Assembly: GCF_009818105.1 (NCBI RefSeq)
Contig: NZ_CP046564.1
Coordinates: 1,054,001 to 1,118,000, forward strand
From: Bacillus sp. N1-1
Lineage (GTDB): Bacteria; Bacillota; Bacilli; Bacillales; Guptibacillaceae
Direction of reading: 5' to 3'
DNA: 64,000 nt
The notes below the pieces were generated by a model. That model saw only the letters and a program-made list of their open reading frames with translations, ran no database searches and was not told the origin of the DNA. Each line of letters opens with the position of its first letter. The first letter of the stretch is position 1. The translations under genes and the position numbers were made by a program. This document shows positions 1 to 64,000 of the stretch, one piece after another.

Positions 1-1
1 A

Positions 2-196
2 CGAGCAGGGTTAACCGGGGTAAAATCAGCTATTTCGCCCATTTGTTTTATGATTAGTGCTGCTCTTAATCCATTAGGGTACTGGTTCGGGTTCCTTGGT
101 TTAACTAGTTTATTAGGTTCGATGCTGTTTCTATTTCTTGGGGCTTATTATGTTAAAGAGATGCAAGTGGAAGAAGTATCTAAAAAGGGGGGATGA
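2..196 (+). CDS. C-terminal end of a membrane transporter (partial)
   Basis: The reading frame is open from the window edge to a TGA at 194-196 and gives 64 residues. The visible part has two hydrophobic segments (ICFMISAALNPLGYWFGFLG and LLGSMLFLFLGAYYV) followed by a short charged tail, which is how many 12-helix major facilitator permeases end. The start and most of the protein lie outside the window, so substrate and family cannot be fixed. The next gene begins 1 bp after this stop, which suggests one transcript. Confidence 0.55.
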   Translation, partial: RAGLTGVKSAISPICFMISAALNPLGYWFGFLGLTSLLGSMLFLFLGAYYVKEMQVEEVSKKGG

Positions 197-197
197 A

Positions 198-389
198 ATG
201 AACTGGAAATCTTTTTTGGTCATCCTGTTGCTCATATGTCTTACGACGATGACCACGGTCGCTATTTATTTTATTAATAATAGAACGACTGAGTTCAATA
301 TTCCGGTAATTGTCTCCATGGTAGCTGGAGGCATGTTTGTCATACTAGCAATGGTGAGAAGAAAACATAAGGAAGAAGGAAGACGATGA
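198..389 (+). CDS. small two-helix membrane protein
   Basis: Sixty-three residues starting at ATG 198, directly after an AAGGGGGGATGA ribosome site that overlaps the upstream stop codon. The upstream in-frame ATG at 138 lies inside the transporter frame and has no ribosome site, so it was not used. Residues 5-25 and 33-52 are hydrophobic; the tail RRKHKEEGRR is basic, which predicts a cytoplasmic C-terminus. No family recognised. It overlaps the next gene by ATGA and is probably translated with it. Confidence 0.6.
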   Translation: MNWKSFLVILLLICLTTMTTVAIYFINNRTTEFNIPVIVSMVAGGMFVILAMVRRKHKEEGRR

Positions 390-631
390 AGTACATAAGA
401 GTAATGATCTTACTGATAGCTATTATGGCTACAAGCGGAATCGTTTGGCTCGGGTTTACAGGCGGCCATGAAGCTTTTTTCCGACTGTGCATCAGTATTG
501 CCGTCTTCGCCTCTCTCTGCTTTGTTTATATTGAAGAGAAAAAGAAGAAGCAGAAGAAGATAACGCTAATTTTTATAGCGCTTAGTCTTATTTCAATTAC
601 TACCGGAATCATGCAGTTAATGAACTGGTAG
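386..631 (+). CDS. small membrane protein, three helices
   Basis: Eighty-one residues, start ATG 386 overlapping the preceding stop by 4 bp, which implies translational coupling. Helices are visible at about 4-24, 30-48 and 58-78, with a lysine-rich loop (EEKKKKQKK) between the second and third. No domain recognised. It ends the small operon that begins with the transporter; a bidirectional hairpin terminator follows about 50 bp later. Confidence 0.6.
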   Translation: MKYIRVMILLIAIMATSGIVWLGFTGGHEAFFRLCISIAVFASLCFVYIEEKKKKQKKITLIFIALSLISITTGIMQLMNW

Positions 632-678
632 CATTGCAAAATAAGCAAAAATAGCGTGCAAATGATCCTTTATCATAC

Positions 679-714
679 AAAAAGGACGATCCCCAAATGG
701 ATTCATCCTTTTTT
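679..714. terminator. bidirectional terminator
   Basis: A-rich stem AAAAGGA.GATCC with loop CCAAAT and complementary GGAT..TCCTTTTTT. It sits between the small membrane protein operon (+) and the convergent ImmA/IrrE-like gene (-) and has a T-run on both strands. Confidence 0.7.
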
Positions 715-722
715 ACGTTCGT

Positions 723-1151
723 CTACTGTCCGTTTTGAAACTGTTGATCGATCTCGCGCAATAGATCATAGGATTCTTTTAAATGATCAGGAATCAATCT
801 GCGCCCATGTTCCCACGCATTTTCTTCGATTTCAGAAAGAAGCTGTTGCTGAACTTCCTCATCTTCATACATTAAAATGCGAAGGTCGTGCCTGTGTTTC
901 TTAAAGTCTAAATAATACCCAATTTCATGAAACAGAAGGATTAAAGCGATATTTTCTTCGGTTTCTTTTAGTTTAAAGTTCACTTTTGCTTGATAGCCGT
1001 TCATTTGTAAGTAGTTAAACTTAATCGTATTTGTCGATACGTTATAGCTCATTGGAGCGGTTAGCTCGTTGTTGAATTCATAGTTGATATCTAACTGATG
1101 CTCTTCTAGCGTGTCTTTAATGATTTTTTCGACGTCCCATATATATAACAT
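723..1151 (-). CDS. ImmA/IrrE-like metallopeptidase homologue with altered HExxH
   Basis: A 142-residue soluble protein. Residues 70-83 read ALILLFHEIGYYLDF, which lines up with the HExxH zinc helix of ImmA/IrrE-type peptidases (usually HELGHYLDF), but the second histidine is tyrosine. The middle part (residues 35-60) resembles the beta region that precedes this helix in the family. With one zinc ligand missing it may be a non-catalytic relative. It has its own poor ribosome site (AAAGGTAGTG) and no adjacent HTH repressor of the ImmR kind, so a mobile-element role is unlikely. Family assignment is by motif only. Confidence 0.5.
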   Translation of the reverse strand: MLYIWDVEKIIKDTLEEHQLDINYEFNNELTAPMSYNVSTNTIKFNYLQMNGYQAKVNFKLKETEENIALILLFHEIGYYLDFKKHRHDLRILMYEDEEVQQQLLSEIEENAWEHGRRLIPDHLKESYDLLREIDQQFQNGQ

Positions 1152-1246
1152 GTTTTTATCACTACCTTTTTGTGAAGCTTTTGCTAATGCCCTATTTTAA
1201 ACTATCCAACGTAATACTACCACTATTTATAATAGTTAAAACAGGT

Positions 1247-1276
1247 GAAGGGACATTTCAGCTGAAATGTCCCTTC
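1247..1276 (-). terminator. perfect 30-bp palindrome, terminator of the purine permease gene
   Basis: GAAGGGACATTTCAG followed directly by its exact reverse complement. It lies 8-38 bp downstream of the purine permease stop codon on the minus strand, followed there by ACCTGTTTT. On the plus strand it is followed by AAAA, so termination works mainly for the minus-strand gene. Confidence 0.65.
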
Positions 1277-1283
1277 AAAAACG

Positions 1284-2576
1284 TTAAAGAAAGATAAAAT
1301 AAAGAATAAATAAGCCACCGAGCGTATACATAATCGGGTGAACTTGCTTCCATTCTTTTTTCGCGATCATCGCAAAAGGATAAAGAATAAAGCCAAGTGC
1401 AATCCCTGTAGCAACGCTGAAAGTAAGAGGCATCATAATGATTGTCACAAATGCTGGGATAACCACTTCTAATCGGCTCCAATCAATCTGCTTTACCTCA
1501 GTTGCCATAAGGGCCCCGACGATGATTAGGGCTGGAGCAGTAACTTCAGGTGTTATGACGCCAAGAATAGGCGAGAAGAACAGCGCAATGAAGAAGCAGG
1601 CTGAGATAACGACAGATGTGAACCCAGTTCGGCCACCAACGGCAACCCCGGCAGAAGACTCTACGAAAGATGCAGTTGTTGATGTACCAAAGATTGCACC
1701 GACAACTCCTGATGTTGAGTCCGCAAGTAGGGCACGTCCTGCATTTGGAATTTGATTGTCTTTCATAAGACCAGCTTGACTGGCAACGGCGATAAGAGCA
1801 CCTGCTGTGTCGAAGAAAGCAACGAATAAGAACGTAAAAATAACGGCTAGAATCTCAGGTGTAAAGATATCTCCTAAATGCTGAAAGACCACGCCAAATG
1901 TTGGCTCAAGGCTTGGTACCTGTCCAACCACAGAAGTAGGAACTTGTACAAGGCCGATGATCATGCCAATTATCGTTGTAATCACAATTCCATAAAAGAT
2001 TCCGCCGCGAATGCCGCGAATCAACATCATCAGCGTAATAATAAATCCGAAAGCAGCTAACGCGGTTGTTGGCGTTGTCAGCTGTCCAATTGAAATGAAC
2101 GTTTCTTCATTTCCAACGACAATCCCTGCATTTTTCAGACCAACAAAAGCAATAAAAAAACCAATTCCGGCTGCAATGGCGTGCTTAAGGTCTTTTGGGA
2201 TCACGTTAATAATTTTCTCGCGGATTTTCAGTAAGCTAAGAATCATAAAGATAATACCGGCAATAAACACGCCTGTCAGAGCAATTTCCCAATCAATTCC
2301 CATTCCAATGACGACAGAGAAGGTGAAGAAAGAGTTAAGCCCCATGCTTGGTGCGATACCTACAGGGAAGTTAGCAAGAATTCCAATAAGCAAGGAGCCA
2401 ACAATCGCGGATAGAGCGGTGGCAGTAAAGAGCGCTCCTTTATCGATACCGGCTTCACTTAAAATAATAGGATTAACAACTAATATATAAGCCATGGATA
2501 AAAAGGTTGTTATCCCGGCTAACGTTTCTTTTCGATAATTCGTTTCCCGTTCTGTGAACTGGAAAAAGTTTTTCAT
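1284..2576 (-). CDS. pbuG: guanine/hypoxanthine permease, NCS2 family (PbuG type)
   Basis: Encodes a 430-residue polytopic membrane protein that imports purine bases, probably guanine and hypoxanthine, by proton symport. The N-terminus (NYRKETLAGITTFLSMAYIL) and the APSMGLNSFF and SSAGVAVGGRTGFTSV segments are typical of the AzgA/PbuG branch of the NCS2 family; 430 residues is the usual length. About 12-13 hydrophobic segments are present. The start is ATG 2576, preceded by CAGGAGGGTCTACC. Its leader holds a guanine-class riboswitch, which fits import of guanine for the salvage pathway and independently supports the substrate call. Confidence 0.9.
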   Translation of the reverse strand: MKNFFQFTERETNYRKETLAGITTFLSMAYILVVNPIILSEAGIDKGALFTATALSAIVGSLLIGILANFPVGIAPSMGLNSFFTFSVVIGMGIDWEIALTGVFIAGIIFMILSLLKIREKIINVIPKDLKHAIAAGIGFFIAFVGLKNAGIVVGNEETFISIGQLTTPTTALAAFGFIITLMMLIRGIRGGIFYGIVITTIIGMIIGLVQVPTSVVGQVPSLEPTFGVVFQHLGDIFTPEILAVIFTFLFVAFFDTAGALIAVASQAGLMKDNQIPNAGRALLADSTSGVVGAIFGTSTTASFVESSAGVAVGGRTGFTSVVISACFFIALFFSPILGVITPEVTAPALIIVGALMATEVKQIDWSRLEVVIPAFVTIIMMPLTFSVATGIALGFILYPFAMIAKKEWKQVHPIMYTLGGLFILYFIFL

Positions 2577-2606
2577 GGTAGACCCTCCTGATTCAAATAA
2601 AAAAAA

Positions 2607-2728
2607 CTCTGGCCAGAAACCAGAGCATCATCACAAGGAAATATGAAAAACTTCATAATTCCTTGTAGACAAGCCATTCTCGGTAGCTGGTAGAAACGTT
2701 CAGGCCCTATTCCTGAACTTATACAAGG
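2607..2728 (-). promoter_or_regulatory. guanine-class purine riboswitch with terminator
   Basis: Read on the minus strand, the aptamer spans 2728-2661. P1 is CCTTGTA/TACAAGG, J1/2 TAAGT, P2 GTTCAGG/CCTGAAC closing the ATAGGG loop, J2/3 GTTTCTACC, and the L3 GAGAATG loop. J3/1 reads TGTCTA, with the cytosine at the ligand-pairing position expected for guanine rather than adenine. Downstream, CTCTGG/CCAGAG (2607-2625) followed by eight T forms the terminator. The 3' strand of P1 can instead pair with TTCCTTG at about 2634-2640, an antiterminator. Ligand binding should switch off the permease. Confidence 0.92.
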
Positions 2729-2948
2729 TTTAGTCATATGATAAATTTATAACGAGAATCATAACAATGAAGAAAAGACGGGTCAATCGTTTTTGATAAT
2801 GTTTCAGTATTCATTGTTTTCTAATTTGCATTACAAATATAAAAATAAATAGGTAAATGTTAAAAATTATGTAATTTGTAAGAATACAAAACATTGAAGC
2901 CTATTATATGGTAATGTAAATATAAGACAAATATAGAGGGAGAGCGCT

Positions 2949-3119
2949 ATGTTGCTGCAGAACCTAGAAAACGAAATTCAGACGTTGCGAATGGTGCTTT
3001 ATGATCTGGGACAAGAAGTAGATGACTACTCAAACGGGAAAATTCTCCTGTTGAGTAAACGATTAGACGAGAAAATTATTCAGTATCAGAAGCTGAAAAA
3101 ATACAAGTGCCATCATTAA
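2949..3119 (+). CDS. Spo0E-like aspartyl-phosphate phosphatase
   Basis: A 56-residue protein starting at ATG 2949 after AGAGGGAGAGCGCT. Two helices are predicted, and the second holds the Spo0E signature SKRLDEKIIQY (residues 36-46), with the conserved S-x-x-L-D that attacks Spo0A-phosphate. Members remove phosphate from Spo0A and delay sporulation. Length (50-85 residues) and the two-helix hairpin fit the family. The gene is monocistronic, ending at a strong bidirectional terminator shared with glnA. Which phosphoprotein it acts on cannot be read from sequence. Confidence 0.85.
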   Translation: MLLQNLENEIQTLRMVLYDLGQEVDDYSNGKILLLSKRLDEKIIQYQKLKKYKCHH

Positions 3120-3140
3120 TAAACTTTCCATAAAACGCGA

Positions 3141-3176
3141 AAAGGAGCATCCTCTACTATGAGGATGCTCCTTTTT
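3141..3176. terminator. bidirectional terminator
   Basis: AAAGGAGCATCCTC, loop TACTAT, GAGGATGCTCCTTTTT. It is shared by the convergent Spo0E-like gene (+) and glnA (-). Confidence 0.85.
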
Positions 3177-3184
3177 GGGTTGTT

Positions 3185-4507
3185 CTATTTATTCATGTAG
3201 CGATCAACTTCCCATTGGCTTACCATAAGGGAATATTCGATCCATTCTTTTTCTTTTTCTTCGATATACACTTTAGAAGTATGGTCACCTAGAGCTTCCA
3301 TCACAACTTTATCTTCACGAAGTGACTTGATCGCTTCCTTCAAGTTTGTTGGAAGTGTTGGCACATCATCTGTGTCTACTTCATAAAGGTTACGTGTTTC
3401 TGGCGCACCAGCATCAAGATCGTGACGAATACCTTCAAGACCTGCATGAATAACAGCAGCAAGCGTTAGGTAAGGGTTAGCTGTTGGATCCGGGTTACGA
3501 ATCTCAAAGCGAGTACCCATTCCACGCGTTGTTGGAACGCGAATCATACAGCTTCGGTTAGAGTGAGACCATGCCACACTGACAGGTGCTTCATAACCAG
3601 GAACAAGACGCTTATAAGAGTTTACGTTCGGGTTCGTAATGGCTGCTAGGCCATTTGCATGGGAAAGGATACCAGCCATAAACTGTTTCATTGTTTTGGA
3701 AATGCCTTCTGGATCGTTTTCATCGTAAAACGCGCTCTCGCCATCAGTGAAAAGAGAAAGGTGACAGTGCATACCAGAACCATTTTCCCCAGCGATTGGC
3801 TTCGGCATGAACGTAGCATGGTAATCATGGCTTGTCGCAACGTCTTTTACAACGTTCTTAAACGTTTGGATGTTGTCAGCCGCTTTAATTACGCTATCGA
3901 AACGGAAGTTAATTTCATGCTGTCCTTGAGCTACTTCGTGGTGGGAAGCTTCCATTTCAAAACCGAATTTCTTAAGTGTACGTACGATATCACGACGTAC
4001 TTGATCACCTTTATCTTTAGGGGAAGCATCGAAATAACCTGCGCGGTCATTCATTTTGCGAATTGGATAACCGTCTTTATCTAGCTTGAAAAGGAAGAAT
4101 TCTGGTTCTGGTCCAACGTTAACCGTATAGCCCATATCTTCTGCTTCCTTCATCGCTCTTTTCAAAATGTAACGTGGGTCACCTTCGAATGGTTGACCGT
4201 CGGGAGTATGAATGTCGCAAATAAAGCGAGCGATACAATCCTGATCAACAGCGTCCGGTAGGACTTTGAATGTTTCAAGGTCAGGGAAGAGGTACATATC
4301 ACTTTCCTGGATATCAGAGAAACCAGCAATGGAAGAGCTGTCAAACATTGCTTCGTTGTTCATAACACTTTCCAACTCTTCAATTGGAAGTTCAACGTTC
4401 TTCGTTTCACCAAGCATGTCCGTAAATTCAAGACGAATAAATTCGACTTTCTTTTCTTTTGCTTCCTTCATGATGTCCTGTTGAATACTATTCTTTGTTA
4501 ATGTCAT
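3185..4507 (-). CDS. glnA: glutamine synthetase, type I, variant lacking the feedback arginine
   Basis: A 440-residue cytoplasmic enzyme that makes glutamine from glutamate, ammonia and ATP. Family motifs are present in order: FEGDPR (about 105), the metal-binding PEPEFFLF (about 130), EASHHEVAQGQHE (about 182), NGSGMHCH (about 240), NPNVNSYKRLVPGYEAP (about 292) and the R-x-RNPDPTANPYL region (about 338). The adenylylation loop of proteobacterial enzymes is absent. Against Bacillus subtilis GlnA the segment GSSIEGFVRI reads SSSIAGFSDI, so the residue equal to Arg62, needed there for glutamine feedback, is aspartate. No glnR precedes it, unlike the usual glnRA operon, so it may be a second synthetase. 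Confidence 0.92.
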   Translation of the reverse strand: MTLTKNSIQQDIMKEAKEKKVEFIRLEFTDMLGETKNVELPIEELESVMNNEAMFDSSSIAGFSDIQESDMYLFPDLETFKVLPDAVDQDCIARFICDIHTPDGQPFEGDPRYILKRAMKEAEDMGYTVNVGPEPEFFLFKLDKDGYPIRKMNDRAGYFDASPKDKGDQVRRDIVRTLKKFGFEMEASHHEVAQGQHEINFRFDSVIKAADNIQTFKNVVKDVATSHDYHATFMPKPIAGENGSGMHCHLSLFTDGESAFYDENDPEGISKTMKQFMAGILSHANGLAAITNPNVNSYKRLVPGYEAPVSVAWSHSNRSCMIRVPTTRGMGTRFEIRNPDPTANPYLTLAAVIHAGLEGIRHDLDAGAPETRNLYEVDTDDVPTLPTNLKEAIKSLREDKVVMEALGDHTSKVYIEEKEKEWIEYSLMVSQWEVDRYMNK

Positions 4508-4548
4508 GGATTAAATAACCTCACCTTTAATTTTTTTGTTAGTGTTCA

Positions 4549-4598
4549 TTCTAATGATATTTACAGATAATTGTGTTTTTATGTAAGAATTCCTAACA
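4549..4598 (-). promoter_or_regulatory. GlnR/TnrA operator upstream of glnA
   Basis: Positions 4582-4598 read TGTAAGAATTCCTAACA, an exact match to the 17-bp GlnR/TnrA consensus TGTNA-N7-TNACA. A second weaker copy at 4549-4565 (TTCTA-N7-TTACA) has one perfect half-site and lies 33 bp away, about three helical turns, on the glnA-proximal side. Nitrogen-responsive control is inferred. Confidence 0.8.
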
Positions 4599-4797
4599 TA
4601 AAAGTTCAACACGAAATGATGACTTGAATATGTGTGTATTAATAACCTTAGTCAGAGCGGAATAAACCACTATTTCTTTTGAAATTTTTACTAATTCATT
4701 CTGAAAACGTTAACAAAACCGTAGGAATAACGTTTCTAAAATACAAAATGATTAAAAGAATATAGACAAGTGGTAAGGAAGGTGCTATCATTCTAAA

Positions 4798-4812
4798 TGA
4801 TAATGAATCTCA
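4798..4812 (+). promoter_or_regulatory. Fur box of the siderophore uptake operon
   Basis: TGATAATGAATCTCA matches the 7-1-7 Fur consensus TGATAAT-N-ATTATCA at 12 of 14 positions; a further partial repeat (AATATCAT) follows. It lies about 25 bp before the start of the siderophore-binding protein, so iron-bound Fur should repress the whole cluster. Confidence 0.75.
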
Positions 4813-4836
4813 ATATCATCCTGGGGGGTACATACA

Positions 4837-5799
4837 ATGAAAGTTACAAATAAGAGAATTACTCTTATTCTGATGTTAATGCTCGTTCTTATACTAGCTG
4901 CTTGTGGAAATGAGAACAAAAAGAGTGATTCAAGTGAAGGAGAAAGCAGTGAAGAGATGAAAACCTTCACGTTACCTGATGGGCAGGAGTTCGATATTCC
5001 CAAGAACCCAGAACGAATTGTAGCAACGGATTACGTTGGTTATTTTCTAGCCCTTGGAATTACGCCAGTAGGAGCTCCAGATCAATTTGTTCTTGATAAC
5101 CCTTATTTCACAGAAGAGCAAATCGCTGACATTGAAGATATCGGCACGCCACCTTCAGTAGAGAAGGTAACATCATTAGATCCAGATTTAATTATCGTTA
5201 CGGATCAAGAACAATATGATTTACTATCAAAAATTGCGCCAACTGTGCTTATGCCATTTGGAACATATGATTCTTTAGATGAAGAAGTAACTGCTATGGG
5301 AGAAATTGCAGGCAAAGAGCAAGAAGCGAAAGAGTGGATCAAGCAATTTGATGAAAAAGCAGCAGCAGCACGGGAAGAATTAGACGGCGTCATTGGTGAA
5401 GATGAGACGGTCGGAATTTATGAAGTGCAAACAAAGGATTTCTATGTATTTGGTGATAACTTTGGACGCGGTGGTCAGGTCATTTATGATGCTCTAGAAT
5501 TAAAGGCCCCTGAGAAGATTCAAAAGGACGTCATCGAAGGCGACAACTGGAAGAAGATATCACTTGAAGTATTACCCGAATATGCGGCAGATCATATGTT
5601 TTATACCGAGTATGCCGCTGAGGATAATCAAGATGTGCTAAAGGAAACGAAAGAAAGTGCTCTATGGCAGAATCTAGACGCTGTGAAGAACGGTCATCTC
5701 TATGAAATGAAATTTGAGGACATGTATTATTATGATCCAATCGCAGTAGAAGGACAGCTCGATTTGATCGTCAACAAGTTAAAAGAAAATAATAAGTAA
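4837..5799 (+). CDS. ferric siderophore-binding lipoprotein of an ABC importer
   Basis: A 320-residue lipoprotein: a hydrophobic signal ending in the lipobox LAAC (Cys23), a Ser/Glu-rich linker, then a periplasmic-binding-protein fold of the FecB/FhuD type. The two lobes are recognisable from NPERIVATDYVGYFLALGITPVG (lobe 1) and VGIYEVQTKDFYVFGDNFGRGG (lobe 2), joined by a long helix near LDPDLIIVT. Proteins of this class carry iron-hydroxamate or citrate-type siderophores to FecCD permeases. A Fur box lies upstream and two permeases and an ATPase follow. The chelate cannot be named; the layout recalls B. subtilis YfiY/YfiZ/YfhA. Confidence 0.88.
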   Translation: MKVTNKRITLILMLMLVLILAACGNENKKSDSSEGESSEEMKTFTLPDGQEFDIPKNPERIVATDYVGYFLALGITPVGAPDQFVLDNPYFTEEQIADIEDIGTPPSVEKVTSLDPDLIIVTDQEQYDLLSKIAPTVLMPFGTYDSLDEEVTAMGEIAGKEQEAKEWIKQFDEKAAAAREELDGVIGEDETVGIYEVQTKDFYVFGDNFGRGGQVIYDALELKAPEKIQKDVIEGDNWKKISLEVLPEYAADHMFYTEYAAEDNQDVLKETKESALWQNLDAVKNGHLYEMKFEDMYYYDPIAVEGQLDLIVNKLKENNK

Positions 5800-5805
5800 A
5801 TAAGA

Positions 5806-5836
5806 AGTCCTGGTGCCAGGCACCGGGACTTTTTTC
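5806..5836 (+). terminator. intra-operon terminator
   Basis: AGTCCTGGTGCC, one-base loop A, GGCACCGGGACT, then TTTTTT. It separates the binding protein gene from the permease genes and probably lowers permease expression relative to the lipoprotein. The upper stem GGTGCCAGGCACC is close to the core of the dispersed repeat described elsewhere in this window. Confidence 0.8.
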
Positions 5837-5861
5837 AATACATAAAGCAAGGAGTCTTCAC

Positions 5862-6914
5862 ATGTCTAAGAAAGCTGAACCGATGGCAAATACAATAGAA
5901 AATCAGCTCGCCATTCAATCGCGACCCGTCACGGCGATGCTCATTCTTGTTGCAGGAAGTGCGGCCCTCATTCTGAGTCTAGGACTATCGATCGCACTTG
6001 GAGCGGCAGATATTAAGTTGATGACAGTCTGGCAAGCGATTTTTCAATTTGATGCAACTTCAACAGAACATTCGATCATTCGTGAGTTTCGAATGCCTCG
6101 CTCAGTTGCCGACATCTTAATTGGCGCAAGTTTCGCAGTAGCTGGAGCGATCATGCAGGGAGTGACTCGAAATCCTCTTGCTGACTCCGGGTTACTTGGA
6201 TTAAATGCAGGGGCAACCTTGATGATTGCGCTTAGTTTTGCCTTTTTCCCGGGTCTTTCCTATACCAACCTGATGTTCTTTTCTTTCGTTGGTGCTGGGA
6301 TCGGGGCCACACTTGTTTTCGGTATCGGTTCTCTCTCTCGAAATGGTCTATCACCGATTCGTTTAGTCCTAGCAGGGGCTGCGGTTAGTGCACTTTTTAC
6401 CGCAGTTAGTGAAGGCGTTGCCATACATTTTCAACTCTCACAGAATCTTGCCTTTTGGTTTGCTGGAGGAACAGCTGGTTTGAAATGGCCACAAATTCAA
6501 ATTTTATTGCCTTGGATCGTGATTGCGCTTATTGTGGCACTGTTTCTTTCCAAGTCTATTTCGCTACTCAGTCTTGGGGAAGATGTGGCTGTAGGTCTTG
6601 GGCAGCGCACAAAATTAATCAAAGCGCTTGCTGCAGTGGTTGTCCTCGTGCTTGCCGGAGCTGCCGTATCAGCAGTTGGACCAATTGGGTTTGTAGGTCT
6701 TGTGATTCCTCATATCGCAAGGTTTCTTGTTGGTGTCGATTACAGATGGATTGTCCCATGCTCGGCTGTTCTTGGGGGTTTATTTATGATTGTTGCTGAT
6801 ATGGGAGCTAGGCTGATTAACGCGCCGTATGAAACACCGATTGGTGCTATTTTCGCTCTCGTCGGTGTCCCTTTCTTTCTTTATGTAGCTAGACGTGAAG
6901 GGAGGGAGTTGTGA
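5862..6914 (+). CDS. FecCD-family siderophore permease, first subunit
   Basis: A 350-residue integral membrane protein with about ten helices. Motifs of the family are clear: REFRMPRSVADILIGASFA (about 74), GAIMQGVTRNPLADSGLLG (about 97), and the conserved GPIGFVGLVIPHIARFLVG near residue 275 that contacts the ATPase. It pairs with the next gene product to form the heterodimeric channel. The start ATG 5862 follows AAGCAAGGAGTCTTCAC. It follows a partial terminator and overlaps the next gene's start region, so the two permeases are coupled. Confidence 0.9.
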   Translation: MSKKAEPMANTIENQLAIQSRPVTAMLILVAGSAALILSLGLSIALGAADIKLMTVWQAIFQFDATSTEHSIIREFRMPRSVADILIGASFAVAGAIMQGVTRNPLADSGLLGLNAGATLMIALSFAFFPGLSYTNLMFFSFVGAGIGATLVFGIGSLSRNGLSPIRLVLAGAAVSALFTAVSEGVAIHFQLSQNLAFWFAGGTAGLKWPQIQILLPWIVIALIVALFLSKSISLLSLGEDVAVGLGQRTKLIKALAAVVVLVLAGAAVSAVGPIGFVGLVIPHIARFLVGVDYRWIVPCSAVLGGLFMIVADMGARLINAPYETPIGAIFALVGVPFFLYVARREGREL

Positions 6915-7948
6915 TGAATATCGACTCTTTATTTCATGTACAGCGGAAAAGAAACCGCAAGCGCTATGTGATAATGGGTATTTTCCTCTTCCTCATCATT
7001 GCGACCTTTTTTATTAGCTTAAATACAGGATTAACGAAATTAAGTCCTGGCGAGGTAGTGAAAACGTTGTTTGGCAGTGGTACAGAGAAGCAGTCGTTAA
7101 TATTATTTGAATTTCGCTTGCCACGAATCGTTATTGCCATTCTTGTCGGCGCCGGGCTAGCGGTATCTGGCTGTATCCTTCAGGGGATTTCACGTAATGC
7201 TCTTGCAGATCCGGGAATACTCGGAATCAATAGTGGGGCCGCTTTAATGGTTGTTCTATTTATCTCCTTTTTCCCAAAAACGACGGATGCGCCTATTCTC
7301 CTTATGCCGTTTCTAGCGTTAATTGGCGGGTGTATCACGGCAATCATTATCTATGCGCTTTCGTACAGCAAAAGAGAAGGGTTAATGCCACAGCGATTGA
7401 TTTTAAATGGGATAGCTGTCGCTGCAGGGATCAGTGCTCTTATCACGATTTTAACGCTTCGGATGGATCCATTTGATTATCAGTTTATTGCTGTTTGGCT
7501 TGCTGGGAAGATCTGGGGAACAACGTGGGTTCATGTTCTTACGTTACTACCGTGGATCATTGGTTTATTTACGTTGATTTTCTATAAAGCTAGAACGCTA
7601 GATGGATTGAATTTTGGGGAAAAGCTTGCGACCGGGATGGGCGTGAAAGTAGAAAAAGAGCGTTTCTTGCTCCTTGGCACTTCGGTTGCACTTGCGTCTG
7701 CATGCGTGTCTGTTAGCGGAGGGATTGGTTTCGTTGGTCTTGTTGGACCACATCTTGCACGACAGTTAGTTGGAAATGATCATCGCTTCCTATTACCACT
7801 GTCGGCACTTGCTGGTGGACTTGTTCTTTTAGTAGCTGATACTATTGGTCGAACAATCCTTGCGCCGTCTGAGATTCACGCTGGGATTATGGTTGCAATT
7901 ATAGGTGCCCCGTACTTTTTATATTTACTTGCTCGAGCAAAAGCTTAG
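6914..7948 (+). CDS. FecCD-family siderophore permease, second subunit
   Basis: A 344-residue membrane protein homologous to the upstream permease (EFRLPRIVIAILVGAGLA, GCILQGISRNALADPG, GGIGFVGLVGPHLARQLVG). A GTG at 6911 is also in frame, but ATG 6914 sits 8 bp from the GGAGGGAG site and is preferred; it overlaps the previous stop codon by one base. Two different FecCD subunits are normal for FhuBG/FeuBC-type importers. The stop is followed within 13 bp by the reductase gene. Confidence 0.9.
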   Translation: MNIDSLFHVQRKRNRKRYVIMGIFLFLIIATFFISLNTGLTKLSPGEVVKTLFGSGTEKQSLILFEFRLPRIVIAILVGAGLAVSGCILQGISRNALADPGILGINSGAALMVVLFISFFPKTTDAPILLMPFLALIGGCITAIIIYALSYSKREGLMPQRLILNGIAVAAGISALITILTLRMDPFDYQFIAVWLAGKIWGTTWVHVLTLLPWIIGLFTLIFYKARTLDGLNFGEKLATGMGVKVEKERFLLLGTSVALASACVSVSGGIGFVGLVGPHLARQLVGNDHRFLLPLSALAGGLVLLVADTIGRTILAPSEIHAGIMVAIIGAPYFLYLLARAKA

Positions 7949-7960
7949 GAGGAACGCGAT

Positions 7961-8965
7961 ATGGAGACGAAGGAATTGTATGATGTTACGATCATTGGTG
8001 GAGGTCCAATCGGGCTATTTACTGCTTTTTATAGTGGGATGCGCGAGCTGAAAACGAAGGTCATTGAATATCTTCCTCAGGTCGGTGGCAAGGTGACCTA
8101 TTTTTATCCAGAGAAAATTCTCCGAGATATTGGGGCAATTCCTGGCGTATCCGGAGCAGATTTGATCAAGCAGCTTGAAGAACAGGCAAGTACATTTGAT
8201 CCGACAATGGTGTTCGGAGAACGTGTGGACGATCTTGAGCGAGCAGCGGATGGTACGTTTATCCTGACGAGTCATAACGGGGAACGCCATTATACCCGAA
8301 CTGTTATCCTGGCAATTGGCCACGGTACGCTTGGGGTGAAAAAGCTACCGGTTGATGGTGCGGAGCATTTTGAAGGGGCGAATCTTCATTATGCAGTTGA
8401 TCGAGTGGAGGACTTCCGAGGAAAGCACGTGATGATATCTGGAGGAGGCGACTCGGCGATCGATTGGGCGAATCGACTTGAACCGATTGCAAATAAAGTA
8501 ACGATTGTTCATCGCAGAGAGGCTTTTAGTGGTCATGAAAGTAGCATTACAGAAATGAATCGTTCAGAAACGTACGTGAAATGTTCTTGCTTCGTATCTG
8601 ACTTGATTGGCAAGGAGAACATCGATAAGGTCGTTTTGACTCATGTCGACACAGGTGAAAAAGAAGAAGTGGAAATCGATGCGCTTCTTGTCAATCATGG
8701 CTTTGATCTTGATTTAGGTGGCATTCAAAACTGGGGGATGACCACAAGCGATGGAAAAATTGTTACCGATGCAAAAATGGAAACAAGTATACCTGGAATT
8801 TTTGCAGTAGGAGATATCGTCACATACCCCCACCGTTTAACGCTCATTGCAGGCGGTCTTGCGGAAGGACCAAAAGCATTGAACAGTGCGAAGGCCTATC
8901 TTGATCCTGAGGCAGAAGCCATGGCGATGTATTCGACGCACCATAAAGATTTTGTGGAAGTTTAA
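7961..8965 (+). CDS. type-2 ferredoxin/flavodoxin-NADP+ reductase (YumC/YcgT family) in the iron operon
   Basis: A 334-residue FAD flavoprotein of the thioredoxin-reductase-like FNR group. It has the FAD Rossmann motif GGGPIGLFTA (residues 13-22), the NADPH motif SGGGDSAIDWA (about 158-168) and the C-terminal FAD site GIFAVGDI (about 285). The CxxC redox pair of thioredoxin reductase is absent, which places it with YumC/YcgT. It lies between the permease and ATPase genes of a Fur-controlled operon, so a likely job is supplying electrons to reduce the imported ferric chelate. That role is inference; B. subtilis YcgT is an iron-linked homologue. Confidence 0.85.
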   Translation: METKELYDVTIIGGGPIGLFTAFYSGMRELKTKVIEYLPQVGGKVTYFYPEKILRDIGAIPGVSGADLIKQLEEQASTFDPTMVFGERVDDLERAADGTFILTSHNGERHYTRTVILAIGHGTLGVKKLPVDGAEHFEGANLHYAVDRVEDFRGKHVMISGGGDSAIDWANRLEPIANKVTIVHRREAFSGHESSITEMNRSETYVKCSCFVSDLIGKENIDKVVLTHVDTGEKEEVEIDALLVNHGFDLDLGGIQNWGMTTSDGKIVTDAKMETSIPGIFAVGDIVTYPHRLTLIAGGLAEGPKALNSAKAYLDPEAEAMAMYSTHHKDFVEV

Positions 8966-8983
8966 GCGGAAGGAGTGAGCGTG

Positions 8984-9787
8984 GTGATTGAAACAGAAAA
9001 TCTTAAAATCGGTTATCAGGAAAACATCATTGTGGATCAGTTGAATCTATCTATACCTGAAGGAGAGATTACGGCTCTTGTTGGGGCGAATGGATCAGGA
9101 AAGTCGACCATTCTTAAAACACTATCCAGATTAATGAAGCCAAAAAGTGGAACGGTTTACCTGGATGGGCGGGCCATTCATGAACAAAAAACGCGCGACC
9201 TTGCTAAGGAGTTAGCGATTCTCCCGCAAAATCCTACCGCTCCAGAGGGGCTCACGGTTCTTGAACTTGTGACGTACGGTCGCTTTCCTCATCAAAAAGG
9301 CTTGAAAGCTCTAACGATTGAAGATAAAGAGAAGATTGCCTGGGCAATCGAAATGACGGGGATTGGGGAATTTGCTAACCGTCCGATTGATCAACTGTCA
9401 GGTGGACAGCGCCAGCGCGCCTGGATTGCGATGGCTCTTGCTCAGGATACGAAAATTCTTTTTCTAGATGAGCCAACAACGTTTCTCGATATGGCGCATC
9501 AGCTTGAGGTGCTTGAGCTTTTGCAAAAGTTAAATGTTCAAGAAAAGCGAACGATCGTCATGGTCGTACATGATTTAAATCATGCGAGTCGTTACGCAGG
9601 TCATATGGTGGCGATTAAAAAAGGAAAAGTGATGAAAACGGGAACACCAATTGAAGTGATGAAGTCCAACATATTAGAAGAAGTTTTTGGCGTTCGAAGT
9701 GATATCATTTATGATCCACGATCAGGTCAGCCGCTCTGCTTACCGTATGGACTATGTACAGAACACGTCTATGAAATGTCGAATTAA
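8984..9787 (+). CDS. siderophore ABC transporter ATPase (FecE/YusV type)
   Basis: A 267-residue nucleotide-binding subunit. Walker A is GANGSGKST, the Q-loop is in LPQNP, the signature is LSGGQRQRAWIA, Walker B is ILFLDEPTTFLD, and the H-loop lies in VVHDLNHA. The family-typical GLTVLELVTYGRFPHQ is present. GTG 8984 lies 8 bp after AGGAG and is preferred; GTG 8975 overlaps that site and GTG 8981 is too close. It completes the importer encoded upstream; the C-terminal tail contains Cys residues (PLCLPYGLC) of unknown meaning. Confidence 0.9.
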   Translation: MIETENLKIGYQENIIVDQLNLSIPEGEITALVGANGSGKSTILKTLSRLMKPKSGTVYLDGRAIHEQKTRDLAKELAILPQNPTAPEGLTVLELVTYGRFPHQKGLKALTIEDKEKIAWAIEMTGIGEFANRPIDQLSGGQRQRAWIAMALAQDTKILFLDEPTTFLDMAHQLEVLELLQKLNVQEKRTIVMVVHDLNHASRYAGHMVAIKKGKVMKTGTPIEVMKSNILEEVFGVRSDIIYDPRSGQPLCLPYGLCTEHVYEMSN

Positions 9788-9817
9788 CCTGCTCCTTACG
9801 ATGGAGCAGGTTTTTTT
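9788..9817 (+). terminator. terminator of the siderophore operon
   Basis: CCTGCTCC, loop TTACGAT, GGAGCAGG, then seven T, starting right after the ATPase stop codon. Confidence 0.9.
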
Positions 9818-9894
9818 GTGAAAGGATCATCTTCTTTTCTAGCGAATACGTAAATGAAACTCGTATTTAGGTCGACCATTCATAGGAGGACGTT

Positions 9895-10323
9895 ATGATT
9901 AAGGAAATGAAAACGAAAGAACAATGGCATGAAGCATTTCAAGTGATGCAAGAGCTTCGTCATCACTTGGATGAGAAAACTTATCTTGATTTAGTAGAAG
10001 AAGCCCATCTGAAAGACATGTATCGACTCTATGCGCTTTATGATGGAGATGAACTTGTAGCGGTTACTGGATTTAAGCCAATGATTACGCTCTACTATGG
10101 AAGGTTTGTCTGGGTTTGTGATCTCGTCACAAGCGAACAGCATCGTTCAAAAGGTTATGGAGAAAAGCTTCTTGCGTTTGTTGAAAACTGGGCTGTGGAG
10201 AACGGGTATCAATCTGTGGCTCTTTCTTCCGGTGTTCAAAAGAAAGAAGCCCACCGTTTCTATAAAGAAAAAATGTCTTATGATCAGGTTAGCTTTGTGT
10301 TCAAAAAGGGGTTAACTCCGTAG
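9895..10323 (+). CDS. GNAT-family N-acetyltransferase
   Basis: A 142-residue single-domain protein. Strand beta4 and motif A read [22 protein letters not shown] (about residues 67-88); HRSKGYG is the R/Q-x-x-G-x-G acetyl-CoA pyrophosphate loop. The C-terminal [22 protein letters not shown] is motif B of the fold. Such enzymes transfer acetyl from acetyl-CoA to an amine; the acceptor cannot be told from sequence. ATG 9895 follows ATAGGAGGACGTT. It is a single gene between the siderophore operon terminator and an aldo/keto reductase. Confidence 0.85.
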
Positions 10324-10396
10324 AAGCATGATCTTAACCTATAGCTGTCGCCTGGTGCTATACTTGGTGCAAGACAAATGAAGGATGTGCGTAAAA

Positions 10397-11362
10397 GTGA
10401 GAAAACTAGGTCAAAGAGATTACGAGATCTCGCCAATCGGACTTGGAACATGGCAGTTCAGTCAGGGGAGCGGCTTAATTGGCAGTTACTTTTCAACGAT
10501 ATCAGAAAAAGATATGGACGCGATCGTGAAAATGAGTCTTGATGGTGGGATTAACTGGTTTGATACAGCAGAAGCTTATGGAAAAGGGAAATCAGAAGAA
10601 GCCTTATCTGGCGCGTTAAAACGACTTGAGGTTGAAGAGAAGGATGCGCTCATTGCGACAAAGTGGTGGCCGTTTCTTCGAACAGCTGGTTCTATTTCAA
10701 GCACGATTCAAAAGCGAAAAGATGCCCTACATGGACGTCGGATTGACCTTTATCAGGTGCACCAGCCGTTTTCTTTTTCTTCTCCAGAAAAAGAGATGAA
10801 GCAAATGGCATCACTCGTCAAAGAAGGTCATATTGGCGCAGTGGGTGTGAGTAATTTTAATCGAGATAAAATGGACCGAGCCATTCAGGAATTGAAACGT
10901 CATGGTGTGAATCTTGCATCTAATCAAATGAAATATAGCTTACTCGATCGACGAATTGAAACGAACGGGGTGCTGGACCTTGCTAAGCAAAATGGCGTCA
11001 CGATCATTGCGTATTCTCCGCTTGAGCAGGGGATTTTAACAGGAAAGTTCCATCAAAATCCTGAACTTGTCGCAAACCTCACAGGTCCACGTAAACACAT
11101 GTCTCAATTTAAACCGCAGGGGTTAGCTAAAACACTGCCGTTAATCAATTTATTAAAAGAGATAGGTCATTCTTACGGCGTCGGAGCTGGTCAAGTTGCG
11201 TTAAACTGGCTAGTTCATTTTCACGATCAGACAGTTGTAGCGATTCCTGGCGCGTCGAAGTTAAAGCATGCCGAAGATAATGTGAAGGTGCTTGGGTTTA
11301 AATTAACGCAGGATGAAATGAAACGAATTGATGAGGAATCAAGGAAAGTAGCGAAGATGTAA
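10397..11362 (+). CDS. aldo/keto reductase
   Basis: A 321-residue NADPH-dependent reductase with a TIM-barrel fold. The catalytic tetrad can be placed: Asp in FDTAEAYG, Tyr in the same motif, Lys in IATKWW and His in YQVHQPF. Cofactor-binding residues lie near PGASKLKHAEDN at the C-terminus. The annotated start is GTG 10397, which aligns with the usual family N-terminus (MRKLGQRDYEISPIGLGT) and lies about 10 bp from AAGGA; ATG 10385 overlaps that site. Substrate is unknown; the family reduces aldehydes and ketones. A bidirectional terminator follows. Confidence 0.87.
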   Translation: MRKLGQRDYEISPIGLGTWQFSQGSGLIGSYFSTISEKDMDAIVKMSLDGGINWFDTAEAYGKGKSEEALSGALKRLEVEEKDALIATKWWPFLRTAGSISSTIQKRKDALHGRRIDLYQVHQPFSFSSPEKEMKQMASLVKEGHIGAVGVSNFNRDKMDRAIQELKRHGVNLASNQMKYSLLDRRIETNGVLDLAKQNGVTIIAYSPLEQGILTGKFHQNPELVANLTGPRKHMSQFKPQGLAKTLPLINLLKEIGHSYGVGAGQVALNWLVHFHDQTVVAIPGASKLKHAEDNVKVLGFKLTQDEMKRIDEESRKVAKM

Positions 11363-11373
11363 AGGGGAAAAAG

Positions 11374-11400
11374 GCCGCAATCGAATGAGATTGCGGCTTT
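11374..11400. terminator. bidirectional terminator
   Basis: GCCGCAATC, loop GAATGA, GATTGCGGC, with TTT on the plus side and a poly-T stretch on the minus side. It lies between the aldo/keto reductase (+) and the convergent GAF-STAS gene (-). Confidence 0.8.
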
Positions 11401-11406
11401 GGTCTG

Positions 11407-12258
11407 CTAGTCCTTATCTACTAATTCAAAGCCGATGTAGCCAAGAGCAGCTTCAAGGTTTTGAACAGTTTTAAAATGAAGAAGCTGTTCGTTGGCTACT
11501 TCCTGTTGAGCGATAGCGGGTGTAACCCCCGTAATAATTGTTTCGATCCCCATCAGTTGAATGGATTTAAACAGGTCTCCGAGAATCAATGGAAAATAGC
11601 CGTCAACAATTTTTAAGCCTGATAATTCAACAATAAAATGATTGATTTGTTGATTAGCTCCATATTGAAGGACTTGTTGAATGATGTTCTCCGCTCTTCT
11701 TTCATCGATCACTCCTTGCAACGTTAAGATGGAAATCCCCTTTGTAATAGGAACAATTGGAACGCTCAAGAAATCCATATTATACTTTGTTTGATCGAGT
11801 TCGATTATATAAGAAAGAATTTCAGCCATTGATTTTAAATAAGAAATATCATCTTCACTAAATGACTTCTCTTCTTTATCCATCACACAAAGCGTCCCGA
11901 AAACTTTTCCCTTGGTATCCGTTAGTGTAACGCCGAGAAATCCTTTTACCTTTAGTTGTGAGGTAACTTCTAGCTCCCGCGTAAATTCATCATGTTCCAA
12001 GTTAGGCGTATGCATGACGCTACCCTCATTATTAATAATTAACCGACAATATGTATCACTATACTCGACAGCGTATCCCTCTGGTATAATCTCTTCCTTT
12101 TCGTTGAAAGAACTTACAACGGTCATAGCATTTTCTCCACGCTTCGTAACATAAGCTGTATTCACATTTAAACGATCGCTGATTAACTAAAATAATCGTT
12201 TAGAAGCGTTTTTTAGTGAATAAAACTCCGTAGAGTCTAAATTATATTCATTCGTCAT
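11407..12258 (-). pseudogene. GAF-STAS regulator (RsbR-like) interrupted by an in-frame amber codon
   Basis: On the minus strand ATG 12258 follows AAGGAGAGTTATTGTCT. It opens a frame that reaches TAG at 12189-12187 after 23 codons and then continues in the same frame to the true stop at 11407. The residues after the stop (LISDRLNVNTAYVTKRG) are a normal GAF-domain start, so the two parts belong together (283 codons). Residues about 35-160 form the GAF domain and about 165-275 a STAS domain. The kinase-target region reads ELSGLKIVDG, with Gly where RsbR-type proteins carry a phosphorylated Thr. Translation could restart at GTG 12165 or at the ATG preceded by GGAG near 12126. It may be a single-base lesion or a sequencing error. 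Confidence 0.7.
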
Positions 12259-12399
12259 AGACAATAACTCTCCTTAAAACGATTATATGGCATTTACTCG
12301 TATCCCTTATATTCTATAGTAAGGAAAGGAATAGAAGCAAATAGTTGGAACTTTCTATTAGGTCAGACGTAAAACTAGTAGGGAAAGGAGAGATTGCGT

Positions 12400-12897
12400 A
12401 TGGAAAAAAGACCACGAATCAAGATCGATAAGACGTTAATTCAGAAAGGGTTTGATTTGGCGGCACTTACGTTTCTTTTTCTAAGCATCGTCTATCTTTC
12501 GTTGGAATGGTCGGGAGTACCTAATCGCGTTCCCATCCATTTTAATGCGACTGGTGAAGCGGATAATTGGGGTTCAAAGACGGCGATCATTCTTTTCCCA
12601 ATGCTTGGTATTTTGATCTGGGGATTTTTCACTGTTCTTGAACGTTATCCTCATAGGTATAATTATGTGGTGAAAATTACAGAGGGCAATGCAGCTCTAC
12701 AATATCGAAGTGCCGTGGTACTCATGCGTTTTTTGAAAAATACGATCGCGCTTTTGTTTGCTTATTTAACAGTGGAATGTGTGCAGATTGCAAAGGGGAT
12801 TGAAGAAGGTCTGGCTTGGTGGGTGATGCCTCTCTTTCTTACGATGATCTTTAGTGCGATTATTCTTTATATTGTTCATTCTATTAGATGGAGATAG
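12400..12897 (+). CDS. DUF1648-family membrane protein
   Basis: A 165-residue protein with helices at about 15-35, 60-80, 105-125 and 140-160. The loop after helix 1 has the DUF1648 hallmark PIHFNATGEADNWGSK. Members are membrane proteins of uncertain role; SdpI-like relatives act as immunity or regulatory proteins, but the SdpI extension is not visible here. The start is ATG 12400, 8 bp after GGAAAGGAGA; the TTG at 12394 is too close to that site. It stands alone between the divergent GAF-STAS gene and prs. Confidence 0.75.
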   Translation: MEKRPRIKIDKTLIQKGFDLAALTFLFLSIVYLSLEWSGVPNRVPIHFNATGEADNWGSKTAIILFPMLGILIWGFFTVLERYPHRYNYVVKITEGNAALQYRSAVVLMRFLKNTIALLFAYLTVECVQIAKGIEEGLAWWVMPLFLTMIFSAIILYIVHSIRWR

Positions 12898-13143
12898 AGG
12901 ATAATCTGCGAAAGCGTATACAGTTCAAAATCATGAACAATTTGACGATTTTCCGCTTGAATTCCCAAAAAAATCTGCGGAAATTGACCTTCTGTGTATG
13001 ATATAGTGGAGAAGAAGTTTAAACTAAATACATACGTATGACATTCATACAGCTGATATTGTAAGGTTATCTTATGGGAGTGTTATTGTTCGTAAGATAG
13101 CTGAATCAATCGTGGAATAAATGAAAGATAAAGGAGCTACGCT

Positions 13144-14088
13144 ATGCTACGCCAGGAAGAAGATGTGAAAGTGTTTGCTTTGAACTCAAATCCTGAATTG
13201 GCTCAAGAAATTGTTGAGACGCTAGGAATTCAAGTTGGAGATTGTTCTGTTAAACGCTTTAGTGACGGTGAAATTCACATGAACGTTGAGGAAAGCATCC
13301 GTGGTTGCGATACATATTTGGTTCAATCAATCGCAGGCTCAGGAAATGATTACTTAATGGAACTTTTGATTATGATTGATGCATTAAAACGGGCATCTGC
13401 TAAAACGATTAATGTTGTTTTACCTTATTACGGGTATGCAAGACAGGATCGTAAAACAGGACCAAGACAGCCGATTACGGCAAAGTTGATTGCGAATATG
13501 TTAGAGCGTTCTGGCGCAACTCGCGTGTTAACCATTGATTTGCATGCCAATCAAATTGAAGGCTTTTTCAATATCCCAGTTGACCAGGTTTCTGGTATTC
13601 CAATCCTTGCTGAGTATTTTGAGAAAAAGAATTTTGAAGATGTTGTTGTTGTGGCACCTGATAACAGCAGTGCCCTTCGTGCTCGTAAGCTTGGATCTCT
13701 GCTTGATGCGCCAATCGCCTTAATTGATCGTCGTTCTTATGACACAGGCGAGCCTTCTACGGTAAATGTGATCGGAGACGTTCGAGGAAAAACAGCAATT
13801 ATCATTGATGATATGATTGATACCGGTAAGAACGTAACGTTCACTTCACGCATTCTGCAAGAAAACGGTGTGAAAGAGGTGTACGCAACCTTTACACATC
13901 CGGTTCTTTCTGGTCATGCAACAGAGGAAATTGCGGATTCGACGATTAAAGAAGTTGTCGTCACGAATACGATTGCTCTTCCGGAAGCAGAAAATCTTGA
14001 GAAAATTACGGTTCTTTCAATCGCTCCTCTTTTGGCGGAAGCGATTCGCATTGTTCAAGAAAAGCTTTCCATTACTCAAATACGATAA
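13144..14088 (+). CDS. prs: ribose-phosphate pyrophosphokinase paralogue with altered catalytic loop
   Basis: A 314-residue member of the class I PRPP synthetase family, which makes PRPP from ribose 5-phosphate and ATP. Well-conserved parts are KRFSDGEI (37-44), the ATP loop PYYGYARQDRK (94-104), DLHANQIEGFF (132-142, His134) and the PRPP site IIDDMIDTGKN (220-230). Two key regions differ: the usual PDHGGVxRAR reads PDNSSALRAR (172-181), and the flexible-loop DKRRP reads DRRSY (195-199), replacing the catalytic Lys and second Arg. There is no gcaD partner upstream, so this is probably a second copy with reduced or changed activity. ATG 13144 follows AAAGGAGCTACGCT. Confidence 0.85.
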   Translation: MLRQEEDVKVFALNSNPELAQEIVETLGIQVGDCSVKRFSDGEIHMNVEESIRGCDTYLVQSIAGSGNDYLMELLIMIDALKRASAKTINVVLPYYGYARQDRKTGPRQPITAKLIANMLERSGATRVLTIDLHANQIEGFFNIPVDQVSGIPILAEYFEKKNFEDVVVVAPDNSSALRARKLGSLLDAPIALIDRRSYDTGEPSTVNVIGDVRGKTAIIIDDMIDTGKNVTFTSRILQENGVKEVYATFTHPVLSGHATEEIADSTIKEVVVTNTIALPEAENLEKITVLSIAPLLAEAIRIVQEKLSITQIR

Positions 14089-14798
14089 GAATTTGAAGGG
14101 AACTGATCACTCAGTTCTCTTTTTTTTGTAGCTTTAAAATGAGGTGAAAATGGAGTGACTCTGGATAGTGAGCCACTCCTGTTATCAATTTGAATTAAAC
14201 TTGCCTGAATAATATAACGATCTGGTGCAGAGCCGAGGTAATCAAACGGATAGCACGTGGTGAGTGTGAGAGTGGGGGAATTCTTTTCCACAATGACGCT
14301 ACGATCATGCTCGTCTGTAATCCACGTTTTGCGGATTTGATATTCATACGTTGTATCGTCTAATGTAAGGTAGAGACGATCACCTTTTTTTAGTTGGTCA
14401 AGACCGTCAAAAACGGTATCGCGGTGTCCTGCAAGTGCGGTGTGGCCTGTTTGACTTGGTAAAGTTGTGAAATCTGTGTCATACATACCAACTCCCTGTT
14501 TAAGCGTTTGTTCATCCGTTCCCCAGTAGATCGGGTAAAGGTAGCCTAATTGAGGGATCGTTAGTTCACCGATTTTTTCTCCGGTTTTCACTTTCATCTG
14601 TGGCGTGACGTCACTTGTCTGAACCACTTCTTGATTCACTGTCTGTTGATAATCGGTTTCCTCCCAGTCTCTTGAAATAGCTTGGGCTTTCTCAGGTTGA
14701 AAAGTAGCAGCACTCTTCTGAGTCCACCATTCATATCCGCTCCAGCCAGTTACAATCATGCCGGCTAAAATGAATAGAATACTGAGTTTCTTAACCAC
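14076..14798 (-). CDS. class D sortase with a C-terminal extension
   Basis: A 240-residue membrane-anchored transpeptidase: N-terminal helix (residues 5-25) and a sortase barrel with His125 (AGHRDT), Cys182 (LTLTTCYPF) and Arg194 (APDRYI). The preceding gene on the same strand encodes a likely substrate. GTG 14798 lies 7 bp after AAGGTG and is preferred over the TTG codons at 14804 and 14801. The barrel should end near QASLI (residue 202). The frame instead runs 38 residues further, through a hairpin at 14152-14179 and into the 3' end of prs; a +1 shift just after QASLI would meet TGATAA at once, so the tail may reflect a frameshift. Confidence 0.85.
   Translation of the reverse strand: MVKKLSILFILAGMIVTGWSGYEWWTQKSAATFQPEKAQAISRDWEETDYQQTVNQEVVQTSDVTPQMKVKTGEKIGELTIPQLGYLYPIYWGTDEQTLKQGVGMYDTDFTTLPSQTGHTALAGHRDTVFDGLDQLKKGDRLYLTLDDTTYEYQIRKTWITDEHDRSVIVEKNSPTLTLTTCYPFDYLGSAPDRYIIQASLIQIDNRSGSLSRVTPFSPHFKATKKRELSDQFPSNSYRI
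14098..14127 (+). terminator. prs terminator
   Basis: GGGAACTGA, loop TCAC, TCAGTTCTC, then eight T. It lies 10 bp after the prs stop and inside the C-terminal coding extension of the convergent sortase gene. Confidence 0.85.
14152..14179 (-). terminator. hairpin inside the sortase C-terminal extension
   Basis: Ten-base arms GGAGTGGCTC and GAGTCACTCC with an 8-base loop (one wobble), followed on the minus strand by ATTTT. It resembles a sortase terminator placed just after where the sortase domain should end. Confidence 0.5.
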
Positions 14799-14821
14799 CA
14801 ACAATCACCTTCTTTAGAAAT

Positions 14822-14848
14822 CGAGATAGGCGATTTCCGCCTATCTCG
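14822..14848 (-). terminator. hairpin between excalibur gene and sortase
   Basis: CGAGATAGGC, loop GATTTCC, GCCTATCTCG, a perfect 10-bp stem between the two minus-strand genes. There is no real T-run, so it may be an mRNA-processing or attenuating stem within one transcript. Confidence 0.5.
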
Positions 14849-14865
14849 TTGGGATGGTATGTGCC

Positions 14866-15291
14866 TTAAGAATGAACGCGTCTTTTTAAAAGTAGGAGAG
14901 AACCGAATGCTACAATGGCAAGTCCAAGCAACATATAAACCGGATAGCTTGTCGCTGTATCGGCCATTTCAGCGCCTTCTGTACTGTCAGCTACTTCTGA
15001 GCTGTCTTCTTCGCTTGTCATTTCTTCATCGGAAGCTGCGCTATCATCGCTGGACGCTGCTTCTTCGTCAGAGGAATCGGAGCCACTGTAGGAATGAGTT
15101 TCACAAGCTTCTCCATCATTATCACGATCAAGGTCGCTCGGATCTGCATCAGGGTCGTTGCTTTCATAATAATTTTGCGCTTCTTCTTGAGAAGAGAAGT
15201 CTTTACAATCCTTGTCATCATCTGCATACCCTACGTTTGTAAATCCAAATACCAATAAGAAAGTTGCTAATAAAGAAACGAGCTTTTTCAT
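14866..15291 (-). CDS. secreted excalibur-domain protein with a sortase-type sorting signal
   Basis: A 141-residue surface protein. Residues 1-23 are a signal peptide cleaved near GYA-DDD. Residues 28-64 form an excalibur calcium-binding domain (DCKDF...EAQNYY...DLDRDNDGEACE). A Ser/Glu/Asp-rich linker follows (66-107), then MADTA (109-113), a hydrophobic segment (117-135) and the basic tail KRRVHS. That order is a cell-wall sorting signal in which the LPxTG position reads MADTA, close to the LPDTA/LPNTA sequences used by class D sortases. The sortase gene directly downstream is the probable partner. ATG 15291 follows a strong GGGGAGGAAGAAG site. Confidence 0.85.
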   Translation of the reverse strand: MKKLVSLLATFLLVFGFTNVGYADDDKDCKDFSSQEEAQNYYESNDPDADPSDLDRDNDGEACETHSYSGSDSSDEEAASSDDSAASDEEMTSEEDSSEVADSTEGAEMADTATSYPVYMLLGLAIVAFGSLLLLKRRVHS

Positions 15292-15462
15292 CTTCTTCCT
15301 CCCCGGATTAAGTATTTTTTTGCCATCCCTTGTTATATGGTAACAGTTACCAAAGGAAAGATCATGTTATTTGTCAGAATAAATAGAATAAAGAGAATAT
15401 ATTACTATAGTAAGGAAATGTATTTCATAAAAGTATGTGAAAGTAAGATATTTTATTTTTAA

Positions 15463-15648
15463 ATTGAAGAACTGAAAAGAGGGAGAGGGGAAACATACCT
15501 CTACAGAGGTGTGGAGGAGAATAGTGGGGATATGTATAAGGGGATCTCAGAAATTTCCGATCCAGGAACGCACAAGCTGAAAGTTTATATTGAGAAGGGG
15601 GAAGAGCTTCATGTGCAACCCTATGTGCTTGAAGTCGCGGAGAAGTAG
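15463..15648 (+). pseudogene. coding remnant, C-terminal part of an unknown protein
   Basis: The frame from 15463 to TAG 15646 reads like protein (for example GISEISDPGTHKLKVYIE and HVQPYVLEVAEK) with a beta-strand-like pattern. It has no well-placed start: ATG 15532 lies 13 bp from GGAGGAG, and upstream residues are low in coding character. It is followed by a second TAG and by a terminator. It is most simply the tail of a decayed gene; a short real gene starting at ATG 15532 (38 residues) cannot be excluded. Confidence 0.35.
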
Positions 15649-15660
15649 TAGTTAAAGAAA

Positions 15661-15695
15661 AAGGCGCAGAGGATTTTCTCCACTGCGCCTTTTTT
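15661..15695. terminator. bidirectional terminator
   Basis: AAGGCGCAG.GGA, loop TTTT, CTCC.CTGCGCCTTTTTT. It lies between the remnant (+) and the HAD phosphatase gene (-), with the dispersed repeat starting at its T-run. Confidence 0.8.
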
Positions 15696-15732
15696 CGACA
15701 TTTATTGAGCTCAATCGGGTGGTGACAGGCAC
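15694..15732 (+). repeat. dispersed bipartite repeat, copy 1
   Basis: TTCGAC at 15694-15699 and CGGGTGGTGACAGGCAC at 15716-15732, with the core beginning 27 bp after TTCGAC. The core ends 2 bp from the HAD phosphatase stop codon on the opposite strand. Confidence 0.8.
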
Positions 15733-15734
15733 GC

Positions 15735-16478
15735 TTATCCCTTCAGCACTTGATCAATTGCGTGAGCAACGCCGTGCTCGGTGTAGTCTTTTGTGACCCA
15801 GTTCGCCGCTTCTTTGACGCGGTCTTGAGCATTGCCCATTGCAACGCCAAAACCAGCTTCGCGGATCATCGCGATGTCGTTCATGCTATCTCCAACCGCC
15901 ATTACATTCTCCATTGAAAGGTCAAGCCAATCACAAACTTTCATGAGGGCAGCAGCTTTATTAACGCCAGACGGATTAATTTCAAGATTTGTAGGGCTTG
16001 AATTCGTCACTTCAAACGCCTCATTTGCCATCACTTCATCTGTAATGACCTTGCGGATATTATCATCTTTAATATCAAAGCCAAATTTCAACCACGCGTA
16101 GTCATTGATTTCGCGATCAAATGGTTTTTGCGTATTGAATACGCCTTCTGTTGTAGAAGACCAGAAATACACGTCATGCTTTACTTTTAATTCCCACAAA
16201 CGCTCGACAAGCTGATAATCAAGGTGCGTGCTGTCGACGAGGTTCAATTCCTTATCGTAGATCTGTCCGCCGTTTACCGTAACCAGGTAAGCAGAATGAC
16301 CAAGCTGTTCTGCAATATCACGACAGAACGGTAGTGAGCGCCCTGTACTTAATACGACATGAAGGCCTTTTTCTTTCGCTCGTTGAACAGCAGCTTCGTT
16401 TTCCTCTGACACCTCTCCGTCATGATTGACTAGTGTGCCATCCATATCTAATGCAATTAGTTTGATCTCTTTTTCCAT
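15735..16478 (-). CDS. Cof-type HAD-IIB family phosphatase
   Basis: A 247-residue cytoplasmic phosphatase. Motif I is LDMDGTLV with the Asp nucleophile near residue 11, motif II is STGR, motif III is the Lys of SGVNKAAAL and motif IV is GDSMNDIAM. The C2B cap lies between about residues 85 and 185. Members dephosphorylate sugar phosphates, FMN or similar small molecules; the substrate is unknown. ATG 16478 lies 8 bp after TAGGAG; the in-frame GTG at 16487 overlaps that site. The gene stands alone, and its stop codon is followed after 2 bp by a dispersed repeat copy. Confidence 0.88.
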   Translation of the reverse strand: MEKEIKLIALDMDGTLVNHDGEVSEENEAAVQRAKEKGLHVVLSTGRSLPFCRDIAEQLGHSAYLVTVNGGQIYDKELNLVDSTHLDYQLVERLWELKVKHDVYFWSSTTEGVFNTQKPFDREINDYAWLKFGFDIKDDNIRKVITDEVMANEAFEVTNSSPTNLEINPSGVNKAAALMKVCDWLDLSMENVMAVGDSMNDIAMIREAGFGVAMGNAQDRVKEAANWVTKDYTEHGVAHAIDQVLKG

Positions 16479-16797
16479 CTCTACCACTCCTATTTTTATC
16501 TACTCTCAGTTTAAACTAAATTGGTGTCGAACTGTAGTATTTGCAACTTGGAACTTTTTTCAGATTTAACGATTATACCATAGATCGCCTGAATCATTTT
16601 TTTGATAAAAAGAGTCTGTGAACGAGATTGCTTCAGCTGATTAATTGAACCGAAAAAAATTTAAAAGGAATTTCCAAAAATAAGTTTTACCGTATGAAAT
16701 TCGAGGAACTGAAAAAGTGGACTGTTCGAATCACCAATTTGGTGAAGCAGCTGCCTCAGAAGCTGAGGAAACATATCGACCAAAGAGGTGAAAGAAA
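16479..16797. other. intergenic region before gltS
   Basis: About 320 bp between the divergent HAD phosphatase and glutamate symporter genes. I see two short hairpins, CACCAATTTGGTG (16732-16744) and CCTCAG-AAG-CTGAGG (16754-16768), in the 5' leader of the symporter gene. They match no riboswitch class I know. No open frame with a ribosome site is present. Confidence 0.4.
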
Positions 16798-18225
16798 ATG
16801 AATCCAGAACAAATCGGATTCGCATTGTTGTATATTGGTGTTTTCCTACTTGTAGGAAAAATCATTCGTTTAAAAGTAAAGGTGTTACAGAACTTATTTC
16901 TCCCATCATCCATTATTGGAGGGTTTGTCGCGCTGCTTCTCGGCCCACAAGTGCTCGGGAAGATTATGTTAAATTTCGTTTCGGAAGATCATTTTCTTGC
17001 GAGTGGAATTATGACAAATACAATTATAGAAGTATGGTCTGCGTTACCAGGGTTAATGATTAACGTTGTCTTTGCCTCACTATTTCTTGGCGCAACGATG
17101 CCGAAGCTTCGTGATATATGGACGTTCGGTGGACCTCAGCTAGCATTCGGCTGGGCCATTGGCTGGGGCCAATATGTAATCGGGCTACTCGTAGCCATTT
17201 TTATTCTTACACCGTTTTTCGATATTCCAGCGATGGCTGGGGCATTGATTGAAGTTGCGTTTGAAGGTGGACACGGTACCGCAGCAGGGATGGCAAGTAC
17301 GTTTGAAGAGCTTGGCTTTGAAGAAGCTTTTGACCTTGCGATCGGTCTTGCGACAGTAGGTGTTCTTTCTGGTGTTGTTTTCGGTATTATTCTCATTAAC
17401 TGGGCAGTACGTCGAGGCAAAACGAAGGTGATCAAAGACGTGAACGGCTTTTCCGACCTTCGTAAACAGGGAATCATGGAATACCAAAATCGTGAACCAG
17501 CAGGTAAAATGACGACTCGTCCTGAGTCGATTGAACCGCTCTCGTTTCACCTCGCTATTGTTATGATTGCGATTTTAATCGGTTGGTTGATCCTTCAGGG
17601 GTTAATCGGACTAGAGAGCATCACGATCACAAACTGGACTGGCTCAAGCTTTATGAAGTATATCCCGCTCTTCCCGATCGCGATGTTCGGAGGGATTATT
17701 CTTCAAGTCTTCTTCAGCAAAAAAGATAAATACAACCTTGTCGATCGTCGTATGATCAATCGAATTCAAGGACTTGCGCTTGATGTGTTAATCATCACTG
17801 CTATCGCGACGGTGTCGCTCGACGTGATTGGTGAATACCTTGTGCCATTCCTCATTCTTGCGGTTGCAGGAATCAGCTGGAATTTATTCGGCTTCCTAAT
17901 GCTTGCACCGAAGATCATTCCTGACTACTGGTTTGAACGAGGCATTGGTGACTTTGGTCAATCGATGGGTGTGACGGCAACTGGCTTGCTTCTTATGCGT
18001 ATCGTTGATCCTGATAATGAATCGCCTGCATTTGAAGCGTTTGGTTACAAACAGCTTGTTTATGAACCATTCCTAGGAGGAGGGTTAGTTACGGCATTAT
18101 CCGTTCCGTTTATCGTGCAGTTCGGTGCGGTAGCAGGACTAATCTTCGCTGTGGTCATGGTTATACTCGGGATTGTATCGGGTATTTATTATTTCGGTAA
18201 AGGAAAGCATATTAAAAATAACTAA
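16798..18225 (+). CDS. gltS: sodium/glutamate symporter family protein (GltS)
   Basis: A 475-residue membrane protein with two inverted halves of about five helices each, as in GltS. Glycine-rich re-entrant motifs are visible: FLPSSIIGGFVALLLGP (about 33-50), VAFEGGHGTAAGMAS (about 154-168) in the first half, and GDFGQSMGVTATGLLLMR (about 380-397) in the second. It is expected to import glutamate with Na+. ATG 16798 follows AAAGAGGTGAAAGAAA. It is monocistronic and ends at a strong terminator. The annotated length is somewhat above the E. coli protein (401) because of a longer central loop (residues 200-250). Confidence 0.85.
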   Translation: MNPEQIGFALLYIGVFLLVGKIIRLKVKVLQNLFLPSSIIGGFVALLLGPQVLGKIMLNFVSEDHFLASGIMTNTIIEVWSALPGLMINVVFASLFLGATMPKLRDIWTFGGPQLAFGWAIGWGQYVIGLLVAIFILTPFFDIPAMAGALIEVAFEGGHGTAAGMASTFEELGFEEAFDLAIGLATVGVLSGVVFGIILINWAVRRGKTKVIKDVNGFSDLRKQGIMEYQNREPAGKMTTRPESIEPLSFHLAIVMIAILIGWLILQGLIGLESITITNWTGSSFMKYIPLFPIAMFGGIILQVFFSKKDKYNLVDRRMINRIQGLALDVLIITAIATVSLDVIGEYLVPFLILAVAGISWNLFGFLMLAPKIIPDYWFERGIGDFGQSMGVTATGLLLMRIVDPDNESPAFEAFGYKQLVYEPFLGGGLVTALSVPFIVQFGAVAGLIFAVVMVILGIVSGIYYFGKGKHIKNN

Positions 18226-18231
18226 AAGATG

Positions 18232-18262
18232 ACGCCATTTCTGACTTCAGGAATGGCGTTTT
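18232..18262 (+). terminator. gltS terminator
   Basis: ACGCCATTTCTG, short loop, CAGGAATGGCGTTTTC, directly after the symporter stop codon. Confidence 0.85.
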
Positions 18263-18377
18263 CGTTTATGAAATGGAAGAAGTTAGTGTTTTTTTAAGAA
18301 AGCAGAAGGGAAATTACGTTATGAAAAGAAAATGGTATAGAGTATGATCGGACTTGGATTTCGTAGGGAGGGATTCT

Positions 18378-18860
18378 TTGGGTACACCAGAACTTAGTCG
18401 TGAGGACTTGAAACTCACGGAATTAAGCTATGTAAAAATAAACGCGCTAATTTTATTAATGATTTTACCCTTATCGATGATTGGTTATCAATTTGCTGTT
18501 TCGAATGAGGAAATGTTTTTCGTCTATGAGTGGTCGCTTGTTGTTCTAGTCTTGATTTCTTTTATACTTGCAGGAGCTACGAGTATCATTTACAACAGTT
18601 CTAATACATGGCTTTCTTACGCCATTCTTAGTTTTGACCTCCAATTTACTGTTTTTGGTTTATTTATGGGGCCATACACCTCTTATGAACTCTTCTTTGT
18701 TTATTATCTTTGTTCAGCGATAGCACTAATCATTTTTATCATAACACTAAAAAAGGTGAAGGTAGTTCGATATCTTATTGTCATTTTAATCATTGTCACG
18801 GTTCTTTTAACGAGCTACATGGTGCTGCTTCAAAGCTTGTGGGGGACGAATTGGATGTAA
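18378..18860 (+). CDS. membrane protein of unknown function, five helices
   Basis: A 160-residue protein with hydrophobic segments at about 22-42, 53-73, 80-103, 107-127 and 133-155; the N-terminal 20 residues are polar. No family recognised. TTG 18378 lies about 5 bp after GTAGGGAGGG and is taken as start; the frame also contains a TTG at 18354 that overlaps no ribosome site. The following gene begins 28 bp downstream and may be co-transcribed. Confidence 0.6.
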   Translation: MGTPELSREDLKLTELSYVKINALILLMILPLSMIGYQFAVSNEEMFFVYEWSLVVLVLISFILAGATSIIYNSSNTWLSYAILSFDLQFTVFGLFMGPYTSYELFFVYYLCSAIALIIFIITLKKVKVVRYLIVILIIVTVLLTSYMVLLQSLWGTNWM

Positions 18861-18888
18861 GAAAAAGATTCAGAAAGGGTGTTAGAAA

Positions 18889-19245
18889 ATGGCGACAGCA
18901 AAGGAAAACTTTCTAAGGGCGTTCAATGAAGCTTTTATTAGCGGCGATCGTGACGTTGTGCTCGCGAGTGTGACGGATGATGTCCAATGGCATCTGATTG
19001 GTATGGAGAAGATCGAAGGGAAGGCCGCATTTGAAAAGGCATGGAATCGTATGCCTCCACAAGATGAAGCGAAACTTACGATCGATGCAATCATCACCCA
19101 TGGTGTTACTGCAGCAGTGGAAGGGAAAATTCAGGTGGGTGAAAAAACCTACGCCTTTTGCGATACGTATCGTTTTAATCAATTTAAAGATGGGATAATT
19201 AAGCAAATTCATTCTTTTATCATTGAAGAGCGGGAGGGGATCTGA
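18889..19245 (+). CDS. SnoaL-like/NTF2-fold protein
   Basis: A 118-residue single-domain protein of the NTF2-like superfamily (cone-shaped alpha+beta barrel). The N-terminal helix AKENFLRAFNEAFISGD, the strand VLASVTDDVQWHLIG and the motif KIEGKAAFEKAW match SnoaL-like proteins of bacilli. These often act as small-molecule isomerases or hydrolases, or have no known activity. No catalytic residues can be named. ATG 18889 follows AAAGGGTGTTAGAAA. It may be transcribed with the neighbouring small membrane genes. Confidence 0.8.
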   Translation: MATAKENFLRAFNEAFISGDRDVVLASVTDDVQWHLIGMEKIEGKAAFEKAWNRMPPQDEAKLTIDAIITHGVTAAVEGKIQVGEKTYAFCDTYRFNQFKDGIIKQIHSFIIEEREGI

Positions 19246-19250
19246 AGCAT

Positions 19251-19454
19251 ATGTTGAACAAATCATGGGTGAACAATCTGCTCGGGTGTTTGCTACTTCT
19301 TTCATCCGGGAGGTCTTTGGATTCGCTCATTCATAAAGGGTACGGATTATTAGGGTTTAATTTAATTTCGTTTATCGGATGTCTCCTAGCAGGTTTCTAT
19401 TATTTCTATGAAGGCTATTGTCTTTATAAGAAAAATCGCAGTGAAACGATGTAA
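19251..19454 (+). CDS. small membrane protein
   Basis: Sixty-seven residues, ATG 19251, with GGAGGGGATC overlapping the upstream stop, so probably coupled to the NTF2-like gene. Two hydrophobic segments (about 5-20 and 33-58) surround a polar loop (SSGRSLDSLIHKGYG). No family recognised. Confidence 0.55.
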   Translation: MLNKSWVNNLLGCLLLLSSGRSLDSLIHKGYGLLGFNLISFIGCLLAGFYYFYEGYCLYKKNRSETM

Positions 19455-19600
19455 GTTAGTCTAGTAAAATAGTACAAAATTCGACCTGATTTATTAGAAT
19501 CTTCTAAACTATTGTTTAAACTTCGTAAAAATCGGTTAAACTGTAATTAATCGCATAGAAACTAGAAACGTTTCTATCAATATGAATGGAGGATTGGATG

Positions 19601-19798
19601 ATGGAGAATCGAAAAGTCTACCAAAATCAGATTTCGGAAAAGAGACAGGAAATGGTCGCGCAACTACTCGAACACATCAATGCTTCCAGTATCGAACAAA
19701 AACAAGCTATATTAAAAAAAGAAATTGACCAGGCACTCGATTGTCGCGACCGTGAAACGTTTATGCAGTTAACTGATCGTCTTAATTCACTCACATAA
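19601..19798 (+). CDS. short IDEAL-domain protein
   Basis: A 65-residue soluble helical protein. Its C-terminal half, LKKEIDQALDCRDRETFMQLTDRL, fits the IDEAL domain pattern (I-D-x-A-L-x-x-x-D-x-x-x-F-x-x-L). This short module is found in bacillar proteins such as YpiB and often mediates protein contacts. The start ATG 19601 lies 8 bp after GGAGG; in-frame ATGs at 19586 and 19598 overlap or crowd that site. Function unknown. Confidence 0.65.
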   Translation: MENRKVYQNQISEKRQEMVAQLLEHINASSIEQKQAILKKEIDQALDCRDRETFMQLTDRLNSLT

Positions 19799-19869
19799 TG
19801 AAAAAGTTGGTATATATGTTAAACCGCTTGCTTATAATCTAGTAATCAAACACTCAGGAGGAGATGTTG

Positions 19870-20043
19870 ATGCTAGATTTAGCGGCGGTTTTTTATGTTG
19901 TGATGGAATGGATGAATGAAAATAAAGGGTACAAGCTCCAATCCGTCTTTCTTTTCGGCGGACTTGGTCTATCATTTGTGACATATTTTCTCTGGTTCAT
20001 AAAAAAGGGCTATAAAACGGTCGAAAGCGTCAAGAACGGATGA
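19870..20043 (+). CDS. 57-residue membrane protein
   Basis: Starts at ATG 19870, 8 bp after AGGAGG, and ends at TGA 20041. A hydrophobic N-terminal stretch (2-13) and one clear transmembrane helix (about 26-45, SVFLFGGLGLSFVTYFLWFI) are followed by a basic tail. No homologue recognised. It is separated by about 35 bp from the TTCCGCGA repeat array. Confidence 0.5.
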   Translation: MLDLAAVFYVVMEWMNENKGYKLQSVFLFGGLGLSFVTYFLWFIKKGYKTVESVKNG

Positions 20044-20078
20044 GTTGAGTGAGTATTTCGTCGTGTGGGAGAGTTCGA

Positions 20079-20171
20079 TTTCCGCGATATTTTCGTTAAT
20101 TCCGCGAATCGGACGATGAATTCCGCGAAAACGTCAAGTAATTCCGCGAAAAACTCATTTATTCCGCGAAA
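20079..20171. repeat. array of five TTCCGCGA words at 20-21 bp period
   Basis: TTCCGCGA begins at 20080, 20100, 20121, 20142 and 20162 (intervals 20, 21, 21, 20), mostly inside the longer word ATTCCGCGAA. The 11-12 bp between words are not conserved. It lies between the 3' ends of a plus-strand small gene and the minus-strand DUF4352 lipoprotein gene, beyond that gene's terminator. The period equals two helical turns. Confidence 0.9.
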
Positions 20172-20177
20172 CGAAAA

Positions 20178-20201
20178 AAAGACACCCTGAGGGGCATCTT
20201 T
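20178..20201 (-). terminator. terminator of the DUF4352 lipoprotein gene
   Basis: On the minus strand AGATGCCC, loop CTCA, GGGTGTCT followed by seven T; the stem starts next to the stop codon. Confidence 0.75.
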
Positions 20202-20877
20202 AAAAAGGGACGGTGATCGATTGGCCCTTCGTGAGCGTTTCTTCCTTTTTATCGAACACATCACTTGTTTGAATTGTTATGGCATTCAGTTGCTCTAGGT
20301 CAGTCGTATTTAGAACAAAGCCAAGTTGCCCGGTTTTTTCTTCACCAGATGCGTAATCTCCGTAAAGGTTCTCTAGATAAAAGTCATCATCGAATCCTTT
20401 CTTCTCACCGTCACTCGTTTCAAGCGTTGAAACTGGAGCAAAGTTGACTGTTTTATCCGACGTGTTCTTTACATGGATGCGAATCTTTACATAGTTAAAT
20501 TCCGTTTCATCGTTGGAATAGCCATGAAAGAAATCGATTAAGTCAGGGGAGGGCGCATATGCCATTACCTTCACATCTGAAACGGTTAACTCAACATCCC
20601 CAATCGTCGTTTTTTCGTTAAAGTCAGAGCTTGCTTTTAACGTAATAGAGCCGTCCGCATCCTGATAAGTTTGGCCAACTTCAGTTAGTGAGCTGTCATC
20701 AGGTGCCTGTGGACTATCGATTAATCCTTTGTTTTCGTTTTGATCTGCATTTGTTTCATCTTCTTTTGTCACGGTTGTCGTGTTCTCTGTTTGTGAACCA
20801 GCTTGTTGGTTCGCATTGTTAGCGCACCCCCCAAGAAAAAGAGAGGCAGTACATAGGATGATCAGTACGTGCTTCAT
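20200..20877 (-). CDS. DUF4352-type lipoprotein
   Basis: A 225-residue lipoprotein with the lipobox LGGC near residue 18, an acidic low-complexity linker (about 20-65) and a C-terminal immunoglobulin-like DUF4352 domain. The domain is marked by TIGDVELTVSDVKVM, the NYVKIRIHVKNTSDKTVNF strand pair and GEEKTGQLGFVL. Members are extracytoplasmic proteins of unknown ligand. ATG 20877 follows GAGGAGGTTATATTAC; the in-frame TTG upstream overlaps that site. The insert DLIDFFHGYSNDETE (about 110-124) is longer than usual. Confidence 0.8.
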   Translation of the reverse strand: MKHVLIILCTASLFLGGCANNANQQAGSQTENTTTVTKEDETNADQNENKGLIDSPQAPDDSSLTEVGQTYQDADGSITLKASSDFNEKTTIGDVELTVSDVKVMAYAPSPDLIDFFHGYSNDETEFNYVKIRIHVKNTSDKTVNFAPVSTLETSDGEKKGFDDDFYLENLYGDYASGEEKTGQLGFVLNTTDLEQLNAITIQTSDVFDKKEETLTKGQSITVPF

Positions 20878-20909
20878 GTAATATAACCTCCTCAATCAGA
20901 AAGAAAACT

Positions 20910-20933
20910 CCCGCTGCTTTTGGAAGCAACGGG
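20910..20933 (-). terminator. alkaline phosphatase terminator
   Basis: CCCGTTGCTT, loop CCAA, AAGCAGCGGG then AGTTTTC on the minus strand, just after the phosphatase stop codon. Confidence 0.8.
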
Positions 20934-20941
20934 ACGTTTTT

Positions 20942-22357
20942 TTACTTGTCTTTTTTGTGATCATCGTCCTTTTTCCCATGATCTTTTTCTTGTTTTGCGT
21001 TAAGAAGATCCATCACCAATTGACCTGTTTCATTGTTATCATGAAGGCCGGCGAACTTTTCGGATTGTGGGCCGTACGCATAGACATTCACGTCAACACC
21101 TGTATGTCCGCCAGTTGTCCAGCCAGTTCCTGAGCGGATGTCAAAGATCTTTTCAATCGCATTATCAATTTCAACCACGTCGCCTGTTTCAGTCGCTTTT
21201 TCGACAGACGCGATTTCCTCAGATGTTAAATCAAGATCGATGTTTTCAGTAAGTGTTTTTTCCACATCTGCACCTTCAGCAATCTGTGCTGCCATGTAAT
21301 CAGGTGTCTTTTTGGCTGCTTTAAGTGGAGCTGGATCCCACTTGTATTCTCCGTCGCGGCCCATCGCAAAGCCACCGGTAGAGTGGTCAGCTGTTGTGAC
21401 TACGAGCGTATGCTTGTCCTTTTTCGCAAATTCAATCGCCGCTTCATAAGCTTTCTCGAAATCTTCCATCTCACTCATTGCCGCAACCACATCGTTATCA
21501 TGACCAGCCCAGTCAATTTGGCTACCTTCGACCATAAGGAAGAAGCCGTCTTTATCGTCATTTAGGCGCTCAAGAGCAGCGTCAGTCATTTCTTCAAGAG
21601 AGGGAGCATCTTCCGTACGATCAATCGCTTTGTCCATGCCTTTAGGTGCAAACAGGCCAAGGATTTGTTCGTTATCGTCTTGTGCTAGCTCGTCCTTTGA
21701 AGTGACATAGCTGTAGCCGTCATTTTGAAATTCTTCTGTTAGGTTGCGATCCGAGCGCTCGAAGTAAGAAGTTCCTCCGCCAAGCAATACGTCCACTTTA
21801 TGCTCTCCATTGATCATCTCATCATAATAATCGTCTGCAATGTCATTGTAGTTATTCCGCGATTCATCATGAGCACCGAATGATGCTGGCGTTGCATGAT
21901 TAATTTGAGAAGTAGAAACAAGTCCAGTAGCCTTGTTCTTTTCTTTTGCTTCTTCAAGAACTGTCTTAACTTCATTTTTATCCATATCAACAGAGATCGC
22001 GCCGTTGTAAGTTTTGATTCCAGCTGCCATAGCCGTACCCGCTGCCGCCGAGTCCGTTACACTCTCTTCTGGATCCCATGAATAGGTTTCTTGAGCGCCA
22101 ACGAGAGATTCATCGAAAGCTGTCTTTTCCATATAAGGCGTAGTTTTGTCATCCATAAAAGAACGGTACGCCGTTGTATAGCCCGGTCCCATGCCGTCAC
22201 CAATTAAGAAAATGACGTTCTCGATTTCATTTTTAGGGTTTTTACTTTTTTCGGATTTTGCTTCTGTGTCAGTACCAATTCCTGCAAAACCTGCTACAGC
22301 TAGTGATGAAATCACAGCGAATGGAATAAGCTTCTTTTTTGCATTTTTCGTAAACAA
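20942..22357 (-). CDS. phoA: secreted alkaline phosphatase
   Basis: A 471-residue exported phosphomonoesterase. A signal peptide (basic N-terminus, then IPFAVISSLAVAGFAGIG, cleavage near TEAK) precedes the catalytic domain. Metal and catalytic motifs are LIGDGMGPG, the nucleophile Ser in VTDSAAAGTAMA, EGSQIDWAGH, TTADHSTGG and the late His of TTGGHTG. The mature protein is acidic and ends in a Lys/Asp/His-rich tail. TTG 22357, about 6 bp after GGGGGGAA, is taken as start; ATG 22378 has no ribosome site. Pho boxes upstream indicate phosphate-starvation control by PhoPR. Confidence 0.9.
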   Translation of the reverse strand: MFTKNAKKKLIPFAVISSLAVAGFAGIGTDTEAKSEKSKNPKNEIENVIFLIGDGMGPGYTTAYRSFMDDKTTPYMEKTAFDESLVGAQETYSWDPEESVTDSAAAGTAMAAGIKTYNGAISVDMDKNEVKTVLEEAKEKNKATGLVSTSQINHATPASFGAHDESRNNYNDIADDYYDEMINGEHKVDVLLGGGTSYFERSDRNLTEEFQNDGYSYVTSKDELAQDDNEQILGLFAPKGMDKAIDRTEDAPSLEEMTDAALERLNDDKDGFFLMVEGSQIDWAGHDNDVVAAMSEMEDFEKAYEAAIEFAKKDKHTLVVTTADHSTGGFAMGRDGEYKWDPAPLKAAKKTPDYMAAQIAEGADVEKTLTENIDLDLTSEEIASVEKATETGDVVEIDNAIEKIFDIRSGTGWTTGGHTGVDVNVYAYGPQSEKFAGLHDNNETGQLVMDLLNAKQEKDHGKKDDDHKKDK

Positions 22358-22410
22358 TTTTAGTTCCCCCCGGCTCATTTTTTCTCACAAAACATAGTTT
22401 ACTTGATTAA

Positions 22411-22438
22411 CTTGAAGTGAATGTTAATCGATTGTAAT
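22411..22438 (-). promoter_or_regulatory. Pho boxes of the alkaline phosphatase gene
   Basis: Three hexamers exactly 11 bp apart on the minus strand: ATTACA, TTAACA and TTCAAG (beginning at plus-strand 22433, 22422 and 22411). PhoP boxes are TT(A/T/C)ACA repeats at 11-bp spacing upstream of bacillar Pho-regulon genes, and the target gene is the expected one. Confidence 0.6.
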
Positions 22439-22779
22439 GATCGTTTTAAGATAATAGGGTCGATTGTCACAGTCAAAAAAAGTAGGTTATCTCGAAGGAT
22501 AGTCATATTTCTTTTCAAAATAAAAGTCTAGTGTTTCTTACTATGATCGTAATGATAGCGAAACCATTTTACAAGTGTAGATGGATAAATTAGGTAATAA
22601 GAGCGAGGGGAACAGATGCGTTTATTGGCAGGAGAAGCATTTTGATGTCTATTCTCACACGACCTTTTTCACAGAAGAAAAAAAGAGAAGATTGAAACAG
22701 CGGTCTTACGATTAGGCAATACTTCTACGAAACTGTTAAAATTATCATTATAATGAAAAAATGAAAAGGGGAGATTGGA
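22439..22779. other. intergenic region between phoA and the acetamidase gene
   Basis: About 340 bp. The last 40 bp hold TTATCATTATAATGA (22742-22756), which resembles a Fur/PerR-type operator (about 11 of 14 to the PerR consensus) and includes a TATAAT -10. No coding frame longer than a few residues with a ribosome site was seen. Confidence 0.35.
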
Positions 22780-23676
22780 TTGGACTTAGTTATGAATGAT
22801 TCAGTAATCTATGATTTTAACAAAACTCATAAGCCTGTGAAGATTGTACCATCAGGAACTAGCGTTCAAATTGTGACGTATGACTGTTTTGAGAATCAGC
22901 TTCAAACGGAGGAAGATGAGATTACGGGAATAGATTGGAACCGAGTTAATCCTGCAACTGGCCCAATCTATGTGAAGGATGCACTACCTGGAGATGTATT
23001 AAAAGTTTCGATTGAAAAGATTGAAATTGGGGATCAGGGCGTCATGGTCGTTGGGCCGGATCTTGGGGTTATGGGACATCGTTTAAAAGAAATGGAGTCA
23101 AAGATGATTCCAATTCAAGATGGGGTTGCTCGTTTTAATGATATTAGCATTCCGTTAAATCCGATGATTGGTGTGATTGGCGTAGCACCAGAAGGCGATG
23201 GTGTTTCATGCGGCACACCTGGTGCGCACGGCGGAAATATGGATAATAAGATGATCAAGGAGGGAGCAGTGCTCTATTTTCCAGTGTTTGCGGAAGGAGC
23301 TCTGTTCGGATTAGGTGATTTTCATGCAGCGATGGGGGACGGTGAAGTGAGCGTTTCAGGAATTGAAGTCCCTGGTAAAGCAACGGTGAAGCTTGAAGTG
23401 ATCAAGGGGGAGTCACTCGTTCAACCGATGCTAGAAAACGCTGAAGTTGTTACCCAAATTGCTTCAGCTGCCACGCTTGATAAAGCGGTAACACTTGCAA
23501 CCGAGCTAATGGTCGATCGCGTTGTGGAGAAAAGCGGAATGTCTGTTAGTGAAGCAACCATGCTTATGAGTGCAATTGGACAGGTTGAAGTGTGTCAGGT
23601 AGTGGATCCACTTCTAACGGCAAGATTCGTTGTACCAAAATGGTTAGAGCAGCAGCTAGGCGTACGCCTTATCTGA
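22780..23676 (+). CDS. acetamidase/formamidase family amidohydrolase
   Basis: A 298-residue protein of the FmdA/AmdA family, which hydrolyses formamide or acetamide to ammonia and the acid. Family features are PSGTSVQIVTYDCFENQL near the N-terminus, NPATGPIYVKDALPGDVL (about 51-68), IGVAPEGDGVSCGTPGAHGGNMD (about 133-155) and LGDFHAAMGDGEVS (about 179-192). The His/Asp/Glu residues in the last two form the metal centre. TTG 22780 lies 8 bp after GGGGAGA; an ATG five codons later is also possible. Monocistronic; it is followed by two inverted copies of the dispersed repeat. Confidence 0.87.
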   Translation: MDLVMNDSVIYDFNKTHKPVKIVPSGTSVQIVTYDCFENQLQTEEDEITGIDWNRVNPATGPIYVKDALPGDVLKVSIEKIEIGDQGVMVVGPDLGVMGHRLKEMESKMIPIQDGVARFNDISIPLNPMIGVIGVAPEGDGVSCGTPGAHGGNMDNKMIKEGAVLYFPVFAEGALFGLGDFHAAMGDGEVSVSGIEVPGKATVKLEVIKGESLVQPMLENAEVVTQIASAATLDKAVTLATELMVDRVVEKSGMSVSEATMLMSAIGQVEVCQVVDPLLTARFVVPKWLEQQLGVRLI

Positions 23677-23716
23677 TTCGACATATGCTGACAATAGTTC
23701 GGGTGGTGCCTGTCAC
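23677..23716 (-). repeat. dispersed bipartite repeat, copy 2 (core inverted)
   Basis: TTCGAC at 23677 starts right after the amidase stop; CGGGT at 23700 and GGTGCCTGTCAC at 23705-23716. The flank has the usual orientation and spacing (28 bp) but the core is reversed, which its near-palindromic form makes easy. Confidence 0.75.
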
Positions 23717-23759
23717 TCGCATGAGATATACTTGGTGACGCGGGACACGGTCGGGACGC

Positions 23760-23792
23760 GGTGCCTGTCACTTGTCGAATTTGTCGAATTAA
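23760..23792 (-). repeat. dispersed repeat, copy 3
   Basis: GGTGCCTGTCAC at 23760-23771, followed by TGTCGAATTTGTCGAATT, that is, two inverted TTCGACA words right behind the core. It lies just upstream of the Gfo/Idh/MocA gene. Confidence 0.7.
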
Positions 23793-23808
23793 TTGGAGGA
23801 ATAGAATT

Positions 23809-24792
23809 ATGATTCGTTTTGGAGTTATTGGAACAAATAAGATTACGGATAATTTTCTTGAGGGGGCGACTGAGCTTAGCGATTTTAAGCTTACGGCGGT
23901 CTACTCTCGAACAGAAGAAAAGGCGCAGGCATTTGCTGAGAAGCATGGTGCAGAGGCGACGTTCACGAGTCTTCAGGAAATGGCGAATAGCGCGCCCATT
24001 GATGCAGTCTACATTGCGAGTCCCAACTCGTTACATGCAGAACAATCAATCATTTTCATGAACGCTGGGAAGCACGTGCTTTGTGAGAAGCCGATGGCGT
24101 CAAATAAACATGAAGTCTTACAAATGGTCGAGACTGCCACGCGTAACGGCGTTCTTTTGATGGAAGCCATGAAATCCACCGTGATGCCGAACATGCAGAT
24201 GGTGCGAGAGAATTTGCATAAAATCGGTCAAATTCGTCGCTTTGTTGCGAATTACGGCCAGTATTCGTCGCGTTATGATGCTTATAAAGAAGGAACGGTG
24301 CTAAATGCATTTAACCCTAAGTTTTCAAATGGGTCACTGATGGATATCGGCGTATATGGCGTTTATCCTGTCGTATCCATGCTTGGCATGCCGCAGTCGA
24401 TTAAGGCAGAAGGCGTCATGCTAGAGTCGGGCGTTGATGGAGAAGGCAGTATTTTACTTGGGTATGAAGACAAAGAAGCGGTGATTATGTTTTCAAAAAT
24501 CACAGATTCTCATCTTCCATCCGAAATTCAAGGGGAGAACGGGAGTATCCTCATCGACAAGATCGGTTCACCGATGGATGTGAAAATCCATTATCGAGAT
24601 GGATCGATTGAAGACCTGTCGCAGTCGCAATCCCATACGATGATGTATGAAGCGAAGGAGTTTATTGAATTAATCCAGGCTGGTAAGGATCATTCTTCTA
24701 TCAACTCACATGAAAATTCTCTAAATTCCATTGAAGTCATAGATGAAGCACGGAAGCAAATTGGGGTCGTTTTTCCAGCCGATCACCAATAA
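23809..24792 (+). CDS. Gfo/Idh/MocA-family oxidoreductase
   Basis: A 327-residue NAD(P)-dependent dehydrogenase. The N-terminal Rossmann fold reads FGVIGTNKITDNF, with SRTEEKAQAFAEKHGA for the second strand and helix. The signature CEKPMASN (about residues 92-99) carries the conserved Lys that contacts cofactor and substrate. The C-terminal alpha/beta domain starts near residue 125. Substrates are usually sugars, inositol or bile-pigment-like compounds; none can be chosen here. ATG 23809 follows TTGGAGGAATAGAATT; a longer frame from 23761 begins inside a dispersed repeat and was rejected. Confidence 0.85.
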   Translation: MIRFGVIGTNKITDNFLEGATELSDFKLTAVYSRTEEKAQAFAEKHGAEATFTSLQEMANSAPIDAVYIASPNSLHAEQSIIFMNAGKHVLCEKPMASNKHEVLQMVETATRNGVLLMEAMKSTVMPNMQMVRENLHKIGQIRRFVANYGQYSSRYDAYKEGTVLNAFNPKFSNGSLMDIGVYGVYPVVSMLGMPQSIKAEGVMLESGVDGEGSILLGYEDKEAVIMFSKITDSHLPSEIQGENGSILIDKIGSPMDVKIHYRDGSIEDLSQSQSHTMMYEAKEFIELIQAGKDHSSINSHENSLNSIEVIDEARKQIGVVFPADHQ

Positions 24793-24817
24793 AATATTAG
24801 AGTGAAGTTTATCTCAT

Positions 24818-24853
24818 GCCGTCACGCGCGTTTTGCGCTAGTGACGGCTTTTT
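24818..24853 (+). terminator. terminator
   Basis: GCCGTCAC.GCGC, loop GTTTT, GCGC.GTGACGGC then TTTTT, 25 bp after the Gfo/Idh/MocA gene. Confidence 0.85.
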
Positions 24854-24957
24854 AAATACACGTAGTAAAAAAAGAGTAAGCCTTTTCATCCAGCCCGTTT
24901 GAACTAGTTTCAAAAGGGTACGATATTAATAGAATAGAAAAATATGGAGGGATGAAA

Positions 24958-26337
24958 TTGGCTAGTAAGTATGGAGAAGTTGTACAGGAGTCGTTACATG
25001 CACTACTAGAGGATCAATCGTTTTTACCAAATTTCAAGGATGAAGATCGAGAAAATGCGTTCAAATCCCTTGAATCGATTCTCTCAACACCGAACCAAAT
25101 TCAGAAATCATTTCTCCGCGTTCCTCTCGAGAACGGTAAGATTTTACGAATTCCTGCTTTCCGCGTTCAACACAATAATGCGATAGGACCTTATAAAGGT
25201 GGGATTCGCTTTCACGAAACGGTTGAGGAAGATGAAGTGATCAATCTTGCGACGTTAATGACGTTAAAAAATGCGCTTCATGATGTTCCGTTTGGCGGGG
25301 GGAAAGGTGGCGTTGTCATTAACCCACGCGAATTTTCGGAAAAAGAACTACATACGATTTCGAAAACGTACGTTCAAAATTTTAGCGATATTTTAGGCCC
25401 TGATAAAGACATTCCAGCACCAGATGTTGGAACGGGTGAACGGGAGATGGACTGGATGATGGGTGAATATAAAAGCATACATCCGGGGCGCCCGTATCGC
25501 GGAAGTTTTACAGGAAAGAGTCAGGTGAACGGTGGTTCGCTAGGTCGAAGAGAAGCGACAGGAAAAGGCGTTTACTATACGCTTCGCTACATGCTTCATA
25601 ATTTTGTTAAAGAAAATGAAGAATGGTTTAAGAAAAACGATAATCGCTTTGCCAAAACAGCTCTCGAGCATTCAAAGCGCCCGTTAACGATCGGGATTCA
25701 GGGATTTGGAAACGTTGGGTCCGTTGCAGCGCTTGAATCGTATAGTTGCAACTACCTGAACACAAAAGTGGTGGCAGTAAGCGACCGGAACGTTACGCTT
25801 TATAATGGTGATGGCCTTGATATAAAAGCACTTATTGAATTCACATCCAATCATGGAGGAGATTTACCAACGACGGATGAAGCGCTGACCGAGCATAACA
25901 TTAAGGCAGACATTGAAGGTCGTGAAGATGTGCTTTATCTCGATACGGATGTGCTGATTTTGGCAGCGCTTGAAGATCAAATTCATGAGGACAATGTTGA
26001 TCAAGTAAAAGCGCGCATGATTGTGGAAGGTGCGAACGGCCCAATTACACTTGGAGCGGATCGAAAGCTAAGTGAAGATGGTGTTCTAGTTATTCCAGAT
26101 ATACTTGCGAACGCAGGTGGTGTCATCGTTTCTTATTTCGAATGGCTTCAAGGAAGGGAGACGCAATTTTATAGTGAAGAAGAAGTTTTCTCTCTTCTTT
26201 TTAAAAAAATGAAGGAAACGATGGATGAAATATATCCACAGTTTTTCAATGATCCATTTGCGCTCAGACAGAATTGCTACATCCATACGGTGATGAAGCT
26301 TTCAAATATTCTTTATCGTCATGGGAAGCTCTACTAA
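24958..26337 (+). CDS. Glu/Leu/Phe/Val dehydrogenase family protein, probably glutamate dehydrogenase
   Basis: A 459-residue cytoplasmic enzyme for reversible oxidative deamination of glutamate. The dimerisation and substrate domain has GPYKGGIRFHETV, the catalytic-lysine motif PFGGGKGGV (about 115-123) and PAPDVGTGEREMDWM (about 152-166). The NAD(P) domain has GFGNVGS (about 246). It is longer than typical RocG/GudB (about 424) owing to an insert around residues 205-235 (FVKENEEWFKKNDNRFAK). TTG 24958 lies 7 bp from GGAGG, while ATG 24952 touches that site, so TTG is preferred. Monocistronic, ending at a strong terminator. Confidence 0.87.
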   Translation: MASKYGEVVQESLHALLEDQSFLPNFKDEDRENAFKSLESILSTPNQIQKSFLRVPLENGKILRIPAFRVQHNNAIGPYKGGIRFHETVEEDEVINLATLMTLKNALHDVPFGGGKGGVVINPREFSEKELHTISKTYVQNFSDILGPDKDIPAPDVGTGEREMDWMMGEYKSIHPGRPYRGSFTGKSQVNGGSLGRREATGKGVYYTLRYMLHNFVKENEEWFKKNDNRFAKTALEHSKRPLTIGIQGFGNVGSVAALESYSCNYLNTKVVAVSDRNVTLYNGDGLDIKALIEFTSNHGGDLPTTDEALTEHNIKADIEGREDVLYLDTDVLILAALEDQIHEDNVDQVKARMIVEGANGPITLGADRKLSEDGVLVIPDILANAGGVIVSYFEWLQGRETQFYSEEEVFSLLFKKMKETMDEIYPQFFNDPFALRQNCYIHTVMKLSNILYRHGKLY

Positions 26338-26343
26338 GGCGAA

Positions 26344-26376
26344 AAGCCCTCTTCCATTGAATGGAAGAGGGCTTTC
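26344..26376. terminator. bidirectional terminator
   Basis: AAAGCCCTCTTCCAT, short loop, ATGGAAGAGGGCTTT. It serves the dehydrogenase (+) and the convergent lipoprotein gene (-). Confidence 0.85.
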
Positions 26377-26386
26377 CTTATGGGGA

Positions 26387-26911
26387 TTAAGATGCAGGTA
26401 GCGTTTCTTTAAACTCTGTCAGTTTCATGATCGTTTCATCAATTAGCTCGGTCATTTTATCCGTATCAGGCTCATCTTTTTTCCCTTCATCAATGAGAGG
26501 GTAAAGGCTTTCTTCAATGTTTTTGTATTCATCCGGGAATTCTTGTTCCACTTGAGCTTCCATCTTGTCCCAGTTTTCCTCAAGCGTCATCGTCTGATCA
26601 TTAATGGCTTTGACATCATCGTTACTATTTTCGAGTGTGGTTTTAAGTTCCTCCAGGTTCGATAATGCCGTATCAACGCCAGCTTCAAGATCGATCGTTT
26701 CTTCTGAACCGCTATCGCCCGAGTCGTTCATTCCTTCATTTGTTCCTTCGTTCGTTCCTTCATTTTCTGAAGCGCCGTTTTCTTCCATGCTTGAGTTATT
26801 TGTGGCTTGATTACCAGTGTTATCCTCAGCACCGTTTGATCCGCACCCAGCTAGAAGAGAACCTGAAATGATGCAGGAAGCAAGAAGAATAGGGAATTTC
26901 TTTTCCAACAA
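26387..26911 (-). CDS. acidic lipoprotein of unknown function
   Basis: A 174-residue lipoprotein with lipobox LLAGC (Cys23). Residues 25-75 are low-complexity Asn/Glu/Gly/Ser with the short repeat NEGTNEGTNEGMN. The remaining 100 residues are amphipathic helices (TALSNLEELKTTLENSNDD and KMTELIDETIMKLTEF), suggesting a helical bundle facing the wall. No family recognised with confidence. TTG 26911 or TTG 26908 is the start (AAAGGAGTGGATA upstream). Confidence 0.7.
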   Translation of the reverse strand: MLEKKFPILLASCIISGSLLAGCGSNGAEDNTGNQATNNSSMEENGASENEGTNEGTNEGMNDSGDSGSEETIDLEAGVDTALSNLEELKTTLENSNDDVKAINDQTMTLEENWDKMEAQVEQEFPDEYKNIEESLYPLIDEGKKDEPDTDKMTELIDETIMKLTEFKETLPAS

Positions 26912-27261
26912 TATCCACTCCTTTCAGTTACAATTATTGGTTCCCAGTAAGCGTTTTATTCAAACGAAGTCAAAAGTTGTGTTTTTTTTTCGGAAGATGG
27001 AATGAAGGAAGATCGTCTTAGGACAATTCGGATGTTTTTTTCAAATGACAAGATTGTCGCTATGATCCAGGGGCCTTAATGGCGATTTACTTAAGTGCGC
27101 TGCACCGTTTGGGGTACAATGACTTCTTTTCTCAAAGGAGCTCGCCATCTTTCTATATCCTATCGTTCACCCCCCTCAACTACTATCTTGAGAAGGAAAC
27201 TGTTATAATATCCAACGAGGTGACAAATTGTGACAAATTACGGGAGGTGACAGGCACCATC
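26912..27261 (+). other. intergenic region with extended -10 promoter
   Basis: Divergent region of 350 bp. TGTTATAAT at 27201-27209 is an extended -10 element for the downstream oxidoreductase; no good -35 is seen. It is followed by a tandem 10-bp direct repeat TGACAAATTG/TGACAAATTA (27221-27240) and by repeat copy 4, which forms the ribosome site. A TTTTTTTTT run lies near 26982. Confidence 0.45.
27246..27258 (+). repeat. dispersed repeat, copy 4, forming a ribosome binding site
   Basis: GGTGACAGGCACC preceded by TGACAAATTACGGGA. The join GGGAGGTGA is a near-perfect Shine-Dalgarno 11 bp before ATG 27262. The flank TGACAAAT-ACGGG is shared with copy 9 at 41328-41341. Confidence 0.75.
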
Positions 27262-28302
27262 ATGAAAGCAGTTCAAGTAATAGGTTATGGTGATGTAGAT
27301 CAGTTAGAAGTCGTAGAACGGGAGATTCCTGTTCCGAAAGAGAATGAGGTACTCGTTAAGGTAAAAGCATGCGCGATTAATAATACGGAAATTTGGATGC
27401 GAGAAGGGGCATATGGAACAGGAACGAAATCAGGATGGCGTCCTGAAGGTGTTCAGTTTCCTAGAACACCAGGATCGGATATTACCGGTACGATTGTGAA
27501 AGTCGGTCAACAAGTGAAGGAGGGGATGATCGGAAAGAACGTCGTTCTCTTTCCTTTTACTTCGAGCGGAGAGCCAGGGTCTGAACATATTTCAGAAGAT
27601 ATGTCTTTCATTGGATCAGAATATGACGGAGGATATGCGGAATATGTTGTATGGCCAGCAGAACTCTGTTTTGACATGCCTCTTGCTGACTATACAGAGA
27701 GTGCCGTATTCTCTGTTAGTGGGATGACGGCCTGGCATATGGTTGAACAAATTCAGCCTAAGCAGGGCGAGACCGTTATGGTTACAGGAGCAAACGGTGG
27801 AGTAGGTTCTCTGAACGTTCAAATAGCGTCTCGTGTATTTGGTGCTAATGTGATCGCGATAGTAGGCGATCTCGCTTTGGAAGATCAGTTGAAGAAGCTT
27901 GGGGCAACGCACGTGTTTTCCTACAAATCGGATCAGCTTGCTGAAGAAATACTTGAAGTGAATGGTGGACCGATTGACTCAGTGTTAGATGTTGTTGGAG
28001 ATGCGTTGTTTTCAACTTCTATTTATGTTTTAAAAAAGGGCGGCAAGTTTTGCACTTCTGGCTCTGCTGGGGGACAGAAAACAGAACTTGATTTTAGAAC
28101 ATTGTATTTGAAGCACATAACGCTCTATGGCTCTGTTCTTGGTACAAGAGAAGAATTTAAACGGATGCTTGAAGCGATAGCTGATGGGAAAATCACACCA
28201 GTGATTGACCGAACGTTTCCATTAGAACAAGCGAGAGAGGCTCAACGTTATTTTAAGAAAGCGGGTAAACTAGGAAAAATTGTGCTACTTCCTGAAGAGT
28301 AA
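27262..28302 (+). CDS. zinc-independent MDR-family quinone/enoyl reductase
   Basis: A 346-residue medium-chain dehydrogenase/reductase. The GroES-like domain begins MKAVQVIGYGDVDQLEVVER, contains CAINNTEIWMREG and TPGSDITGTIV; the Rossmann motif is VTGANGGVGSLNVQIA (about 169-184). The Cys-rich structural zinc loop of alcohol dehydrogenases is absent, as in quinone oxidoreductases. It probably reduces quinones or activated double bonds with NADPH. ATG 27262 is chosen because family alignment starts there. A frame extending to 27079 runs through the promoter and repeat and is rejected. Confidence 0.83.
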   Translation: MKAVQVIGYGDVDQLEVVEREIPVPKENEVLVKVKACAINNTEIWMREGAYGTGTKSGWRPEGVQFPRTPGSDITGTIVKVGQQVKEGMIGKNVVLFPFTSSGEPGSEHISEDMSFIGSEYDGGYAEYVVWPAELCFDMPLADYTESAVFSVSGMTAWHMVEQIQPKQGETVMVTGANGGVGSLNVQIASRVFGANVIAIVGDLALEDQLKKLGATHVFSYKSDQLAEEILEVNGGPIDSVLDVVGDALFSTSIYVLKKGGKFCTSGSAGGQKTELDFRTLYLKHITLYGSVLGTREEFKRMLEAIADGKITPVIDRTFPLEQAREAQRYFKKAGKLGKIVLLPEE

Positions 28303-28314
28303 GTTGAACGATTG

Positions 28315-28348
28315 AAACCCCTATCCACTATTTGGAGGTAGGGGTTTT
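28315..28348 (+). terminator. terminator
   Basis: AAACCCCTATCC, loop, GGAGGTAGGGGTTTTC after the quinone reductase gene. Confidence 0.8.
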
Positions 28349-28470
28349 CTTATGTCAGGTAGGTGAGTGCGTCAATAAAAACGAAGAATGGCTCACCACT
28401 TTTAGGGAAATACAGGAATAAGCGATGCGGCTAACGAATATGTAGTGTATAAAATCATAGAGGTGATGGT

Positions 28471-28791
28471 GTGAAGAAAAGGGGTTTCTTCAAACTTTAC
28501 TCGATGCTTTGTCTGCTTAGTGTTTTTGGGTATTCCTACTGGGCCATTTCTTGGACGGCAAGTCAATTGCCGGCACTTTCGACTTGGAAAAGCCATCTTA
28601 TTTTCACACCGAGGACGGTTGTAGCTTCTAAAGACATTTATGAAATTGATATGTTTTTGTATGCACTTAAAGTAGTGCCTCTAATGGCAAGTGTTTGTCT
28701 TCTTTCTTTGTTGATGATGATTGGAATTGGGATATATTATGTGAAAAAGCAGCTGTCGTATGTTGGGGAAAAGAAGATCACAAGTTCATAA
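28471..28791 (+). CDS. DUF4306-like membrane protein
   Basis: A 106-residue protein. GTG 28471 follows AGAGGTGATG. It has an N-terminal helix (9-28), an extracytoplasmic stretch with SQLPALSTWKSHLIFTPRTV, and a second helix (about 67-90) before a basic tail. The pattern fits small DUF4306 proteins of bacilli; function unknown. It is monocistronic with its own terminator. Confidence 0.6.
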   Translation: MKKRGFFKLYSMLCLLSVFGYSYWAISWTASQLPALSTWKSHLIFTPRTVVASKDIYEIDMFLYALKVVPLMASVCLLSLLMMIGIGIYYVKKQLSYVGEKKITSS

Positions 28792-28797
28792 GGAATG

Positions 28798-28825
28798 AAG
28801 AGTGGGGCAGATGCCTCACTCTTTT
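28798..28825 (+). terminator. terminator
   Basis: AAGAGTGGGGCA, loop GA, TGCCTCACTC then TTTTT. Confidence 0.8.
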
Positions 28826-28870
28826 TGTTTTAGGAAGATGAAATGCCTCGTTCCGATAAGTTCAGAGTTG

Positions 28871-28918
28871 TTCGACTATAATTGATGTTTTTGAGCGAAA
28901 GCGGGCGGTGACAGGCAC
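28871..28918 (+). repeat. dispersed repeat, copy 5
   Basis: TTCGAC at 28871 and GCGGGCGGTGACAGGCAC ending at 28918; here the spacing is 36 bp rather than 27 and the CGGGT is CGGGC. It lies in the untranslated region before the GntP permease. Confidence 0.6.
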
Positions 28919-28996
28919 TCGCGCATTTGCCTAAATGCCAATAAAATCACTAATAAAAGAAATTGGTTTTATTGCTTATTCAAACGGGTAACATCA

Positions 28997-29036
28997 TTCG
29001 GGTGAATTCGAGTAAATGTGGGTGGTGACAGGCACC
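28997..29036 (+). repeat. dispersed repeat, copy 6
   Basis: GGTGACAGGCACC at 29024-29036 preceded by GGGT. TTCGGG (one or two changes from TTCGAC) lies exactly 27 bp before the core, and TTCGAG 17 bp before. TCGACTTTTGTCGA follows at 29042. The gap 28826-29120 holds only copies 5 and 6 and a ribosome site; no gene is seen. Confidence 0.6.
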
Positions 29037-29120
29037 CAAGAGTCGACTTTTGTCGATTTAGATTTGCCAGGATTGGACATAGTAAAACAGACAGAAGATT
29101 TTTGAGGAGGCAAATCAGCT

Positions 29121-30410
29121 ATGATTAGTATTATTGTTGGTCTCGCTCTCTTAATGCTCCTCGCTTACCTTGGATGGTCGATTATTTGGATTGCGCCATT
29201 GGTATCTGGAATTGTTGCATTATTGAGCGGAATGAATATTCTTGAATCCTATACAGGAACGTATATGGAAGGATTCGTTGATTTCGCGAAAGCGTATTTC
29301 CCAATTTTCTTATTTGGAGCGATTTTTGGGAAGTTAATGGAGGACACTGGGGCAGCGCAGTCCGTTGCTTATAAAATTTCAAACTTAATCGGAGAGAAAC
29401 GTGCGATTCTTGGGATGTTGATCTCAGCAGCGATTCTTACATACGGAGGCGTTAGTCTCTTTGTTGTTGTATTCGCCGTATATCCACTCGCCGTGGCAAT
29501 GTTCCGCCAGGCTAACGTTTCACGTAAGCTTCTTCCATCAACGTTTGTGCTAGGTGCTTTTACATTTACGATGACTGCACTGCCAGGTACACCACAAATT
29601 CAAAACATCATTCCGATTAATACGTTTAAAACATCGACGATGGCAGCGCCGATTCTTGGAATTGTCGCTGGTTTAATTATGGCAGTAGGTGGTTATTTCT
29701 ATCTGAAATTCCGTGAGAAACAGCTCGCGAAGAATGGTGAGGAATTTACTGAACCTAAAGGGTCAAACGAAGTAAAAAGTATTAATGAAGATGAGCTTCC
29801 GAACTGGATTTTATCTGTGATTCCGTTAATCGCTGTTGTAGTGACGCTAAATGCATTTGAAAACTTAAGCATTTTGATTGCACTTGGCATCGGAATTCTT
29901 CTCATCATGCTCTTTAATATTAAAAATTACAAGCAGTTCATTAAAGCGATTAATGGCGGAGCATCTGGATCTGTAATGGCGACAATCAATACAAGTGCTG
30001 CCGTTGGTTTCGGCTCAGTCGTTACTGCTTCACCTGGTTTTGAAGCAGTGAAAGATCTGATCTTCGCGATTCCACTTAGTCCGTATTTTTCAGAAGCCTT
30101 TGCTGTTCAGCTTTTAGCGATGATTACAGGTTCAGCTTCTGGTGGTATGGGAATTGCGCTTGAAGCGCTCGGTAGCGAATACTATGACATAGCAATTAAT
30201 AACAACCTTAGTTTAGAAGCGTTCCACCGCATCACAGCCGTTGCTTCTGGGGCATCAATCCTGCCGCATAACGGTGCTCTTCTTACGTTATTTACGGTTA
30301 CCGGACTAACGCACAAAGACTCCTATAAAGATGTATTTGTGGTTGGTTTAATTATCCCGATGATCGCAACGATCGCCATTATCTTCCTCGCGATGATGGG
30401 CATTAACTAA
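29121..30410 (+). CDS. GntP-family permease, possibly for 3-hydroxybutyrate
   Basis: A 429-residue polytopic membrane protein with about 12-13 helices. The family is recognised from YFPIFLFGAIFGKLMEDTGAAQ (about 58-79), ILTYGGVSLFVVVFAVYPLA, ALPGTPQIQNIIP and SGASILPHNGALLTLF (about 375-390). GntP proteins import gluconate, 3-hydroxybutyrate and similar acids with protons. The convergent neighbour is a 3-hydroxybutyrate dehydrogenase, so that substrate is the best guess. ATG 29121 follows GAGGAGGCAAATCAGCT. Confidence 0.85.
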   Translation: MISIIVGLALLMLLAYLGWSIIWIAPLVSGIVALLSGMNILESYTGTYMEGFVDFAKAYFPIFLFGAIFGKLMEDTGAAQSVAYKISNLIGEKRAILGMLISAAILTYGGVSLFVVVFAVYPLAVAMFRQANVSRKLLPSTFVLGAFTFTMTALPGTPQIQNIIPINTFKTSTMAAPILGIVAGLIMAVGGYFYLKFREKQLAKNGEEFTEPKGSNEVKSINEDELPNWILSVIPLIAVVVTLNAFENLSILIALGIGILLIMLFNIKNYKQFIKAINGGASGSVMATINTSAAVGFGSVVTASPGFEAVKDLIFAIPLSPYFSEAFAVQLLAMITGSASGGMGIALEALGSEYYDIAINNNLSLEAFHRITAVASGASILPHNGALLTLFTVTGLTHKDSYKDVFVVGLIIPMIATIAIIFLAMMGIN

Positions 30411-30426
30411 TTCATCCGATCATACG

Positions 30427-30472
30427 AAAATCCCCCGTTCACCGTTATCATAAGGGTGGGCGGGGGATTTTT
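30427..30472. terminator. bidirectional terminator
   Basis: AAATCCCCCG.TTCACC, loop, GGGTGGG.CGGGGGATTTTTT. It lies between the GntP permease (+) and the hydroxybutyrate dehydrogenase (-). Confidence 0.8.
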
Positions 30473-30477
30473 TGTGC

Positions 30478-31254
30478 TTATTGAGCGGTATAACCACCAT
30501 CGATAACAGCAGCTTGACCTGTAATGCTTTTCGCTTTCTCACTAACTAGGAAAATGGAGTAGTCAGCGACTTCTTGTACTTGGATTAAACGCTTCTGAGG
30601 AACGAGTGGATAAATGACTTGTTCTAACGCTTTCTCTTTTTCGATATTACGTGTTTTCGCAAGGTCTTCCAATTGATTTTGTACGAGCGGTGTATCAACG
30701 TACCCCGGGCATATCGCATTTACGGTAATGCCGTAGTCTGCGCCTTCAAGTGCTGCTACTTTCGTAAGGCCAATGACGCCGTGCTTTGCGCTGTTGTAAC
30801 CTGCTTTTCCAGCAAAACCGATCAATCCATTAATGGAAGCCATGTTTAGGATACGGCCATATCCTTGCTCTTTCATAATTGGAAAAGCATATTTGATGCC
30901 GTAGAATGGTCCCTTTAGCATAATATCAAGAATTAACCCGTACTTTTCACTTGGGAACTCTTCGATTGGCGCCACATGTTGGATTCCTGCATTGTTAACA
31001 AGAATATCAATACGTCCAAATTTCTTGACGGTTTCTTCAATAGCGTTCTTCACATCTTCTTCTTTCGCAACGTTCGCAACAACGCCTTCAACCGTAAAGC
31101 CTTGAGATGTTAAGCTTTCAACAGACTCCTTAAGGGTGTCTTCATTAATATCATTGAGCATTACCTTAGCTCCGGCCTTCGCGAATTCAGTAGCGATCTC
31201 TAGCCCAATTCCTTGACCAGATCCTGTAATTAACGCACATTTTCCTTCAAGCAT
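30478..31254 (-). CDS. bdh: 3-hydroxybutyrate dehydrogenase
   Basis: A 258-residue short-chain dehydrogenase that oxidises 3-hydroxybutyrate to acetoacetate with NAD+. Classic SDR motifs are TGSGQGIG (10-17), NNAG (about 89), catalytic Ser in NMASINGL and YNSAK (about 153). Subfamily features of hydroxybutyrate dehydrogenases are NAGIQHVAPIEEFP, KHGVIGLTKVAALEGADYGIT and GYVDTPLVQNQLEDLAK. ATG 31254 lies after AAGGAGGACACAACT; an upstream in-frame start at 31278 precedes that site and is rejected. The convergent GntP permease probably supplies the substrate. Confidence 0.88.
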   Translation of the reverse strand: MLEGKCALITGSGQGIGLEIATEFAKAGAKVMLNDINEDTLKESVESLTSQGFTVEGVVANVAKEEDVKNAIEETVKKFGRIDILVNNAGIQHVAPIEEFPSEKYGLILDIMLKGPFYGIKYAFPIMKEQGYGRILNMASINGLIGFAGKAGYNSAKHGVIGLTKVAALEGADYGITVNAICPGYVDTPLVQNQLEDLAKTRNIEKEKALEQVIYPLVPQKRLIQVQEVADYSIFLVSEKAKSITGQAAVIDGGYTAQ

Positions 31255-31312
31255 AGTTGTGTCCTCCTTAAGTATCATCAGCTCTTAGGATACCCAACTT
31301 TCCTCAAGATAT

Positions 31313-31352
31313 TTCGACTTTTCCCTCCATAAACCGGGTGGTGACAGGCACC
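31313..31352 (+). repeat. dispersed bipartite repeat, copy 7
   Basis: TTCGAC at 31313, CGGGT at 31335 and GGTGACAGGCACC at 31340-31352; spacing is exactly 27 bp. It lies between the bdh start region and the BCCT terminator, both on the minus strand. Confidence 0.8.
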
Positions 31353-31360
31353 ATTAAAAA

Positions 31361-31385
31361 GGCCCTCTCCCGAAGGGAGAGGGCC
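31361..31385 (-). terminator. BCCT transporter terminator
   Basis: GGCCCTCTCCC, loop TTC, GGGAGAGGGCC then TTTTT on the minus strand. Confidence 0.85.
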
Positions 31386-31392
31386 AGACGCG

Positions 31393-32922
31393 TTATTTAA
31401 TAATTTTTTGATCTCTAGCCATTTCCCTCGCTACTTTTGGTGCGAGCCAAACCATTGGCAGAAGGATAAGCGAGACTGGAACGGCTGTTACAACAATGAA
31501 GTTCTGTAACTGCGTAATGCCGCTGTCTCCTGTAATAAGAAGAATGACTGCGACAGTTCCCATTAGAATTGCCCAGAATACGCGAAGCCATTTTTGTGGA
31601 TCGCCTTCGCCCGTAACGGCCATTGCAATTGTATAAGACATTGAGTCACTTGTCGTTACAACGAAAAGAATCGTTAGAATCAAGAACAGTGGTGAAACAA
31701 TACTTGCAAGCGGGAATTGCTCTGTAATGGCGAACATTGCTGCTGGATTACCAGCTGCATTCAATGCTTCTGAGATCGAACCAGGATTTGAAAGTTCAAA
31801 GAAAATTCCAGATCCACCTAGTACGGTAAACCAGAACGTTGAGATAACCGGTGCAAAAATCGAAACGGCAATAATGATGTCTCGAATCGTACGTCCTCTT
31901 GAAATACGACTAACAAGAATCGCCATCATTGGACCGTATCCGATAAACCAGCCCCAGAAGAAGACTGTCCAGAATGAAAGCCAACCGGTATCACCACGGA
32001 ATGTGCTCATCGTAACAAATTGATCGACATAAACACCAAATCCAGAGATAAAGTGATTGAAGATAAAGCCACCAGGACCAAAGATGACGATAAACGCCAT
32101 TAATCCAATCGCAAGACGAACGTTAAAGCTACTTAAATATTGAATTCCTTTGTAAAGTCCCGTAACTGCTGAAATCGTTGAAACAATAACGACAGCTAAA
32201 ATAATCGAAAACTGCGTGCTGAATTGATTTGGAATGCCGAAAATTTCTTGAAGACCATAGCTTGCTTGTAAGCCTAAGAATCCAATTGGTCCAATTGTAC
32301 CTGCGGCAACCGCGATAACGGAAAACGCATCAATCAGTGTACCAAACCAGCTGTGACGCAACTTTTCACCGAAAATCGGATAAAGAAGCGTACGCGGCTT
32401 CATTGGCATGCCTTTATGATAATGTCCGTACATCATCACGACGGCACTGATCGTACCTAGAATCGCCCAGGCAAGGAAACCCCAATGCATAAAGCTTTGG
32501 GCAAGTGCAGTATCAATCGCACCTTGAGTTCCAGCTTCAATTCCTTTTCCATCTTGAGAAGGGGGAACAGTTAAGAAGTGGTACATCGGTTCTGCCGCTG
32601 CCCAAAACACACCGCCACCGGCAAGTAGCGTCGCCATAATAATGGATAGCCACTTATATAGGCTAAGCTCAGGTTTATCCAAACCACCTAATTTTATTTT
32701 TCCGTATTTAGAGAAGGCCAATCCAATCCCTACAAAAAATGTCGCTAGCATTAAAACTTGCCAGAACCCACCGAAAAACCTCGCAGACCAGGCAAAGCTT
32801 GAGCTAACCAAGTTTTCAACCAATGAAATATCAAAAAGTGCAAGAATGACGAAGAGGATCAAAACCCCACCGCTTATTCCAAAGACGGGCCAATCAATAC
32901 GCCCAGTTTCTTTATTGTTCAT
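31393..32922 (-). CDS. BCCT-family transporter with divergent substrate motif
   Basis: A 509-residue, 12-helix Na+- or H+-coupled transporter of the betaine/choline/carnitine family. WLSIIMATLLAGGGVFWAAAEPMYHF matches the helix-3/4 region, SRISRGRTIRDII the conserved loop after helix 8, and TTSDSMSYTIAM the helix-10 region. The signature W-x-x-WWxxWxPF of betaine carriers reads FFWGWFIGYGPMMAIL here, so the Trp box is altered and a compound other than glycine betaine is likely. ATG 32922 is preceded by AAAAGGAGTCTTAT. It is monocistronic. Confidence 0.85.
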   Translation of the reverse strand: MNNKETGRIDWPVFGISGGVLILFVILALFDISLVENLVSSSFAWSARFFGGFWQVLMLATFFVGIGLAFSKYGKIKLGGLDKPELSLYKWLSIIMATLLAGGGVFWAAAEPMYHFLTVPPSQDGKGIEAGTQGAIDTALAQSFMHWGFLAWAILGTISAVVMMYGHYHKGMPMKPRTLLYPIFGEKLRHSWFGTLIDAFSVIAVAAGTIGPIGFLGLQASYGLQEIFGIPNQFSTQFSIILAVVIVSTISAVTGLYKGIQYLSSFNVRLAIGLMAFIVIFGPGGFIFNHFISGFGVYVDQFVTMSTFRGDTGWLSFWTVFFWGWFIGYGPMMAILVSRISRGRTIRDIIIAVSIFAPVISTFWFTVLGGSGIFFELSNPGSISEALNAAGNPAAMFAITEQFPLASIVSPLFLILTILFVVTTSDSMSYTIAMAVTGEGDPQKWLRVFWAILMGTVAVILLITGDSGITQLQNFIVVTAVPVSLILLPMVWLAPKVAREMARDQKIIK

Positions 32923-33136
32923 ATAAGACTCCTTTTATCGCTTTTTAAACACAATTACTTACTCTACCACTACCGTTAGTATGGTGTAAAGAGAGAAGTT
33001 TTAATCTGCTTCATTACTTAATAATGCTAGGATAAATTACCAGGTAATCGATTCCATCACCCCCCTTTTCTGTAAAATAAAATCGAAATTAGTCGAATTG
33101 TGTTTTCGATTTTTAAATACCCCATGTAAATAAAAT
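32923..33136. other. intergenic region upstream of the BCCT gene
   Basis: Together with the hairpin that follows it, 340 bp lie between the BCCT start and the next minus-strand stop. The region is AT-rich and holds the BCCT promoter presumably; I cannot place -35/-10 elements with confidence and see no coding frame. Confidence 0.3.
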
Positions 33137-33171
33137 GAAACCGGAAAGAATGAGGGATTCTTTCCGGTTTC
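33137..33171 (-). terminator. hairpin after the small membrane gene pair
   Basis: GAAACCGGAAAGAA, loop, TTCTTTCCGGTTTC with CATTTTATTT following on the minus strand; about 90 bp after the stop at 33264. Confidence 0.65.
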
Positions 33172-33263
33172 AAACGCGTAATATTTTATTGTTTATGGAG
33201 ATCATATGAAAGATCTTTGAAAAGCGAGTGAAACTTACGTTTGATAATGTTGATAAAGGATAT

Positions 33264-33470
33264 TTATTTCGACCAGTAACCATCTTTCAAATGATACCCA
33301 AGGCGCTTCATTCTAAAATAATAAAGCCCGAGAAGTAGTACAAAACTAAAGAAAAAGTTAATGAGGGTGAGAATAAGAGCTGTTATTAAACCTGAGTCGT
33401 CACGAACGTAATTACTTATGAAGAAAAGAATAAACGCAGGAATTCCGAGCAGCCACGGATGTTTCTTCAT
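33264..33470 (-). CDS. 68-residue two-helix membrane protein
   Basis: Helices at about 6-23 and 28-52 (ITALILTLINFFFSFVLLLGLYY is the second, slightly split here), then a basic tail. It has no Shine-Dalgarno of its own; its ATG overlaps the TGA of the upstream 46-residue frame (ATGA), so it is probably translated by coupling. Function unknown. Confidence 0.55.
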   Translation of the reverse strand: MKKHPWLLGIPAFILFFISNYVRDDSGLITALILTLINFFFSFVLLLGLYYFRMKRLGYHLKDGYWSK

Positions 33471-33607
33471 GTTGAATTTTCGATCGGTAGGTGTAAGAAA
33501 ACTTTCGTCTGAGTGTTTGATGGTGTGCCTTTCCTAACGGATAAAACGATGAGTACTGCAAACCCTACCATGACCCCAAAACTGAACTTTTTCCAAGTGC
33601 TGACCAT
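33467..33607 (-). CDS. 46-residue membrane peptide, coupled to the next gene
   Basis: ATG 33607 lies after GAAAGGATGCCCGTT. The peptide starts MVSTWKKFSFGVMVGFAVLI, giving one N-terminal hydrophobic segment (8-23), and has a polar tail ending PIENST. Its stop overlaps the start of the following small membrane protein by ATGA. Too short for database-style ORF cut-offs but supported by the ribosome site and coupling. Confidence 0.5.
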   Translation of the reverse strand: MVSTWKKFSFGVMVGFAVLIVLSVRKGTPSNTQTKVFLHLPIENST

Positions 33608-33674
33608 AACGGGCATCCTTTCTTAGTTGTTAATTAATACCTGTTTACATCGCAATATAAACCAATTTTTTACA

Positions 33675-33704
33675 TAAAAAAACGCCCGTGACGGACGATT
33701 TTTG
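33675..33704 (-). terminator. terminator after the Nudix gene
   Basis: On the minus strand AAATCG.CCGT, loop, ACGGGCGTTTTTTT, about 100 bp after the NIPSNAP-Nudix stop codon. Confidence 0.6.
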
Positions 33705-33802
33705 AGGGGATAATTCAGATTAAAGTAAAATCAAAACTAAGTACGGGTACTAACACAACTTTACGAAAGGTTAAATCTGAAAATCGAGGCGTGAAGGAAA
33801 CG

Positions 33803-34528
33803 TTACTGATTAAACGCCACATAAAAAGGATGATGTTCTTCGTTTAAGCAATATTCCATGCGCTGACGGAAATTTTTCCAAGTAACCATTTCAAGTGCTT
33901 GATCAATAGGAAAGAATCCAACTTCGAGACTTTCAGAGGATGTTGTGAGTTTACCCCCAACATAGTTAGCAAGAAATAGGTTATTCGAAATAGAAGACTT
34001 CACGTTTTGAAACACGCCGCAAAATTTAACAATTTCAACATCAGCACCGGACTCTTCTTTCGCTTCTCGAATTGCAGCGTCGTGTAATGATTCGCCTTCT
34101 TCTACTTGACCTCCAGGGAATTCCCACCCTCTACGTGGCCCTTTTATTAAAAGGATTTCATCTGCTTCATTTAAAATAATGGTAGCTGCTGAAACGATGT
34201 GTTTTGGAGGATGATACGCGTAAGGTTCGGCTGTTGACGTTAGAAAGTCCTGGCTGCTTTCAAGATAAAGGTTCCCTAGATCTTCTCTACGTTGTTTCGC
34301 CTTCTGATGTAACGCGCTTTTTCGAATTTGCTTTTCGATCTCTTCATAGTGATTCATACTCTTATATTGCCAGGTCGCGGTTATTTCATTCTGGGTTTCG
34401 TTAACCCAACGCCCAACCAATTTGGCGCCATGTTTTAGTTGATTTGGATAAAGATAAGTATGGAAAAACGCGTTGAATTCATCTAATTTTTCAGGTTGGA
34501 TGATATAGGTTTTTCTGCGATAAATCAT
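33803..34528 (-). CDS. NIPSNAP-Nudix hydrolase fusion
   Basis: A 241-residue two-domain protein. Residues 1-95 (MIYRRKTYIIQPEKLDEFNAF, then RWVNETQNEITATWQY) have the ferredoxin-like NIPSNAP pattern. Residues about 108-235 form a Nudix domain with an exact Nudix box, G-x5-E-x7-RE-x-x-EE-x-G, at about 138-160 (GGQVEEGESLHDAAIREAKE). Nudix enzymes hydrolyse nucleoside diphosphates linked to another group; NIPSNAP domains are of uncertain role. The fusion suggests the N-terminal domain steers substrate or partner choice. No operon partner is present. Confidence 0.82.
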   Translation of the reverse strand: MIYRRKTYIIQPEKLDEFNAFFHTYLYPNQLKHGAKLVGRWVNETQNEITATWQYKSMNHYEEIEKQIRKSALHQKAKQRREDLGNLYLESSQDFLTSTAEPYAYHPPKHIVSAATIILNEADEILLIKGPRRGWEFPGGQVEEGESLHDAAIREAKEESGADVEIVKFCGVFQNVKSSISNNLFLANYVGGKLTTSSESLEVGFFPIDQALEMVTWKNFRQRMEYCLNEEHHPFYVAFNQ

Positions 34529-34678
34529 TTTCTCTCGCTCTCCATTTCAAAAGGATTTACTTTAGCTATTATGTCAAATTATTAATATTTTGACAATTAA
34601 TGTTTGCATCTGGTTTATTGGCGGATTCCAAATCGCTCCTGTAAGCTGAACATATCTAAAGACGAAGGAGAGGATAAC

Positions 34679-35416
34679 ATGCCAGATTTAAAGAATCGAG
34701 TGGTATTAATCACTGGGGGAAATCGAGGCCAGGGAAAAGCAATTGGTGAGCATCTTGCTTCATTAGGAGCCAAAGTGATCATTGGAGCGCGCCGCTATCA
34801 AGACGCTGAGAAAACAGCAAGTTTGATCGGGGCTTATCCTGTGCAATTGGATGTAACGAAAGAAGATCATTGGAATTCAGCACTTGCGGAGATCCAATCC
34901 GAATTTGGTCAGTTGGATGCGCTTGTAAACAATGCAGGAATACTAAAAAGAAAACCATTTACAGATTTAACGGTAGAGGAATATCAAGAGTTAATGAACG
35001 TGAACCAACTTGGTGTGTTTTTGGGAATGCAAGCCGTTGTTCCGTTAATGGAGAAACAGCGAAAAGGGGCGATCGTGAATAACGTATCGATCTCAGCGTT
35101 TGCTCCGATCGGTCAGTCTGCTGCTTATGCAGCTACGAAAGCAGCTGTCGTCGCGATGTCTAAGGCTGCGGCAATCGAATTAGGTCCGAAAGGGATTCGG
35201 GTGAACATGATTCATCCGGGAGGAGTAGAGACGGAGATGGCGACACAGGGAGAGGGTGTGCCAGATTTCTATCAGACGATTCCATTAGGGCGTATCGGAC
35301 AGCCTGTTGAAATCGCCAGAGCCGTAGCCTTTCTTGCTTCTGATGAAAGTTCTTATTGTACGGGAACAGAAATCGTGATTGATGGAGGAATGACGCTCGG
35401 ATCAGCTGATGTATAA
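34679..35416 (+). CDS. short-chain dehydrogenase/reductase
   Basis: A 245-residue classical SDR. Cofactor motif [12 protein letters not shown] (about 13-24), NNAG (about 84), catalytic Ser in NNVSISAF and YAATK (about 147) are present, and IDGGMTLGS closes the fold. The Arg after Gly in the cofactor region (GARRY) suggests NADPH. ATG 34679 follows GAAGGAGAGGATAAC; the frame upstream of it is rejected. Substrate unknown. Confidence 0.85.
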
Positions 35417-35437
35417 GGAAAGCTTAATGTAACGAGG

Positions 35438-35460
35438 CCAAGAGCATTTGTTGCTCTTGG
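35438..35460. terminator. hairpin between convergent SDR and MerR genes
   Basis: CCAAGAGCA, loop TTTGT, TGCTCTTGG; weak T-runs on either side, ending 5 bp before the MerR stop codon. Confidence 0.6.
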
Positions 35461-35464
35461 TGTA

Positions 35465-35857
35465 TTAAAATTTTGAACATGTTACTTTTTGCAAATCAGT
35501 TGAAACGTCATCATAGAGGGTGATCTTTTTTGAAATCCGTTTTAAATAGTTCTGCTGTCGCTTTACTTCACGTTCTACTTTTGTTTTATGGTTATTAAGA
35601 AGAGTTCTTCTTTCTCGTATCGTCGAATCACCCTGTTTGTAGAGAAGAACGTATGTTTTTATTTCAGCAATCGGCATGTTGGTGGAACGAAGAGCAAGAA
35701 TGAAATGAAGCCATTCTAGGTTGTTCTCAGTATATCTGCGAACGCCATTTTCATCGCGTTCGATAAAGGGAAGAATCTCTTCCTTCTCATAGTATCGTAT
35801 CGCTGAAGCAGACTGCTTTGTCAACGCGGTTATTTCCTTCATCGAATAGTATTTCAT
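35465..35857 (-). CDS. MerR-family regulator
   Basis: A 130-residue regulator with the winged-helix DNA-binding domain at 1-70 (YYSMKEITALTKQSASAIRYYEKEEIL) and a dimerisation helix at about 78-118 (LLNNHKTKVEREVKRQQNYL). The C-terminal effector part is short and ends TDLQKVTCSKF, with a single Cys that could sense thiol-reactive compounds, as in AdhR/HMR-type members. It is divergent from an SDR gene; MerR proteins of this group usually activate such a neighbour. ATG 35857 is preceded by GGAGGCATAAAAAA. Confidence 0.85.
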   Translation of the reverse strand: MKYYSMKEITALTKQSASAIRYYEKEEILPFIERDENGVRRYTENNLEWLHFILALRSTNMPIAEIKTYVLLYKQGDSTIRERRTLLNNHKTKVEREVKRQQNYLKRISKKITLYDDVSTDLQKVTCSKF

Positions 35858-35901
35858 TTTTTTATGCCTCCATTTAAGTCACTTTATTTGTGTTAAACCG
35901 C

Positions 35902-35927
35902 ACTTTAACCTATAGAGTGGAGTTTAT
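35902..35927 (+). promoter_or_regulatory. probable MerR operator in the divergent promoter region
   Basis: ACTTTA-N5-TAGAGT (35902-35918) and the overlapping ATAGAGT..GGAGTTTAT form imperfect dyads between the MerR gene and the SDR gene. TAGAGT/ACTCTA half-sites are typical for AdhR-like MerR proteins. Promoter hexamers cannot be fixed. Confidence 0.4.
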
Positions 35928-35968
35928 CAATTAAAACGATTGATAATTCAACTGTGGAGGTTTTATAA

Positions 35969-36706
35969 ATGGCAAAAGAAAAAGTCGTCATCATTACTGG
36001 AGCATCAAGCGGTATTGGAGAAGAAACAGCAAAGTTACTCTCTGAAAAAGGAGCAAAGCTCGTATTGGCAGCTCGTCGTGAAGAACGATTGAAAGAGCTA
36101 AAGCAGAAGATTGAAGACAACGGGGGAGAAGCGATTTACCAGGTAACAGACGTAACGTCATCTGAAGAGGTGGAGTCGCTCGCTCAATACGCATATGATA
36201 CGTTTGGAAAAATCGATGTCATTGTGAATAACGCTGGTTTAATGCCACTCTCCCTTCTACACAAGAAGAAATACGATGAGTGGGATAAAATGATCGATGT
36301 TAATATCAAAGGTGTACTATACGGTATCGGAGCCGTTCTTCCTTATATGAGAGAGAAAAAGGAAGGGCACGTTATTAACATTTCTTCTGTAGCTGGCCAT
36401 GAAATTTCACCAGGAAGCTCAGTCTACAGCGCTACAAAATTTGCTGTAAGAGCAATTACAGAAGGTCTAAGAATGGAAGAATCTGTAGGGAATAATATTC
36501 GTGCAACAATTATTTCCCCTGGAGCCGTTAGCACAGAACTTACTGAAACGATTACCGATGATGATGTTAAATCATCCATTGATGCCGTTTATAGCGGTGC
36601 TATTAAAGCTGACAGCATTGCTCGTACAATTGTTTTTGCGATCGAAGAACCTGCTGAAGTGGCAATCAATGAAATCCTTGTTCGTCCAACAAATCAAGAA
36701 TGGTAA
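35969..36706 (+). CDS. short-chain dehydrogenase/reductase (putative MerR target)
   Basis: A 245-residue classical SDR: TGASSGIGEETA (about 10-21), AARREERL marking an NADPH-binding Arg pair, NNAG (about 88), Ser in NISSVAG and YSATK (about 153-157). The C-terminal AINEILVRPTNQEW is common in the YdfG/YqjQ-like group that reduces hydroxy or semialdehyde acids and aldehydes. It is divergent from a MerR regulator and so is its likely target, for example in carbonyl stress. ATG 35969 follows GTGGAGGTTTTATAA. Confidence 0.85.
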   Translation: MAKEKVVIITGASSGIGEETAKLLSEKGAKLVLAARREERLKELKQKIEDNGGEAIYQVTDVTSSEEVESLAQYAYDTFGKIDVIVNNAGLMPLSLLHKKKYDEWDKMIDVNIKGVLYGIGAVLPYMREKKEGHVINISSVAGHEISPGSSVYSATKFAVRAITEGLRMEESVGNNIRATIISPGAVSTELTETITDDDVKSSIDAVYSGAIKADSIARTIVFAIEEPAEVAINEILVRPTNQEW

Positions 36707-36713
36707 GAAGAGA

Positions 36714-36752
36714 GAAGGAGAAGCTAACATTAGGCTTCTCCTTCTTGATTTT
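36714..36752 (+). terminator. SDR terminator
   Basis: AAGGAGAAGC, loop TAACATTAG, GCTTCTCCTT followed by CTTGATTTTTTT. Confidence 0.85.
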
Positions 36753-36993
36753 TTTCTGAATTCGGGGTTACAATGGGAAACTGAGACTGAAATACAATGT
36801 TCGGTCTTTTACTGTACGAATTTAACGATCTCATGAACTAAACTTGAAGGTATGAAACGAGAGGTATGTGAGCGGACATGAAGCTCATCTCGTTCAACAC
36901 AAAACGGTAAAACCATATACAGGTAGCAATGATCTGAACAATTAGCGTCAGACATAAGCCGAAAAGGAGAAAAATTCCTTTTCGGCTTTTTTT
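36753..36993 (+). ncRNA. possible small RNA ending at an orphan terminator
   Basis: Between the SDR terminator and the next gene lies a second strong terminator at 36956-36993 (AAGCCGAAAAGGA, loop, TCCTTTTCGGCTTTTTTT). No open frame with a ribosome site lies before it. A short untranslated transcript of about 100-200 nt would explain the terminator. I cannot place its promoter, so the 5' end is arbitrary. Confidence 0.3.
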
Positions 36994-37041
36994 GTGTCTT
37001 TATACCTGTGGTGAATGATGAAAAATGAGAGGAGGTTGTTG

Positions 37042-37521
37042 ATGTTTACTTTAAGTGATATTCCTATGTTCTTTGTTAATTTCTTTATTATTCTTCCGAT
37101 CGTGACATTGGTGCATGAGGCTGGACATGTGCTCGTAGCGAGATTATTTGGGGGAAGGATTAAATTCTGCATTGGTACTGGGAAGAAAATATTCGATATT
37201 GGTCCATTGGAGGTACGAAAGAAATATTTCATGGAAGGGTGGTGTCAGTACGAGAAGTTAACTTACGATAAGACATGGGCGCACGTTTCGATTTACCTTG
37301 CGGGAAGTGCCTTTAATTTACTTCTTATTCTGATCATTAACTATCTGATTCTGACAGAGGTGCTGCCAAAAGCTCTAGTGTTTAGGCAGTTTGTTTATTT
37401 CTCGTTTTACTTTATTTTCTTTTCATTAATGCCTTATAAAAATGAGGATGGGAAACCAAGTGACGGAATGGCAATCTATGACGTCATTCGCTATGGCAAG
37501 GCAGAAGACCCAATCGACTAA
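37042..37521 (+). CDS. M50-like membrane metallopeptidase (site-2 protease type)
   Basis: A 159-residue membrane protein with three to four helices. Helix 1 carries the zinc motif HEAGH (residues 25-29), and a later segment SLMPYKNEDGKPSDGMAIYD (about 130-149) corresponds to the N/D-P-x-DG zinc-ligand motif of M50 proteases, with Asp of SDG as third ligand. The protein is minimal and lacks a PDZ domain. ATG 37042 follows GAGGAGGTTGTTG; the longer frame from 37015 is rejected. The substrate is unknown, and activity depends on whether the minimal fold suffices. Confidence 0.75.
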   Translation: MFTLSDIPMFFVNFFIILPIVTLVHEAGHVLVARLFGGRIKFCIGTGKKIFDIGPLEVRKKYFMEGWCQYEKLTYDKTWAHVSIYLAGSAFNLLLILIINYLILTEVLPKALVFRQFVYFSFYFIFFSLMPYKNEDGKPSDGMAIYDVIRYGKAEDPID

Positions 37522-37522
37522 G

Positions 37523-37552
37523 TTCGACAGGAAACGAGCGGTGACAGGCACC
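37523..37552 (+). repeat. dispersed repeat, copy 8
   Basis: TTCGAC at 37523 and GCGGTGACAGGCACCGC around core 37540-37552. The spacing is 17 bp here, 10 bp shorter than the usual 27. The core ends 2 bp from the VOC gene stop codon on the other strand. Confidence 0.75.
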
Positions 37553-37554
37553 GC

Positions 37555-37905
37555 TTACTTCTCTTCATAGAATGTTATCCGATTTAAAAACGGGTCCGTG
37601 ACGGTCATTTCGATGGTTTTCCATGAGGTATGCCTCATCCCTGGATTGGAATAGGCGTATTCTTTCTGTGATAGGGTGTGATGGTAGTCTTCGACGTTAT
37701 CAAGCTTTACTCGTATAGAACTTCCTGGTGAAGCATCTCCATGATGTTCTGTTAAATGAATTAGGGCGTTATGAAAAGAGACTTGAATGTATTCAGGCAT
37801 ATTTTCTTCATATTGATGCCGCCAATCAATCTTAAAACCTAAGAAATCGCGATAAAAGTCAGTGGCTTTTTCCGTGTCAAAGATTCGAAAAATCGGTGTA
37901 ATCAT
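37555..37905 (-). CDS. VOC/glyoxalase-superfamily protein
   Basis: A 116-residue single VOC module (beta-alpha-beta-beta-beta twice). The N-terminus TPIFRIFDTEKATDFYRDFLGFKIDW and the motif LIHLTEHHGDASPGSSIRV match the glyoxalase-superfamily proteins annotated in many bacteria next to bleomycin-resistance-like folds. Potential metal ligands are the His/Glu of TEHHGD and a C-terminal Glu (FYEEK). Activity unknown. Monocistronic; its stop codon abuts a dispersed repeat. Confidence 0.8.
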   Translation of the reverse strand: MITPIFRIFDTEKATDFYRDFLGFKIDWRHQYEENMPEYIQVSFHNALIHLTEHHGDASPGSSIRVKLDNVEDYHHTLSQKEYAYSNPGMRHTSWKTIEMTVTDPFLNRITFYEEK

Positions 37906-38107
37906 GAGGAGAAAGAACCTGCCTTTCCTTCATAGTTTTCAGCCTATTTCATCTGTAAAGCGAAAAGCGATCCGACTAAGAAGAATGGATCTAGCTTACT
38001 CTTATCATATAACGAATCCGTACCTTAAAAAAGGGGTTGTAAAAAAATGGGTAGGAATATGAAGGGTGTTTTATTAACAAAGGAATTGGAACACAGGGTC
38101 TTTTGGA

Positions 38108-38147
38108 TGATCACTAGCCCGACGCATATGCGTCGAGCTAGTGATCA
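38108..38147. repeat. 40-bp near-perfect palindrome after the amine oxidase gene
   Basis: TGATCACTAGC-C-CGACGCA-TA-TGCGTCG-A-GCTAGTGATCA, symmetric around 38127/38128 with a single mismatched pair (G-U capable on the minus-strand RNA). It lies just after the stop of the flavin amine oxidase gene and has no T-run, so it may act as a stabilising or unusual terminator stem or as a protein-binding site. Confidence 0.8.
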
Positions 38148-38153
38148 ATACCA

Positions 38154-39623
38154 TTATGAATCGATCCCATTTATCTCATAAGCAGCTCTTAGCCCGGATT
38201 CAATCGCACCTTCCATCCACCCGTGAAAGGAGGAAGTATGTTCTCCAGCGAAATGGAGCTTTCCTTCAGGCTGTTTGATAATTTCACCAAGGTTGCTTTC
38301 TTGACCAGGGGTGAAAAGGGTAAAGCAGCCGGAAGAATAAGGATTTTTACTCCAATTAAAGGGAACGGCTTTGATGAACGCTGTGTACACTTCATTTCCA
38401 TAGATTTTGGCTAGATCTTTAAGCAGTATACGGGTTAGTTCTTCTTTCGGTAAACTGCCCCACAGCACGGCGTCCTCTCCCCAGCTATAGCTTGCTAATA
38501 GGACAGCTGATCCACCTGACCCCATTCCTTCCCCAGGTACATAACTAAACCGAATCGGTAAATCCGTGAGTGCATTCCCAACGTTGTTTTTTTCCCAAAA
38601 GCGATGGCGAAATTCAATTCCAATTTTAACAGCTGGGACATTGATCAGTTCACGAATCGCCTGCCATTTTTTAAATGAGACGGAATGGTAAGGGGCAATG
38701 TCGATAAATTGAAGTACGGAAAAAGGGACGGCTACAATCGCAAGATCTCCTTTAACGCGATACCGCTCATTTGTTTTAGGATTCAGCGTTGTAACTGAAA
38801 CGCCACGATTAGACTGCTTTATTTTAATCACTTTTTGATTGAGGTAAATATGATCCCTCAGTTCTTCAACAAATGAATAAGGCAGCCGATCGTTGCCGCC
38901 GTCAATTTGATAGAACTTTACTTCTTTGCTGAAAATCGGATAGATAATGTCTGTTAAAATATCCGTAAATGCGAACTCAGGAAAGCCTTCAATCCCAAGC
39001 ATGACGCCGATCGAGCGAATGGCATTGAGGGATAATGGTTTCCCAAGCGGATTGTAGTGAAGGAATTCTCCCATTGAATATTCCCCATATTTGGCTACCA
39101 ACTCTTCTTGTTCTTCTTTTGTGCTGGCTTTATAAAGGTCGATAAACGGCTGGGTGGCTTCAAGGAAAAGGGCTGTAGCTGTTTTCCCTTTTTCACTTTC
39201 TTCCACTGGAAAACGAAGAATGTCAGGGTTTTGTTCGTATTCACCTCTAGTCGTTAGCACATTGTTAACGAAAATAAGATCTTTCGAGGAGTCGTTTAAA
39301 AAAGGATGAAGGGGGAGGTGGAAACGACGAATGTATTCGTGTGCGAGGGCATGGTTATCGGGGATTCTCATTGCGCCTGCGTCCATATATTGATTCATCG
39401 AAAACGGTTTTCGTAACGTATAAACGCGGCCACCAATGCGGTCGTTTCCTTCTAAAATCGTCACGTGATGACCACTCCGTTTCAGCAATGACCCCGCTAC
39501 CAGCCCTGACAGGCCGCTTCCAATAATAATCACATGTTTAGGAGGACTTTTTCCGGGTAACCCATTTCGAATAAGAGATAGTAAATCTTCTGGATAACGT
39601 AAAGAAGAAAATGGTTTGGCCAT
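38154..39623 (-). CDS. flavin-containing amine oxidase
   Basis: A 489-residue FAD enzyme of the monoamine/L-amino-acid oxidase family. The FAD site is VIIIGSGLSGLVAGSLLKRSG (about 32-52) followed by LEGNDRIGGRV (about 57-67); the C-terminal FAD motif is LHFAGEHTSSFHGWMEGAIESG (about 453-474). The region GAMRIPDNH resembles L-amino-acid oxidases. It oxidises an amine or amino acid to the imine with release of H2O2; no signal peptide is seen, so it is cytoplasmic. It is divergent from the sulfatase-like gene. Confidence 0.88.
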   Translation of the reverse strand: MAKPFSSLRYPEDLLSLIRNGLPGKSPPKHVIIIGSGLSGLVAGSLLKRSGHHVTILEGNDRIGGRVYTLRKPFSMNQYMDAGAMRIPDNHALAHEYIRRFHLPLHPFLNDSSKDLIFVNNVLTTRGEYEQNPDILRFPVEESEKGKTATALFLEATQPFIDLYKASTKEEQEELVAKYGEYSMGEFLHYNPLGKPLSLNAIRSIGVMLGIEGFPEFAFTDILTDIIYPIFSKEVKFYQIDGGNDRLPYSFVEELRDHIYLNQKVIKIKQSNRGVSVTTLNPKTNERYRVKGDLAIVAVPFSVLQFIDIAPYHSVSFKKWQAIRELINVPAVKIGIEFRHRFWEKNNVGNALTDLPIRFSYVPGEGMGSGGSAVLLASYSWGEDAVLWGSLPKEELTRILLKDLAKIYGNEVYTAFIKAVPFNWSKNPYSSGCFTLFTPGQESNLGEIIKQPEGKLHFAGEHTSSFHGWMEGAIESGLRAAYEINGIDS

Positions 39624-39841
39624 GTTTTGATAGCCTCCTTGTCTAGTAAACGTCCTTGATAACCAGGATAAGGATTCACCTTATTAATCTATGTCTAACA
39701 AAAAAAGGATATGAAATGTGAAATTCTTCTTTCAATAACGGAGAGAATGGTTAGAAAGAAGAACCGTTTCCTGGGCGCAAACATAAACTACAAAAAAACA
39801 AAACAGATGCGGGACGTACTTGTATTTGAAGGAGGAACGAC

Positions 39842-41257
39842 ATGAACCGGCAGAAACCTCTAACCTCACTGTTTACGAAGCGAAAGCCGAATTTTCTTAT
39901 CTTAATGGTGGATGAAGAACTCTATCCGTCAGTCTATGAACCGGATGAAGTGGGAGCCTGGCCGAAGAAAAATCTTTTAATGCAGGAACTTTTGCTTGAA
40001 AATGGATTTGAATTTAAGAATCACTATATTGGCAGCTCCGCCAGTTCTCCTAGTGAAATGACGCTTTATACAGGGCAGTATCCTTCCCTGCATGGGGTAA
40101 CGCAAACGAGTTTCTCGGCGAAAACGCAATTCAATCATGATATCGATTCGAATCACGTTCCAACGATGAGAGATTACTTACAAAAAGCCGGATATCAAGC
40201 TTACTGGAAAGAAAAATGCTTCGCTTCAGTTAAGGGCATTCAAGTGGCTAATCAGAGCACCGCAGCAGCAACTAACGAGGAAAGTGTTTCCGATGTGGTG
40301 TATGCGGATGAAGTTATGGCACTGCTTCAAAAGCTTGATAGAGAAGAAACGGAAGAATCAAAGCAGTGGGTGATTTTCAGCTCGTTTCTTTCAGAACAAA
40401 GTCACGGTCAGGTGATGAAAGTATTTCAGACGTTAAAGAAGACGACGTTTTATAGGAATACGATCGTTCTCTTTCTATTGATTGAGGGGCAAGGGTTAGG
40501 AGCGGATGGAAAGCGTAATGAAAAAAGAAATAATGTGTTTGAAAAATCGATTCATGTCCCCTTGATTGTTCATAGTCCGGCGCTCTTTAACGGCAAAAAG
40601 AGCACTACAATGCTAACCAGTCATGTAGACGTACTACCGACCATGTTAGGGCTTGCGGGAATTGATGAGGAAGAGATTCAGACGTTGCTTAGCTTTGATT
40701 ATACGGAAGTTCGTCCGCTTGTCGGAAGAGATCTTACTCCGCTCCTGTCGGGGAAGAAGCGATTTTACCGGGCAAATGAACCGCTTTATTTTATGACGAA
40801 TGATGATGGAAGACGAGGACTTAATGGTGCTCCTGAAGAATCAGAGGAATTAGTTGTCCAACCGAACCATATTGAAGCAGTGATGACAACGTTGCATACT
40901 GGCGACGAGGATCAGAAGGAAGTTTGGAAATACGCTCGTTACTATGATGATCCACAATTCTGGAGAATTCCTGGCGTGTCAGATGTGACCGTCACTCAAT
41001 CGAATTCTGTTCCATCTGAAGTGGAGGAACCATTATCAAGATGGGTAACCACTACAAAGACGACTCCCGCTCCGGATGAATTTGAGCTATACAACGTAAC
41101 ACGCGATCCGTTAGAAGAAAAAAACCTCGCTCATCCAAACTTTGAAACACCTGAATCGAAAGAAAATCAAAAGGTTTTATCGCTCATACTAGAAGAGCAG
41201 CGTCGTCAGAAGCGATTGTCTCCGAGGAGAAGCGGCGCAGGGAACGTCGCTATGTGA
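39842..41257 (+). CDS. sulfatase-fold protein with degenerate active site
   Basis: A 471-residue soluble protein of the alkaline-phosphatase/sulfatase superfamily: PNFLILMVDEELYP at the N-terminus, the SPSEMTLYTGQYPSLHGV block (about 69-86), the LTSHVDVLPTMLGLAG block (about 258-273) and ELYNVTRDPLEEKNLAH near the end. Key residues are changed. The formylglycine motif C/S-x-P-S-R reads SSPSE, the metal DD reads DE, and the SDHG motif reads IEGQG. It is therefore unlikely to be a working sulfatase. ATG 39842 follows GAAGGAGGAACGAC. It is divergent from an amine oxidase. Confidence 0.75.
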   Translation: MNRQKPLTSLFTKRKPNFLILMVDEELYPSVYEPDEVGAWPKKNLLMQELLLENGFEFKNHYIGSSASSPSEMTLYTGQYPSLHGVTQTSFSAKTQFNHDIDSNHVPTMRDYLQKAGYQAYWKEKCFASVKGIQVANQSTAAATNEESVSDVVYADEVMALLQKLDREETEESKQWVIFSSFLSEQSHGQVMKVFQTLKKTTFYRNTIVLFLLIEGQGLGADGKRNEKRNNVFEKSIHVPLIVHSPALFNGKKSTTMLTSHVDVLPTMLGLAGIDEEEIQTLLSFDYTEVRPLVGRDLTPLLSGKKRFYRANEPLYFMTNDDGRRGLNGAPEESEELVVQPNHIEAVMTTLHTGDEDQKEVWKYARYYDDPQFWRIPGVSDVTVTQSNSVPSEVEEPLSRWVTTTKTTPAPDEFELYNVTRDPLEEKNLAHPNFETPESKENQKVLSLILEEQRRQKRLSPRRSGAGNVAM

Positions 41258-41285
41258 GTTTACTGAGATTTAGGACTGTAAACAT

Positions 41286-41319
41286 CGAAAGCGGAAGCGC
41301 TTATGCTCTTCCGCTTTCG
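41286..41319 (+). terminator. terminator
   Basis: CGAAAGCGGAAG, loop CGCTTATGCT, CTTCCGCTTTCG, a perfect 12-bp stem followed by ACGTTTTGT. The distal arm ends in the TTCGAC of repeat copy 9. Confidence 0.7.
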
Positions 41320-41355
41320 ACGTTTTGTGACAAATAACGGGTGGTGACAGGCACC
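41316..41355 (+). repeat. dispersed bipartite repeat, copy 9
   Basis: TTCGAC at 41316, CGGGT at 41338 and GGTGACAGGCACC at 41343-41355, spacing exactly 27. The flank TGACAAATAACGGG is shared with copy 4. Confidence 0.8.
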
Positions 41356-41601
41356 CTCACGAACTAGATCTTTGTGCTTATCTTTGTCAACTAACAAACC
41401 CATCGAATGATTTAATGAACTTCAATTATCGTGACTTAAAGACTACTAAAAAGTAATAATATGGTACTTATCTACAACGATAGACACGCACTGAAAAGTT
41501 CCATACGCACCACCAAGTAATAATTTTATCGCTTTCATATTCGCTTTTAGTAGTTCTATACTGTGACAGTAAACAAAACAGCTAGGAAGGAGTGAACACA
41601 T
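41356..41601 (+). other. intergenic region before the quinone reductase gene
   Basis: About 245 bp. AAGTAATAATATGGTACTT (41451-41469) contains the inverted pair AAGTA/TACTT, and a second AAGTAATAATTTT occurs at 41515. These could be regulator sites. TATACT near 41561 may be the -10. No coding frame was seen. Confidence 0.35.
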
Positions 41602-42153
41602 ATGAAGAACATTCTATTGATTAATGGACATGAGTATTTTCCGAAGTCGAAGGGAGAGTTAAACAAAACGATCTTTAATGAATGGAACGAAGTCCTCTCA
41701 TCAGACTATGAAGTGAAAACAACGATCGTTGATGAAGGGTATGATGTCGACCAAGAAATTGAGAAGTGGCAGTGGGCAGATGTCATCATCATGCAAACGC
41801 CGATTTACTGGTTTAGTATCCCAGGTAACTTCAAGAAATACATTGACCGTGTCTACATGGACAAGATTTTCTTCATCGGATCCGATCGTTATGGTCAGGG
41901 CGGGATGTTTACTGAGAAGAAATATATGCTGTCGCTCACATGGAACGCACCTGAAGCAGCGTTTGGAAATGAACAGAGCTTCTTTGAAGGACGAGATCTT
42001 GATCAAGCGATCGATCACCTTCACAAGATGAACCAATACATCGGTATGCGTCCGCTACCTACCTACTCGATTCACAATGTGATGAAGGAAACAAATATGC
42101 CGCACTATAAGACAAAGCTTCATGATCATTATCGAGAAGTATTTGGGAAATAG
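41602..42153 (+). CDS. flavodoxin-fold NAD(P)H quinone reductase (MdaB type)
   Basis: A 183-residue flavoprotein. The phosphate loop region INGHEYFPKSKGELN (8-22) binds FMN/FAD; ADVIIMQTPIYWFSIPGNFKKYIDRV (about 59-84) is the conserved core of MdaB/NQO enzymes, and YMLSLTWNAPEAAFG follows. Members perform two-electron reduction of quinones and electrophiles with NAD(P)H. It is directly followed by an aldo/keto reductase, so the pair may serve detoxification of quinones and carbonyls. ATG 41602 follows GGAAGGAGTGAACACAT. Confidence 0.85.
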   Translation: MKNILLINGHEYFPKSKGELNKTIFNEWNEVLSSDYEVKTTIVDEGYDVDQEIEKWQWADVIIMQTPIYWFSIPGNFKKYIDRVYMDKIFFIGSDRYGQGGMFTEKKYMLSLTWNAPEAAFGNEQSFFEGRDLDQAIDHLHKMNQYIGMRPLPTYSIHNVMKETNMPHYKTKLHDHYREVFGK

Positions 42154-42232
42154 CGCATTCCATTACCATCAGAAGGTTTAAAATTAGATTTTCGGGAAAA
42201 CCAATAAAGGAAGATTGAAAGGAGTAATAATC

Positions 42233-43072
42233 ATGACAGTACAAACAAAAACACTAAACAACAATATTGAAATGCCTGAACTAGGTTACGGCGTATTTCG
42301 AGTAGAGCAAGGTCAGGAATTGGTTGAAGCTGTGAAAACAGCGATTAAGAAAGGCTATCGCAGCATTGATACGGCTGCGATCTACGGTAACGAGGAAAGT
42401 GTAGGTCAAGGCGTTAACCAAGCGATTGAAGAAGGTCTCGTAACGAGAGATGAACTTTTCATTACTTCAAAAGTATGGAACGACGATCTATCTTACGATG
42501 AAACGATTCAAGCTTATGAAACAAGCCTATCTAAGCTAGGTCTTGAGTATTTAGATCTTTACCTGATTCACTGGCCAGGGGATAACAAATACCAGGAGCC
42601 TTGGAAAGCATTAGAAACCCTATATAAAGAAAAACGTGTACGTGCTATTGGCGTAAGTAACTTCCAGGTAAACCACCTTGAAGATCTTCGCAAAAACTTT
42701 GAGATTACACCGGTAATTAACCAAATTGAATTCCACCCCCGCTTAACGCAAGAAGAAGTGAGAACGTATTGTGAAGAGCACAACATTCAAGTGGAAGCAT
42801 GGTCACCACTAATGGCTGGTGAATTGTTGGATAACGAAACGATCGCAGGCATTGCAGAGAAATACAATAAGTCTGTAGCTCAGGTTATCCTTCGCTGGGA
42901 CTTGCAGCATAACGTTATTACGATTCCAAAATCAATGAACGAGAAGCGCATTGAAGCGAACATCGACCTCTTTGATTTTGAACTAACATCAGAGGAAATG
43001 AAGCAGCTCGATGCATTGAATGACAATGCTCGTAGCGGTCCTCATCCCGATGAATTTGATTTTAAAATGTAA
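42233..43072 (+). CDS. aldo/keto reductase (YvgN/2,5-diketogluconate reductase type)
   Basis: A 279-residue NADPH-dependent reductase. The catalytic tetrad is Asp and Tyr in IDTAAIYGNE (about 45-54), Lys in FITSKVWND (about 79) and His in YLIHWPG (about 112). The C-terminal IPKSMNEKRIEAN binds NADPH. The best-characterised relatives (YvgN, YtbE) reduce methylglyoxal and other aldehydes. ATG 42233 follows GAAAGGAGTAATAATC; an in-frame ATG at 42215 precedes that site. It is 79 bp from the MdaB-type gene and probably shares its transcript. Confidence 0.9.
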   Translation: MTVQTKTLNNNIEMPELGYGVFRVEQGQELVEAVKTAIKKGYRSIDTAAIYGNEESVGQGVNQAIEEGLVTRDELFITSKVWNDDLSYDETIQAYETSLSKLGLEYLDLYLIHWPGDNKYQEPWKALETLYKEKRVRAIGVSNFQVNHLEDLRKNFEITPVINQIEFHPRLTQEEVRTYCEEHNIQVEAWSPLMAGELLDNETIAGIAEKYNKSVAQVILRWDLQHNVITIPKSMNEKRIEANIDLFDFELTSEEMKQLDALNDNARSGPHPDEFDFKM

Positions 43073-43078
43073 GACCGA

Positions 43079-43113
43079 AGAAGGATCTTATCTGTTGATA
43101 AGATCCTTCTTTT
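43079..43113 (+). terminator. terminator
   Basis: AGAAGGATCTTATC, loop TGTT, GATAAGATCCTTCTTTT after the aldo/keto reductase. Confidence 0.85.
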
Positions 43114-43173
43114 AGATTTCTAGCGGTAATGGCAAGTCTACTCGAAACCAATATCAAAAAGTGATAACTAGCG

Positions 43174-43205
43174 AAGCCGATCTCATTTTTGGGATCGGCT
43201 TTTTC
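43174..43205 (+). terminator. second terminator without an obvious gene
   Basis: AAGCCGATC, loop TCATTTTTG, GGATCGGCTTTTTC, about 60 bp after the previous terminator. It may be a fail-safe copy or end a short untranslated RNA. Confidence 0.6.
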
Positions 43206-43286
43206 AAATTCTAAAAATTTATTTTCCCCGCGATGCCCCTTTTTCAACTTTCCAAACGATATATAGGGTGAAAGGAGGTGATCAGC

Positions 43287-43505
43287 ATGGCAACCTCATC
43301 CCTAATGGATACGCAGCTTCGCATGGTACTTGAAGTTGGCGTTGACGAGAATGGCAAATCCATTTTTCGCAGCAAGAACTTCAACAACGTGAAAACATCC
43401 GCTACGCCTGATGCGCTGTTTGCAGTCGCATTAGCGCTAGCACCGCTTCAGCAGCACAATTTGTTTGCAGTTGAGCGCAATGATTCGTCTGATCTTCAAG
43501 CGTAA
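43287..43505 (+). CDS. DUF1659 protein
   Basis: A 72-residue protein: TQLRMVLEVGVDENGKSIFRSKNFNNVKTSATPDALFAVALAL. This beta-then-helix pattern is the DUF1659 family, found with DUF2922 and YvrJ proteins in sporulating Firmicutes. The ribosome site GAAAGGAGGTGATCAGC is nearly perfect; ATG 43287 is chosen over an in-frame ATC/ATG upstream. Function unknown. Confidence 0.8.
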   Translation: MATSSLMDTQLRMVLEVGVDENGKSIFRSKNFNNVKTSATPDALFAVALALAPLQQHNLFAVERNDSSDLQA

Positions 43506-43542
43506 CGAATTCACAAAACTTTAAGGAAGGAGGAAAACCAGC

Positions 43543-43761
43543 ATGGCCAAAACACTCGAACTTCAGTTCAACACGCGTGACAACAAACCTTTTTCGATTA
43601 CGCTAAGCGATCCAGTCGAGCCTGTGAATCCAGCTACAATTGCAGCGGCGATGGATACGCTTCTTGCACAAAACTGTTTTACAACAAGTGGAGGCGACCT
43701 TGTTTCGAAAAAAGGCGCCCGTATCATTGAGCGCAACGAGAATGACATTATTATCGGTTAA
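43543..43761 (+). CDS. DUF2922 protein
   Basis: A 72-residue protein (KTLELQFNTRDNKPFSITLS, then DPVEPVNPATIAAAMDTLLAQNCF and a C-terminal GARIIERNENDIIIG). It fits DUF2922, the usual partner of DUF1659. ATG 43543 follows AAGGAAGGAGGAAAACCAGC. It lies 37 bp after the DUF1659 gene in the same operon. Function unknown. Confidence 0.8.
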   Translation: MAKTLELQFNTRDNKPFSITLSDPVEPVNPATIAAAMDTLLAQNCFTTSGGDLVSKKGARIIERNENDIIIG

Positions 43762-43769
43762 GCAATTCA

Positions 43770-43796
43770 GAGGAAGGGCACTTGTCCTTCCTCTTT
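43770..43796 (+). terminator. intra-operon hairpin
   Basis: GAGGAAGG, loop GCACTTGT, CCTTCCTC then TTTAG, between the DUF2922 and YvrJ genes; a weak attenuator. Confidence 0.6.
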
Positions 43797-43831
43797 AGCA
43801 AGTTAACTAAGCGAACAAGGAGGGAGAACGA

Positions 43832-43993
43832 ATGGAGTCCTGGATGTCTCTGATCAGCGATGTTGGCTTTCCGGTTGTGGTCACGCTTTACTTGCTACAC
43901 CGCATTGAGCAAAAGCTCGATACGCTGAACGATACCATTCTGCAGCTACCAGATCACTTAAACGCTCGAAGTTCGAATCAGAAAACAGGGTGA
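43832..43993 (+). CDS. YvrJ-family protein
   Basis: Fifty-three residues, ATG 43832 after AACAAGGAGGGAGAACGA. The sequence (MESWMSLISDVGFPVVVTLY, then LLHRIEQKLDTLNDTILQL) has one N-terminal helix and an amphipathic coiled segment, the YvrJ pattern. It completes the DUF1659-DUF2922-YvrJ trio. It is below common ORF length limits. Function unknown. Confidence 0.75.
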   Translation: MESWMSLISDVGFPVVVTLYLLHRIEQKLDTLNDTILQLPDHLNARSSNQKTG

Positions 43994-44006
43994 TCCCTGT
44001 AAAAAG

Positions 44007-44042
44007 GAGAGAAGGTTCACTAGGAAAAGTGAGCCCTCTCTC
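44007..44042 (+). terminator. hairpin after the YvrJ gene
   Basis: GAGAGAAGGTTCACT, loop AGGAAA, AGTGAGCC.CTCTCTC, 14 bp after the YvrJ stop. No T-run; probably a 3' end stem. Confidence 0.5.
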
Positions 44043-44201
44043 TACAATACATAAGCCATACCCAACTTCATATCGAACAGCGGCTTCCCATTCTTTTCTT
44101 AAATTTGGAGATGGTGAGGTTTCTTCAAGTGCGCCGTTGTTCAGAACGTGGAATGCCTACCGCACGTTTGAAAATAAAACTTGTCAGGTGAGCTGAAGCC
44201 G

Positions 44202-44354
44202 ATGCAGAAAATTCAGCGTTCTCAAAGATACACAGTTCCCGGTTTCTGTGGTGAGAAGCTATGGCGTGAACGGCCGTTAACGGTTCGGGTAGGTAACCAG
44301 GCGTACTACGGTACGGGTAGCAGCGCACAGATGGCGCACATTGGACTGGTTTGA
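44202..44354 (+). CDS. uncertain 50-residue frame
   Basis: ATG 44202 to TGA 44352 with a weak GGTGAG upstream. The product (MQKIQRSQRYTVPGFCGEKL, then an Arg-rich middle and GTGSSAQMAHIGLV) is unlike any family I know. It may be a chance frame within a decayed or structured region. Confidence 0.2.
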   Translation: MQKIQRSQRYTVPGFCGEKLWRERPLTVRVGNQAYYGTGSSAQMAHIGLV

Positions 44355-44447
44355 TGTGTAGAAAGTGTGCTGTTGAAGAAATTTAAGCGTTCAAATCGGG
44401 TGATACGGTGGAAACCTCAGAAGGTCTCAGTAGACTTCAGTAGAAAA

Positions 44448-44511
44448 GGACGGCTACTTTTCCAGCGCTGATGTTTTTTATCAGCGCTGTAAAGGTAGTC
44501 ATTCTCTGTCC
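44448..44511. other. long imperfect hairpin
   Basis: Arms GGCTACTTT.CAGCGCTGAT and ATCAGCGCTG.AAAGGTAGTC enclose a G-T6 loop, with outer GGAC/GTCC pairs. The upper stem CAGCGCTG is itself palindromic. About 20 base pairs in total; a candidate structured RNA element. Confidence 0.5.
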
Positions 44512-44702
44512 AATGTTTCCTATCTGATCTAGTGCCTTCAGAGGTTTAAGGGCACAAGAGAGCATTGGAGCTTAGGAAAATAAAGAGGAAGAAAGAGAAG
44601 GATGGGGGATATGATAGGGGGTTGGGGAGAGCGGGTCAGAGTTTGACGTTAGGTTTTAATACGGAGAGTACGATCGATTATCGTATAAAGCTACACATAC
44701 AA

Positions 44703-44741
44703 TTCGACATCATGTAACACCAATCGGGTGGTGACAGGCAC
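44703..44741 (+). repeat. dispersed bipartite repeat, copy 10
   Basis: TTCGAC at 44703, CGGGT at 44725 and GGTGACAGGCAC at 44730-44741; spacing exactly 27. The last base of the core is the last base of the ArsR-type regulator's stop codon on the minus strand. Confidence 0.8.
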
Positions 44742-45640
44742 TAGTTCAAGAACTGATCGATCTTCTTGCTAAACGCTTTCGCAATTTCTTTATTCGCACT
44801 GTAATAAAACGTATTACGCTCATCCCTGATATGAATATTCACTAATCCAGCTCCTCTTAAAATAGAAAGATGATGATGGATATTGCCTTTTGCCATACCG
44901 ATTTCAGAAACAATGTCGGTAAATGTATGAGAACCGTGAGACAAGTATTGCAAAATCTTTAGTCTCTTCTCATCACCTAATGCTTTTGTAAAACGAAGGA
45001 CTTCGTTGAGTTCATCTTTTGTGTCTTTAATAGGATAAGTAATATAAAGCGTACCTTTCAAATGATCGATGAATGCCATAGGATGAAGATGGATGGAGGG
45101 GATTAAGCAAACATTCTTAACCGTTTCCGATTCGATGATAAAACGGCTTGCTTGTAAAATCACTTTCTCTCCTGTTTTTTCTACCAGCATCTTCCGTTTC
45201 CTTTCTGCATCAGCTGTTAATCGCTCCAAAACTTCCTCGCTATGAAACTGAAAATATTCCTCATTCCAACTCTTTAACAGCTTGATCGACTGATCTCGCT
45301 GGTCCAATAAATTTGTAGGTAACGTCATTTTATCGTCGAGCGAACTAGCAATTCGCTCGAACAACTCCCCAGCTGACATATTTCCTAACCATTCAAAAAA
45401 AGAATCGATTTCATTCTTATAAGGAGTTTGTTCAATGAATAGAACGAGTAAATCTTCAAACATCAGATTCTCTTTTAATGCAATCGCCTCTTTCAAATCA
45501 GGTGAGAGAGATTCTTCCACTTCCCCTGGCCACTTAGAGCCAAGATCTAAATACTTCATAAGGGTTTGTCTTTTATATAAAGAAAAGCTTAATAAGAGCT
45601 CATAGATTGGGGAAGCTAGGACGCTAACGTTATAGGACAT
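44741..45640 (-). CDS. ArsR-type regulator with long N-terminal domain
   Basis: A 299-residue protein. Residues about 215-295 form a winged helix of the ArsR class (ALGDEKRLKILQYLSHGSHTFTDIVSEIGMAKGNIHHHLSIL). The N-terminal 200 residues form a helical domain of the sort attached to this HTH in bacilli (DUF5937-like); it may bind a small ligand. No Cys cluster for metals is seen. It is divergent from an alpha/beta hydrolase gene, with a palindromic operator over the hydrolase promoter. ATG 45640 follows GGAGGGAAATTT. Confidence 0.8.
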   Translation of the reverse strand: MSYNVSVLASPIYELLLSFSLYKRQTLMKYLDLGSKWPGEVEESLSPDLKEAIALKENLMFEDLLVLFIEQTPYKNEIDSFFEWLGNMSAGELFERIASSLDDKMTLPTNLLDQRDQSIKLLKSWNEEYFQFHSEEVLERLTADAERKRKMLVEKTGEKVILQASRFIIESETVKNVCLIPSIHLHPMAFIDHLKGTLYITYPIKDTKDELNEVLRFTKALGDEKRLKILQYLSHGSHTFTDIVSEIGMAKGNIHHHLSILRGAGLVNIHIRDERNTFYYSANKEIAKAFSKKIDQFLN

Positions 45641-45724
45641 AAATTTCCCTCCGATTCCTCATTATTTTTATTCATCTTAGCACAGTTCTATATAAGAATA
45701 ATCCGAAAATTACTAATTATTATA

Positions 45725-45758
45725 TTGACTGAATATTTTAGTTCAATTAATATTGAAC
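45725..45758 (+). promoter_or_regulatory. SigA promoter with overlapping operator
   Basis: TTGACT (45725-45730), 17-bp spacer, TAATAT (45748-45753) form a near-consensus vegetative promoter for the hydrolase gene. The palindrome GTTCAAT-TAAT-ATTGAAC (45741-45758) covers the -10. The adjacent ArsR-type protein is the likely repressor. Confidence 0.75.
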
Positions 45759-45785
45759 TTATAGAAATGGTGGGAGGTTTTTACA

Positions 45786-46724
45786 ATGACATTCATTGAA
45801 CTGCAAAGTCAGGTGATTGATCTTGTTGAAAAGAAAGCCAATAAGGAAGCCTTTTTGTTAATGGAACAAGCAAAAGAAAAGTTCCCTCAGAAACGTGACC
45901 GCTTAGGCCATTGGATCGCAAGTTTATACGTTTTAGAAGGAAAACATCAGGAAGCTCTGGCTGAACTTCATGAAGTGATTCAGCATGGATTGTGGTGGAA
46001 TCCAGAGATTTTATCATCAGATCCTGAGTTGAGCGCATTGAAATCCTATGCTGAGTTCAACACGATTTTGATGACATGCCAACGAATGTATGAAGCTGAA
46101 AAAGAATCCTCCAATGCTCATTACAGTACTCTCGGTAACCAGGAAGCGGAAACGGTTCTCTTTCCACTGCACTGGAAAGGATCAAATATCAAAGAATTTT
46201 CGCAGCAGTGGGCTGACCCGAAGCTAAATTACTTTATGGGTTTTCCTCAATCTTCTCAACTTTTTAGCTACCAGTGCTATTCATGGGATGACACATCAAC
46301 GGCGTTTCATGATGTGAAAACAACATATCAAGAATTCTCTCAAAAGAATAATGTATCTAAAAAAATGTCTATCCTTGCGGGGGCATCACAAGGAGGAAAT
46401 ATCGCAACCCAAATGAGTTTGCGAGCTGACGTGGAAGAATTTCATCATTTTATTGCGATTGTCCCAGCTTTCGATCTTAAAGCACTTCAAGAAATACTAA
46501 AAAATCAGCTGAATCCTCATGTAAGAAGCTGCATCATTACAGGCGATCAAGATCCTTTCTATGAAACTGTATTGGAAGCGGTTCAACTGTTTGAAACGTA
46601 TCAGATTCCTTGCAAACTCATTGTAAAAGAAGGAATGGGGCATGAATTTCCAAGTGATTTCCCAAATGTGTTAGAAGAAGCAGTTCAATATGTAACAGAA
46701 CGGGATAGGATCAGAAATAAGTAA
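45786..46724 (+). CDS. alpha/beta hydrolase with N-terminal helical repeat
   Basis: A 312-residue soluble protein. Residues 1-100 are helical and TPR-like (KKANKEAFLLMEQAKEKFPQ, then EGKHQEALAELHEVI). The rest is an alpha/beta-hydrolase of the YtaP/dienelactone-hydrolase kind: nucleophile elbow GASQGG (about 198-203), acid Asp in ITGDQDPFYE and His in EGMGHEFP (about 283). Substrate unknown, probably an ester. It is under the promoter-operator described just upstream. ATG 45786 follows GGGAGGTTTTTACA. Confidence 0.8.
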   Translation: MTFIELQSQVIDLVEKKANKEAFLLMEQAKEKFPQKRDRLGHWIASLYVLEGKHQEALAELHEVIQHGLWWNPEILSSDPELSALKSYAEFNTILMTCQRMYEAEKESSNAHYSTLGNQEAETVLFPLHWKGSNIKEFSQQWADPKLNYFMGFPQSSQLFSYQCYSWDDTSTAFHDVKTTYQEFSQKNNVSKKMSILAGASQGGNIATQMSLRADVEEFHHFIAIVPAFDLKALQEILKNQLNPHVRSCIITGDQDPFYETVLEAVQLFETYQIPCKLIVKEGMGHEFPSDFPNVLEEAVQYVTERDRIRNK

Positions 46725-46817
46725 AATGAGGGTATACGATATTGGAAAATGAAACCAAATCTCTTTTGGGTCGTATAAGTAAGAGAGTGTGAAAAGTAGA
46801 AAAGGGGGAGATTAAAA

Positions 46818-47024
46818 ATGGAGTCAAACAAAAATTTATTCTCAAAACCCTACTGGATAATAAATACGCTCGGTCTCTTACTTTTTGTCCTTATAGGTGT
46901 GTTCCTTGTTGTAAATGATCATCTCACTGCTTTTACAATCATGGCCGTTTGCTATGGATTTGTTATGTTTATTGGTAATTCGCTGTATCGCTCAAATCGA
47001 AGTCAGAAAAATAGAGACAGATAA
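46818..47024 (+). CDS. small two-helix membrane protein
   Basis: Sixty-eight residues, ATG 46818 after AAAGGGGGAGATTAAAA. Helices at about 13-33 and 37-57; basic tail RSNRSQKNRDR. No family recognised. It is separate from the hydrolase gene by 93 bp. Confidence 0.55.
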   Translation: MESNKNLFSKPYWIINTLGLLLFVLIGVFLVVNDHLTAFTIMAVCYGFVMFIGNSLYRSNRSQKNRDR

Positions 47025-47055
47025 CCATTTTGCATTTTCTTTAAGTAAAAAGAAA

Positions 47056-47084
47056 AAAGTCTCCCAGTGTTACTGGGAAGACTT
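47056..47084 (-). terminator. PepSY gene terminator
   Basis: Minus strand AAGTCTTCCCAGT, loop AAC, ACTGGGAGACTTTTTTC; the stem includes the stop codon. On the plus strand it is a weaker end for the 68-residue gene. Confidence 0.75.
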
Positions 47085-47444
47085 AGTCTCTTGCTGATCG
47101 TCGTCCTCATCATCTTCATCGTCCACTTCAACCTGCAGAACTTCACCATTCATACCATCAATCTCAACTTCCGTTTCACCAGCCTCTGTTTTGATGTCGA
47201 ACTCATAAACAATTGTTCCGTTTTCTTTCTCAACATCTTTCTCGATTACTTCTCCAGAAGCTTCTTCTTTCGCAATCTTTTCGGCTTCAGCTTCTGAAAT
47301 CTTAGCTTCTTCGATTAGTTTGCTTTCATTACCATTGGTTGAAGCAAGCACATTCTCCATCCCATCTGTTCCTTGATAGAAAAACGCACCTCCTGCAAGT
47401 CCTAGTGCGATACCACCAATAATAAGTGTTTTTTTAAACTTCAT
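47070..47444 (-). CDS. PepSY-domain extracytoplasmic protein
   Basis: A 124-residue protein with an N-terminal membrane anchor or signal (KTLIIGGIALGLAGGAFFY) and a PepSY domain (about 45-105: ISEAEAEKIAKEEASGEV, then a beta meander ending MNGEVLQVEVD). The tail is very acidic (DDEDDEDDD). PepSY proteins next to two-component systems often inhibit proteases or modulate the sensor outside the cell. ATG 47444 lies 7 bp after AGGAGG; the long in-frame extension upstream is rejected. Divergent from the response regulator gene. Confidence 0.82.
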   Translation of the reverse strand: MKFKKTLIIGGIALGLAGGAFFYQGTDGMENVLASTNGNESKLIEEAKISEAEAEKIAKEEASGEVIEKDVEKENGTIVYEFDIKTEAGETEVEIDGMNGEVLQVEVDDEDDEDDDQQETKSSQ

Positions 47445-47516
47445 CATGTTTCCTCCTTTTGTTTGTATGACATCCTCTATGATAAGGAAACAATCTAAAA
47501 AAAAAAGGACAGTAGC

Positions 47517-47554
47517 ATGAGAAAAAAATGAGTATTCTCTCATGAAATTCTCAT
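47517..47554. promoter_or_regulatory. probable response-regulator binding sites
   Basis: Two TCTCAT words 11 bp apart (47538 and 47549) and two inverted ATGAG words (47517 and 47528, also 11 bp apart) lie in the divergent region between the PepSY gene and the two-component operon. OmpR-class regulators bind such direct repeats, so autoregulation is likely. Confidence 0.5.
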
Positions 47555-47613
47555 TTTTTTATTGCGGTTAGGGTAGGTACAATAAAGGAAGAAGAATTTA
47601 AGAGGTGAAAAAC

Positions 47614-48297
47614 ATGGAGAAAGAAACCATTCTTCTTGTAGAAGATGAAGTGAACGTCATTCAATTTATGCAGTTAGAACTTGAGCACGAAGGATACGAG
47701 GTGACGACGGCGAAAGACGGAGAGGAAGCAATGGCGCGATTTCAAGAAAAGGAATGGAGCATCATTCTCCTCGATTGGATGCTTCCAAAGCTTGATGGCC
47801 TTGAAGTGTGCAGGCGCATTCGAAAAACGAGTCAGGTGCCAATTATCATCCTTACCGCAAGAGATTACGTTGGAGATAAAATACTTGGACTTGATCGTGG
47901 CGCAGATGATTACATTACGAAACCATTTGAAATTGAAGAATTACTGGCACGAATTCGTGCAGTATTAAGACGTGTTCTGGCTCAGGGAGAGAAAGAAGAT
48001 AAATTAGTGATTGAGAACCTTGAAGTGAATTTGAAAAGTCGTCGCGTCACTCGAGAGGGTAACGAGATTGAACTCACGCAGCGTGAGTTTGATTTGCTTG
48101 TTTTTCTCATGAAGCATGAGGGGGAGGCCCTCAGTCGTGAATGGCTTCTTTCCGCTGTTTGGGGCTATGACTTTGCAGGCGAAACGAATGTCGTTGACGT
48201 CTATATTCGCTACCTTCGCAACAAATTGGATCGCGACTACGAGCCAACGCTTATTCATACGGTAAGAGGAATTGGGTATATCCTTCGTTCCTCATAA
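47614..48297 (+). CDS. OmpR-family response regulator
   Basis: A 227-residue regulator. The receiver domain has EDE (acidic pocket, about 8-10), the phosphorylated Asp in ILLDWMLP (about 52), TARD and Lys in ITKPFE (about 102). The C-terminal winged helix runs from about 130 to 225 (LTQREFDLLVFLMKHEGEAL, RYLRNKLD, HTVRGIGYIL). ATG 47614 follows AGAGGTGAAAAAC; the GTG at 47605 overlaps that site. It is followed by its kinase 24 bp later. Confidence 0.92.
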   Translation: MEKETILLVEDEVNVIQFMQLELEHEGYEVTTAKDGEEAMARFQEKEWSIILLDWMLPKLDGLEVCRRIRKTSQVPIIILTARDYVGDKILGLDRGADDYITKPFEIEELLARIRAVLRRVLAQGEKEDKLVIENLEVNLKSRRVTREGNEIELTQREFDLLVFLMKHEGEALSREWLLSAVWGYDFAGETNVVDVYIRYLRNKLDRDYEPTLIHTVRGIGYILRSS

Positions 48298-48321
48298 AGC
48301 AAGGAATTGGAGGTGGAAAAT

Positions 48322-49668
48322 GTGAGAAAACAACGAAATCGATCGCTGCTAAAACAATTCACTTCCTGGTATGTGTGGCAGTTCATTATTGCCCTAATCA
48401 TCATAGGTGTCGTCGTACTGGGGGCGATCGGATTTTTCTTGCTTGAAGCGACCCAGGATGAGGTCGAAGCGATAGAAGAACAGCTATTGAAAGTTACCGA
48501 CGAAAGTGATGTTCAGCAGTCGCTAGAAGAAGTTCTTTATCCTGACAATACGGACTATTATGTTGAAATTCTTCAACGTGGAGAAATTCTGGCACAAGTA
48601 AATGATGAGGAAGAACTAGATCCGAAAGATGAAATGAATGTGCCCTGGTTTGATCGGTACATTTGGAATAAAGAAGAAGGCTTGTTTTATAAAAGTGATG
48701 TAACGTTTAGCAATGGTGTCATTCATGTGAAAGTACCTCTAGAGGAGGAGCTTGAATTCCTTCAGCTGATCTTCACCATTCTTCTCATTACCGGACTGGT
48801 AAGCATTCTTTTAGGATCAATTCTCATCTACCAATTTACGAAAAAAAGACTGCATCCGCTCTTGAATATAACAGATGAAGTGAGTGGGATCGAAGGATCA
48901 TCGGATTTGCAAAAACGAATTTCTGAACCTTCGAATCCGAAAGAATTGAAAGAACTTGCCAGTACGTTTAATCAGTTACTTCAACAGTTGGAAGAGCAGT
49001 TTGAGCGGGAGAAAAGCTTCGTCTCAAATGCTTCTCACGAATTAAGAACGCCATTAACTTCTTTTCGTGGTCATTTAAATTTGATTAAAAGGTGGGGTAA
49101 GAACGATCCCGCCGTATTGGAAACATCCATTCAAGCCTTGGATGATGAAAGTAACCGTATGAAGCACATTTTAGAACAAATGCTCACCATTGCGCGAAAT
49201 GAACATTTGGAAACAACTCTTGAAAAAGTGGATCTCACCGAAGTTGTTGAGGGAGTGATTGCGCAATTCGAAGCACGTTCACGTGTACCGATGTCTACAA
49301 ATCTTGAGCAAAATGTCCTGGTTTTAGGTGATCGTGAACAGCTCAGACAAGTGGCGGTCATTATAGTAGAAAATGCAGAGAGGTATACAACGGAAGGCAA
49401 GATTACCGTCCTTTTAAAAGAGGCAGAGAACGCGGTCATGCTAAGCATCTCGGATACAGGAATCGGCATTCCCCGTGAAGAAATCCCGAAGATTTTTTCT
49501 CGCTTTTACCGCGTCGATAAAAATCGTTCACGAGAAACAGGTGGTACGGGACTTGGTTTATCGATCGCGAAGGAAATCGTCGAGAATCATCATGGGAAGA
49601 TTGAAGTGGAGAGTGAAGAAGGGGTAGGTAGTGCATTTACTGTATTACTACCAGTGATTTTGAAATGA
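48322..49668 (+). CDS. sensor histidine kinase
   Basis: A 448-residue membrane kinase with two helices (about 20-42 and 155-178) around an extracytoplasmic domain of about 110 residues, a HAMP linker (about 180-230), the HisKA box FVSNASHELRTPLTSF (His near 239) and an ATP-binding domain with N box VIIVENAERY, DTGIGIP, FYRVD and GGTGLGLSIAKEIVENHHG. The sensed signal is unknown; the adjacent PepSY protein may interact with its outer domain. GTG 48322 lies 5-6 bp after GGAGGTGG. It resembles the YkoH/ArlS group. Confidence 0.9.
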   Translation: MRKQRNRSLLKQFTSWYVWQFIIALIIIGVVVLGAIGFFLLEATQDEVEAIEEQLLKVTDESDVQQSLEEVLYPDNTDYYVEILQRGEILAQVNDEEELDPKDEMNVPWFDRYIWNKEEGLFYKSDVTFSNGVIHVKVPLEEELEFLQLIFTILLITGLVSILLGSILIYQFTKKRLHPLLNITDEVSGIEGSSDLQKRISEPSNPKELKELASTFNQLLQQLEEQFEREKSFVSNASHELRTPLTSFRGHLNLIKRWGKNDPAVLETSIQALDDESNRMKHILEQMLTIARNEHLETTLEKVDLTEVVEGVIAQFEARSRVPMSTNLEQNVLVLGDREQLRQVAVIIVENAERYTTEGKITVLLKEAENAVMLSISDTGIGIPREEIPKIFSRFYRVDKNRSRETGGTGLGLSIAKEIVENHHGKIEVESEEGVGSAFTVLLPVILK

Positions 49669-49793
49669 AGAGTCTTAAGTAGAGTCATCTGTCGGTTTTT
49701 AAGCGAGTGATAAAACAACCCATAATTGGATAAATATGTTAAAGTTGTTTTGGGAAATGTTTTGTAGTAAATCACTCAAAAGGAGTTGGAGAA

Positions 49794-49961
49794 GTGTCAA
49801 TCCTTATCGCCTTATTTCCATTGCTTTTTTGGTTAAGCATTGTAGGAGCGATCATCTATTTCATCGTTAGAAAAGTAAAACGTTCACGAAAAGCGCTTGA
49901 GGAACGTATTGAAGTTCTGGAGCAAAATCAAGCGGGTGTAGAAGAAAAGCATGAGCTTTAA
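49794..49961 (+). CDS. 55-residue membrane protein with coiled tail
   Basis: GTG 49794 lies after CAAAAGGAGTTGGAGAA. One helix (about 3-25, ILIALFPLLFWLSIVGAIIY) is followed by a basic stretch and an amphipathic coil (SRKALEERIEVLEQNQAG). This resembles small bacillar membrane proteins of DUF4083 or similar type, but I cannot assign it. It overlaps the next gene by 11 bp. Confidence 0.55.
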   Translation: MSILIALFPLLFWLSIVGAIIYFIVRKVKRSRKALEERIEVLEQNQAGVEEKHEL

Positions 49962-50196
49962 GGCAGTCCATGTTCCTCTTAGTTTACTGGTGATGACTTT
50001 CGCGATTCTTTTTATCGGGATTTTCTATCAAATGTTTACAATTTCTGAGATGGTATTATTTTCTCTTCTTCTTGTTTTCATCATGATGGTGATTGTTGAT
50101 GTACGACGTTCTTCACTGAGAGTAGAGAACGTAAAATGGCCACGAAAGTACATTATAATGAGCGGCACGTTCACACACGTAAGCTTTCTCTCTTGA
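49951..50196 (+). CDS. small two-helix membrane protein
   Basis: Eighty-one residues, ATG 49951 inside the end of the previous gene. Helices at about 9-28 and 32-50; the rest (DVRRSSLRVENVKWPRKYII) is basic. A terminator stem begins within the last codons, which supports the annotated stop. No family recognised. Confidence 0.5.
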   Translation: MSFKAVHVPLSLLVMTFAILFIGIFYQMFTISEMVLFSLLLVFIMMVIVDVRRSSLRVENVKWPRKYIIMSGTFTHVSFLS

Positions 50197-50207
50197 GGGG
50201 AAGCTTT
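50181..50207 (+). terminator. terminator
   Basis: AAGCTTTCTC, loop TCTTGA, GGGGAAGCTT then TTT; overlaps the stop of the preceding small gene. Confidence 0.7.
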
Positions 50208-50294
50208 TTAATGTGTGTTGATAAAAAGAAGGTGCCTTCTCTTATTTATCGAAAAAGTAAAGTGGACTGATTACAGACGAACAGGAGGCAACGT

Positions 50295-50864
50295 ATGAAA
50301 TCAAATCGCGCACTTTTAATCGTTGATGTTCAAAAAGCATTCGAGGACGAAAAATGGGGGGAGAGAAACAACCTTCAAGCAGAAGCGAATATGCGTAAGC
50401 TGTTAGACGCATGGAGAGCGAATGGAGATCGTGTCATTTACATTCAGCATCGATCCGATGATCCAGCGTCTGTATTCTACCACGGACAGAAGGGCTATGA
50501 GATAAAGAATATCGTTAAGCCTGAAGCCGAAGACGTGACTTTCACGAAGAAAGTGAATAGTGCTTTTATCGGTACCAATCTAGAAAAATACCTCCACGAA
50601 AATAACCTATCGGAGGTGGTGATCACGGGATTAACGACACCACATTGCGTATCCACGACGACAAGAATGAGTGGGAATCTGGGATTTAACACTTATTTGA
50701 TTTCAGACGCCACAGCAGCTTATGGACTCACAGATCAGAATGGACGTTACCATGATCCAGAATTGGTTCACATGCTCACCTTAGCGACATTACATGAAGA
50801 ATTTGCGACGATTTTAACGACGGAAGAGCTATTGAAAACTTTTGATCTTGTATCGGAGCGTTAA
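50295..50864 (+). CDS. isochorismatase-family cysteine hydrolase
   Basis: A 189-residue hydrolase. The catalytic triad is Asp10 in LLIVDVQKAF, Lys in TFTKKVNSAF (about 83) and Cys in TTPHCVSTTTR (about 118), with the cis-peptide region before the Cys. Members hydrolyse amides or vinyl ethers (nicotinamidase-like, isochorismatase). The substrate is not evident. ATG 50295 follows CAGGAGGCAACGT. The FosB gene starts 36 bp after its stop, so they may share a transcript. Confidence 0.85.
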   Translation: MKSNRALLIVDVQKAFEDEKWGERNNLQAEANMRKLLDAWRANGDRVIYIQHRSDDPASVFYHGQKGYEIKNIVKPEAEDVTFTKKVNSAFIGTNLEKYLHENNLSEVVITGLTTPHCVSTTTRMSGNLGFNTYLISDATAAYGLTDQNGRYHDPELVHMLTLATLHEEFATILTTEELLKTFDLVSER

Positions 50865-50900
50865 AATATCACCAGATTAAACGTATTGGAGGTGGTTTCA

Positions 50901-51320
50901 TTGATAAAAGGCATCAATCACTTCTTATTTTCAGTTTCAAATCTGGAACGATCGATTGCATTTTATCAAAATGTTTTTGATGCTAAGTTACTTGTGAAAG
51001 GAAAACGAACAGCTTACTTTGACCTGAATGGAATGTGGCTTGCGCTGAATGAGGAAGCAGACATTCCGAGAAATGAGATTGCTCAGTCTTATACGCATAT
51101 CGCTTTTACTATTGAAGAAGAAGACATTGAGAAAATAACTCGAAAATTAGTTGACCTTAACGTGAACATTCTTTCAGGACGTGAGCGAAATCAGCGTGAT
51201 AAGCAATCGATTTATTTCACTGATCCGGATGGACACAAATTCGAGTTTCATACAGGTACCTTAGAAGACCGGCTCAGTTATTATAAACAAGACAAGGCAT
51301 ATATGGATTTTTTTGAGTGA
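50901..51320 (+). CDS. fosB: metallothiol transferase FosB
   Basis: A 139-residue VOC enzyme that adds bacillithiol (or cysteine) to fosfomycin and opens its epoxide, giving resistance. The metal ligands His7 (IKGINH), His66 (QSYTH) and Glu115 (HKFEFHTG) are all in place, as are the FosB signatures [14 protein letters not shown] and [11 protein letters not shown], and the ending [12 protein letters not shown] 50901 lies about 8 bp after GGAGGTGG and aligns with the family start; the TTG at 50886 precedes the site. Native chromosomal fosB genes are common in Bacillaceae. Confidence 0.92.
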
Positions 51321-51483
51321 AACGAGTTATTTTTAGGGTAGTATATGGGTTTTGAAACATAAAGAGAAAGTGACCATGAACCAATAAGAGTTTTGTAGGT
51401 TTAGTAAACCCTTGAAGAGGTATACATAGTACATGGAATAGGACGTTCGAGTGGGCGAACTTTAGACTACAGGAGGCAATACA

Positions 51484-51999
51484 ATGAGCGTATTAAAAGA
51501 GCAGTATGATTTGATCAAGCATACGCGTAAAGTTCTCTTTCACTTTTGTGAAAAAATTGAACAAGAGGATTATATAAAAGAAGTCGATGGATATGGATGG
51601 GGCTCAATTCGAAATCTGCATATTCACATCGCTGAATGCTATCAGAGCTGGATTGGTCGATTTGCTCTTGAAACATCAGAACCTGTCGTGACAGAGTCAG
51701 AAGTGACAGACGTTAATGAAATGAGGAAGGTGTTTGAGCGCGTTGATGAGCTTGTTTATCGTTTTCTAGATGAATATGACGAGCGCTTTGATGAAAAGAT
51801 TAGTCGGGAAGTTCCTTGGAAAGAAGAGGAAGAAGAACTTTCACCGCTATGGTTACTCACGCACACGATCACACATGAATTTCATCACAAGGGGCAGATT
51901 GTGACACTTGCTCGTGCTCTCGGCTATGAGCCTGTTGACACGGACCTATTAACCCCATCTGATATTAACCGATATTTAGACTATCCTGAACAAGGCTAG
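51484..51999 (+). CDS. DinB-family protein
   Basis: A 171-residue four-helix-bundle protein. The metal-binding histidines are in NLHIHIAECYQSW (about 46-58) and in THEFHHKGQIVTLARALGYEP (about 130-150), the DinB pattern. Relatives include bacillithiol transferases (YfiT/BstA), so a thiol-transfer role is possible, which would fit the nearby FosB. That is inference. ATG 51484 follows CAGGAGGCAATACA. Confidence 0.85.
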   Translation: MSVLKEQYDLIKHTRKVLFHFCEKIEQEDYIKEVDGYGWGSIRNLHIHIAECYQSWIGRFALETSEPVVTESEVTDVNEMRKVFERVDELVYRFLDEYDERFDEKISREVPWKEEEEELSPLWLLTHTITHEFHHKGQIVTLARALGYEPVDTDLLTPSDINRYLDYPEQG

Positions 52000-52017
52000 T
52001 TGTATGGCTATAGAAGG

Positions 52018-52055
52018 AAGACGACTTGTGCATAGCACGTGACAAGTCGTCTTTT
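52018..52055 (+). terminator. terminator
   Basis: GACGACTTGT, loop, ACAAGTCGTC then TTTTTTT after the DinB gene. Confidence 0.88.
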
Positions 52056-52179
52056 TTTATTTGATTATATCCGTGTGATAGACGACTTTGTTAATAATGG
52101 TAAATAAGGGAAACAAACTTCTGGATAAATGGTAAAATCAAGGTGAGGTTGAGGAAAGATATTTTGGAAATAGTGGCGG

Positions 52180-52308
52180 TTGCTTTTCTTTGTTGGATCA
52201 TCGATTAAAAGCTTTGGTGAAATAGGTAATCTAACTCTACGATTTGTCGGGATGATAAGTGTAATGGCAAGTCTTCGTCTAGCATGGCGTCATAAAAAAT
52301 ACGCGTAA
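52180..52308 (+). CDS. possible 42-residue membrane peptide
   Basis: TTG 52180 to TAA 52306. The peptide has a hydrophobic N-terminus (LLFFVG) and a second segment (TLRFVGMISVMASLRLAW) before a basic end. The ribosome site is poor (GGAAATAGTGGCGG). A neighbouring frame from TTG 52164 gives a hydrophobic start too, so the region may be a frameshifted gene. Confidence 0.25.
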   Translation: MLFFVGSSIKSFGEIGNLTLRFVGMISVMASLRLAWRHKKYA

Positions 52309-52323
52309 GGGACAGGTGTTCAT

Positions 52324-52485
52324 ATGGGCGATATCGTATTTCAACTGATTTCGTTTTCTTTAATGTTTGGGGTAGTAGCGGGGATTGTCTTTTTAATCGT
52401 AAGTTTGAAAAAGAGAAGTTCTAAGCTTGATCGTGTCGAAAAGAAGGTTGATCAGCTGCTTGAAAGAGAAAAAATCGCAGTCTGA
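52324..52485 (+). CDS. DUF4083-like small membrane protein
   Basis: Fifty-three residues, ATG 52324 after AAGGGACAGGTGTTCAT. One helix (5-26, VFQLISFSLMFGVVAGIVFL) is followed by a coiled tail (SSKLDRVEKKVDQLLEREK), the pattern of DUF4083 proteins of bacilli. Function unknown. First of several consecutive tiny genes on this strand. Confidence 0.65.
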   Translation: MGDIVFQLISFSLMFGVVAGIVFLIVSLKKRSSKLDRVEKKVDQLLEREKIAV

Positions 52486-52581
52486 TTGATAGGGGTATTG
52501 CTATTTTATCTAGGATTTTTGATGGTTTTTTGGTACTTTTCAATACACTTCCCGTTTGATATGATGCAGCAGTTTGATTAA
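52486..52581 (+). CDS. 31-residue membrane peptide
   Basis: TTG 52486 immediately follows the DUF4083-like stop (TGATTG), suggesting coupled translation. The peptide MIGVLLFYLGFLMVFWYFSI, then HFPFDMMQQFD, is one transmembrane helix with a short tail. No homologue recognised. Confidence 0.35.
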   Translation: MIGVLLFYLGFLMVFWYFSIHFPFDMMQQFD

Positions 52582-52610
52582 GAAGCTTGATGCGCGTAAG
52601 GAGGAAGAAC

Positions 52611-52838
52611 ATGAAAAAAGCACAAATCATCATTGCGATTCCTTCAAGTCTTCTATTAATTTTCTCTCTTATAACCAGCTATAAAACGGGGCTTTTCATC
52701 TCGATGGCTGGTCTTTTTGTTGCCCTTTTGTTGAGGCAAATTCGACTATGGAAATATGGTGCGATCCTTGATCATCCGAGTCGGCGGTACGAGAGTGAAG
52801 TGGAAGAAGAGCTGGATGGTGGAGATTCAGAGGTATAG
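52611..52838 (+). CDS. small two-helix membrane protein
   Basis: Seventy-five residues, ATG 52611 after GTAAGGAGGAAGAAC, a strong ribosome site. Helices at about 4-20 and 27-43, then a mixed-charge tail ending EEELDGGDSEV. No family recognised. Confidence 0.6.
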   Translation: MKKAQIIIAIPSSLLLIFSLITSYKTGLFISMAGLFVALLLRQIRLWKYGAILDHPSRRYESEVEEELDGGDSEV

Positions 52839-52863
52839 GGTCAGAGAGGAGGGCGGTGTTCAG

Positions 52864-53037
52864 ATGAGTCAAATGCAGGGAATATTACTTGGTGTCTTAA
52901 TAGGCATTGCGCTTGCGATTGGTTTTAATGTTGGAATCGCGGTGACTGACAATATGGTAATAAGCATTGTGATCGCTATAGTTGCGGGATTACTCGCTAG
53001 AGTGGTTGGGAAGCTTATCATCAAAAGTATGAAATAG
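52864..53037 (+). CDS. 57-residue two-helix membrane protein
   Basis: ATG 52864 follows AGAGGAGGGCGGTGTTCAG. The protein is almost entirely hydrophobic (MQGILLGVLIGIALAIGFNV, then MVISIVIAIVAGLLARVVG) with a basic end. A longer in-frame start at 52756 lies within the upstream gene and is rejected. Confidence 0.6.
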   Translation: MSQMQGILLGVLIGIALAIGFNVGIAVTDNMVISIVIAIVAGLLARVVGKLIIKSMK

Positions 53038-53064
53038 ATTGAATCGTATAGAAAAGAGATGATT

Positions 53065-53214
53065 ATGAAGGAGAATATTTGGTCAAAGAAAGGTAGAAAG
53101 ATTGTAAGAGGGCTAATTTATGCCGCGCTCTTTATCGGAGCTGTTCAATTTTTATTTGATCCGGATCCTTTTAATGATTACATAGGAGGGGATTTTTACT
53201 CATGTTTTGGTTGA
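53065..53214 (+). CDS. 49-residue membrane protein
   Basis: ATG 53065 follows AAAGAGATGATT. A basic N-terminus (KENIWSKKGRKIVRG) precedes one helix (LIYAALFIGAVQFLF) and an acidic tail with DPDPFNDYIGGDF. It overlaps the next gene by 13 bp. Confidence 0.45.
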   Translation: MKENIWSKKGRKIVRGLIYAALFIGAVQFLFDPDPFNDYIGGDFYSCFG

Positions 53215-53348
53215 TTCGAATGGTACATAGTGCGGTTAGAAATCTGAACGATGGTCATAGAAATCGTGCTATGTTGGATTTCGGCATGGCGATTATGGCT
53301 GGTCTAGCTGTTGCTGCAGTAGGGCTTACTTATTTCATCGGTTTATAA
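53202..53348 (+). CDS. 48-residue membrane protein
   Basis: ATG 53202 follows ATAGGAGGGGATTTTTACTC. The N-terminal half is polar and basic (VHSAVRNLNDGHRNRAM), the C-terminal half one helix (MAIMAGLAVAAVGLTYFIGL). No family recognised. Last of the run of tiny membrane genes before the SigB-type promoter. Confidence 0.5.
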   Translation: MFWLIRMVHSAVRNLNDGHRNRAMLDFGMAIMAGLAVAAVGLTYFIGL

Positions 53349-53411
53349 CCAGCTACAGAGATGTGGTGACTAATCCATTCTTACCCTTTTTGTTTGGATT
53401 CGCTTACAAAT

Positions 53412-53437
53412 GTTTACACTTTTTTCATCCGTGGTAT
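53412..53437 (+). promoter_or_regulatory. SigB-type promoter
   Basis: GTTTAC, 14-bp spacer, TGGTAT; the SigB consensus is GTTTAA-N12-14-GGGTAT. It lies 58 bp before the SDR start. Homologues of that gene (YdaD/YhxD group) are general-stress genes, which supports the call. Confidence 0.6.
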
Positions 53438-53494
53438 CTCAATAAAACAGCATCATTAAACTAACCATTATGAAAGAAAAAGGAGAGATACATC

Positions 53495-54349
53495 GTGAGC
53501 AAAAACGGACAACCAAAACAAACGCAGTCAGAGCAACCCGGTATTGAATCTCAAATGACGCCAAGACCGGATCAACCACATGAATACATAGGCAGTCACA
53601 AACTGGACAACAAAGTGGCGCTCATCACAGGGGGCGACAGTGGAATTGGTCGCGCAGTGGCAATCGCTTATGCGAAAGAGGGCGCACACGTCGCGATCAA
53701 CTTTCTTGAAAAAGAACAAAGTGATGCGGACGAAACAAAGAAGCTCATTGAAAATGAAGGTGTGAAATGTCTACAGATTCCTGGAGACGTTTCGGAAGAG
53801 AAAGAATGTAAGGATCTTATCGACAAAACACTTGATCACTTTGGAAAGCTCGACATCCTCGTGAATAACGCAGCGATTCAGTACCCAACGGAAAACATTG
53901 AAGATATTTCTTACGAGCAGTGGGATCAAACGTTTAAAACAAATGTGTATTCCGTATTCAATATGACGAAGTACGCTGTGCCGCACCTGCAAAAAGGCAG
54001 CTCGATTATTAATACAACGTCTATTAATCCATACACAGGAAATAAAGTATTAATTGACTATACGTCAACGAAAGGTGCAATCGTAGCATTTACGCGTAGT
54101 ATGGCAGCAAATCTTGTTGATAAAGGCATTCGCGTGAATATGGTGGCACCAGGACCAATCTGGACACCGCTAATTCCATCTACTTTTGATGAAGATTCCG
54201 TTGCAGAATTTGGGACAGATAATCCGATGGGACGTCCAGGTCAGCCGTCTGAACTGTTCGGTCCATATGTTTTACTAGCATCGGATGACGGTTCTTACAT
54301 GACTGGCCAGTGCATTCACGTAAACGGTGGCGACTTTATGTCTTCCTGA
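53495..54349 (+). CDS. general-stress short-chain dehydrogenase (YdaD/YhxC type)
   Basis: A 284-residue SDR with the subgroup's polar N-terminal extension (about 40 residues; SQMTPRPDQPHEYIGSHKLDNKVALI). Cofactor motif TGGDSGIGRAVA (about 46-57), NNAA (about 124), Ser in NTTSINPY and YTSTK (about 188-192) are present. The end reads HVNGGDFMSS. This subgroup is found among SigB-dependent and spore-associated oxidoreductases. GTG 53495 follows AAAAAGGAGAGATACATC. Substrate unknown. Confidence 0.87.
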   Translation: MSKNGQPKQTQSEQPGIESQMTPRPDQPHEYIGSHKLDNKVALITGGDSGIGRAVAIAYAKEGAHVAINFLEKEQSDADETKKLIENEGVKCLQIPGDVSEEKECKDLIDKTLDHFGKLDILVNNAAIQYPTENIEDISYEQWDQTFKTNVYSVFNMTKYAVPHLQKGSSIINTTSINPYTGNKVLIDYTSTKGAIVAFTRSMAANLVDKGIRVNMVAPGPIWTPLIPSTFDEDSVAEFGTDNPMGRPGQPSELFGPYVLLASDDGSYMTGQCIHVNGGDFMSS

Positions 54350-54388
54350 TCGCTTTAGGTGGTCGGATTGACCTTCGGAATGGCTGTT

Positions 54389-54480
54389 TATTGGCCAAAA
54401 ACGAAATATATTGGCCAAACCGAGATGATATTGGCTTAATTCGAGATATATTGGCTAAAATCACAATTTATTGGCTAAAC
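54389..54480. repeat. array of five TTGGCCAA/TTGGCTAA words at exact 20-bp period
   Basis: TTGG begins at 54391, 54411, 54431, 54451 and 54471, each as TATTGGC(C/T)(A/T)A. The first two are the palindrome TTGGCCAA, the last two TTGGCTAA, the middle one TTGGCTTA. The 10-12 bp in between vary (partly shared: CGAGATGATA, CGAGATATA). It lies between the SDR stop codon and its terminator, so it is probably transcribed. Confidence 0.92.
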
Positions 54481-54496
54481 CCCGCCTTTACCAAAA

Positions 54497-54542
54497 AAAG
54501 CTGCCCACTCATGAAGCAGGATTCATGAGTGGGCGGCTTTTT
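54497..54542 (+). terminator. SDR terminator
   Basis: AAAGCTGCCCACTCATGAA, loop GCAGGA, TTCATGAGTGGGCGGCTTTTT, downstream of the repeat array. Confidence 0.88.
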
Positions 54543-54648
54543 AGACGAAGAAAAGATTGTATTCGGTCATATAAAACTCTATAATTGATAATGGATCTCA
54601 ATTATGGTGGACATCATTGATTCGATCACGTTATCGGGGGGTTTTTAT

Positions 54649-56358
54649 TTGCTCAAACGCTTCTTTTCTTATTACAGGCCATACAAATGGCTATTTATTC
54701 TTGATTTTGTCTCCGCCATCATTGTCGGAGTGTTGGAGCTTGCTTTTCCACTTGCAGTAAATCAGGTGATTGATCGGTTACTGCCAGAGGGGAATTGGGG
54801 CATTATTCTTCTCGCTTGTGCGGGATTGCTCCTTATTTACTTAATAAATACGGGTCTCCATTTTATCGTTACCTACTGGGGTCATAAGCTCGGCATTAAC
54901 ATTGAAACAGATATGCGTCAGAAGCTGTTTACCCATATGCAAAAGCTATCATTTGGCTATTATGATAATAGTAAAACGGGTCACAGTATCTCACGTCTGA
55001 CGAAGGATCTCGAGGAGATTGGCGAGGTAGCGCATCATGGACCAGAAGATGTGTTTGTCGCGGTTATGACGCTTCTTGGCTCTTTCGGATTAATGCTAAT
55101 GATCAACTGGAAGCTTGCCGTGCTCTCGTTTATTGTCATACCACTGCTGATTATTCTCGCAATCTATTTTAATAAAAAGATGACAAAAACGTTCAGACGT
55201 ATGTTTCAGGATGTGGCAGAAATTAATTCCAGAGTAGAAGATAGCATCGGGGGGATTCGTGTTGTTCAGGCGTTCGCGAATGAACATCACGAGCAGGAGA
55301 AGTTCCGTGAAAACAATGAAAGCTACCGTTCAACCAAGCTTCAATCGTATAAAATTATGGCTCAAAACGTTATGTCTAACTATCTTCTGATGAGGGTTGT
55401 CACACTGTTTACACTTTTGTTCGGTACCTTTTTCGTTATTTCAGGAGAGCTCACGTACGGTGAATTCGTTGCCTTTATTTTATTATCAAATATTCTGATC
55501 GGACCGATTCAGAAAATCAATGCCGTTATTGAAAGCTATCCGAAAGGGATTGCCGGCTTTAAGCGTTACACCGAAATCATTGATACCGATCCCGACATTC
55601 AGGATTCGGAAGATGCGATTGAAATGGAACTAAGCGGAGAAATTCACTACCGAGACGTATCCTTCGGCTATGAAGGCTATGCACCTGTTTTGAATGAAAT
55701 TAGTTTATCCATTCAGCCAGGGGAGACGGTTGCATTTGTTGGACCATCAGGAGCTGGTAAGACGACGCTATGTAGCTTGCTTCCTCGTTTCTATGAAATT
55801 CAAGACGGCGCGATTACGATTAACGGGATTGATGTGAGAGAACTAAAGCTTTCTTCTCTTAGAAGCCAGATTGGAATTGTCCAACAAGACGTCTTTCTTT
55901 TCTCTGGAACGTTTCGTGAAAACATTGCATATGGAAATCTACTGGCAAGCGATGAAGAAATCCTTGAAGCATCGCGGAAAGCAAAGCTAGATGAATTTAT
56001 TTATAGTCAGCCAGAAGGATTGGATACGGTGATCGGTGAAAGAGGCGTGAAGCTTTCGGGCGGGCAAAAACAAAGGCTTGCGATTGCGCGCATGTTCTTG
56101 AAAAATCCACCGATCCTAATCTTGGACGAGGCGACCTCTGCGCTCGATACGGAAACAGAAGTTGCGATTCAAAAGTCACTAGAAGAACTAACGGAAGGGC
56201 GGACAACGCTTGTAATCGCGCACCGCCTTGCGACAATTAAGAATGCCGACCGTATTATGGTCGTCACGAAAGATGGAATTGCTGAACAAGGAAATCATGC
56301 CGAGTTGATTGAATCGAGCGGTATATATAGTCGGTTGCATAAAGCTCAGTTTGGATGA
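54649..56358 (+). CDS. ABC-type exporter, fused membrane and ATPase domains
   Basis: A 569-residue half-transporter: six helices (about 1-310) and a nucleotide-binding domain with Walker A GPSGAGKTTL (about 366), signature LSGGQKQRLAIARM (about 470), Walker B ILILDEATSALD and H-loop VIAHRLATI. This is the multidrug/lipid exporter layout (MsbA/LmrA/Sav1866-like) and should dimerise. TTG 54649 lies 7 bp after GGGGGG; ATG 54604 has no ribosome site. Monocistronic. The cargo is unknown. Confidence 0.88.
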   Translation: MLKRFFSYYRPYKWLFILDFVSAIIVGVLELAFPLAVNQVIDRLLPEGNWGIILLACAGLLLIYLINTGLHFIVTYWGHKLGINIETDMRQKLFTHMQKLSFGYYDNSKTGHSISRLTKDLEEIGEVAHHGPEDVFVAVMTLLGSFGLMLMINWKLAVLSFIVIPLLIILAIYFNKKMTKTFRRMFQDVAEINSRVEDSIGGIRVVQAFANEHHEQEKFRENNESYRSTKLQSYKIMAQNVMSNYLLMRVVTLFTLLFGTFFVISGELTYGEFVAFILLSNILIGPIQKINAVIESYPKGIAGFKRYTEIIDTDPDIQDSEDAIEMELSGEIHYRDVSFGYEGYAPVLNEISLSIQPGETVAFVGPSGAGKTTLCSLLPRFYEIQDGAITINGIDVRELKLSSLRSQIGIVQQDVFLFSGTFRENIAYGNLLASDEEILEASRKAKLDEFIYSQPEGLDTVIGERGVKLSGGQKQRLAIARMFLKNPPILILDEATSALDTETEVAIQKSLEELTEGRTTLVIAHRLATIKNADRIMVVTKDGIAEQGNHAELIESSGIYSRLHKAQFG

Positions 56359-56364
56359 TAGTTT

Positions 56365-56395
56365 AAACGATTTCTGCCTCGCAGGAATCGTTTTT
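56365..56395 (+). terminator. ABC exporter terminator
   Basis: AAACGATTTCTGC, loop CTC, GCAGGAATCGTTTTT. Confidence 0.85.
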
Positions 56396-56491
56396 AATTT
56401 TCGAAATGGAATCATATCGATTGTATTGAAATTGATGGTTTGCTAGAATCAGATGAACGTGTAACTAGAGAAGAGAAAGGTGTCACCATTT

Positions 56492-57703
56492 ATGCTTCAT
56501 AACCCAACAGGAAAAGAACGTTTTGGCCTCGCTTTACTACTAGGAATGCTTGGTATTATGGGTCCATTAAATATTGATATGTACCTTCCGAGTTTTCCAG
56601 GAATTGCGAGTGATTTAAATGCGAGCGCATCGCTCGTACAACTTAGTTTAACCACATGCCTCATCGGCCTTGCGGTTGGACAAATTGTGATTGGTCCATA
56701 TAGTGATGGACAGGGAAGACGTAAGCCCTTATTGATTTTTATTTTCTTATTTGCGGTCGCTTCTATCCTTTGTGCGGTCGCACCTAACATTACGACACTC
56801 ATTATTGCCCGTTTCCTTCAGGGCTTTACAGCTTCAGCGGGAGTGGTGCTCTCGCGTGCAGTTGTCCGTGATGTATTTAGTGGACGCGAGCTAACGAAGT
56901 TCTTCGCGCTTCTTATGGTCATTAATGCGACAGCACCGATGATCGCGCCGATCGCAGGTGGAGCGATTTTACTACTGCCATTTGCAACGTGGAATACTAT
57001 TTTTTATTTCCTAGGTATTCTTGGATTGATTATCGTAACGGTGATTGGCCTACGACTACCAGAAACGTTACCGCCTGAAAAAAGACTGCCAAGCACGGTG
57101 AAGCAATCTGTTCGCACGATGGGAAGTCTTCTGAAAGACCGTTCCTTTATCGGCTATGCGTTAACGATTGGATTTGTACACGGTGGAAGCTTTGCCTACG
57201 TTTCCGGAACGCCTTTCGTTTACCAGGGGATTTACAACGTGTCGCCTCAGGTGTTTAGTTTTTTATTTGGGATCAACGGACTTGCGATCATTTCAGGTAG
57301 CTTCATGATCGGCAAGTTAAGTGCTTATTTTCATGAGCGGAGCCTGCTTAGAACAGCGGTCATTACGGCGGTATCTGCTACTTCCTTCCTTTTAATTATG
57401 ACGATTATTGAAGGACCGCTTGCGACGCTTGTCATCCCGATTTTCATTTACATGACAGCAATGGGAATGGTGCTCACAAGTACATTCACGCTTGCGATGG
57501 ATAAGCAGGGACACAGGGCAGGTAGTGCGAGTGCCGTACTTGGTATGCTGCCGCTGTTGTTCGGTTCGATGGTTTCACCGCTTGTTGGAATTGATGAATC
57601 AACCGCCGTTCCAATGGGGGCAATTCTTTTTACAACGTCCTCGATCGGTGCGGTTACATTCTTTACACTCACGAAAAAAAATCGTGGTGAAGCGACTTCC
57701 TAA
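56492..57703 (+). CDS. Bcr/CflA-family multidrug efflux MFS transporter (first)
   Basis: A 403-residue, 12-helix proton antiporter. Subfamily features are PLNIDMYLPSFPGIASDL (about 27-44), motif A GPYSDGQGRRKPL (about 70-82) and FLQGFTASAGVVLSRAVVRD (about 110-129). Members export drugs such as bicyclomycin, chloramphenicol or other compounds. ATG 56492 follows AAAGGTGTCACCATTT. A paralogue lies 2.5 kb downstream beyond a MerR regulator; this copy shows no MerR-type promoter itself. Confidence 0.87.
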   Translation: MLHNPTGKERFGLALLLGMLGIMGPLNIDMYLPSFPGIASDLNASASLVQLSLTTCLIGLAVGQIVIGPYSDGQGRRKPLLIFIFLFAVASILCAVAPNITTLIIARFLQGFTASAGVVLSRAVVRDVFSGRELTKFFALLMVINATAPMIAPIAGGAILLLPFATWNTIFYFLGILGLIIVTVIGLRLPETLPPEKRLPSTVKQSVRTMGSLLKDRSFIGYALTIGFVHGGSFAYVSGTPFVYQGIYNVSPQVFSFLFGINGLAIISGSFMIGKLSAYFHERSLLRTAVITAVSATSFLLIMTIIEGPLATLVIPIFIYMTAMGMVLTSTFTLAMDKQGHRAGSASAVLGMLPLLFGSMVSPLVGIDESTAVPMGAILFTTSSIGAVTFFTLTKKNRGEATS

Positions 57704-57720
57704 TGGGAGTCGTTTTTTTT
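57693..57720 (+). terminator. terminator overlapping the stop codon
   Basis: CGACTTCC, loop TAAT (containing the stop codon), GGGAGTCG, then eight T. Confidence 0.88.
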
Positions 57721-57934
57721 GACTTCCATTCAAGTGGAAAATAAACAATGAATTGAAAAAAGGAGTGCGTTTGTGGAGATAAATTTTCTCCTCTATCTTA
57801 AATGAAGTGAATCCGAATAATGTGGAATGCTCATTCATCAGCATTGGTATTTGCTTTTTGGATCGAGAATTAGATAGGATAAAAACAACTCATTTGAGAC
57901 AATAGGAAGACTTTATGTTAAACGAGGTCATGAG

Positions 57935-58762
57935 ATGCAGAACAAATTTACGATTGGACAAATGGCGAAGTTGTATCACATTCCTGTGAAAACACTAAGG
58001 TACTATGATGAAATCGGGCTTTTTCAACCTTTTGAAGTGGATAAACAAACAGGTTATCGCTACTACTGTTCAGAGCAATTTCAAGTGTTGGATACAATCT
58101 GGTATTTAAGAACAATGGGTGTGCCGCTAAAAGAAATTAAGAAGAAGGTCGAGCACAGCACAGTGGATGAGTTTATTCAGACATTAATGGAATATGAAAA
58201 AATAAACACAAAGAAAATGAACGAATTAAGAAATATGAATGAGAAATTGCAAGCGAAAATTAAAGAGCTTAGAGAGGCTAAACGAATTGCTACCGTCCAC
58301 AAACCAACACTTTCTTTTATCCCAGAAAGAAAAGTGATCGAAGTAAAAGGGCAATTCCAGTCTTTAAATGATATCGAAGACGTCCTTCGAAAGTTAAAGA
58401 AGAAGATCAATCACATAACACCTGTAATGGTAGGGAAAGTCGGATTAACGGTATCTGTTGACCGAGTTAAAGATGGGAATTTAAATGAATTTGAAGGTGT
58501 CTATATTCTACTGGAAGAAAATACGGACGTGATTCACGATCTTCTTGTTACTTTTCCAGAAGGTTCATACGTCACTATTTATACAAGAGACGAGGGGCGG
58601 CAGCAAACCGATTACGATCGGATTTTATCTTACATTGAGGAGAAGGGGTATGAACCTTACGGACCGTTCCTCCTCCGCCAAATTGTCGATTCTTTTATTT
58701 CGCATCAAGAAAAAGAGAGGCTAACAGAAATTCGAATTCGAGTAAAAAAGAGGAATATGTAG
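57935..58762 (+). CDS. MerR-family multidrug regulator (BmrR/BltR type)
   Basis: A 275-residue regulator: winged helix at 1-75 (KFTIGQMAKLYHIPVKTLRYYDEIGLFQPFEVDKQTGYRYY begins it, quoted here only as KFTIGQMAKLYHIPVKTLRY), a long coiled dimer helix (about 80-120) and a GyrI-like effector-binding domain (about 125-270). Such proteins bind hydrophobic cations and twist their operator to activate an efflux gene. A MerR-type promoter with 19-bp spacer lies in front of the next gene, a Bcr/CflA pump, so the pair parallels bltR-blt. ATG 57935 follows AACGAGGTCATGAG. Confidence 0.87.
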   Translation: MQNKFTIGQMAKLYHIPVKTLRYYDEIGLFQPFEVDKQTGYRYYCSEQFQVLDTIWYLRTMGVPLKEIKKKVEHSTVDEFIQTLMEYEKINTKKMNELRNMNEKLQAKIKELREAKRIATVHKPTLSFIPERKVIEVKGQFQSLNDIEDVLRKLKKKINHITPVMVGKVGLTVSVDRVKDGNLNEFEGVYILLEENTDVIHDLLVTFPEGSYVTIYTRDEGRQQTDYDRILSYIEEKGYEPYGPFLLRQIVDSFISHQEKERLTEIRIRVKKRNM

Positions 58763-58789
58763 GTTGAGGAAATTATGAACATGTATATG

Positions 58790-58842
58790 GTTCAGTATGG
58801 GCATCTTACACCACAGATGAATTCCTATACTGAACTTTTTTG
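58790..58842 (+). terminator. MerR gene terminator
   Basis: GTTCAGTA..GCATC, loop, GATG..TACTGAAC then TTTTTT. Confidence 0.75.
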
Positions 58843-58913
58843 AGCGTCTAACAAAGAAAATTTCTTGATTCATACTATGTTGGAGTTTGTGAAACTGAAT
58901 TTAGGTCTTATTC

Positions 58914-58944
58914 TTGACTCTACAGTTACTGGAGGGTTTATGCT
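58914..58944 (+). promoter_or_regulatory. MerR-dependent promoter of the second efflux pump
   Basis: TTGACT (58914), 19-bp spacer, TATGCT (58939). The long spacer is diagnostic for MerR-activated promoters. The dyad CTCTACAGT-T-ACTGGAGGG (58918-58936, 7 of 9 pairs) fills the spacer, as in bmr and blt. Confidence 0.8.
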
Positions 58945-58981
58945 TGTTTTCGTTGAAAAGACGAAAGGAGCCTCTTTATCT

Positions 58982-60190
58982 ATGAATCAAGCTAATGCAA
59001 CGATAAACGAAACAACTACGAATCGCAATTTGTATCTTATGATCGTGATTTTAGGAGCGTTAAGTGCGTTTGGTCCATTAACGATCGATATGTATTTACC
59101 CGCTTTACCCGCTCTCTCAGGAGAACTACACACGAGTACGTCCCTTGCACAGCTAAGCTTAACGGCTTGTTTAATTGGATTAGCCCTCGGCCAGATTGTA
59201 GTTGGGCCTTATAGCGATATTCACGGGAGAAGAAAACCGCTTGTTATTTCACTGTTGCTTTACACAGTTGCCTCTCTTATGTGTATATTCACAACCTCGA
59301 TCTGGGCCTTGATTGGATTACGATTTATACAAGGTTTGGCGGGAGCTGCTGGAATGGTGATTTCTCGTGCTAGTGTAAGAGATATGTTCTCAGGATCGGA
59401 GCTAACGAAATTTTTCTCAATGCTCATGTTAGTGAATGGTCTTGCTCCCATTCTTGCACCTGTCGCAGGAGGGCAGCTTCTCCAAGTGATGTCTTGGAGA
59501 GGTATTTTCGGTGTACTAGCAGTAATTGGAGCACTTATGGTATTCGCTGTAATCTTTGGTTTGAAAGAAACCCTTCCAATGAACCAACGAAAAAGTGGTG
59601 GCCTTAAAGAAGTAATGACGACTTTTGGCATGTTGTTAAAAGACAGAATTTTTGTTGGTTATATGCTCGCACAGGGGTTTGTGATGAGTGCGATGTTTGC
59701 CTATATTTCTGGTTCAACATTCGTCCTCCAGGAGATTTACGGTCTTTCTCCACAAGCATTTAGTCTTGTTTTTGGGCTTAATGGAATTGGAATTATCATA
59801 GCAACTCAAGTTACAGGAAGGTTATCAGGTAAAGTGAAGGACACCACTTCGCTCGTATGGGGACTATCACTAGCACTTGTGAGTAGCCTGATTTTAATCC
59901 TGCTTTTTGCTATTAATGCATCTGTTGTATTTGTCTGTATCATGTTATTTTTCATTGTTTCTAGCGTGGGAATTGTGAATACTACTGTCTTTTCGCTTGC
60001 GATGGAAAATCAGTCGAGAAATGCTGGTAGCGCATCTGCGCTGTTAGGATTATTACCCTTTCTGCTCGGTGCAGCAGTAGCACCGCTAGTAGGTCTCGGA
60101 GAAGGGGCATTGCCAATGGCGCTTGTGATCGCTGCGTGTGAGCTCATTGCTGTTGGTTCATATTTCGTTTTAGTGAGAAAAAAACAATAA
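58982..60190 (+). CDS. Bcr/CflA-family multidrug efflux MFS transporter (second, MerR-controlled)
   Basis: A 402-residue, 12-helix antiporter paralogous to the pump at 56.5 kb: PLTIDMYLPALPALSGEL, motif A GPYSDIHGRRKPL and FIQGLAGAAGMVISRASVRDMFSG. ATG 58982 follows GAAAGGAGCCTCTTTATCT, 11 bp away; the frame extending to 58865 runs through the promoter and is rejected. Control by the upstream MerR protein is inferred from the promoter. The pump is expected to export the compounds sensed by that regulator. Confidence 0.88.
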   Translation: MNQANATINETTTNRNLYLMIVILGALSAFGPLTIDMYLPALPALSGELHTSTSLAQLSLTACLIGLALGQIVVGPYSDIHGRRKPLVISLLLYTVASLMCIFTTSIWALIGLRFIQGLAGAAGMVISRASVRDMFSGSELTKFFSMLMLVNGLAPILAPVAGGQLLQVMSWRGIFGVLAVIGALMVFAVIFGLKETLPMNQRKSGGLKEVMTTFGMLLKDRIFVGYMLAQGFVMSAMFAYISGSTFVLQEIYGLSPQAFSLVFGLNGIGIIIATQVTGRLSGKVKDTTSLVWGLSLALVSSLILILLFAINASVVFVCIMLFFIVSSVGIVNTTVFSLAMENQSRNAGSASALLGLLPFLLGAAVAPLVGLGEGALPMALVIAACELIAVGSYFVLVRKKQ

Positions 60191-60225
60191 TCGAATTCAT
60201 TCGCTAACAGACGTCTAGTCATGGT

Positions 60226-60268
60226 AAAAAAAGAAGTGATTTCCTAATTGGAGGAAATCACTTCTTTT
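60226..60268. terminator. bidirectional terminator
   Basis: AAAAGAAGTGATTTCCT, loop AATTGG, AGGAAATCACTTCTTTT. It lies between the pump (+) and the minus-strand membrane protein gene. Confidence 0.85.
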
Positions 60269-60401
60269 AATGTTTTTAAACAAAGAGAGTCAGGGGGATT
60301 AAGGATTGGCACATAAATAATGGATTCTTCTGAATAAAAGTGATATAAATTTTGGTTATTGTCCTTCCTGGTAATAAAAAAAGTAAACCAGAAGGCTAAC
60401 A

Positions 60402-61640
60402 TCACCTTTCTGAATTTACCTCTTTCGTGTTCATTTTAGTAGGGAGAGGGGTTTCTACTTGCTGGGAGTTCTTGTCCTCATCCTTGGATGCATTGGCCGT
60501 TTTGTATCGTTGCTGCTGGCGGTATCCGTACGTTGATGAAAGAACCACTTCTTCATCTTCAAGTGCGGATCCAAGGGCGCCGATAATAATGGAGATGCTA
60601 GTAGCTGTCCACGTAATGTAAAAATAATTATCATAACCGACAGGTCCAGATAATTGTGATTCTAGCAGACCCATTGGGATGAAAGCTAATACCGCTAAGC
60701 CAAACATAAAGAATAAAATAATGTAATAGATTCCAATTGTCACAAGCAGCGTCAGAATTGTCGCTACGTTATAGAGCTTACGAAGATATTTTGCTCGATC
60801 CTGTCTCGGTTTTTCCCATAGATTATGAGCAAGAACAATCCAACCAACCATTAAAAGGGATGACACAATCATCAGCATAAACATTCTCCATAGGGCGTAA
60901 CTGTCACTTAACTGCCAGAGAGTAGGAAACACGAGGGCATAAGAGCCAGTCGCAAAAGCAAATATAATCACCTTTTTAAAAGCTGGGAAGATCGCCCATG
61001 GTCGATTGGCTCGTACCATGCCGGTTAATATACGTAAAGCACCACTGATACGCGACTTAACAACATACTGCACATCAATTGAAGACTCTCCCTCTTTCGT
61101 AACACGTTTAATCGGAGAAAATCGTTCAAAGCTACCTTTTTTGAAAAGTTGTTTTGATCCTTTGTCTTTCAACTTCTCGTTTTTCTGGTCGCTTTTCGCT
61201 TGAATCCGCTGTTGTGCCTTTTCGCGATCTTCCTCAGGACTCCCATAATACATTTCATTGACTAATTGAAGAATCGATTGCCGAATACGTTTCACCATGG
61301 GAGTTGACCCCAAACCTGGAAGGCTGATAATCGCCACTTTTTTATCTGTAGACGCTTGTGCGAGTATCGGTTTCTTTCCATCAAAGAAGGGTAAGTCCGT
61401 TAAACAGACAATATAGTCCCAACCTTCGTTTTCTTTTCGATCATAGCCAGCTTCTAACACTTCTTCTGGTTCTTCTGTCACTCCTGTGAGAGGATCAACC
61501 GTTGAATCCACATGCCAGTCACATTCATCTCTCACATAGTAACGAAGCAGTTCAGGTAATTCACCGCTTAATTGTTCACTCAGTTTCTCTGGATAGCCTG
61601 GCGGTGTGACCAATCCGACCGATAATTGTTCGTGACCCAC
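60402..61640 (-). CDS. membrane protein of unknown function with soluble N-terminal domain
   Basis: A 412-residue protein. Residues 1-135 are soluble with a Rossmann-like alternation (LSVGLVTPPGYPEKL, WDYIVCLTDLPFFDGKK, KVAIISLPGLGS). A charged linker follows (140-190), then five helices between about 225 and 365, and a hydrophilic tail. No family can be named with confidence. ATG 61640 follows TGTAGGAGGAAAAGAAAGTGGGTC. Monocistronic; it is divergent from a small membrane gene. Confidence 0.6.
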   Translation of the reverse strand: MGHEQLSVGLVTPPGYPEKLSEQLSGELPELLRYYVRDECDWHVDSTVDPLTGVTEEPEEVLEAGYDRKENEGWDYIVCLTDLPFFDGKKPILAQASTDKKVAIISLPGLGSTPMVKRIRQSILQLVNEMYYGSPEEDREKAQQRIQAKSDQKNEKLKDKGSKQLFKKGSFERFSPIKRVTKEGESSIDVQYVVKSRISGALRILTGMVRANRPWAIFPAFKKVIIFAFATGSYALVFPTLWQLSDSYALWRMFMLMIVSSLLMVGWIVLAHNLWEKPRQDRAKYLRKLYNVATILTLLVTIGIYYIILFFMFGLAVLAFIPMGLLESQLSGPVGYDNYFYITWTATSISIIIGALGSALEDEEVVLSSTYGYRQQQRYKTANASKDEDKNSQQVETPLPTKMNTKEVNSER

Positions 61641-61803
61641 TTTCTTTTCCTCCTACACCAAATTCATACAGTTGATTTGATAAAGGATTAATACCCTTTT
61701 ATGGGGAGGTAAAACGGCTTATTACTCGAAAATAAATAGCGAGACTCTTGAGTTTATTTCCACTATTTGAAATAATTAGGATGTGAAGTAAAGGAGAGAT
61801 CGC

Positions 61804-62154
61804 TTGTTCAAAACATTTGATGCCCTAGTTCCAACATTAATCGGGTTTGGCTTTCCAGCCATTGCTTACATAATCGGTTACGTTAGGATGTCGGACGCCG
61901 AGCGGAAAGAAGTTAGAGTAACGTTTCTTACCTTAAAATCATTATTTTCGGCAGGATTTATTGGCTTAGGTTTATTTTTTGTCTCAATGGGAGATGCCCT
62001 AACTAGTAATAGCTTGAAAGTGGCTGGGCTTCTATTTCTTATTCCAGGCACAATTTTTACGAGCGTGATTGTATGGAAAAGAAGCAAAGTAAAAGGGATG
62101 ACGACTGTGCTTGTTTTAGGAGGGATTATTTATTTCTGGGGACTGCCATCGTAA
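61804..62154 (+). CDS. membrane protein, four helices
   Basis: A 116-residue protein with helices at about 8-27, 43-62, 70-90 and 97-114. TTG 61804 follows AAAGGAGAGATCGC. No family recognised. It is followed after 14 bp by a gene for a large anchored propeller-like protein, with which it is probably co-transcribed. Confidence 0.6.
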   Translation: MFKTFDALVPTLIGFGFPAIAYIIGYVRMSDAERKEVRVTFLTLKSLFSAGFIGLGLFFVSMGDALTSNSLKVAGLLFLIPGTIFTSVIVWKRSKVKGMTTVLVLGGIIYFWGLPS

Positions 62155-62168
62155 GGGGGGGGGAATGA

Positions 62169-63470
62169 ATGAAACAAAAAACCTATCTATATGCTAGTCT
62201 GATCTGTTTGGTCCTGCTTGCTGCGGCCATTACATACAATCTCCTCAATGAGGAAGATCAGTATCTTGGCTTTACGGGATTAGGTGGTTCTATTAAACTT
62301 TCAGAGGATGACCGTCAAATCTACTTTTCTTATTATCAAGATGGTAAAGAATCGATCTATCGAGCAAATACCGATGGCGGTAAAGTAGAGCAACTCACAC
62401 ATCCGGATGATGAACGGCACCGAAAGCCAGACTTATCTCTAAACGGAGAGAAGATGCTCTATTTATCCGAAAATAGCGATCGTATTCAATCGTTGTACAT
62501 AGCGGATTTGAATGGCGAGAATCGGAAGAAACTAACAGATGATACGATTCATGTGGAAGAAGCGGTCTTCTCTGAGAACGAAATCTATTTTGTCGGAATG
62601 CCGGCAGAGGCCGTAGGAAAAGCAGAAGGTGAAACGAAGGAAGGGTATGATCTCCATTCGGTCGGTATGGACGGGGAGAATGAGCAAAAGTTAACCGATC
62701 AAGATCATTTTACAATGAACCATCTTGCTATCTCGACTGATGGTTCGCAGCTCTATTACACATTATTTAATGGCACTAGTGATAAAATCTATGCTTATCA
62801 TGTGGAAGATAAGAGAGAAAGCCTGGCGGATTGGGTACCGGCTGAAGTTGGTTCCTTATACGACTGGGATTATGATGAAGTGAAACAAGCGTTCACTTAT
62901 ACAGATGTGTCAGAGGAATCAGAGGATCGCTCGTTATTCAAATATGAACTCTACTATCGAGATTTAAATGAGAATAGGACAAAACAACTCACAACATTAG
63001 AATCTTCTGTCGTGTCACCGGATTTCTTTCACCAGTCTGACAAAATCGCCTTTCTCCACTATACGAATTGGTCCGGTCATCCGGAAAAGTATCAATTGAA
63101 GACGGTGGATATCAATACGAAAGAAATGAATAACGTTACGTTGGATCTTCCGGAATCCACAAACAGCCACAGGCTGAGAGAAGCGCTGAACATTTTCACG
63201 AGCTCTACAGCAATCGCGATTTTGTATACCGTGCTGCTATGTTTGGTCACGCTTTATTCTTATAAAAAGTCAGGGAAGCAATATCGAACGGGACTGATTA
63301 GCTTACTACTAGCAGTCGCTGTTTTTATTAGTGGCTTTATTTTTGGGATGTTGACGAATCCGTGGGTAGGTATTGCGGTTAGCATCGTAGCGATTGGCAT
63401 GGTGCCAAGTAGTTTAATCGCATTGATTGTAGGATTTTTGATAGGGAAATTCGCAAAAAAGCCTAAGTAA
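62169..63470 (+). CDS. membrane-anchored TolB/DPP-like beta-propeller protein
   Basis: A 433-residue protein: N-terminal anchor (5-23), an extracytoplasmic domain (about 30-335) with repeated blade motifs (KLSEDDRQIYFSYYQDGKESIYRA, DLSLNGEKMLYLSENSDRIQSLYIAD begins the next; only parts are given), then three helices at about 345-425. Repeats of S-x-D/N-G-x-x-L-Y and a following D/N-x-x-G are the PD40/WD40-like blades of TolB and DPP IV. No peptidase domain follows. ATG 62169 lies 5 bp after a run of nine G (62155-62163) that serves as ribosome site. Confidence 0.65.
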   Translation: MKQKTYLYASLICLVLLAAAITYNLLNEEDQYLGFTGLGGSIKLSEDDRQIYFSYYQDGKESIYRANTDGGKVEQLTHPDDERHRKPDLSLNGEKMLYLSENSDRIQSLYIADLNGENRKKLTDDTIHVEEAVFSENEIYFVGMPAEAVGKAEGETKEGYDLHSVGMDGENEQKLTDQDHFTMNHLAISTDGSQLYYTLFNGTSDKIYAYHVEDKRESLADWVPAEVGSLYDWDYDEVKQAFTYTDVSEESEDRSLFKYELYYRDLNENRTKQLTTLESSVVSPDFFHQSDKIAFLHYTNWSGHPEKYQLKTVDINTKEMNNVTLDLPESTNSHRLREALNIFTSSTAIAILYTVLLCLVTLYSYKKSGKQYRTGLISLLLAVAVFISGFIFGMLTNPWVGIAVSIVAIGMVPSSLIALIVGFLIGKFAKKPK

Positions 63471-63502
63471 AAGGGCCGTCTCCTTTAATGGAGCGGCTCT
63501 TT
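63469..63502. terminator. bidirectional terminator
   Basis: AAAAGGGCCG.CTCC, loop TTTAAT, GGAGCGGCTCTTTT. It lies between the propeller-protein gene (+) and the carbonic anhydrase-like gene (-). Confidence 0.85.
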
Positions 63503-63505
63503 TAC

Positions 63506-63883
63506 TTAGGTGCAGACAACCTCAATGCGTCCATATTCATCGACCCAGATGCCAATAACGTGAGCGAACCCCCAGGACCTTACAACCTGAGTAGAAGTTG
63601 CAATGTCTTTAAAATGATGGCACTTACTAACAGGATTCGCCGCACAGTCAAAATGACCAACTACAGCAATGACTTGAGAAGAATGAGCGGTTAACGACAC
63701 GAGAGTATTTTCTCTCAGTCGGGCAACCTCGTATGCAGGGCCGTGAGAGAGCACACGGTCCATCCCAGGCTCTGTAATCAGATCAACGTAATCAAGCTGG
63801 TAATGCGCTTTAAGCCACTCCGTAACTGGAAGTTGTGTTCGGCCATCAATACAATTTAACGCGGTTCCGAATCGTTTTCTCAT
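63506..63883 (-). CDS. short beta-carbonic anhydrase-like protein
   Basis: A 125-residue protein. The zinc motif C-x-D-x-R is seen in LNCIDGRTQLP (Cys11, Asp13) and H-x-x-C in VVGHFDCAANP (about 76-86), so all metal ligands of beta-carbonic anhydrases are present. The family is normally 170-220 residues; this short form lacks the C-terminal helices and occurs in several Firmicutes, where activity is untested. ATG 63883 follows GAAGGTGTAAA. Reversible CO2 hydration is the inferred reaction. Confidence 0.7.
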   Translation of the reverse strand: MRKRFGTALNCIDGRTQLPVTEWLKAHYQLDYVDLITEPGMDRVLSHGPAYEVARLRENTLVSLTAHSSQVIAVVGHFDCAANPVSKCHHFKDIATSTQVVRSWGFAHVIGIWVDEYGRIEVVCT

Positions 63884-63902
63884 TTTACACCTTCATTTCT
63901 CG

Positions 63903-64000
63903 CTAACGTCGATGGTAAGTGCTATGGCTATGATGTAATGGATAACCTGGATAATAAGTGGTAGGCCCATGGTGATAGCCATAGCCAGGGTAATAACTTC
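63903..64000 (-). CDS. end of a Tyr/His/Gly/Pro-rich coat-like protein (partial)
   Basis: The minus-strand frame open from the window edge ends at TAG 63903. The visible 31 residues read as Tyr/His/Gly/Pro repeats (YYPGYGYHHGPTTYYPGYPL, then HHSHSTYHRR). Such composition is typical of small spore coat proteins of bacilli. The start lies outside the window, so the assignment rests on composition. Confidence 0.5.
   Translation of the reverse strand, partial: SYYPGYGYHHGPTTYYPGYPLHHSHSTYHRR

Follow-up and report, generated by a model that had tools for sequence, protein, structure and literature searches.

The dispersed repeat of the window (the whole 64-kb stretch of DNA analysed here) is probably a REP-like target of a RAYT, a REP-associated tyrosine transposase of the HUH/Y1 nuclease type; we put the probability of this reading, which is drawn from sequence comparison, at about 0.7. 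That the repeat is real is confirmed. Unlike in ordinary repeats of this sort, its word has hardly changed between related species, where it occupies corresponding positions. The gene with which we pair it, RAYT1, lies elsewhere in the chromosome, outside the window, and was therefore absent from the view of the preliminary description of this DNA.

The repeat in the window and in the genome

In the window GGTGACAGGCAC is present in eight exact copies, all on the plus strand (15721, 27246, 28907, 29024, 31340, 37540, 41343 and 44730), and in two copies with one mismatch, whose cores at 23706 and 23761 on the minus strand read AGTGACAGGCAC, or GGTGCCTGTCAC at 23705 and 23760 on the plus strand. 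The preliminary description placed all ten cores correctly, but these two differ from the 12-mer at a single letter. When up to two mismatches to GGTGACAGGCAC were allowed, the window gave 12 matches, as opposed to a mean of 1.84 and a maximum of 6 in 100 shuffles; the remaining two of the 12 are the palindrome GGTGCCAGGCACC at 5812, counted once per strand. The whole genome contains 41 exact copies of GGTGACAGGCAC and none of the reversed control word, which bears out the earlier statement that the repeat is beyond chance; this genome-wide count had been set as a refutation test and came out far above its control. The repeat was found in all 13 congeners searched, with 16-55 copies in each, and the copies in this genome (G000) are mostly singlets.

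The full element consists of a 10-bp unit with TTCGACA (TTCGACAAAT), single or doubled, followed by CGGGYGGTGACAGGCAC, and CGGG stands immediately 5' of the core in most of the 43 copies read, so the unit is wider than was first noted. The distances from TTCGAC to the core that had been reported, 27 bp in four copies, 28 bp before an inverted core and 17 bp in another copy, were all seen (Table 1). All ten window copies are intergenic, as had been claimed, given ATG starts at 27262 and 23809; the open reading frame listed at 27079-28302 was taken to start at the former and that listed at 23761-24792 at the latter, and mechanical frames with further-upstream starts would include the copies at 27246 and 23760. 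Elements are oriented both ways relative to neighbouring genes, those at 15721 and 31340 being antisense to adjoining minus-strand genes, and the copy at 37540 is situated between convergent genes. Terminator-like hairpins adjoin several copies (15721, 31340, 41343).

Table 1. Elements and a related palindrome in the window
Position	Strand	Feature	Congeners
5812..5824	.	Palindromic relative GGTGCCAGGCACC within a terminator-like hairpin; membership uncertain	
15694..15732	+	TTCGAC, 27 bp to core GGTGACAGGCAC at 15721	Orthologous copy in 6/6 aligned
23677..23716	+	Inverted core, TTCGAC..CGGGTGGTGCCTGTCAC; TTCGAC 28 bp before core	Kept in 6 aligned
23760..23788	-	Minus-strand element TTCGACAAATTCGACAAGTGACAGGCACC, without CGGG	Found in six aligned
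27218..27257	+	TGACAAAT units replace TTCGAC; overlaps likely ribosome-binding site of gene starting at 27262	
28871..28918	+	TTCGAC 36 bp before core at 28907; runs on as CACTCGCG	
28996..29035	+	Core at 29024 preceded by TGGGT; usual place without TTCGAC	
31313..31351	+	TTCGAC, 27 bp to core at 31340	In 10/10 examined
37523..37551	+	One-unit element, TTCGAC 17 bp before core at 37540	7/7 aligned, five with GGTGCCAGGCACC
41316..41354	+	Directly 3' of terminator-like hairpin; TTCGAC 27 bp before core at 41343	
44703..44741	+	TTCGAC, 27 bp to core at 44730; abuts end of gene 44741-45640 (-)	

Conservation at orthologous positions

The core was kept in at least 651 of 665 orthologous comparisons from two chromosomal regions, compared in 11 and 7 genomes (G003, G007 and G010 of the genus were left out), where directed pairs were counted both ways and sites without aligned flanks were excluded; one or more orthologues could be aligned for 85 of 92 and 79 of 96 sites. 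Within a single region the core survived in 250 of 259 comparisons, and control 11-mers at four nearby offsets in 282 of 1036. The mean flank identity of 0.785 leads to an expectation that 19% of pairs keep all 11 bases, against 81% observed at sites selected by the core. Because the sites were listed by the core, the core columns of the conservation profile are enriched by choice. The footprint is sharp: the two boxes, TTCGACA and CGGGYGGTGACAGGCAC, are conserved, the spacing between them is freer and the flanks are less conserved. An alignment check, proposed earlier in case the copies belonged to an unrelated conserved gene region, showed the core as a conservation peak within less conserved DNA.

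No clean empty site was found among the aligned orthologues of the genus, and nine non-intact comparisons come down to three distinct decayed copies, in G000, G008 and G004. Five orthologues scored as absent proved to be anchoring artefacts: the three in G004 do carry the copy, and for the two in G002 the right flank maps 60 bp after a listed core. Occupied orthologous positions and a few decayed copies are also what one would see if these were fossil REP or MITE copies, now inert, whose likeness across species reflects shared descent only. The survival of the core relative to its neighbouring control words and to the flank identity speaks against this, as does the synonymous divergence of RAYT1 among the species, 0.4-1.3 in the least diverged congener comparisons, and we consider inert fossils very improbable.

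RAYT genes and their pairing with the element

Three Y1_Tnp genes are present in the genome, none of them within the 64-kb window, and RAYT1 passes the Pfam Y1_Tnp cut-off. Its protein of 193 aa has the HuH motif NHYH and the Y motif YIHLNP, RAYT2 having NHVH and YIHLNP; H60, H62 and Y119 are invariant across 39 sequences. The structure model, that of a 93% identical congener protein (pLDDT 89), has a HUH fold, and its best Foldseek match (E 8e-7) is 4er8, the E. coli TnpAREP with a REP hairpin; with NCBIfam NF047646 RAYT1 scores 73.5 bits, under the cut-off of 80. Each of 14 genus genomes has one RAYT1 match above 300 bits among the matches listed. RAYT1 appears to be under purifying selection: dS was computable for 14 of 45 congener pairs, and dN/dS in these was 0.06-0.12.

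One copy of the element lies about 150 bp upstream of the RAYT1 start codon. Within 80 kb of RAYT1 there are 15 of the 41 copies (1.5 expected) and within 80 kb of RAYT2 only one; RAYT2 has its own, different palindrome, 14 of whose 34 exact copies fall inside that distance of RAYT2 (1.2 expected). The pairing is imperfectly separate, five of the 34 RAYT2 palindromes being found within 80 kb of RAYT1 and four of the 41 elements within the same distance of RAYT3.

The association extends to other Bacillales. At 80 named RAYT loci, GTGACAGGCAC was present within 400 bp of the gene in 41, the reversed control in none, and 39 were without an exact core at that distance; 60 copies in 64 kb near the genes compare with 77 in 402 kb farther off. 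A blind k-mer search placed the core among the top three repeated 11-mers at 34 of the 80 loci. Of 136 genomes from outside the genus, 24 have a RAYT1-like gene, 60 have other RAYTs only and 52 have no RAYT match; at least three cores were present in 14, 9 and 2 of these, respectively, which leaves ten of the first group with fewer than three copies (14/24 versus 11/112, Fisher p 8e-7, uncorrected for kinship and with the line at E < 1e-60 set after the data were seen). The relative G090 has 181 cores, and the 122 kb of it that were read contain 77, mostly in the form of inverted pairs, or REPINs: there are 26 such pairs whose cores start 28 bp apart, as near-identical dispersed copies, and one pair lies on each side of a RAYT. 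The Y motif of this RAYT, YIHQNP, differs from that of subclass 2.1. A comparison of G090 with its congener G051, in which insertion ends were sought, gave three short matches only.

The constraint at fixed places, the footprint of two boxes whose spacing varies more freely, the lack of a fixed orientation to genes, the weak hairpin described below and a window cluster without a RAYT could instead be attributed to the binding site of an unrelated host protein, a regulator or nucleoid protein, for which RAYT genes are mere targets or chance neighbours. Such a site would not lead us to expect a core density within 400 bp of RAYT genes five times that farther away (80 loci, many genera), a second RAYT in the same genome with another palindrome clustered round it, or, in G090, a RAYT with amplified inverted pairs around it, and this explanation seems to us rather unlikely.

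Folding, RNA and replication

As single-stranded DNA the three genus forms fold no better than shuffles (z -0.80, -0.25 and 0.93); good folds were obtained for a palindromic variant (z -5.4) and for the G090 form (z -12.0). GTGG is present in CGGGTGGTG but overlaps the putative stem, and there is no clear 5' GT[AG]G foot. An Rfam search of the window matched no family on the element, its sole match being a purine riboswitch elsewhere in the window. An element acting in RNA, as terminator, attenuator or leader structure, would suit the hairpins beside three copies and the position of the copy at 27246 within a gene leader, but not the Rfam result, the weak fold (obtained with DNA parameters) or the copies antisense to adjoining genes or between convergent ones, and it is the least probable explanation that we weighed. 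Of the three possibilities first offered for the repeat, a small non-autonomous repeat is supported by a RAYT pairing of the REP kind and a protein-binding site by the constraint on the sites, and an RNA element is not supported.

Replication polarity was also considered, a dnaA match at about 1 kb being taken as near the origin. The plus orientation prevails both in the window cluster on the right arm and in the RAYT1 cluster on the left arm, therefore no leading/lagging rule fits.

Comparison with known systems

The element resembles the REPs and REPINs that accompany RAYTs in Pseudomonas and E. coli in being short, dispersed, extragenic (the ten window copies) and clustered, with one family per RAYT, a copy beside the RAYT gene and, in G090, inverted doublets flanking a RAYT. 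It differs in that the genus copies are mostly singlets with a weak hairpin and no clear foot, and in number: REPs are described in PMC2817692 as usually exceeding 100 copies per genome, against 41 exact copies here, with 181 cores in G090. Pseudomonas REP singlets are portrayed in a section of PMC3116915 as decaying remnants, unlike the singlets of this genus, which are conserved at orthologous positions.

Group 1 RAYTs correspond to TnpAY1 subclass 2.1 of Quentin 2018 (PMC6006769), whose Table 1 gives the motifs NHVH or NH[YF]H and Y[IV]HLNP and a length of 238 aa, and whose proteins are described as long and as having a conserved C-terminal extension. RAYT1 and RAYT2, compared by motif only, share its HuH and Y motifs, although RAYT1 is shorter and reads FE where the table row has FQ. 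For subclasses 2.1 and 2.3 that paper reports that automatic and manual searches turned up no REP-like sequences; RAYT1 and RAYT2, in contrast, each have a repeat clustered round them. The catalytic fold is shared with IS200/IS605 transposases (IS608, ISDra2; 2vic and 2xqc are among the top Foldseek matches), but RAYT1, among the matches listed for the 14 genus genomes, behaves like one gene inherited vertically. MITEs of Bacillus relatives, such as bcr1, named as such a repeat in a passage of PMC3733652, are likewise non-coding and dispersed, but the present element is much shorter and tied to a Y1 gene. The main text of PMC2817692 names neither Bacillus nor Firmicutes; among the matches listed in literature searches on RAYT, REPIN and TnpAREP, no title concerned such repeats in Bacillales, and a search with the words of the core gave none on bacterial repeats.

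Possible mechanism and significance

If the element is a RAYT target, RAYT1 would recognise CGGGYGGTGACAGGCAC in single-stranded DNA, with TTCGACA as a second contact, and would cut and rejoin at the element with its tyrosine. Long ago it would have spread copies of the element to new positions, often close by, and the clusters would have arisen in this way; in this genus the spreading would now be slow or over. The sites may be kept by selection because RAYT1, itself apparently under purifying selection, does something useful there. According to PMC8049555, RAYTs are domesticated transposases, and what exactly they do is not known. It is possible, and we suggest it tentatively, that here a domesticated RAYT and roughly 15-55 fixed sites, both under purifying selection and co-inherited across the genus, now have a host function: since nuclease and sites would be selected and inherited together, the formerly mobile pair may help the host to process single-stranded DNA, for example at gene boundaries or at replication forks.

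The RAYT reading would account for the repeat in all 13 congeners searched, and it would extend the pairing of RAYTs with REPs to RAYTs of Bacillota whose motifs are those of a subclass described as REP-free. A genus that has conserved a RAYT together with its sites, at fixed positions that can be counted, may thus offer a direct handle on RAYT function.

Results

The repeated word is present in the window as eight exact copies of GGTGACAGGCAC and two one-letter variants, all ten intergenic and situated between 15.7 and 44.7 kb; when up to two mismatches were allowed, 12 matches were observed compared with 1.84 in shuffled sequence. The genome of Bacillus sp. N1-1 (4.50 Mb, one contig) contains 41 exact copies and none of the reversed word, and 13 other genomes of the genus carry 16-55 copies each, with the reversed word occurring only twice in all of them together. 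The consensus of 43 distinct copies, taken from stretches of the N1-1 genome, is a longer element in which a TTCGACA arm is followed by one or two copies of a 10-bp unit and then by CGGGYG-GTGACAGGCAC with the core, the short repeated word itself. TCGAC stands exactly 27 bases before GTGAC in 22 of the 43 copies and 17 bases before it in four more, and in a minority, e.g. at window position 23677, the core is inverted relative to the arms. Several copies (L012, L018, L020, L022, L026 and window 28907) show a second right-hand form in which CACTCGCG replaces CACC.

By its protein matches N1-1 falls within or close to Guptibacillus (Pseudalkalibacillus), next to the hwajinpoensis group. Three Y1_Tnp genes are present in N1-1. 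The 80-kb neighbourhood of RAYT1, a gene for a REP-associated tyrosine transposase (RAYT), contains 15 of the 41 copies (1.5 expected), while one copy lies within 80 kb of RAYT2 and four within 80 kb of RAYT3. The RAYT1 cluster is also the densest 30 kb of the genome, with nine exact copies, and random placement in 2000 trials never exceeded six copies per 30 kb. The window cluster, eight exact copies over 29 kb, has no RAYT. Arms point in the + direction in nine of the ten window copies, and in the genus genomes (L137-L156, L187-L206) their strand bias is 82:6 in the window region and 85:9 in the RAYT1 region; no replication-based rule fits the one-way arms of these two clusters. The palindrome of RAYT2 has 34 exact and six one-mismatch sites (reversed control 0), and, of the exact sites, 14 are no more than 80 kb from RAYT2, where 1.2 would be expected, and five no more than 80 kb from RAYT1.

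Features of the Bacillus sp. N1-1 genome (contig C1), of locus L002 and of the window
Feature	Location	Strand	Remarks
RAYT1	C1:3,895,500-3,896,060	minus	preceded by an element, ~150 bp from the gene start
RAYT2	C1:4,192,271-4,192,795		own palindrome clustered around it
GGTCAGG-NNCGNN-CCTGACC family (RAYT2 palindrome)	C1:4127-4193 kb, 1401-1436 kb, 3794-3853 kb		
Third Y1_Tnp gene	L002:1093-1875	minus	motif YIHQNP; longer C-terminus, helix-turn-helix-like by eye; no assigned repeat
Purine riboswitch aptamer	window 2646-2746	minus	Rfam RF00167, 76 bits
Small ORF	window 14866-15291	minus	Excalibur calcium-binding domain, LPXTG anchor

Among the best 80 of 189 Bacillales RAYT loci, GTGACAGGCAC was found within 400 bp of the RAYT gene in 41, at a density of 0.94/kb near these genes versus 0.19/kb at greater distance, and the reversed control gave 0. 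Nineteen of these loci carry the exact 12-mer, 22 copies in all, 30-350 bp before the gene, where 1.6 occurrences are expected from the remainder of the loci. When repeated 11-mers of any kind were sought close to the RAYT genes, the same core word ranked in the top three at 34 of the 80 loci, and the look-alikes GTGACTGGCAC (L087) and GTGTCAGACAC (L094) appeared at one locus each. In 136 family and order genomes outside the genus, out of 150 searched, at least three cores were present in 14 of the 24 genomes that have a RAYT1-like gene, in 9 of the 60 that have only other RAYTs and in 2 of the 52 that have no RAYT match (14/24 versus 11/112, Fisher 8e-7, kinship ignored). These results show that the repeat and the RAYT are paired.

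One relative, G090, has 181 cores. In 122 kb of its genome, in stretches selected for core density, 77 cores form 26 inverted pairs whose starts are separated by 28 bp, four pairs of other spacing and 17 singles, and a RAYT there is flanked by one 28-bp pair per side. The inverted pairs, including those flanking this RAYT, are of REPIN architecture. A further core form, approximately CTTTG-GTGACAGGCAC-CAAAG and often followed by CATAGCT, was seen in this genome at C3 433-435 kb and on C8 (L207, L210, L214).

A structure predicted from a 93% identical congener protein in place of RAYT1 (pLDDT 89) has as its best match the E. coli TnpAREP with REP hairpin (4er8, E 8e-7, TM 0.73 by target). The match of RAYT1 to NF047646 (REP-associated tyrosine transposase) is under the cut-off, 73.5 versus 80 bits. 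By motifs RAYT1 and RAYT2 agree with subclass 2.1 as Quentin 2018 outlines it (PMC6006769), and RAYT1 is shorter than is usual there; the G090 RAYT has YIHQNP and was kept out of this assignment. According to the same account, its authors did not find REP-like sequences for subclass 2.1.

Eleven genomes were compared across the window region; the core is kept in 401 of 406 directed orthologous comparisons, with one core base free, and anchoring artefacts account for the remaining five. For the RAYT1 region, compared in seven genomes, it is intact in 250 of 259, degenerate in seven and absent in two, and these nine trace to three distinct decayed copies. Averaged over 28 groups (324 pairs), pairwise identity has its maxima between -28 and -21 and between -6 and +10; the right edge is sharp (0.58-0.78 across the following ~15 bases), identity left of -28, partly coding, is 0.65-0.91, and mean flank identity is 0.785. 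All 11 core bases are kept in 81% of pairs versus 19% expected, in sites selected by the core. Of 1036 comparisons made with control 11-mers at four offsets (RAYT1 region only), 282 retain the 11-mer. The fourth core base alternates between A and C among species at four of six aligned sites; such sites are window 15721, 37540, 41343 and 44730 with their orthologues, and C gives GGTGCCAGGCACC, a near-perfect palindrome. Neither the HUH histidines nor the tyrosine vary among 39 sequences, and dN/dS of RAYT1 is 0.06-0.12 (14 of 45 pairs, those with computable dS). Both the repeat and the RAYT are shown to be under constraint.

Discussion

Pseudomonas REP singlets are portrayed, in the account given in PMC3116915, as drifting remnants, whereas the copies in this genus do not drift. 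The weak predicted hairpin and the lack of a clean empty site among the congeners compared speak against simple REP behaviour in this genus. The main rival explanation is that a different host protein reads the same sites. Under the pairing with RAYT, RAYT1 would act on the element in single-stranded DNA form, the clusters are possibly a consequence of local copying in the past, and the sites may be retained today for a host function.
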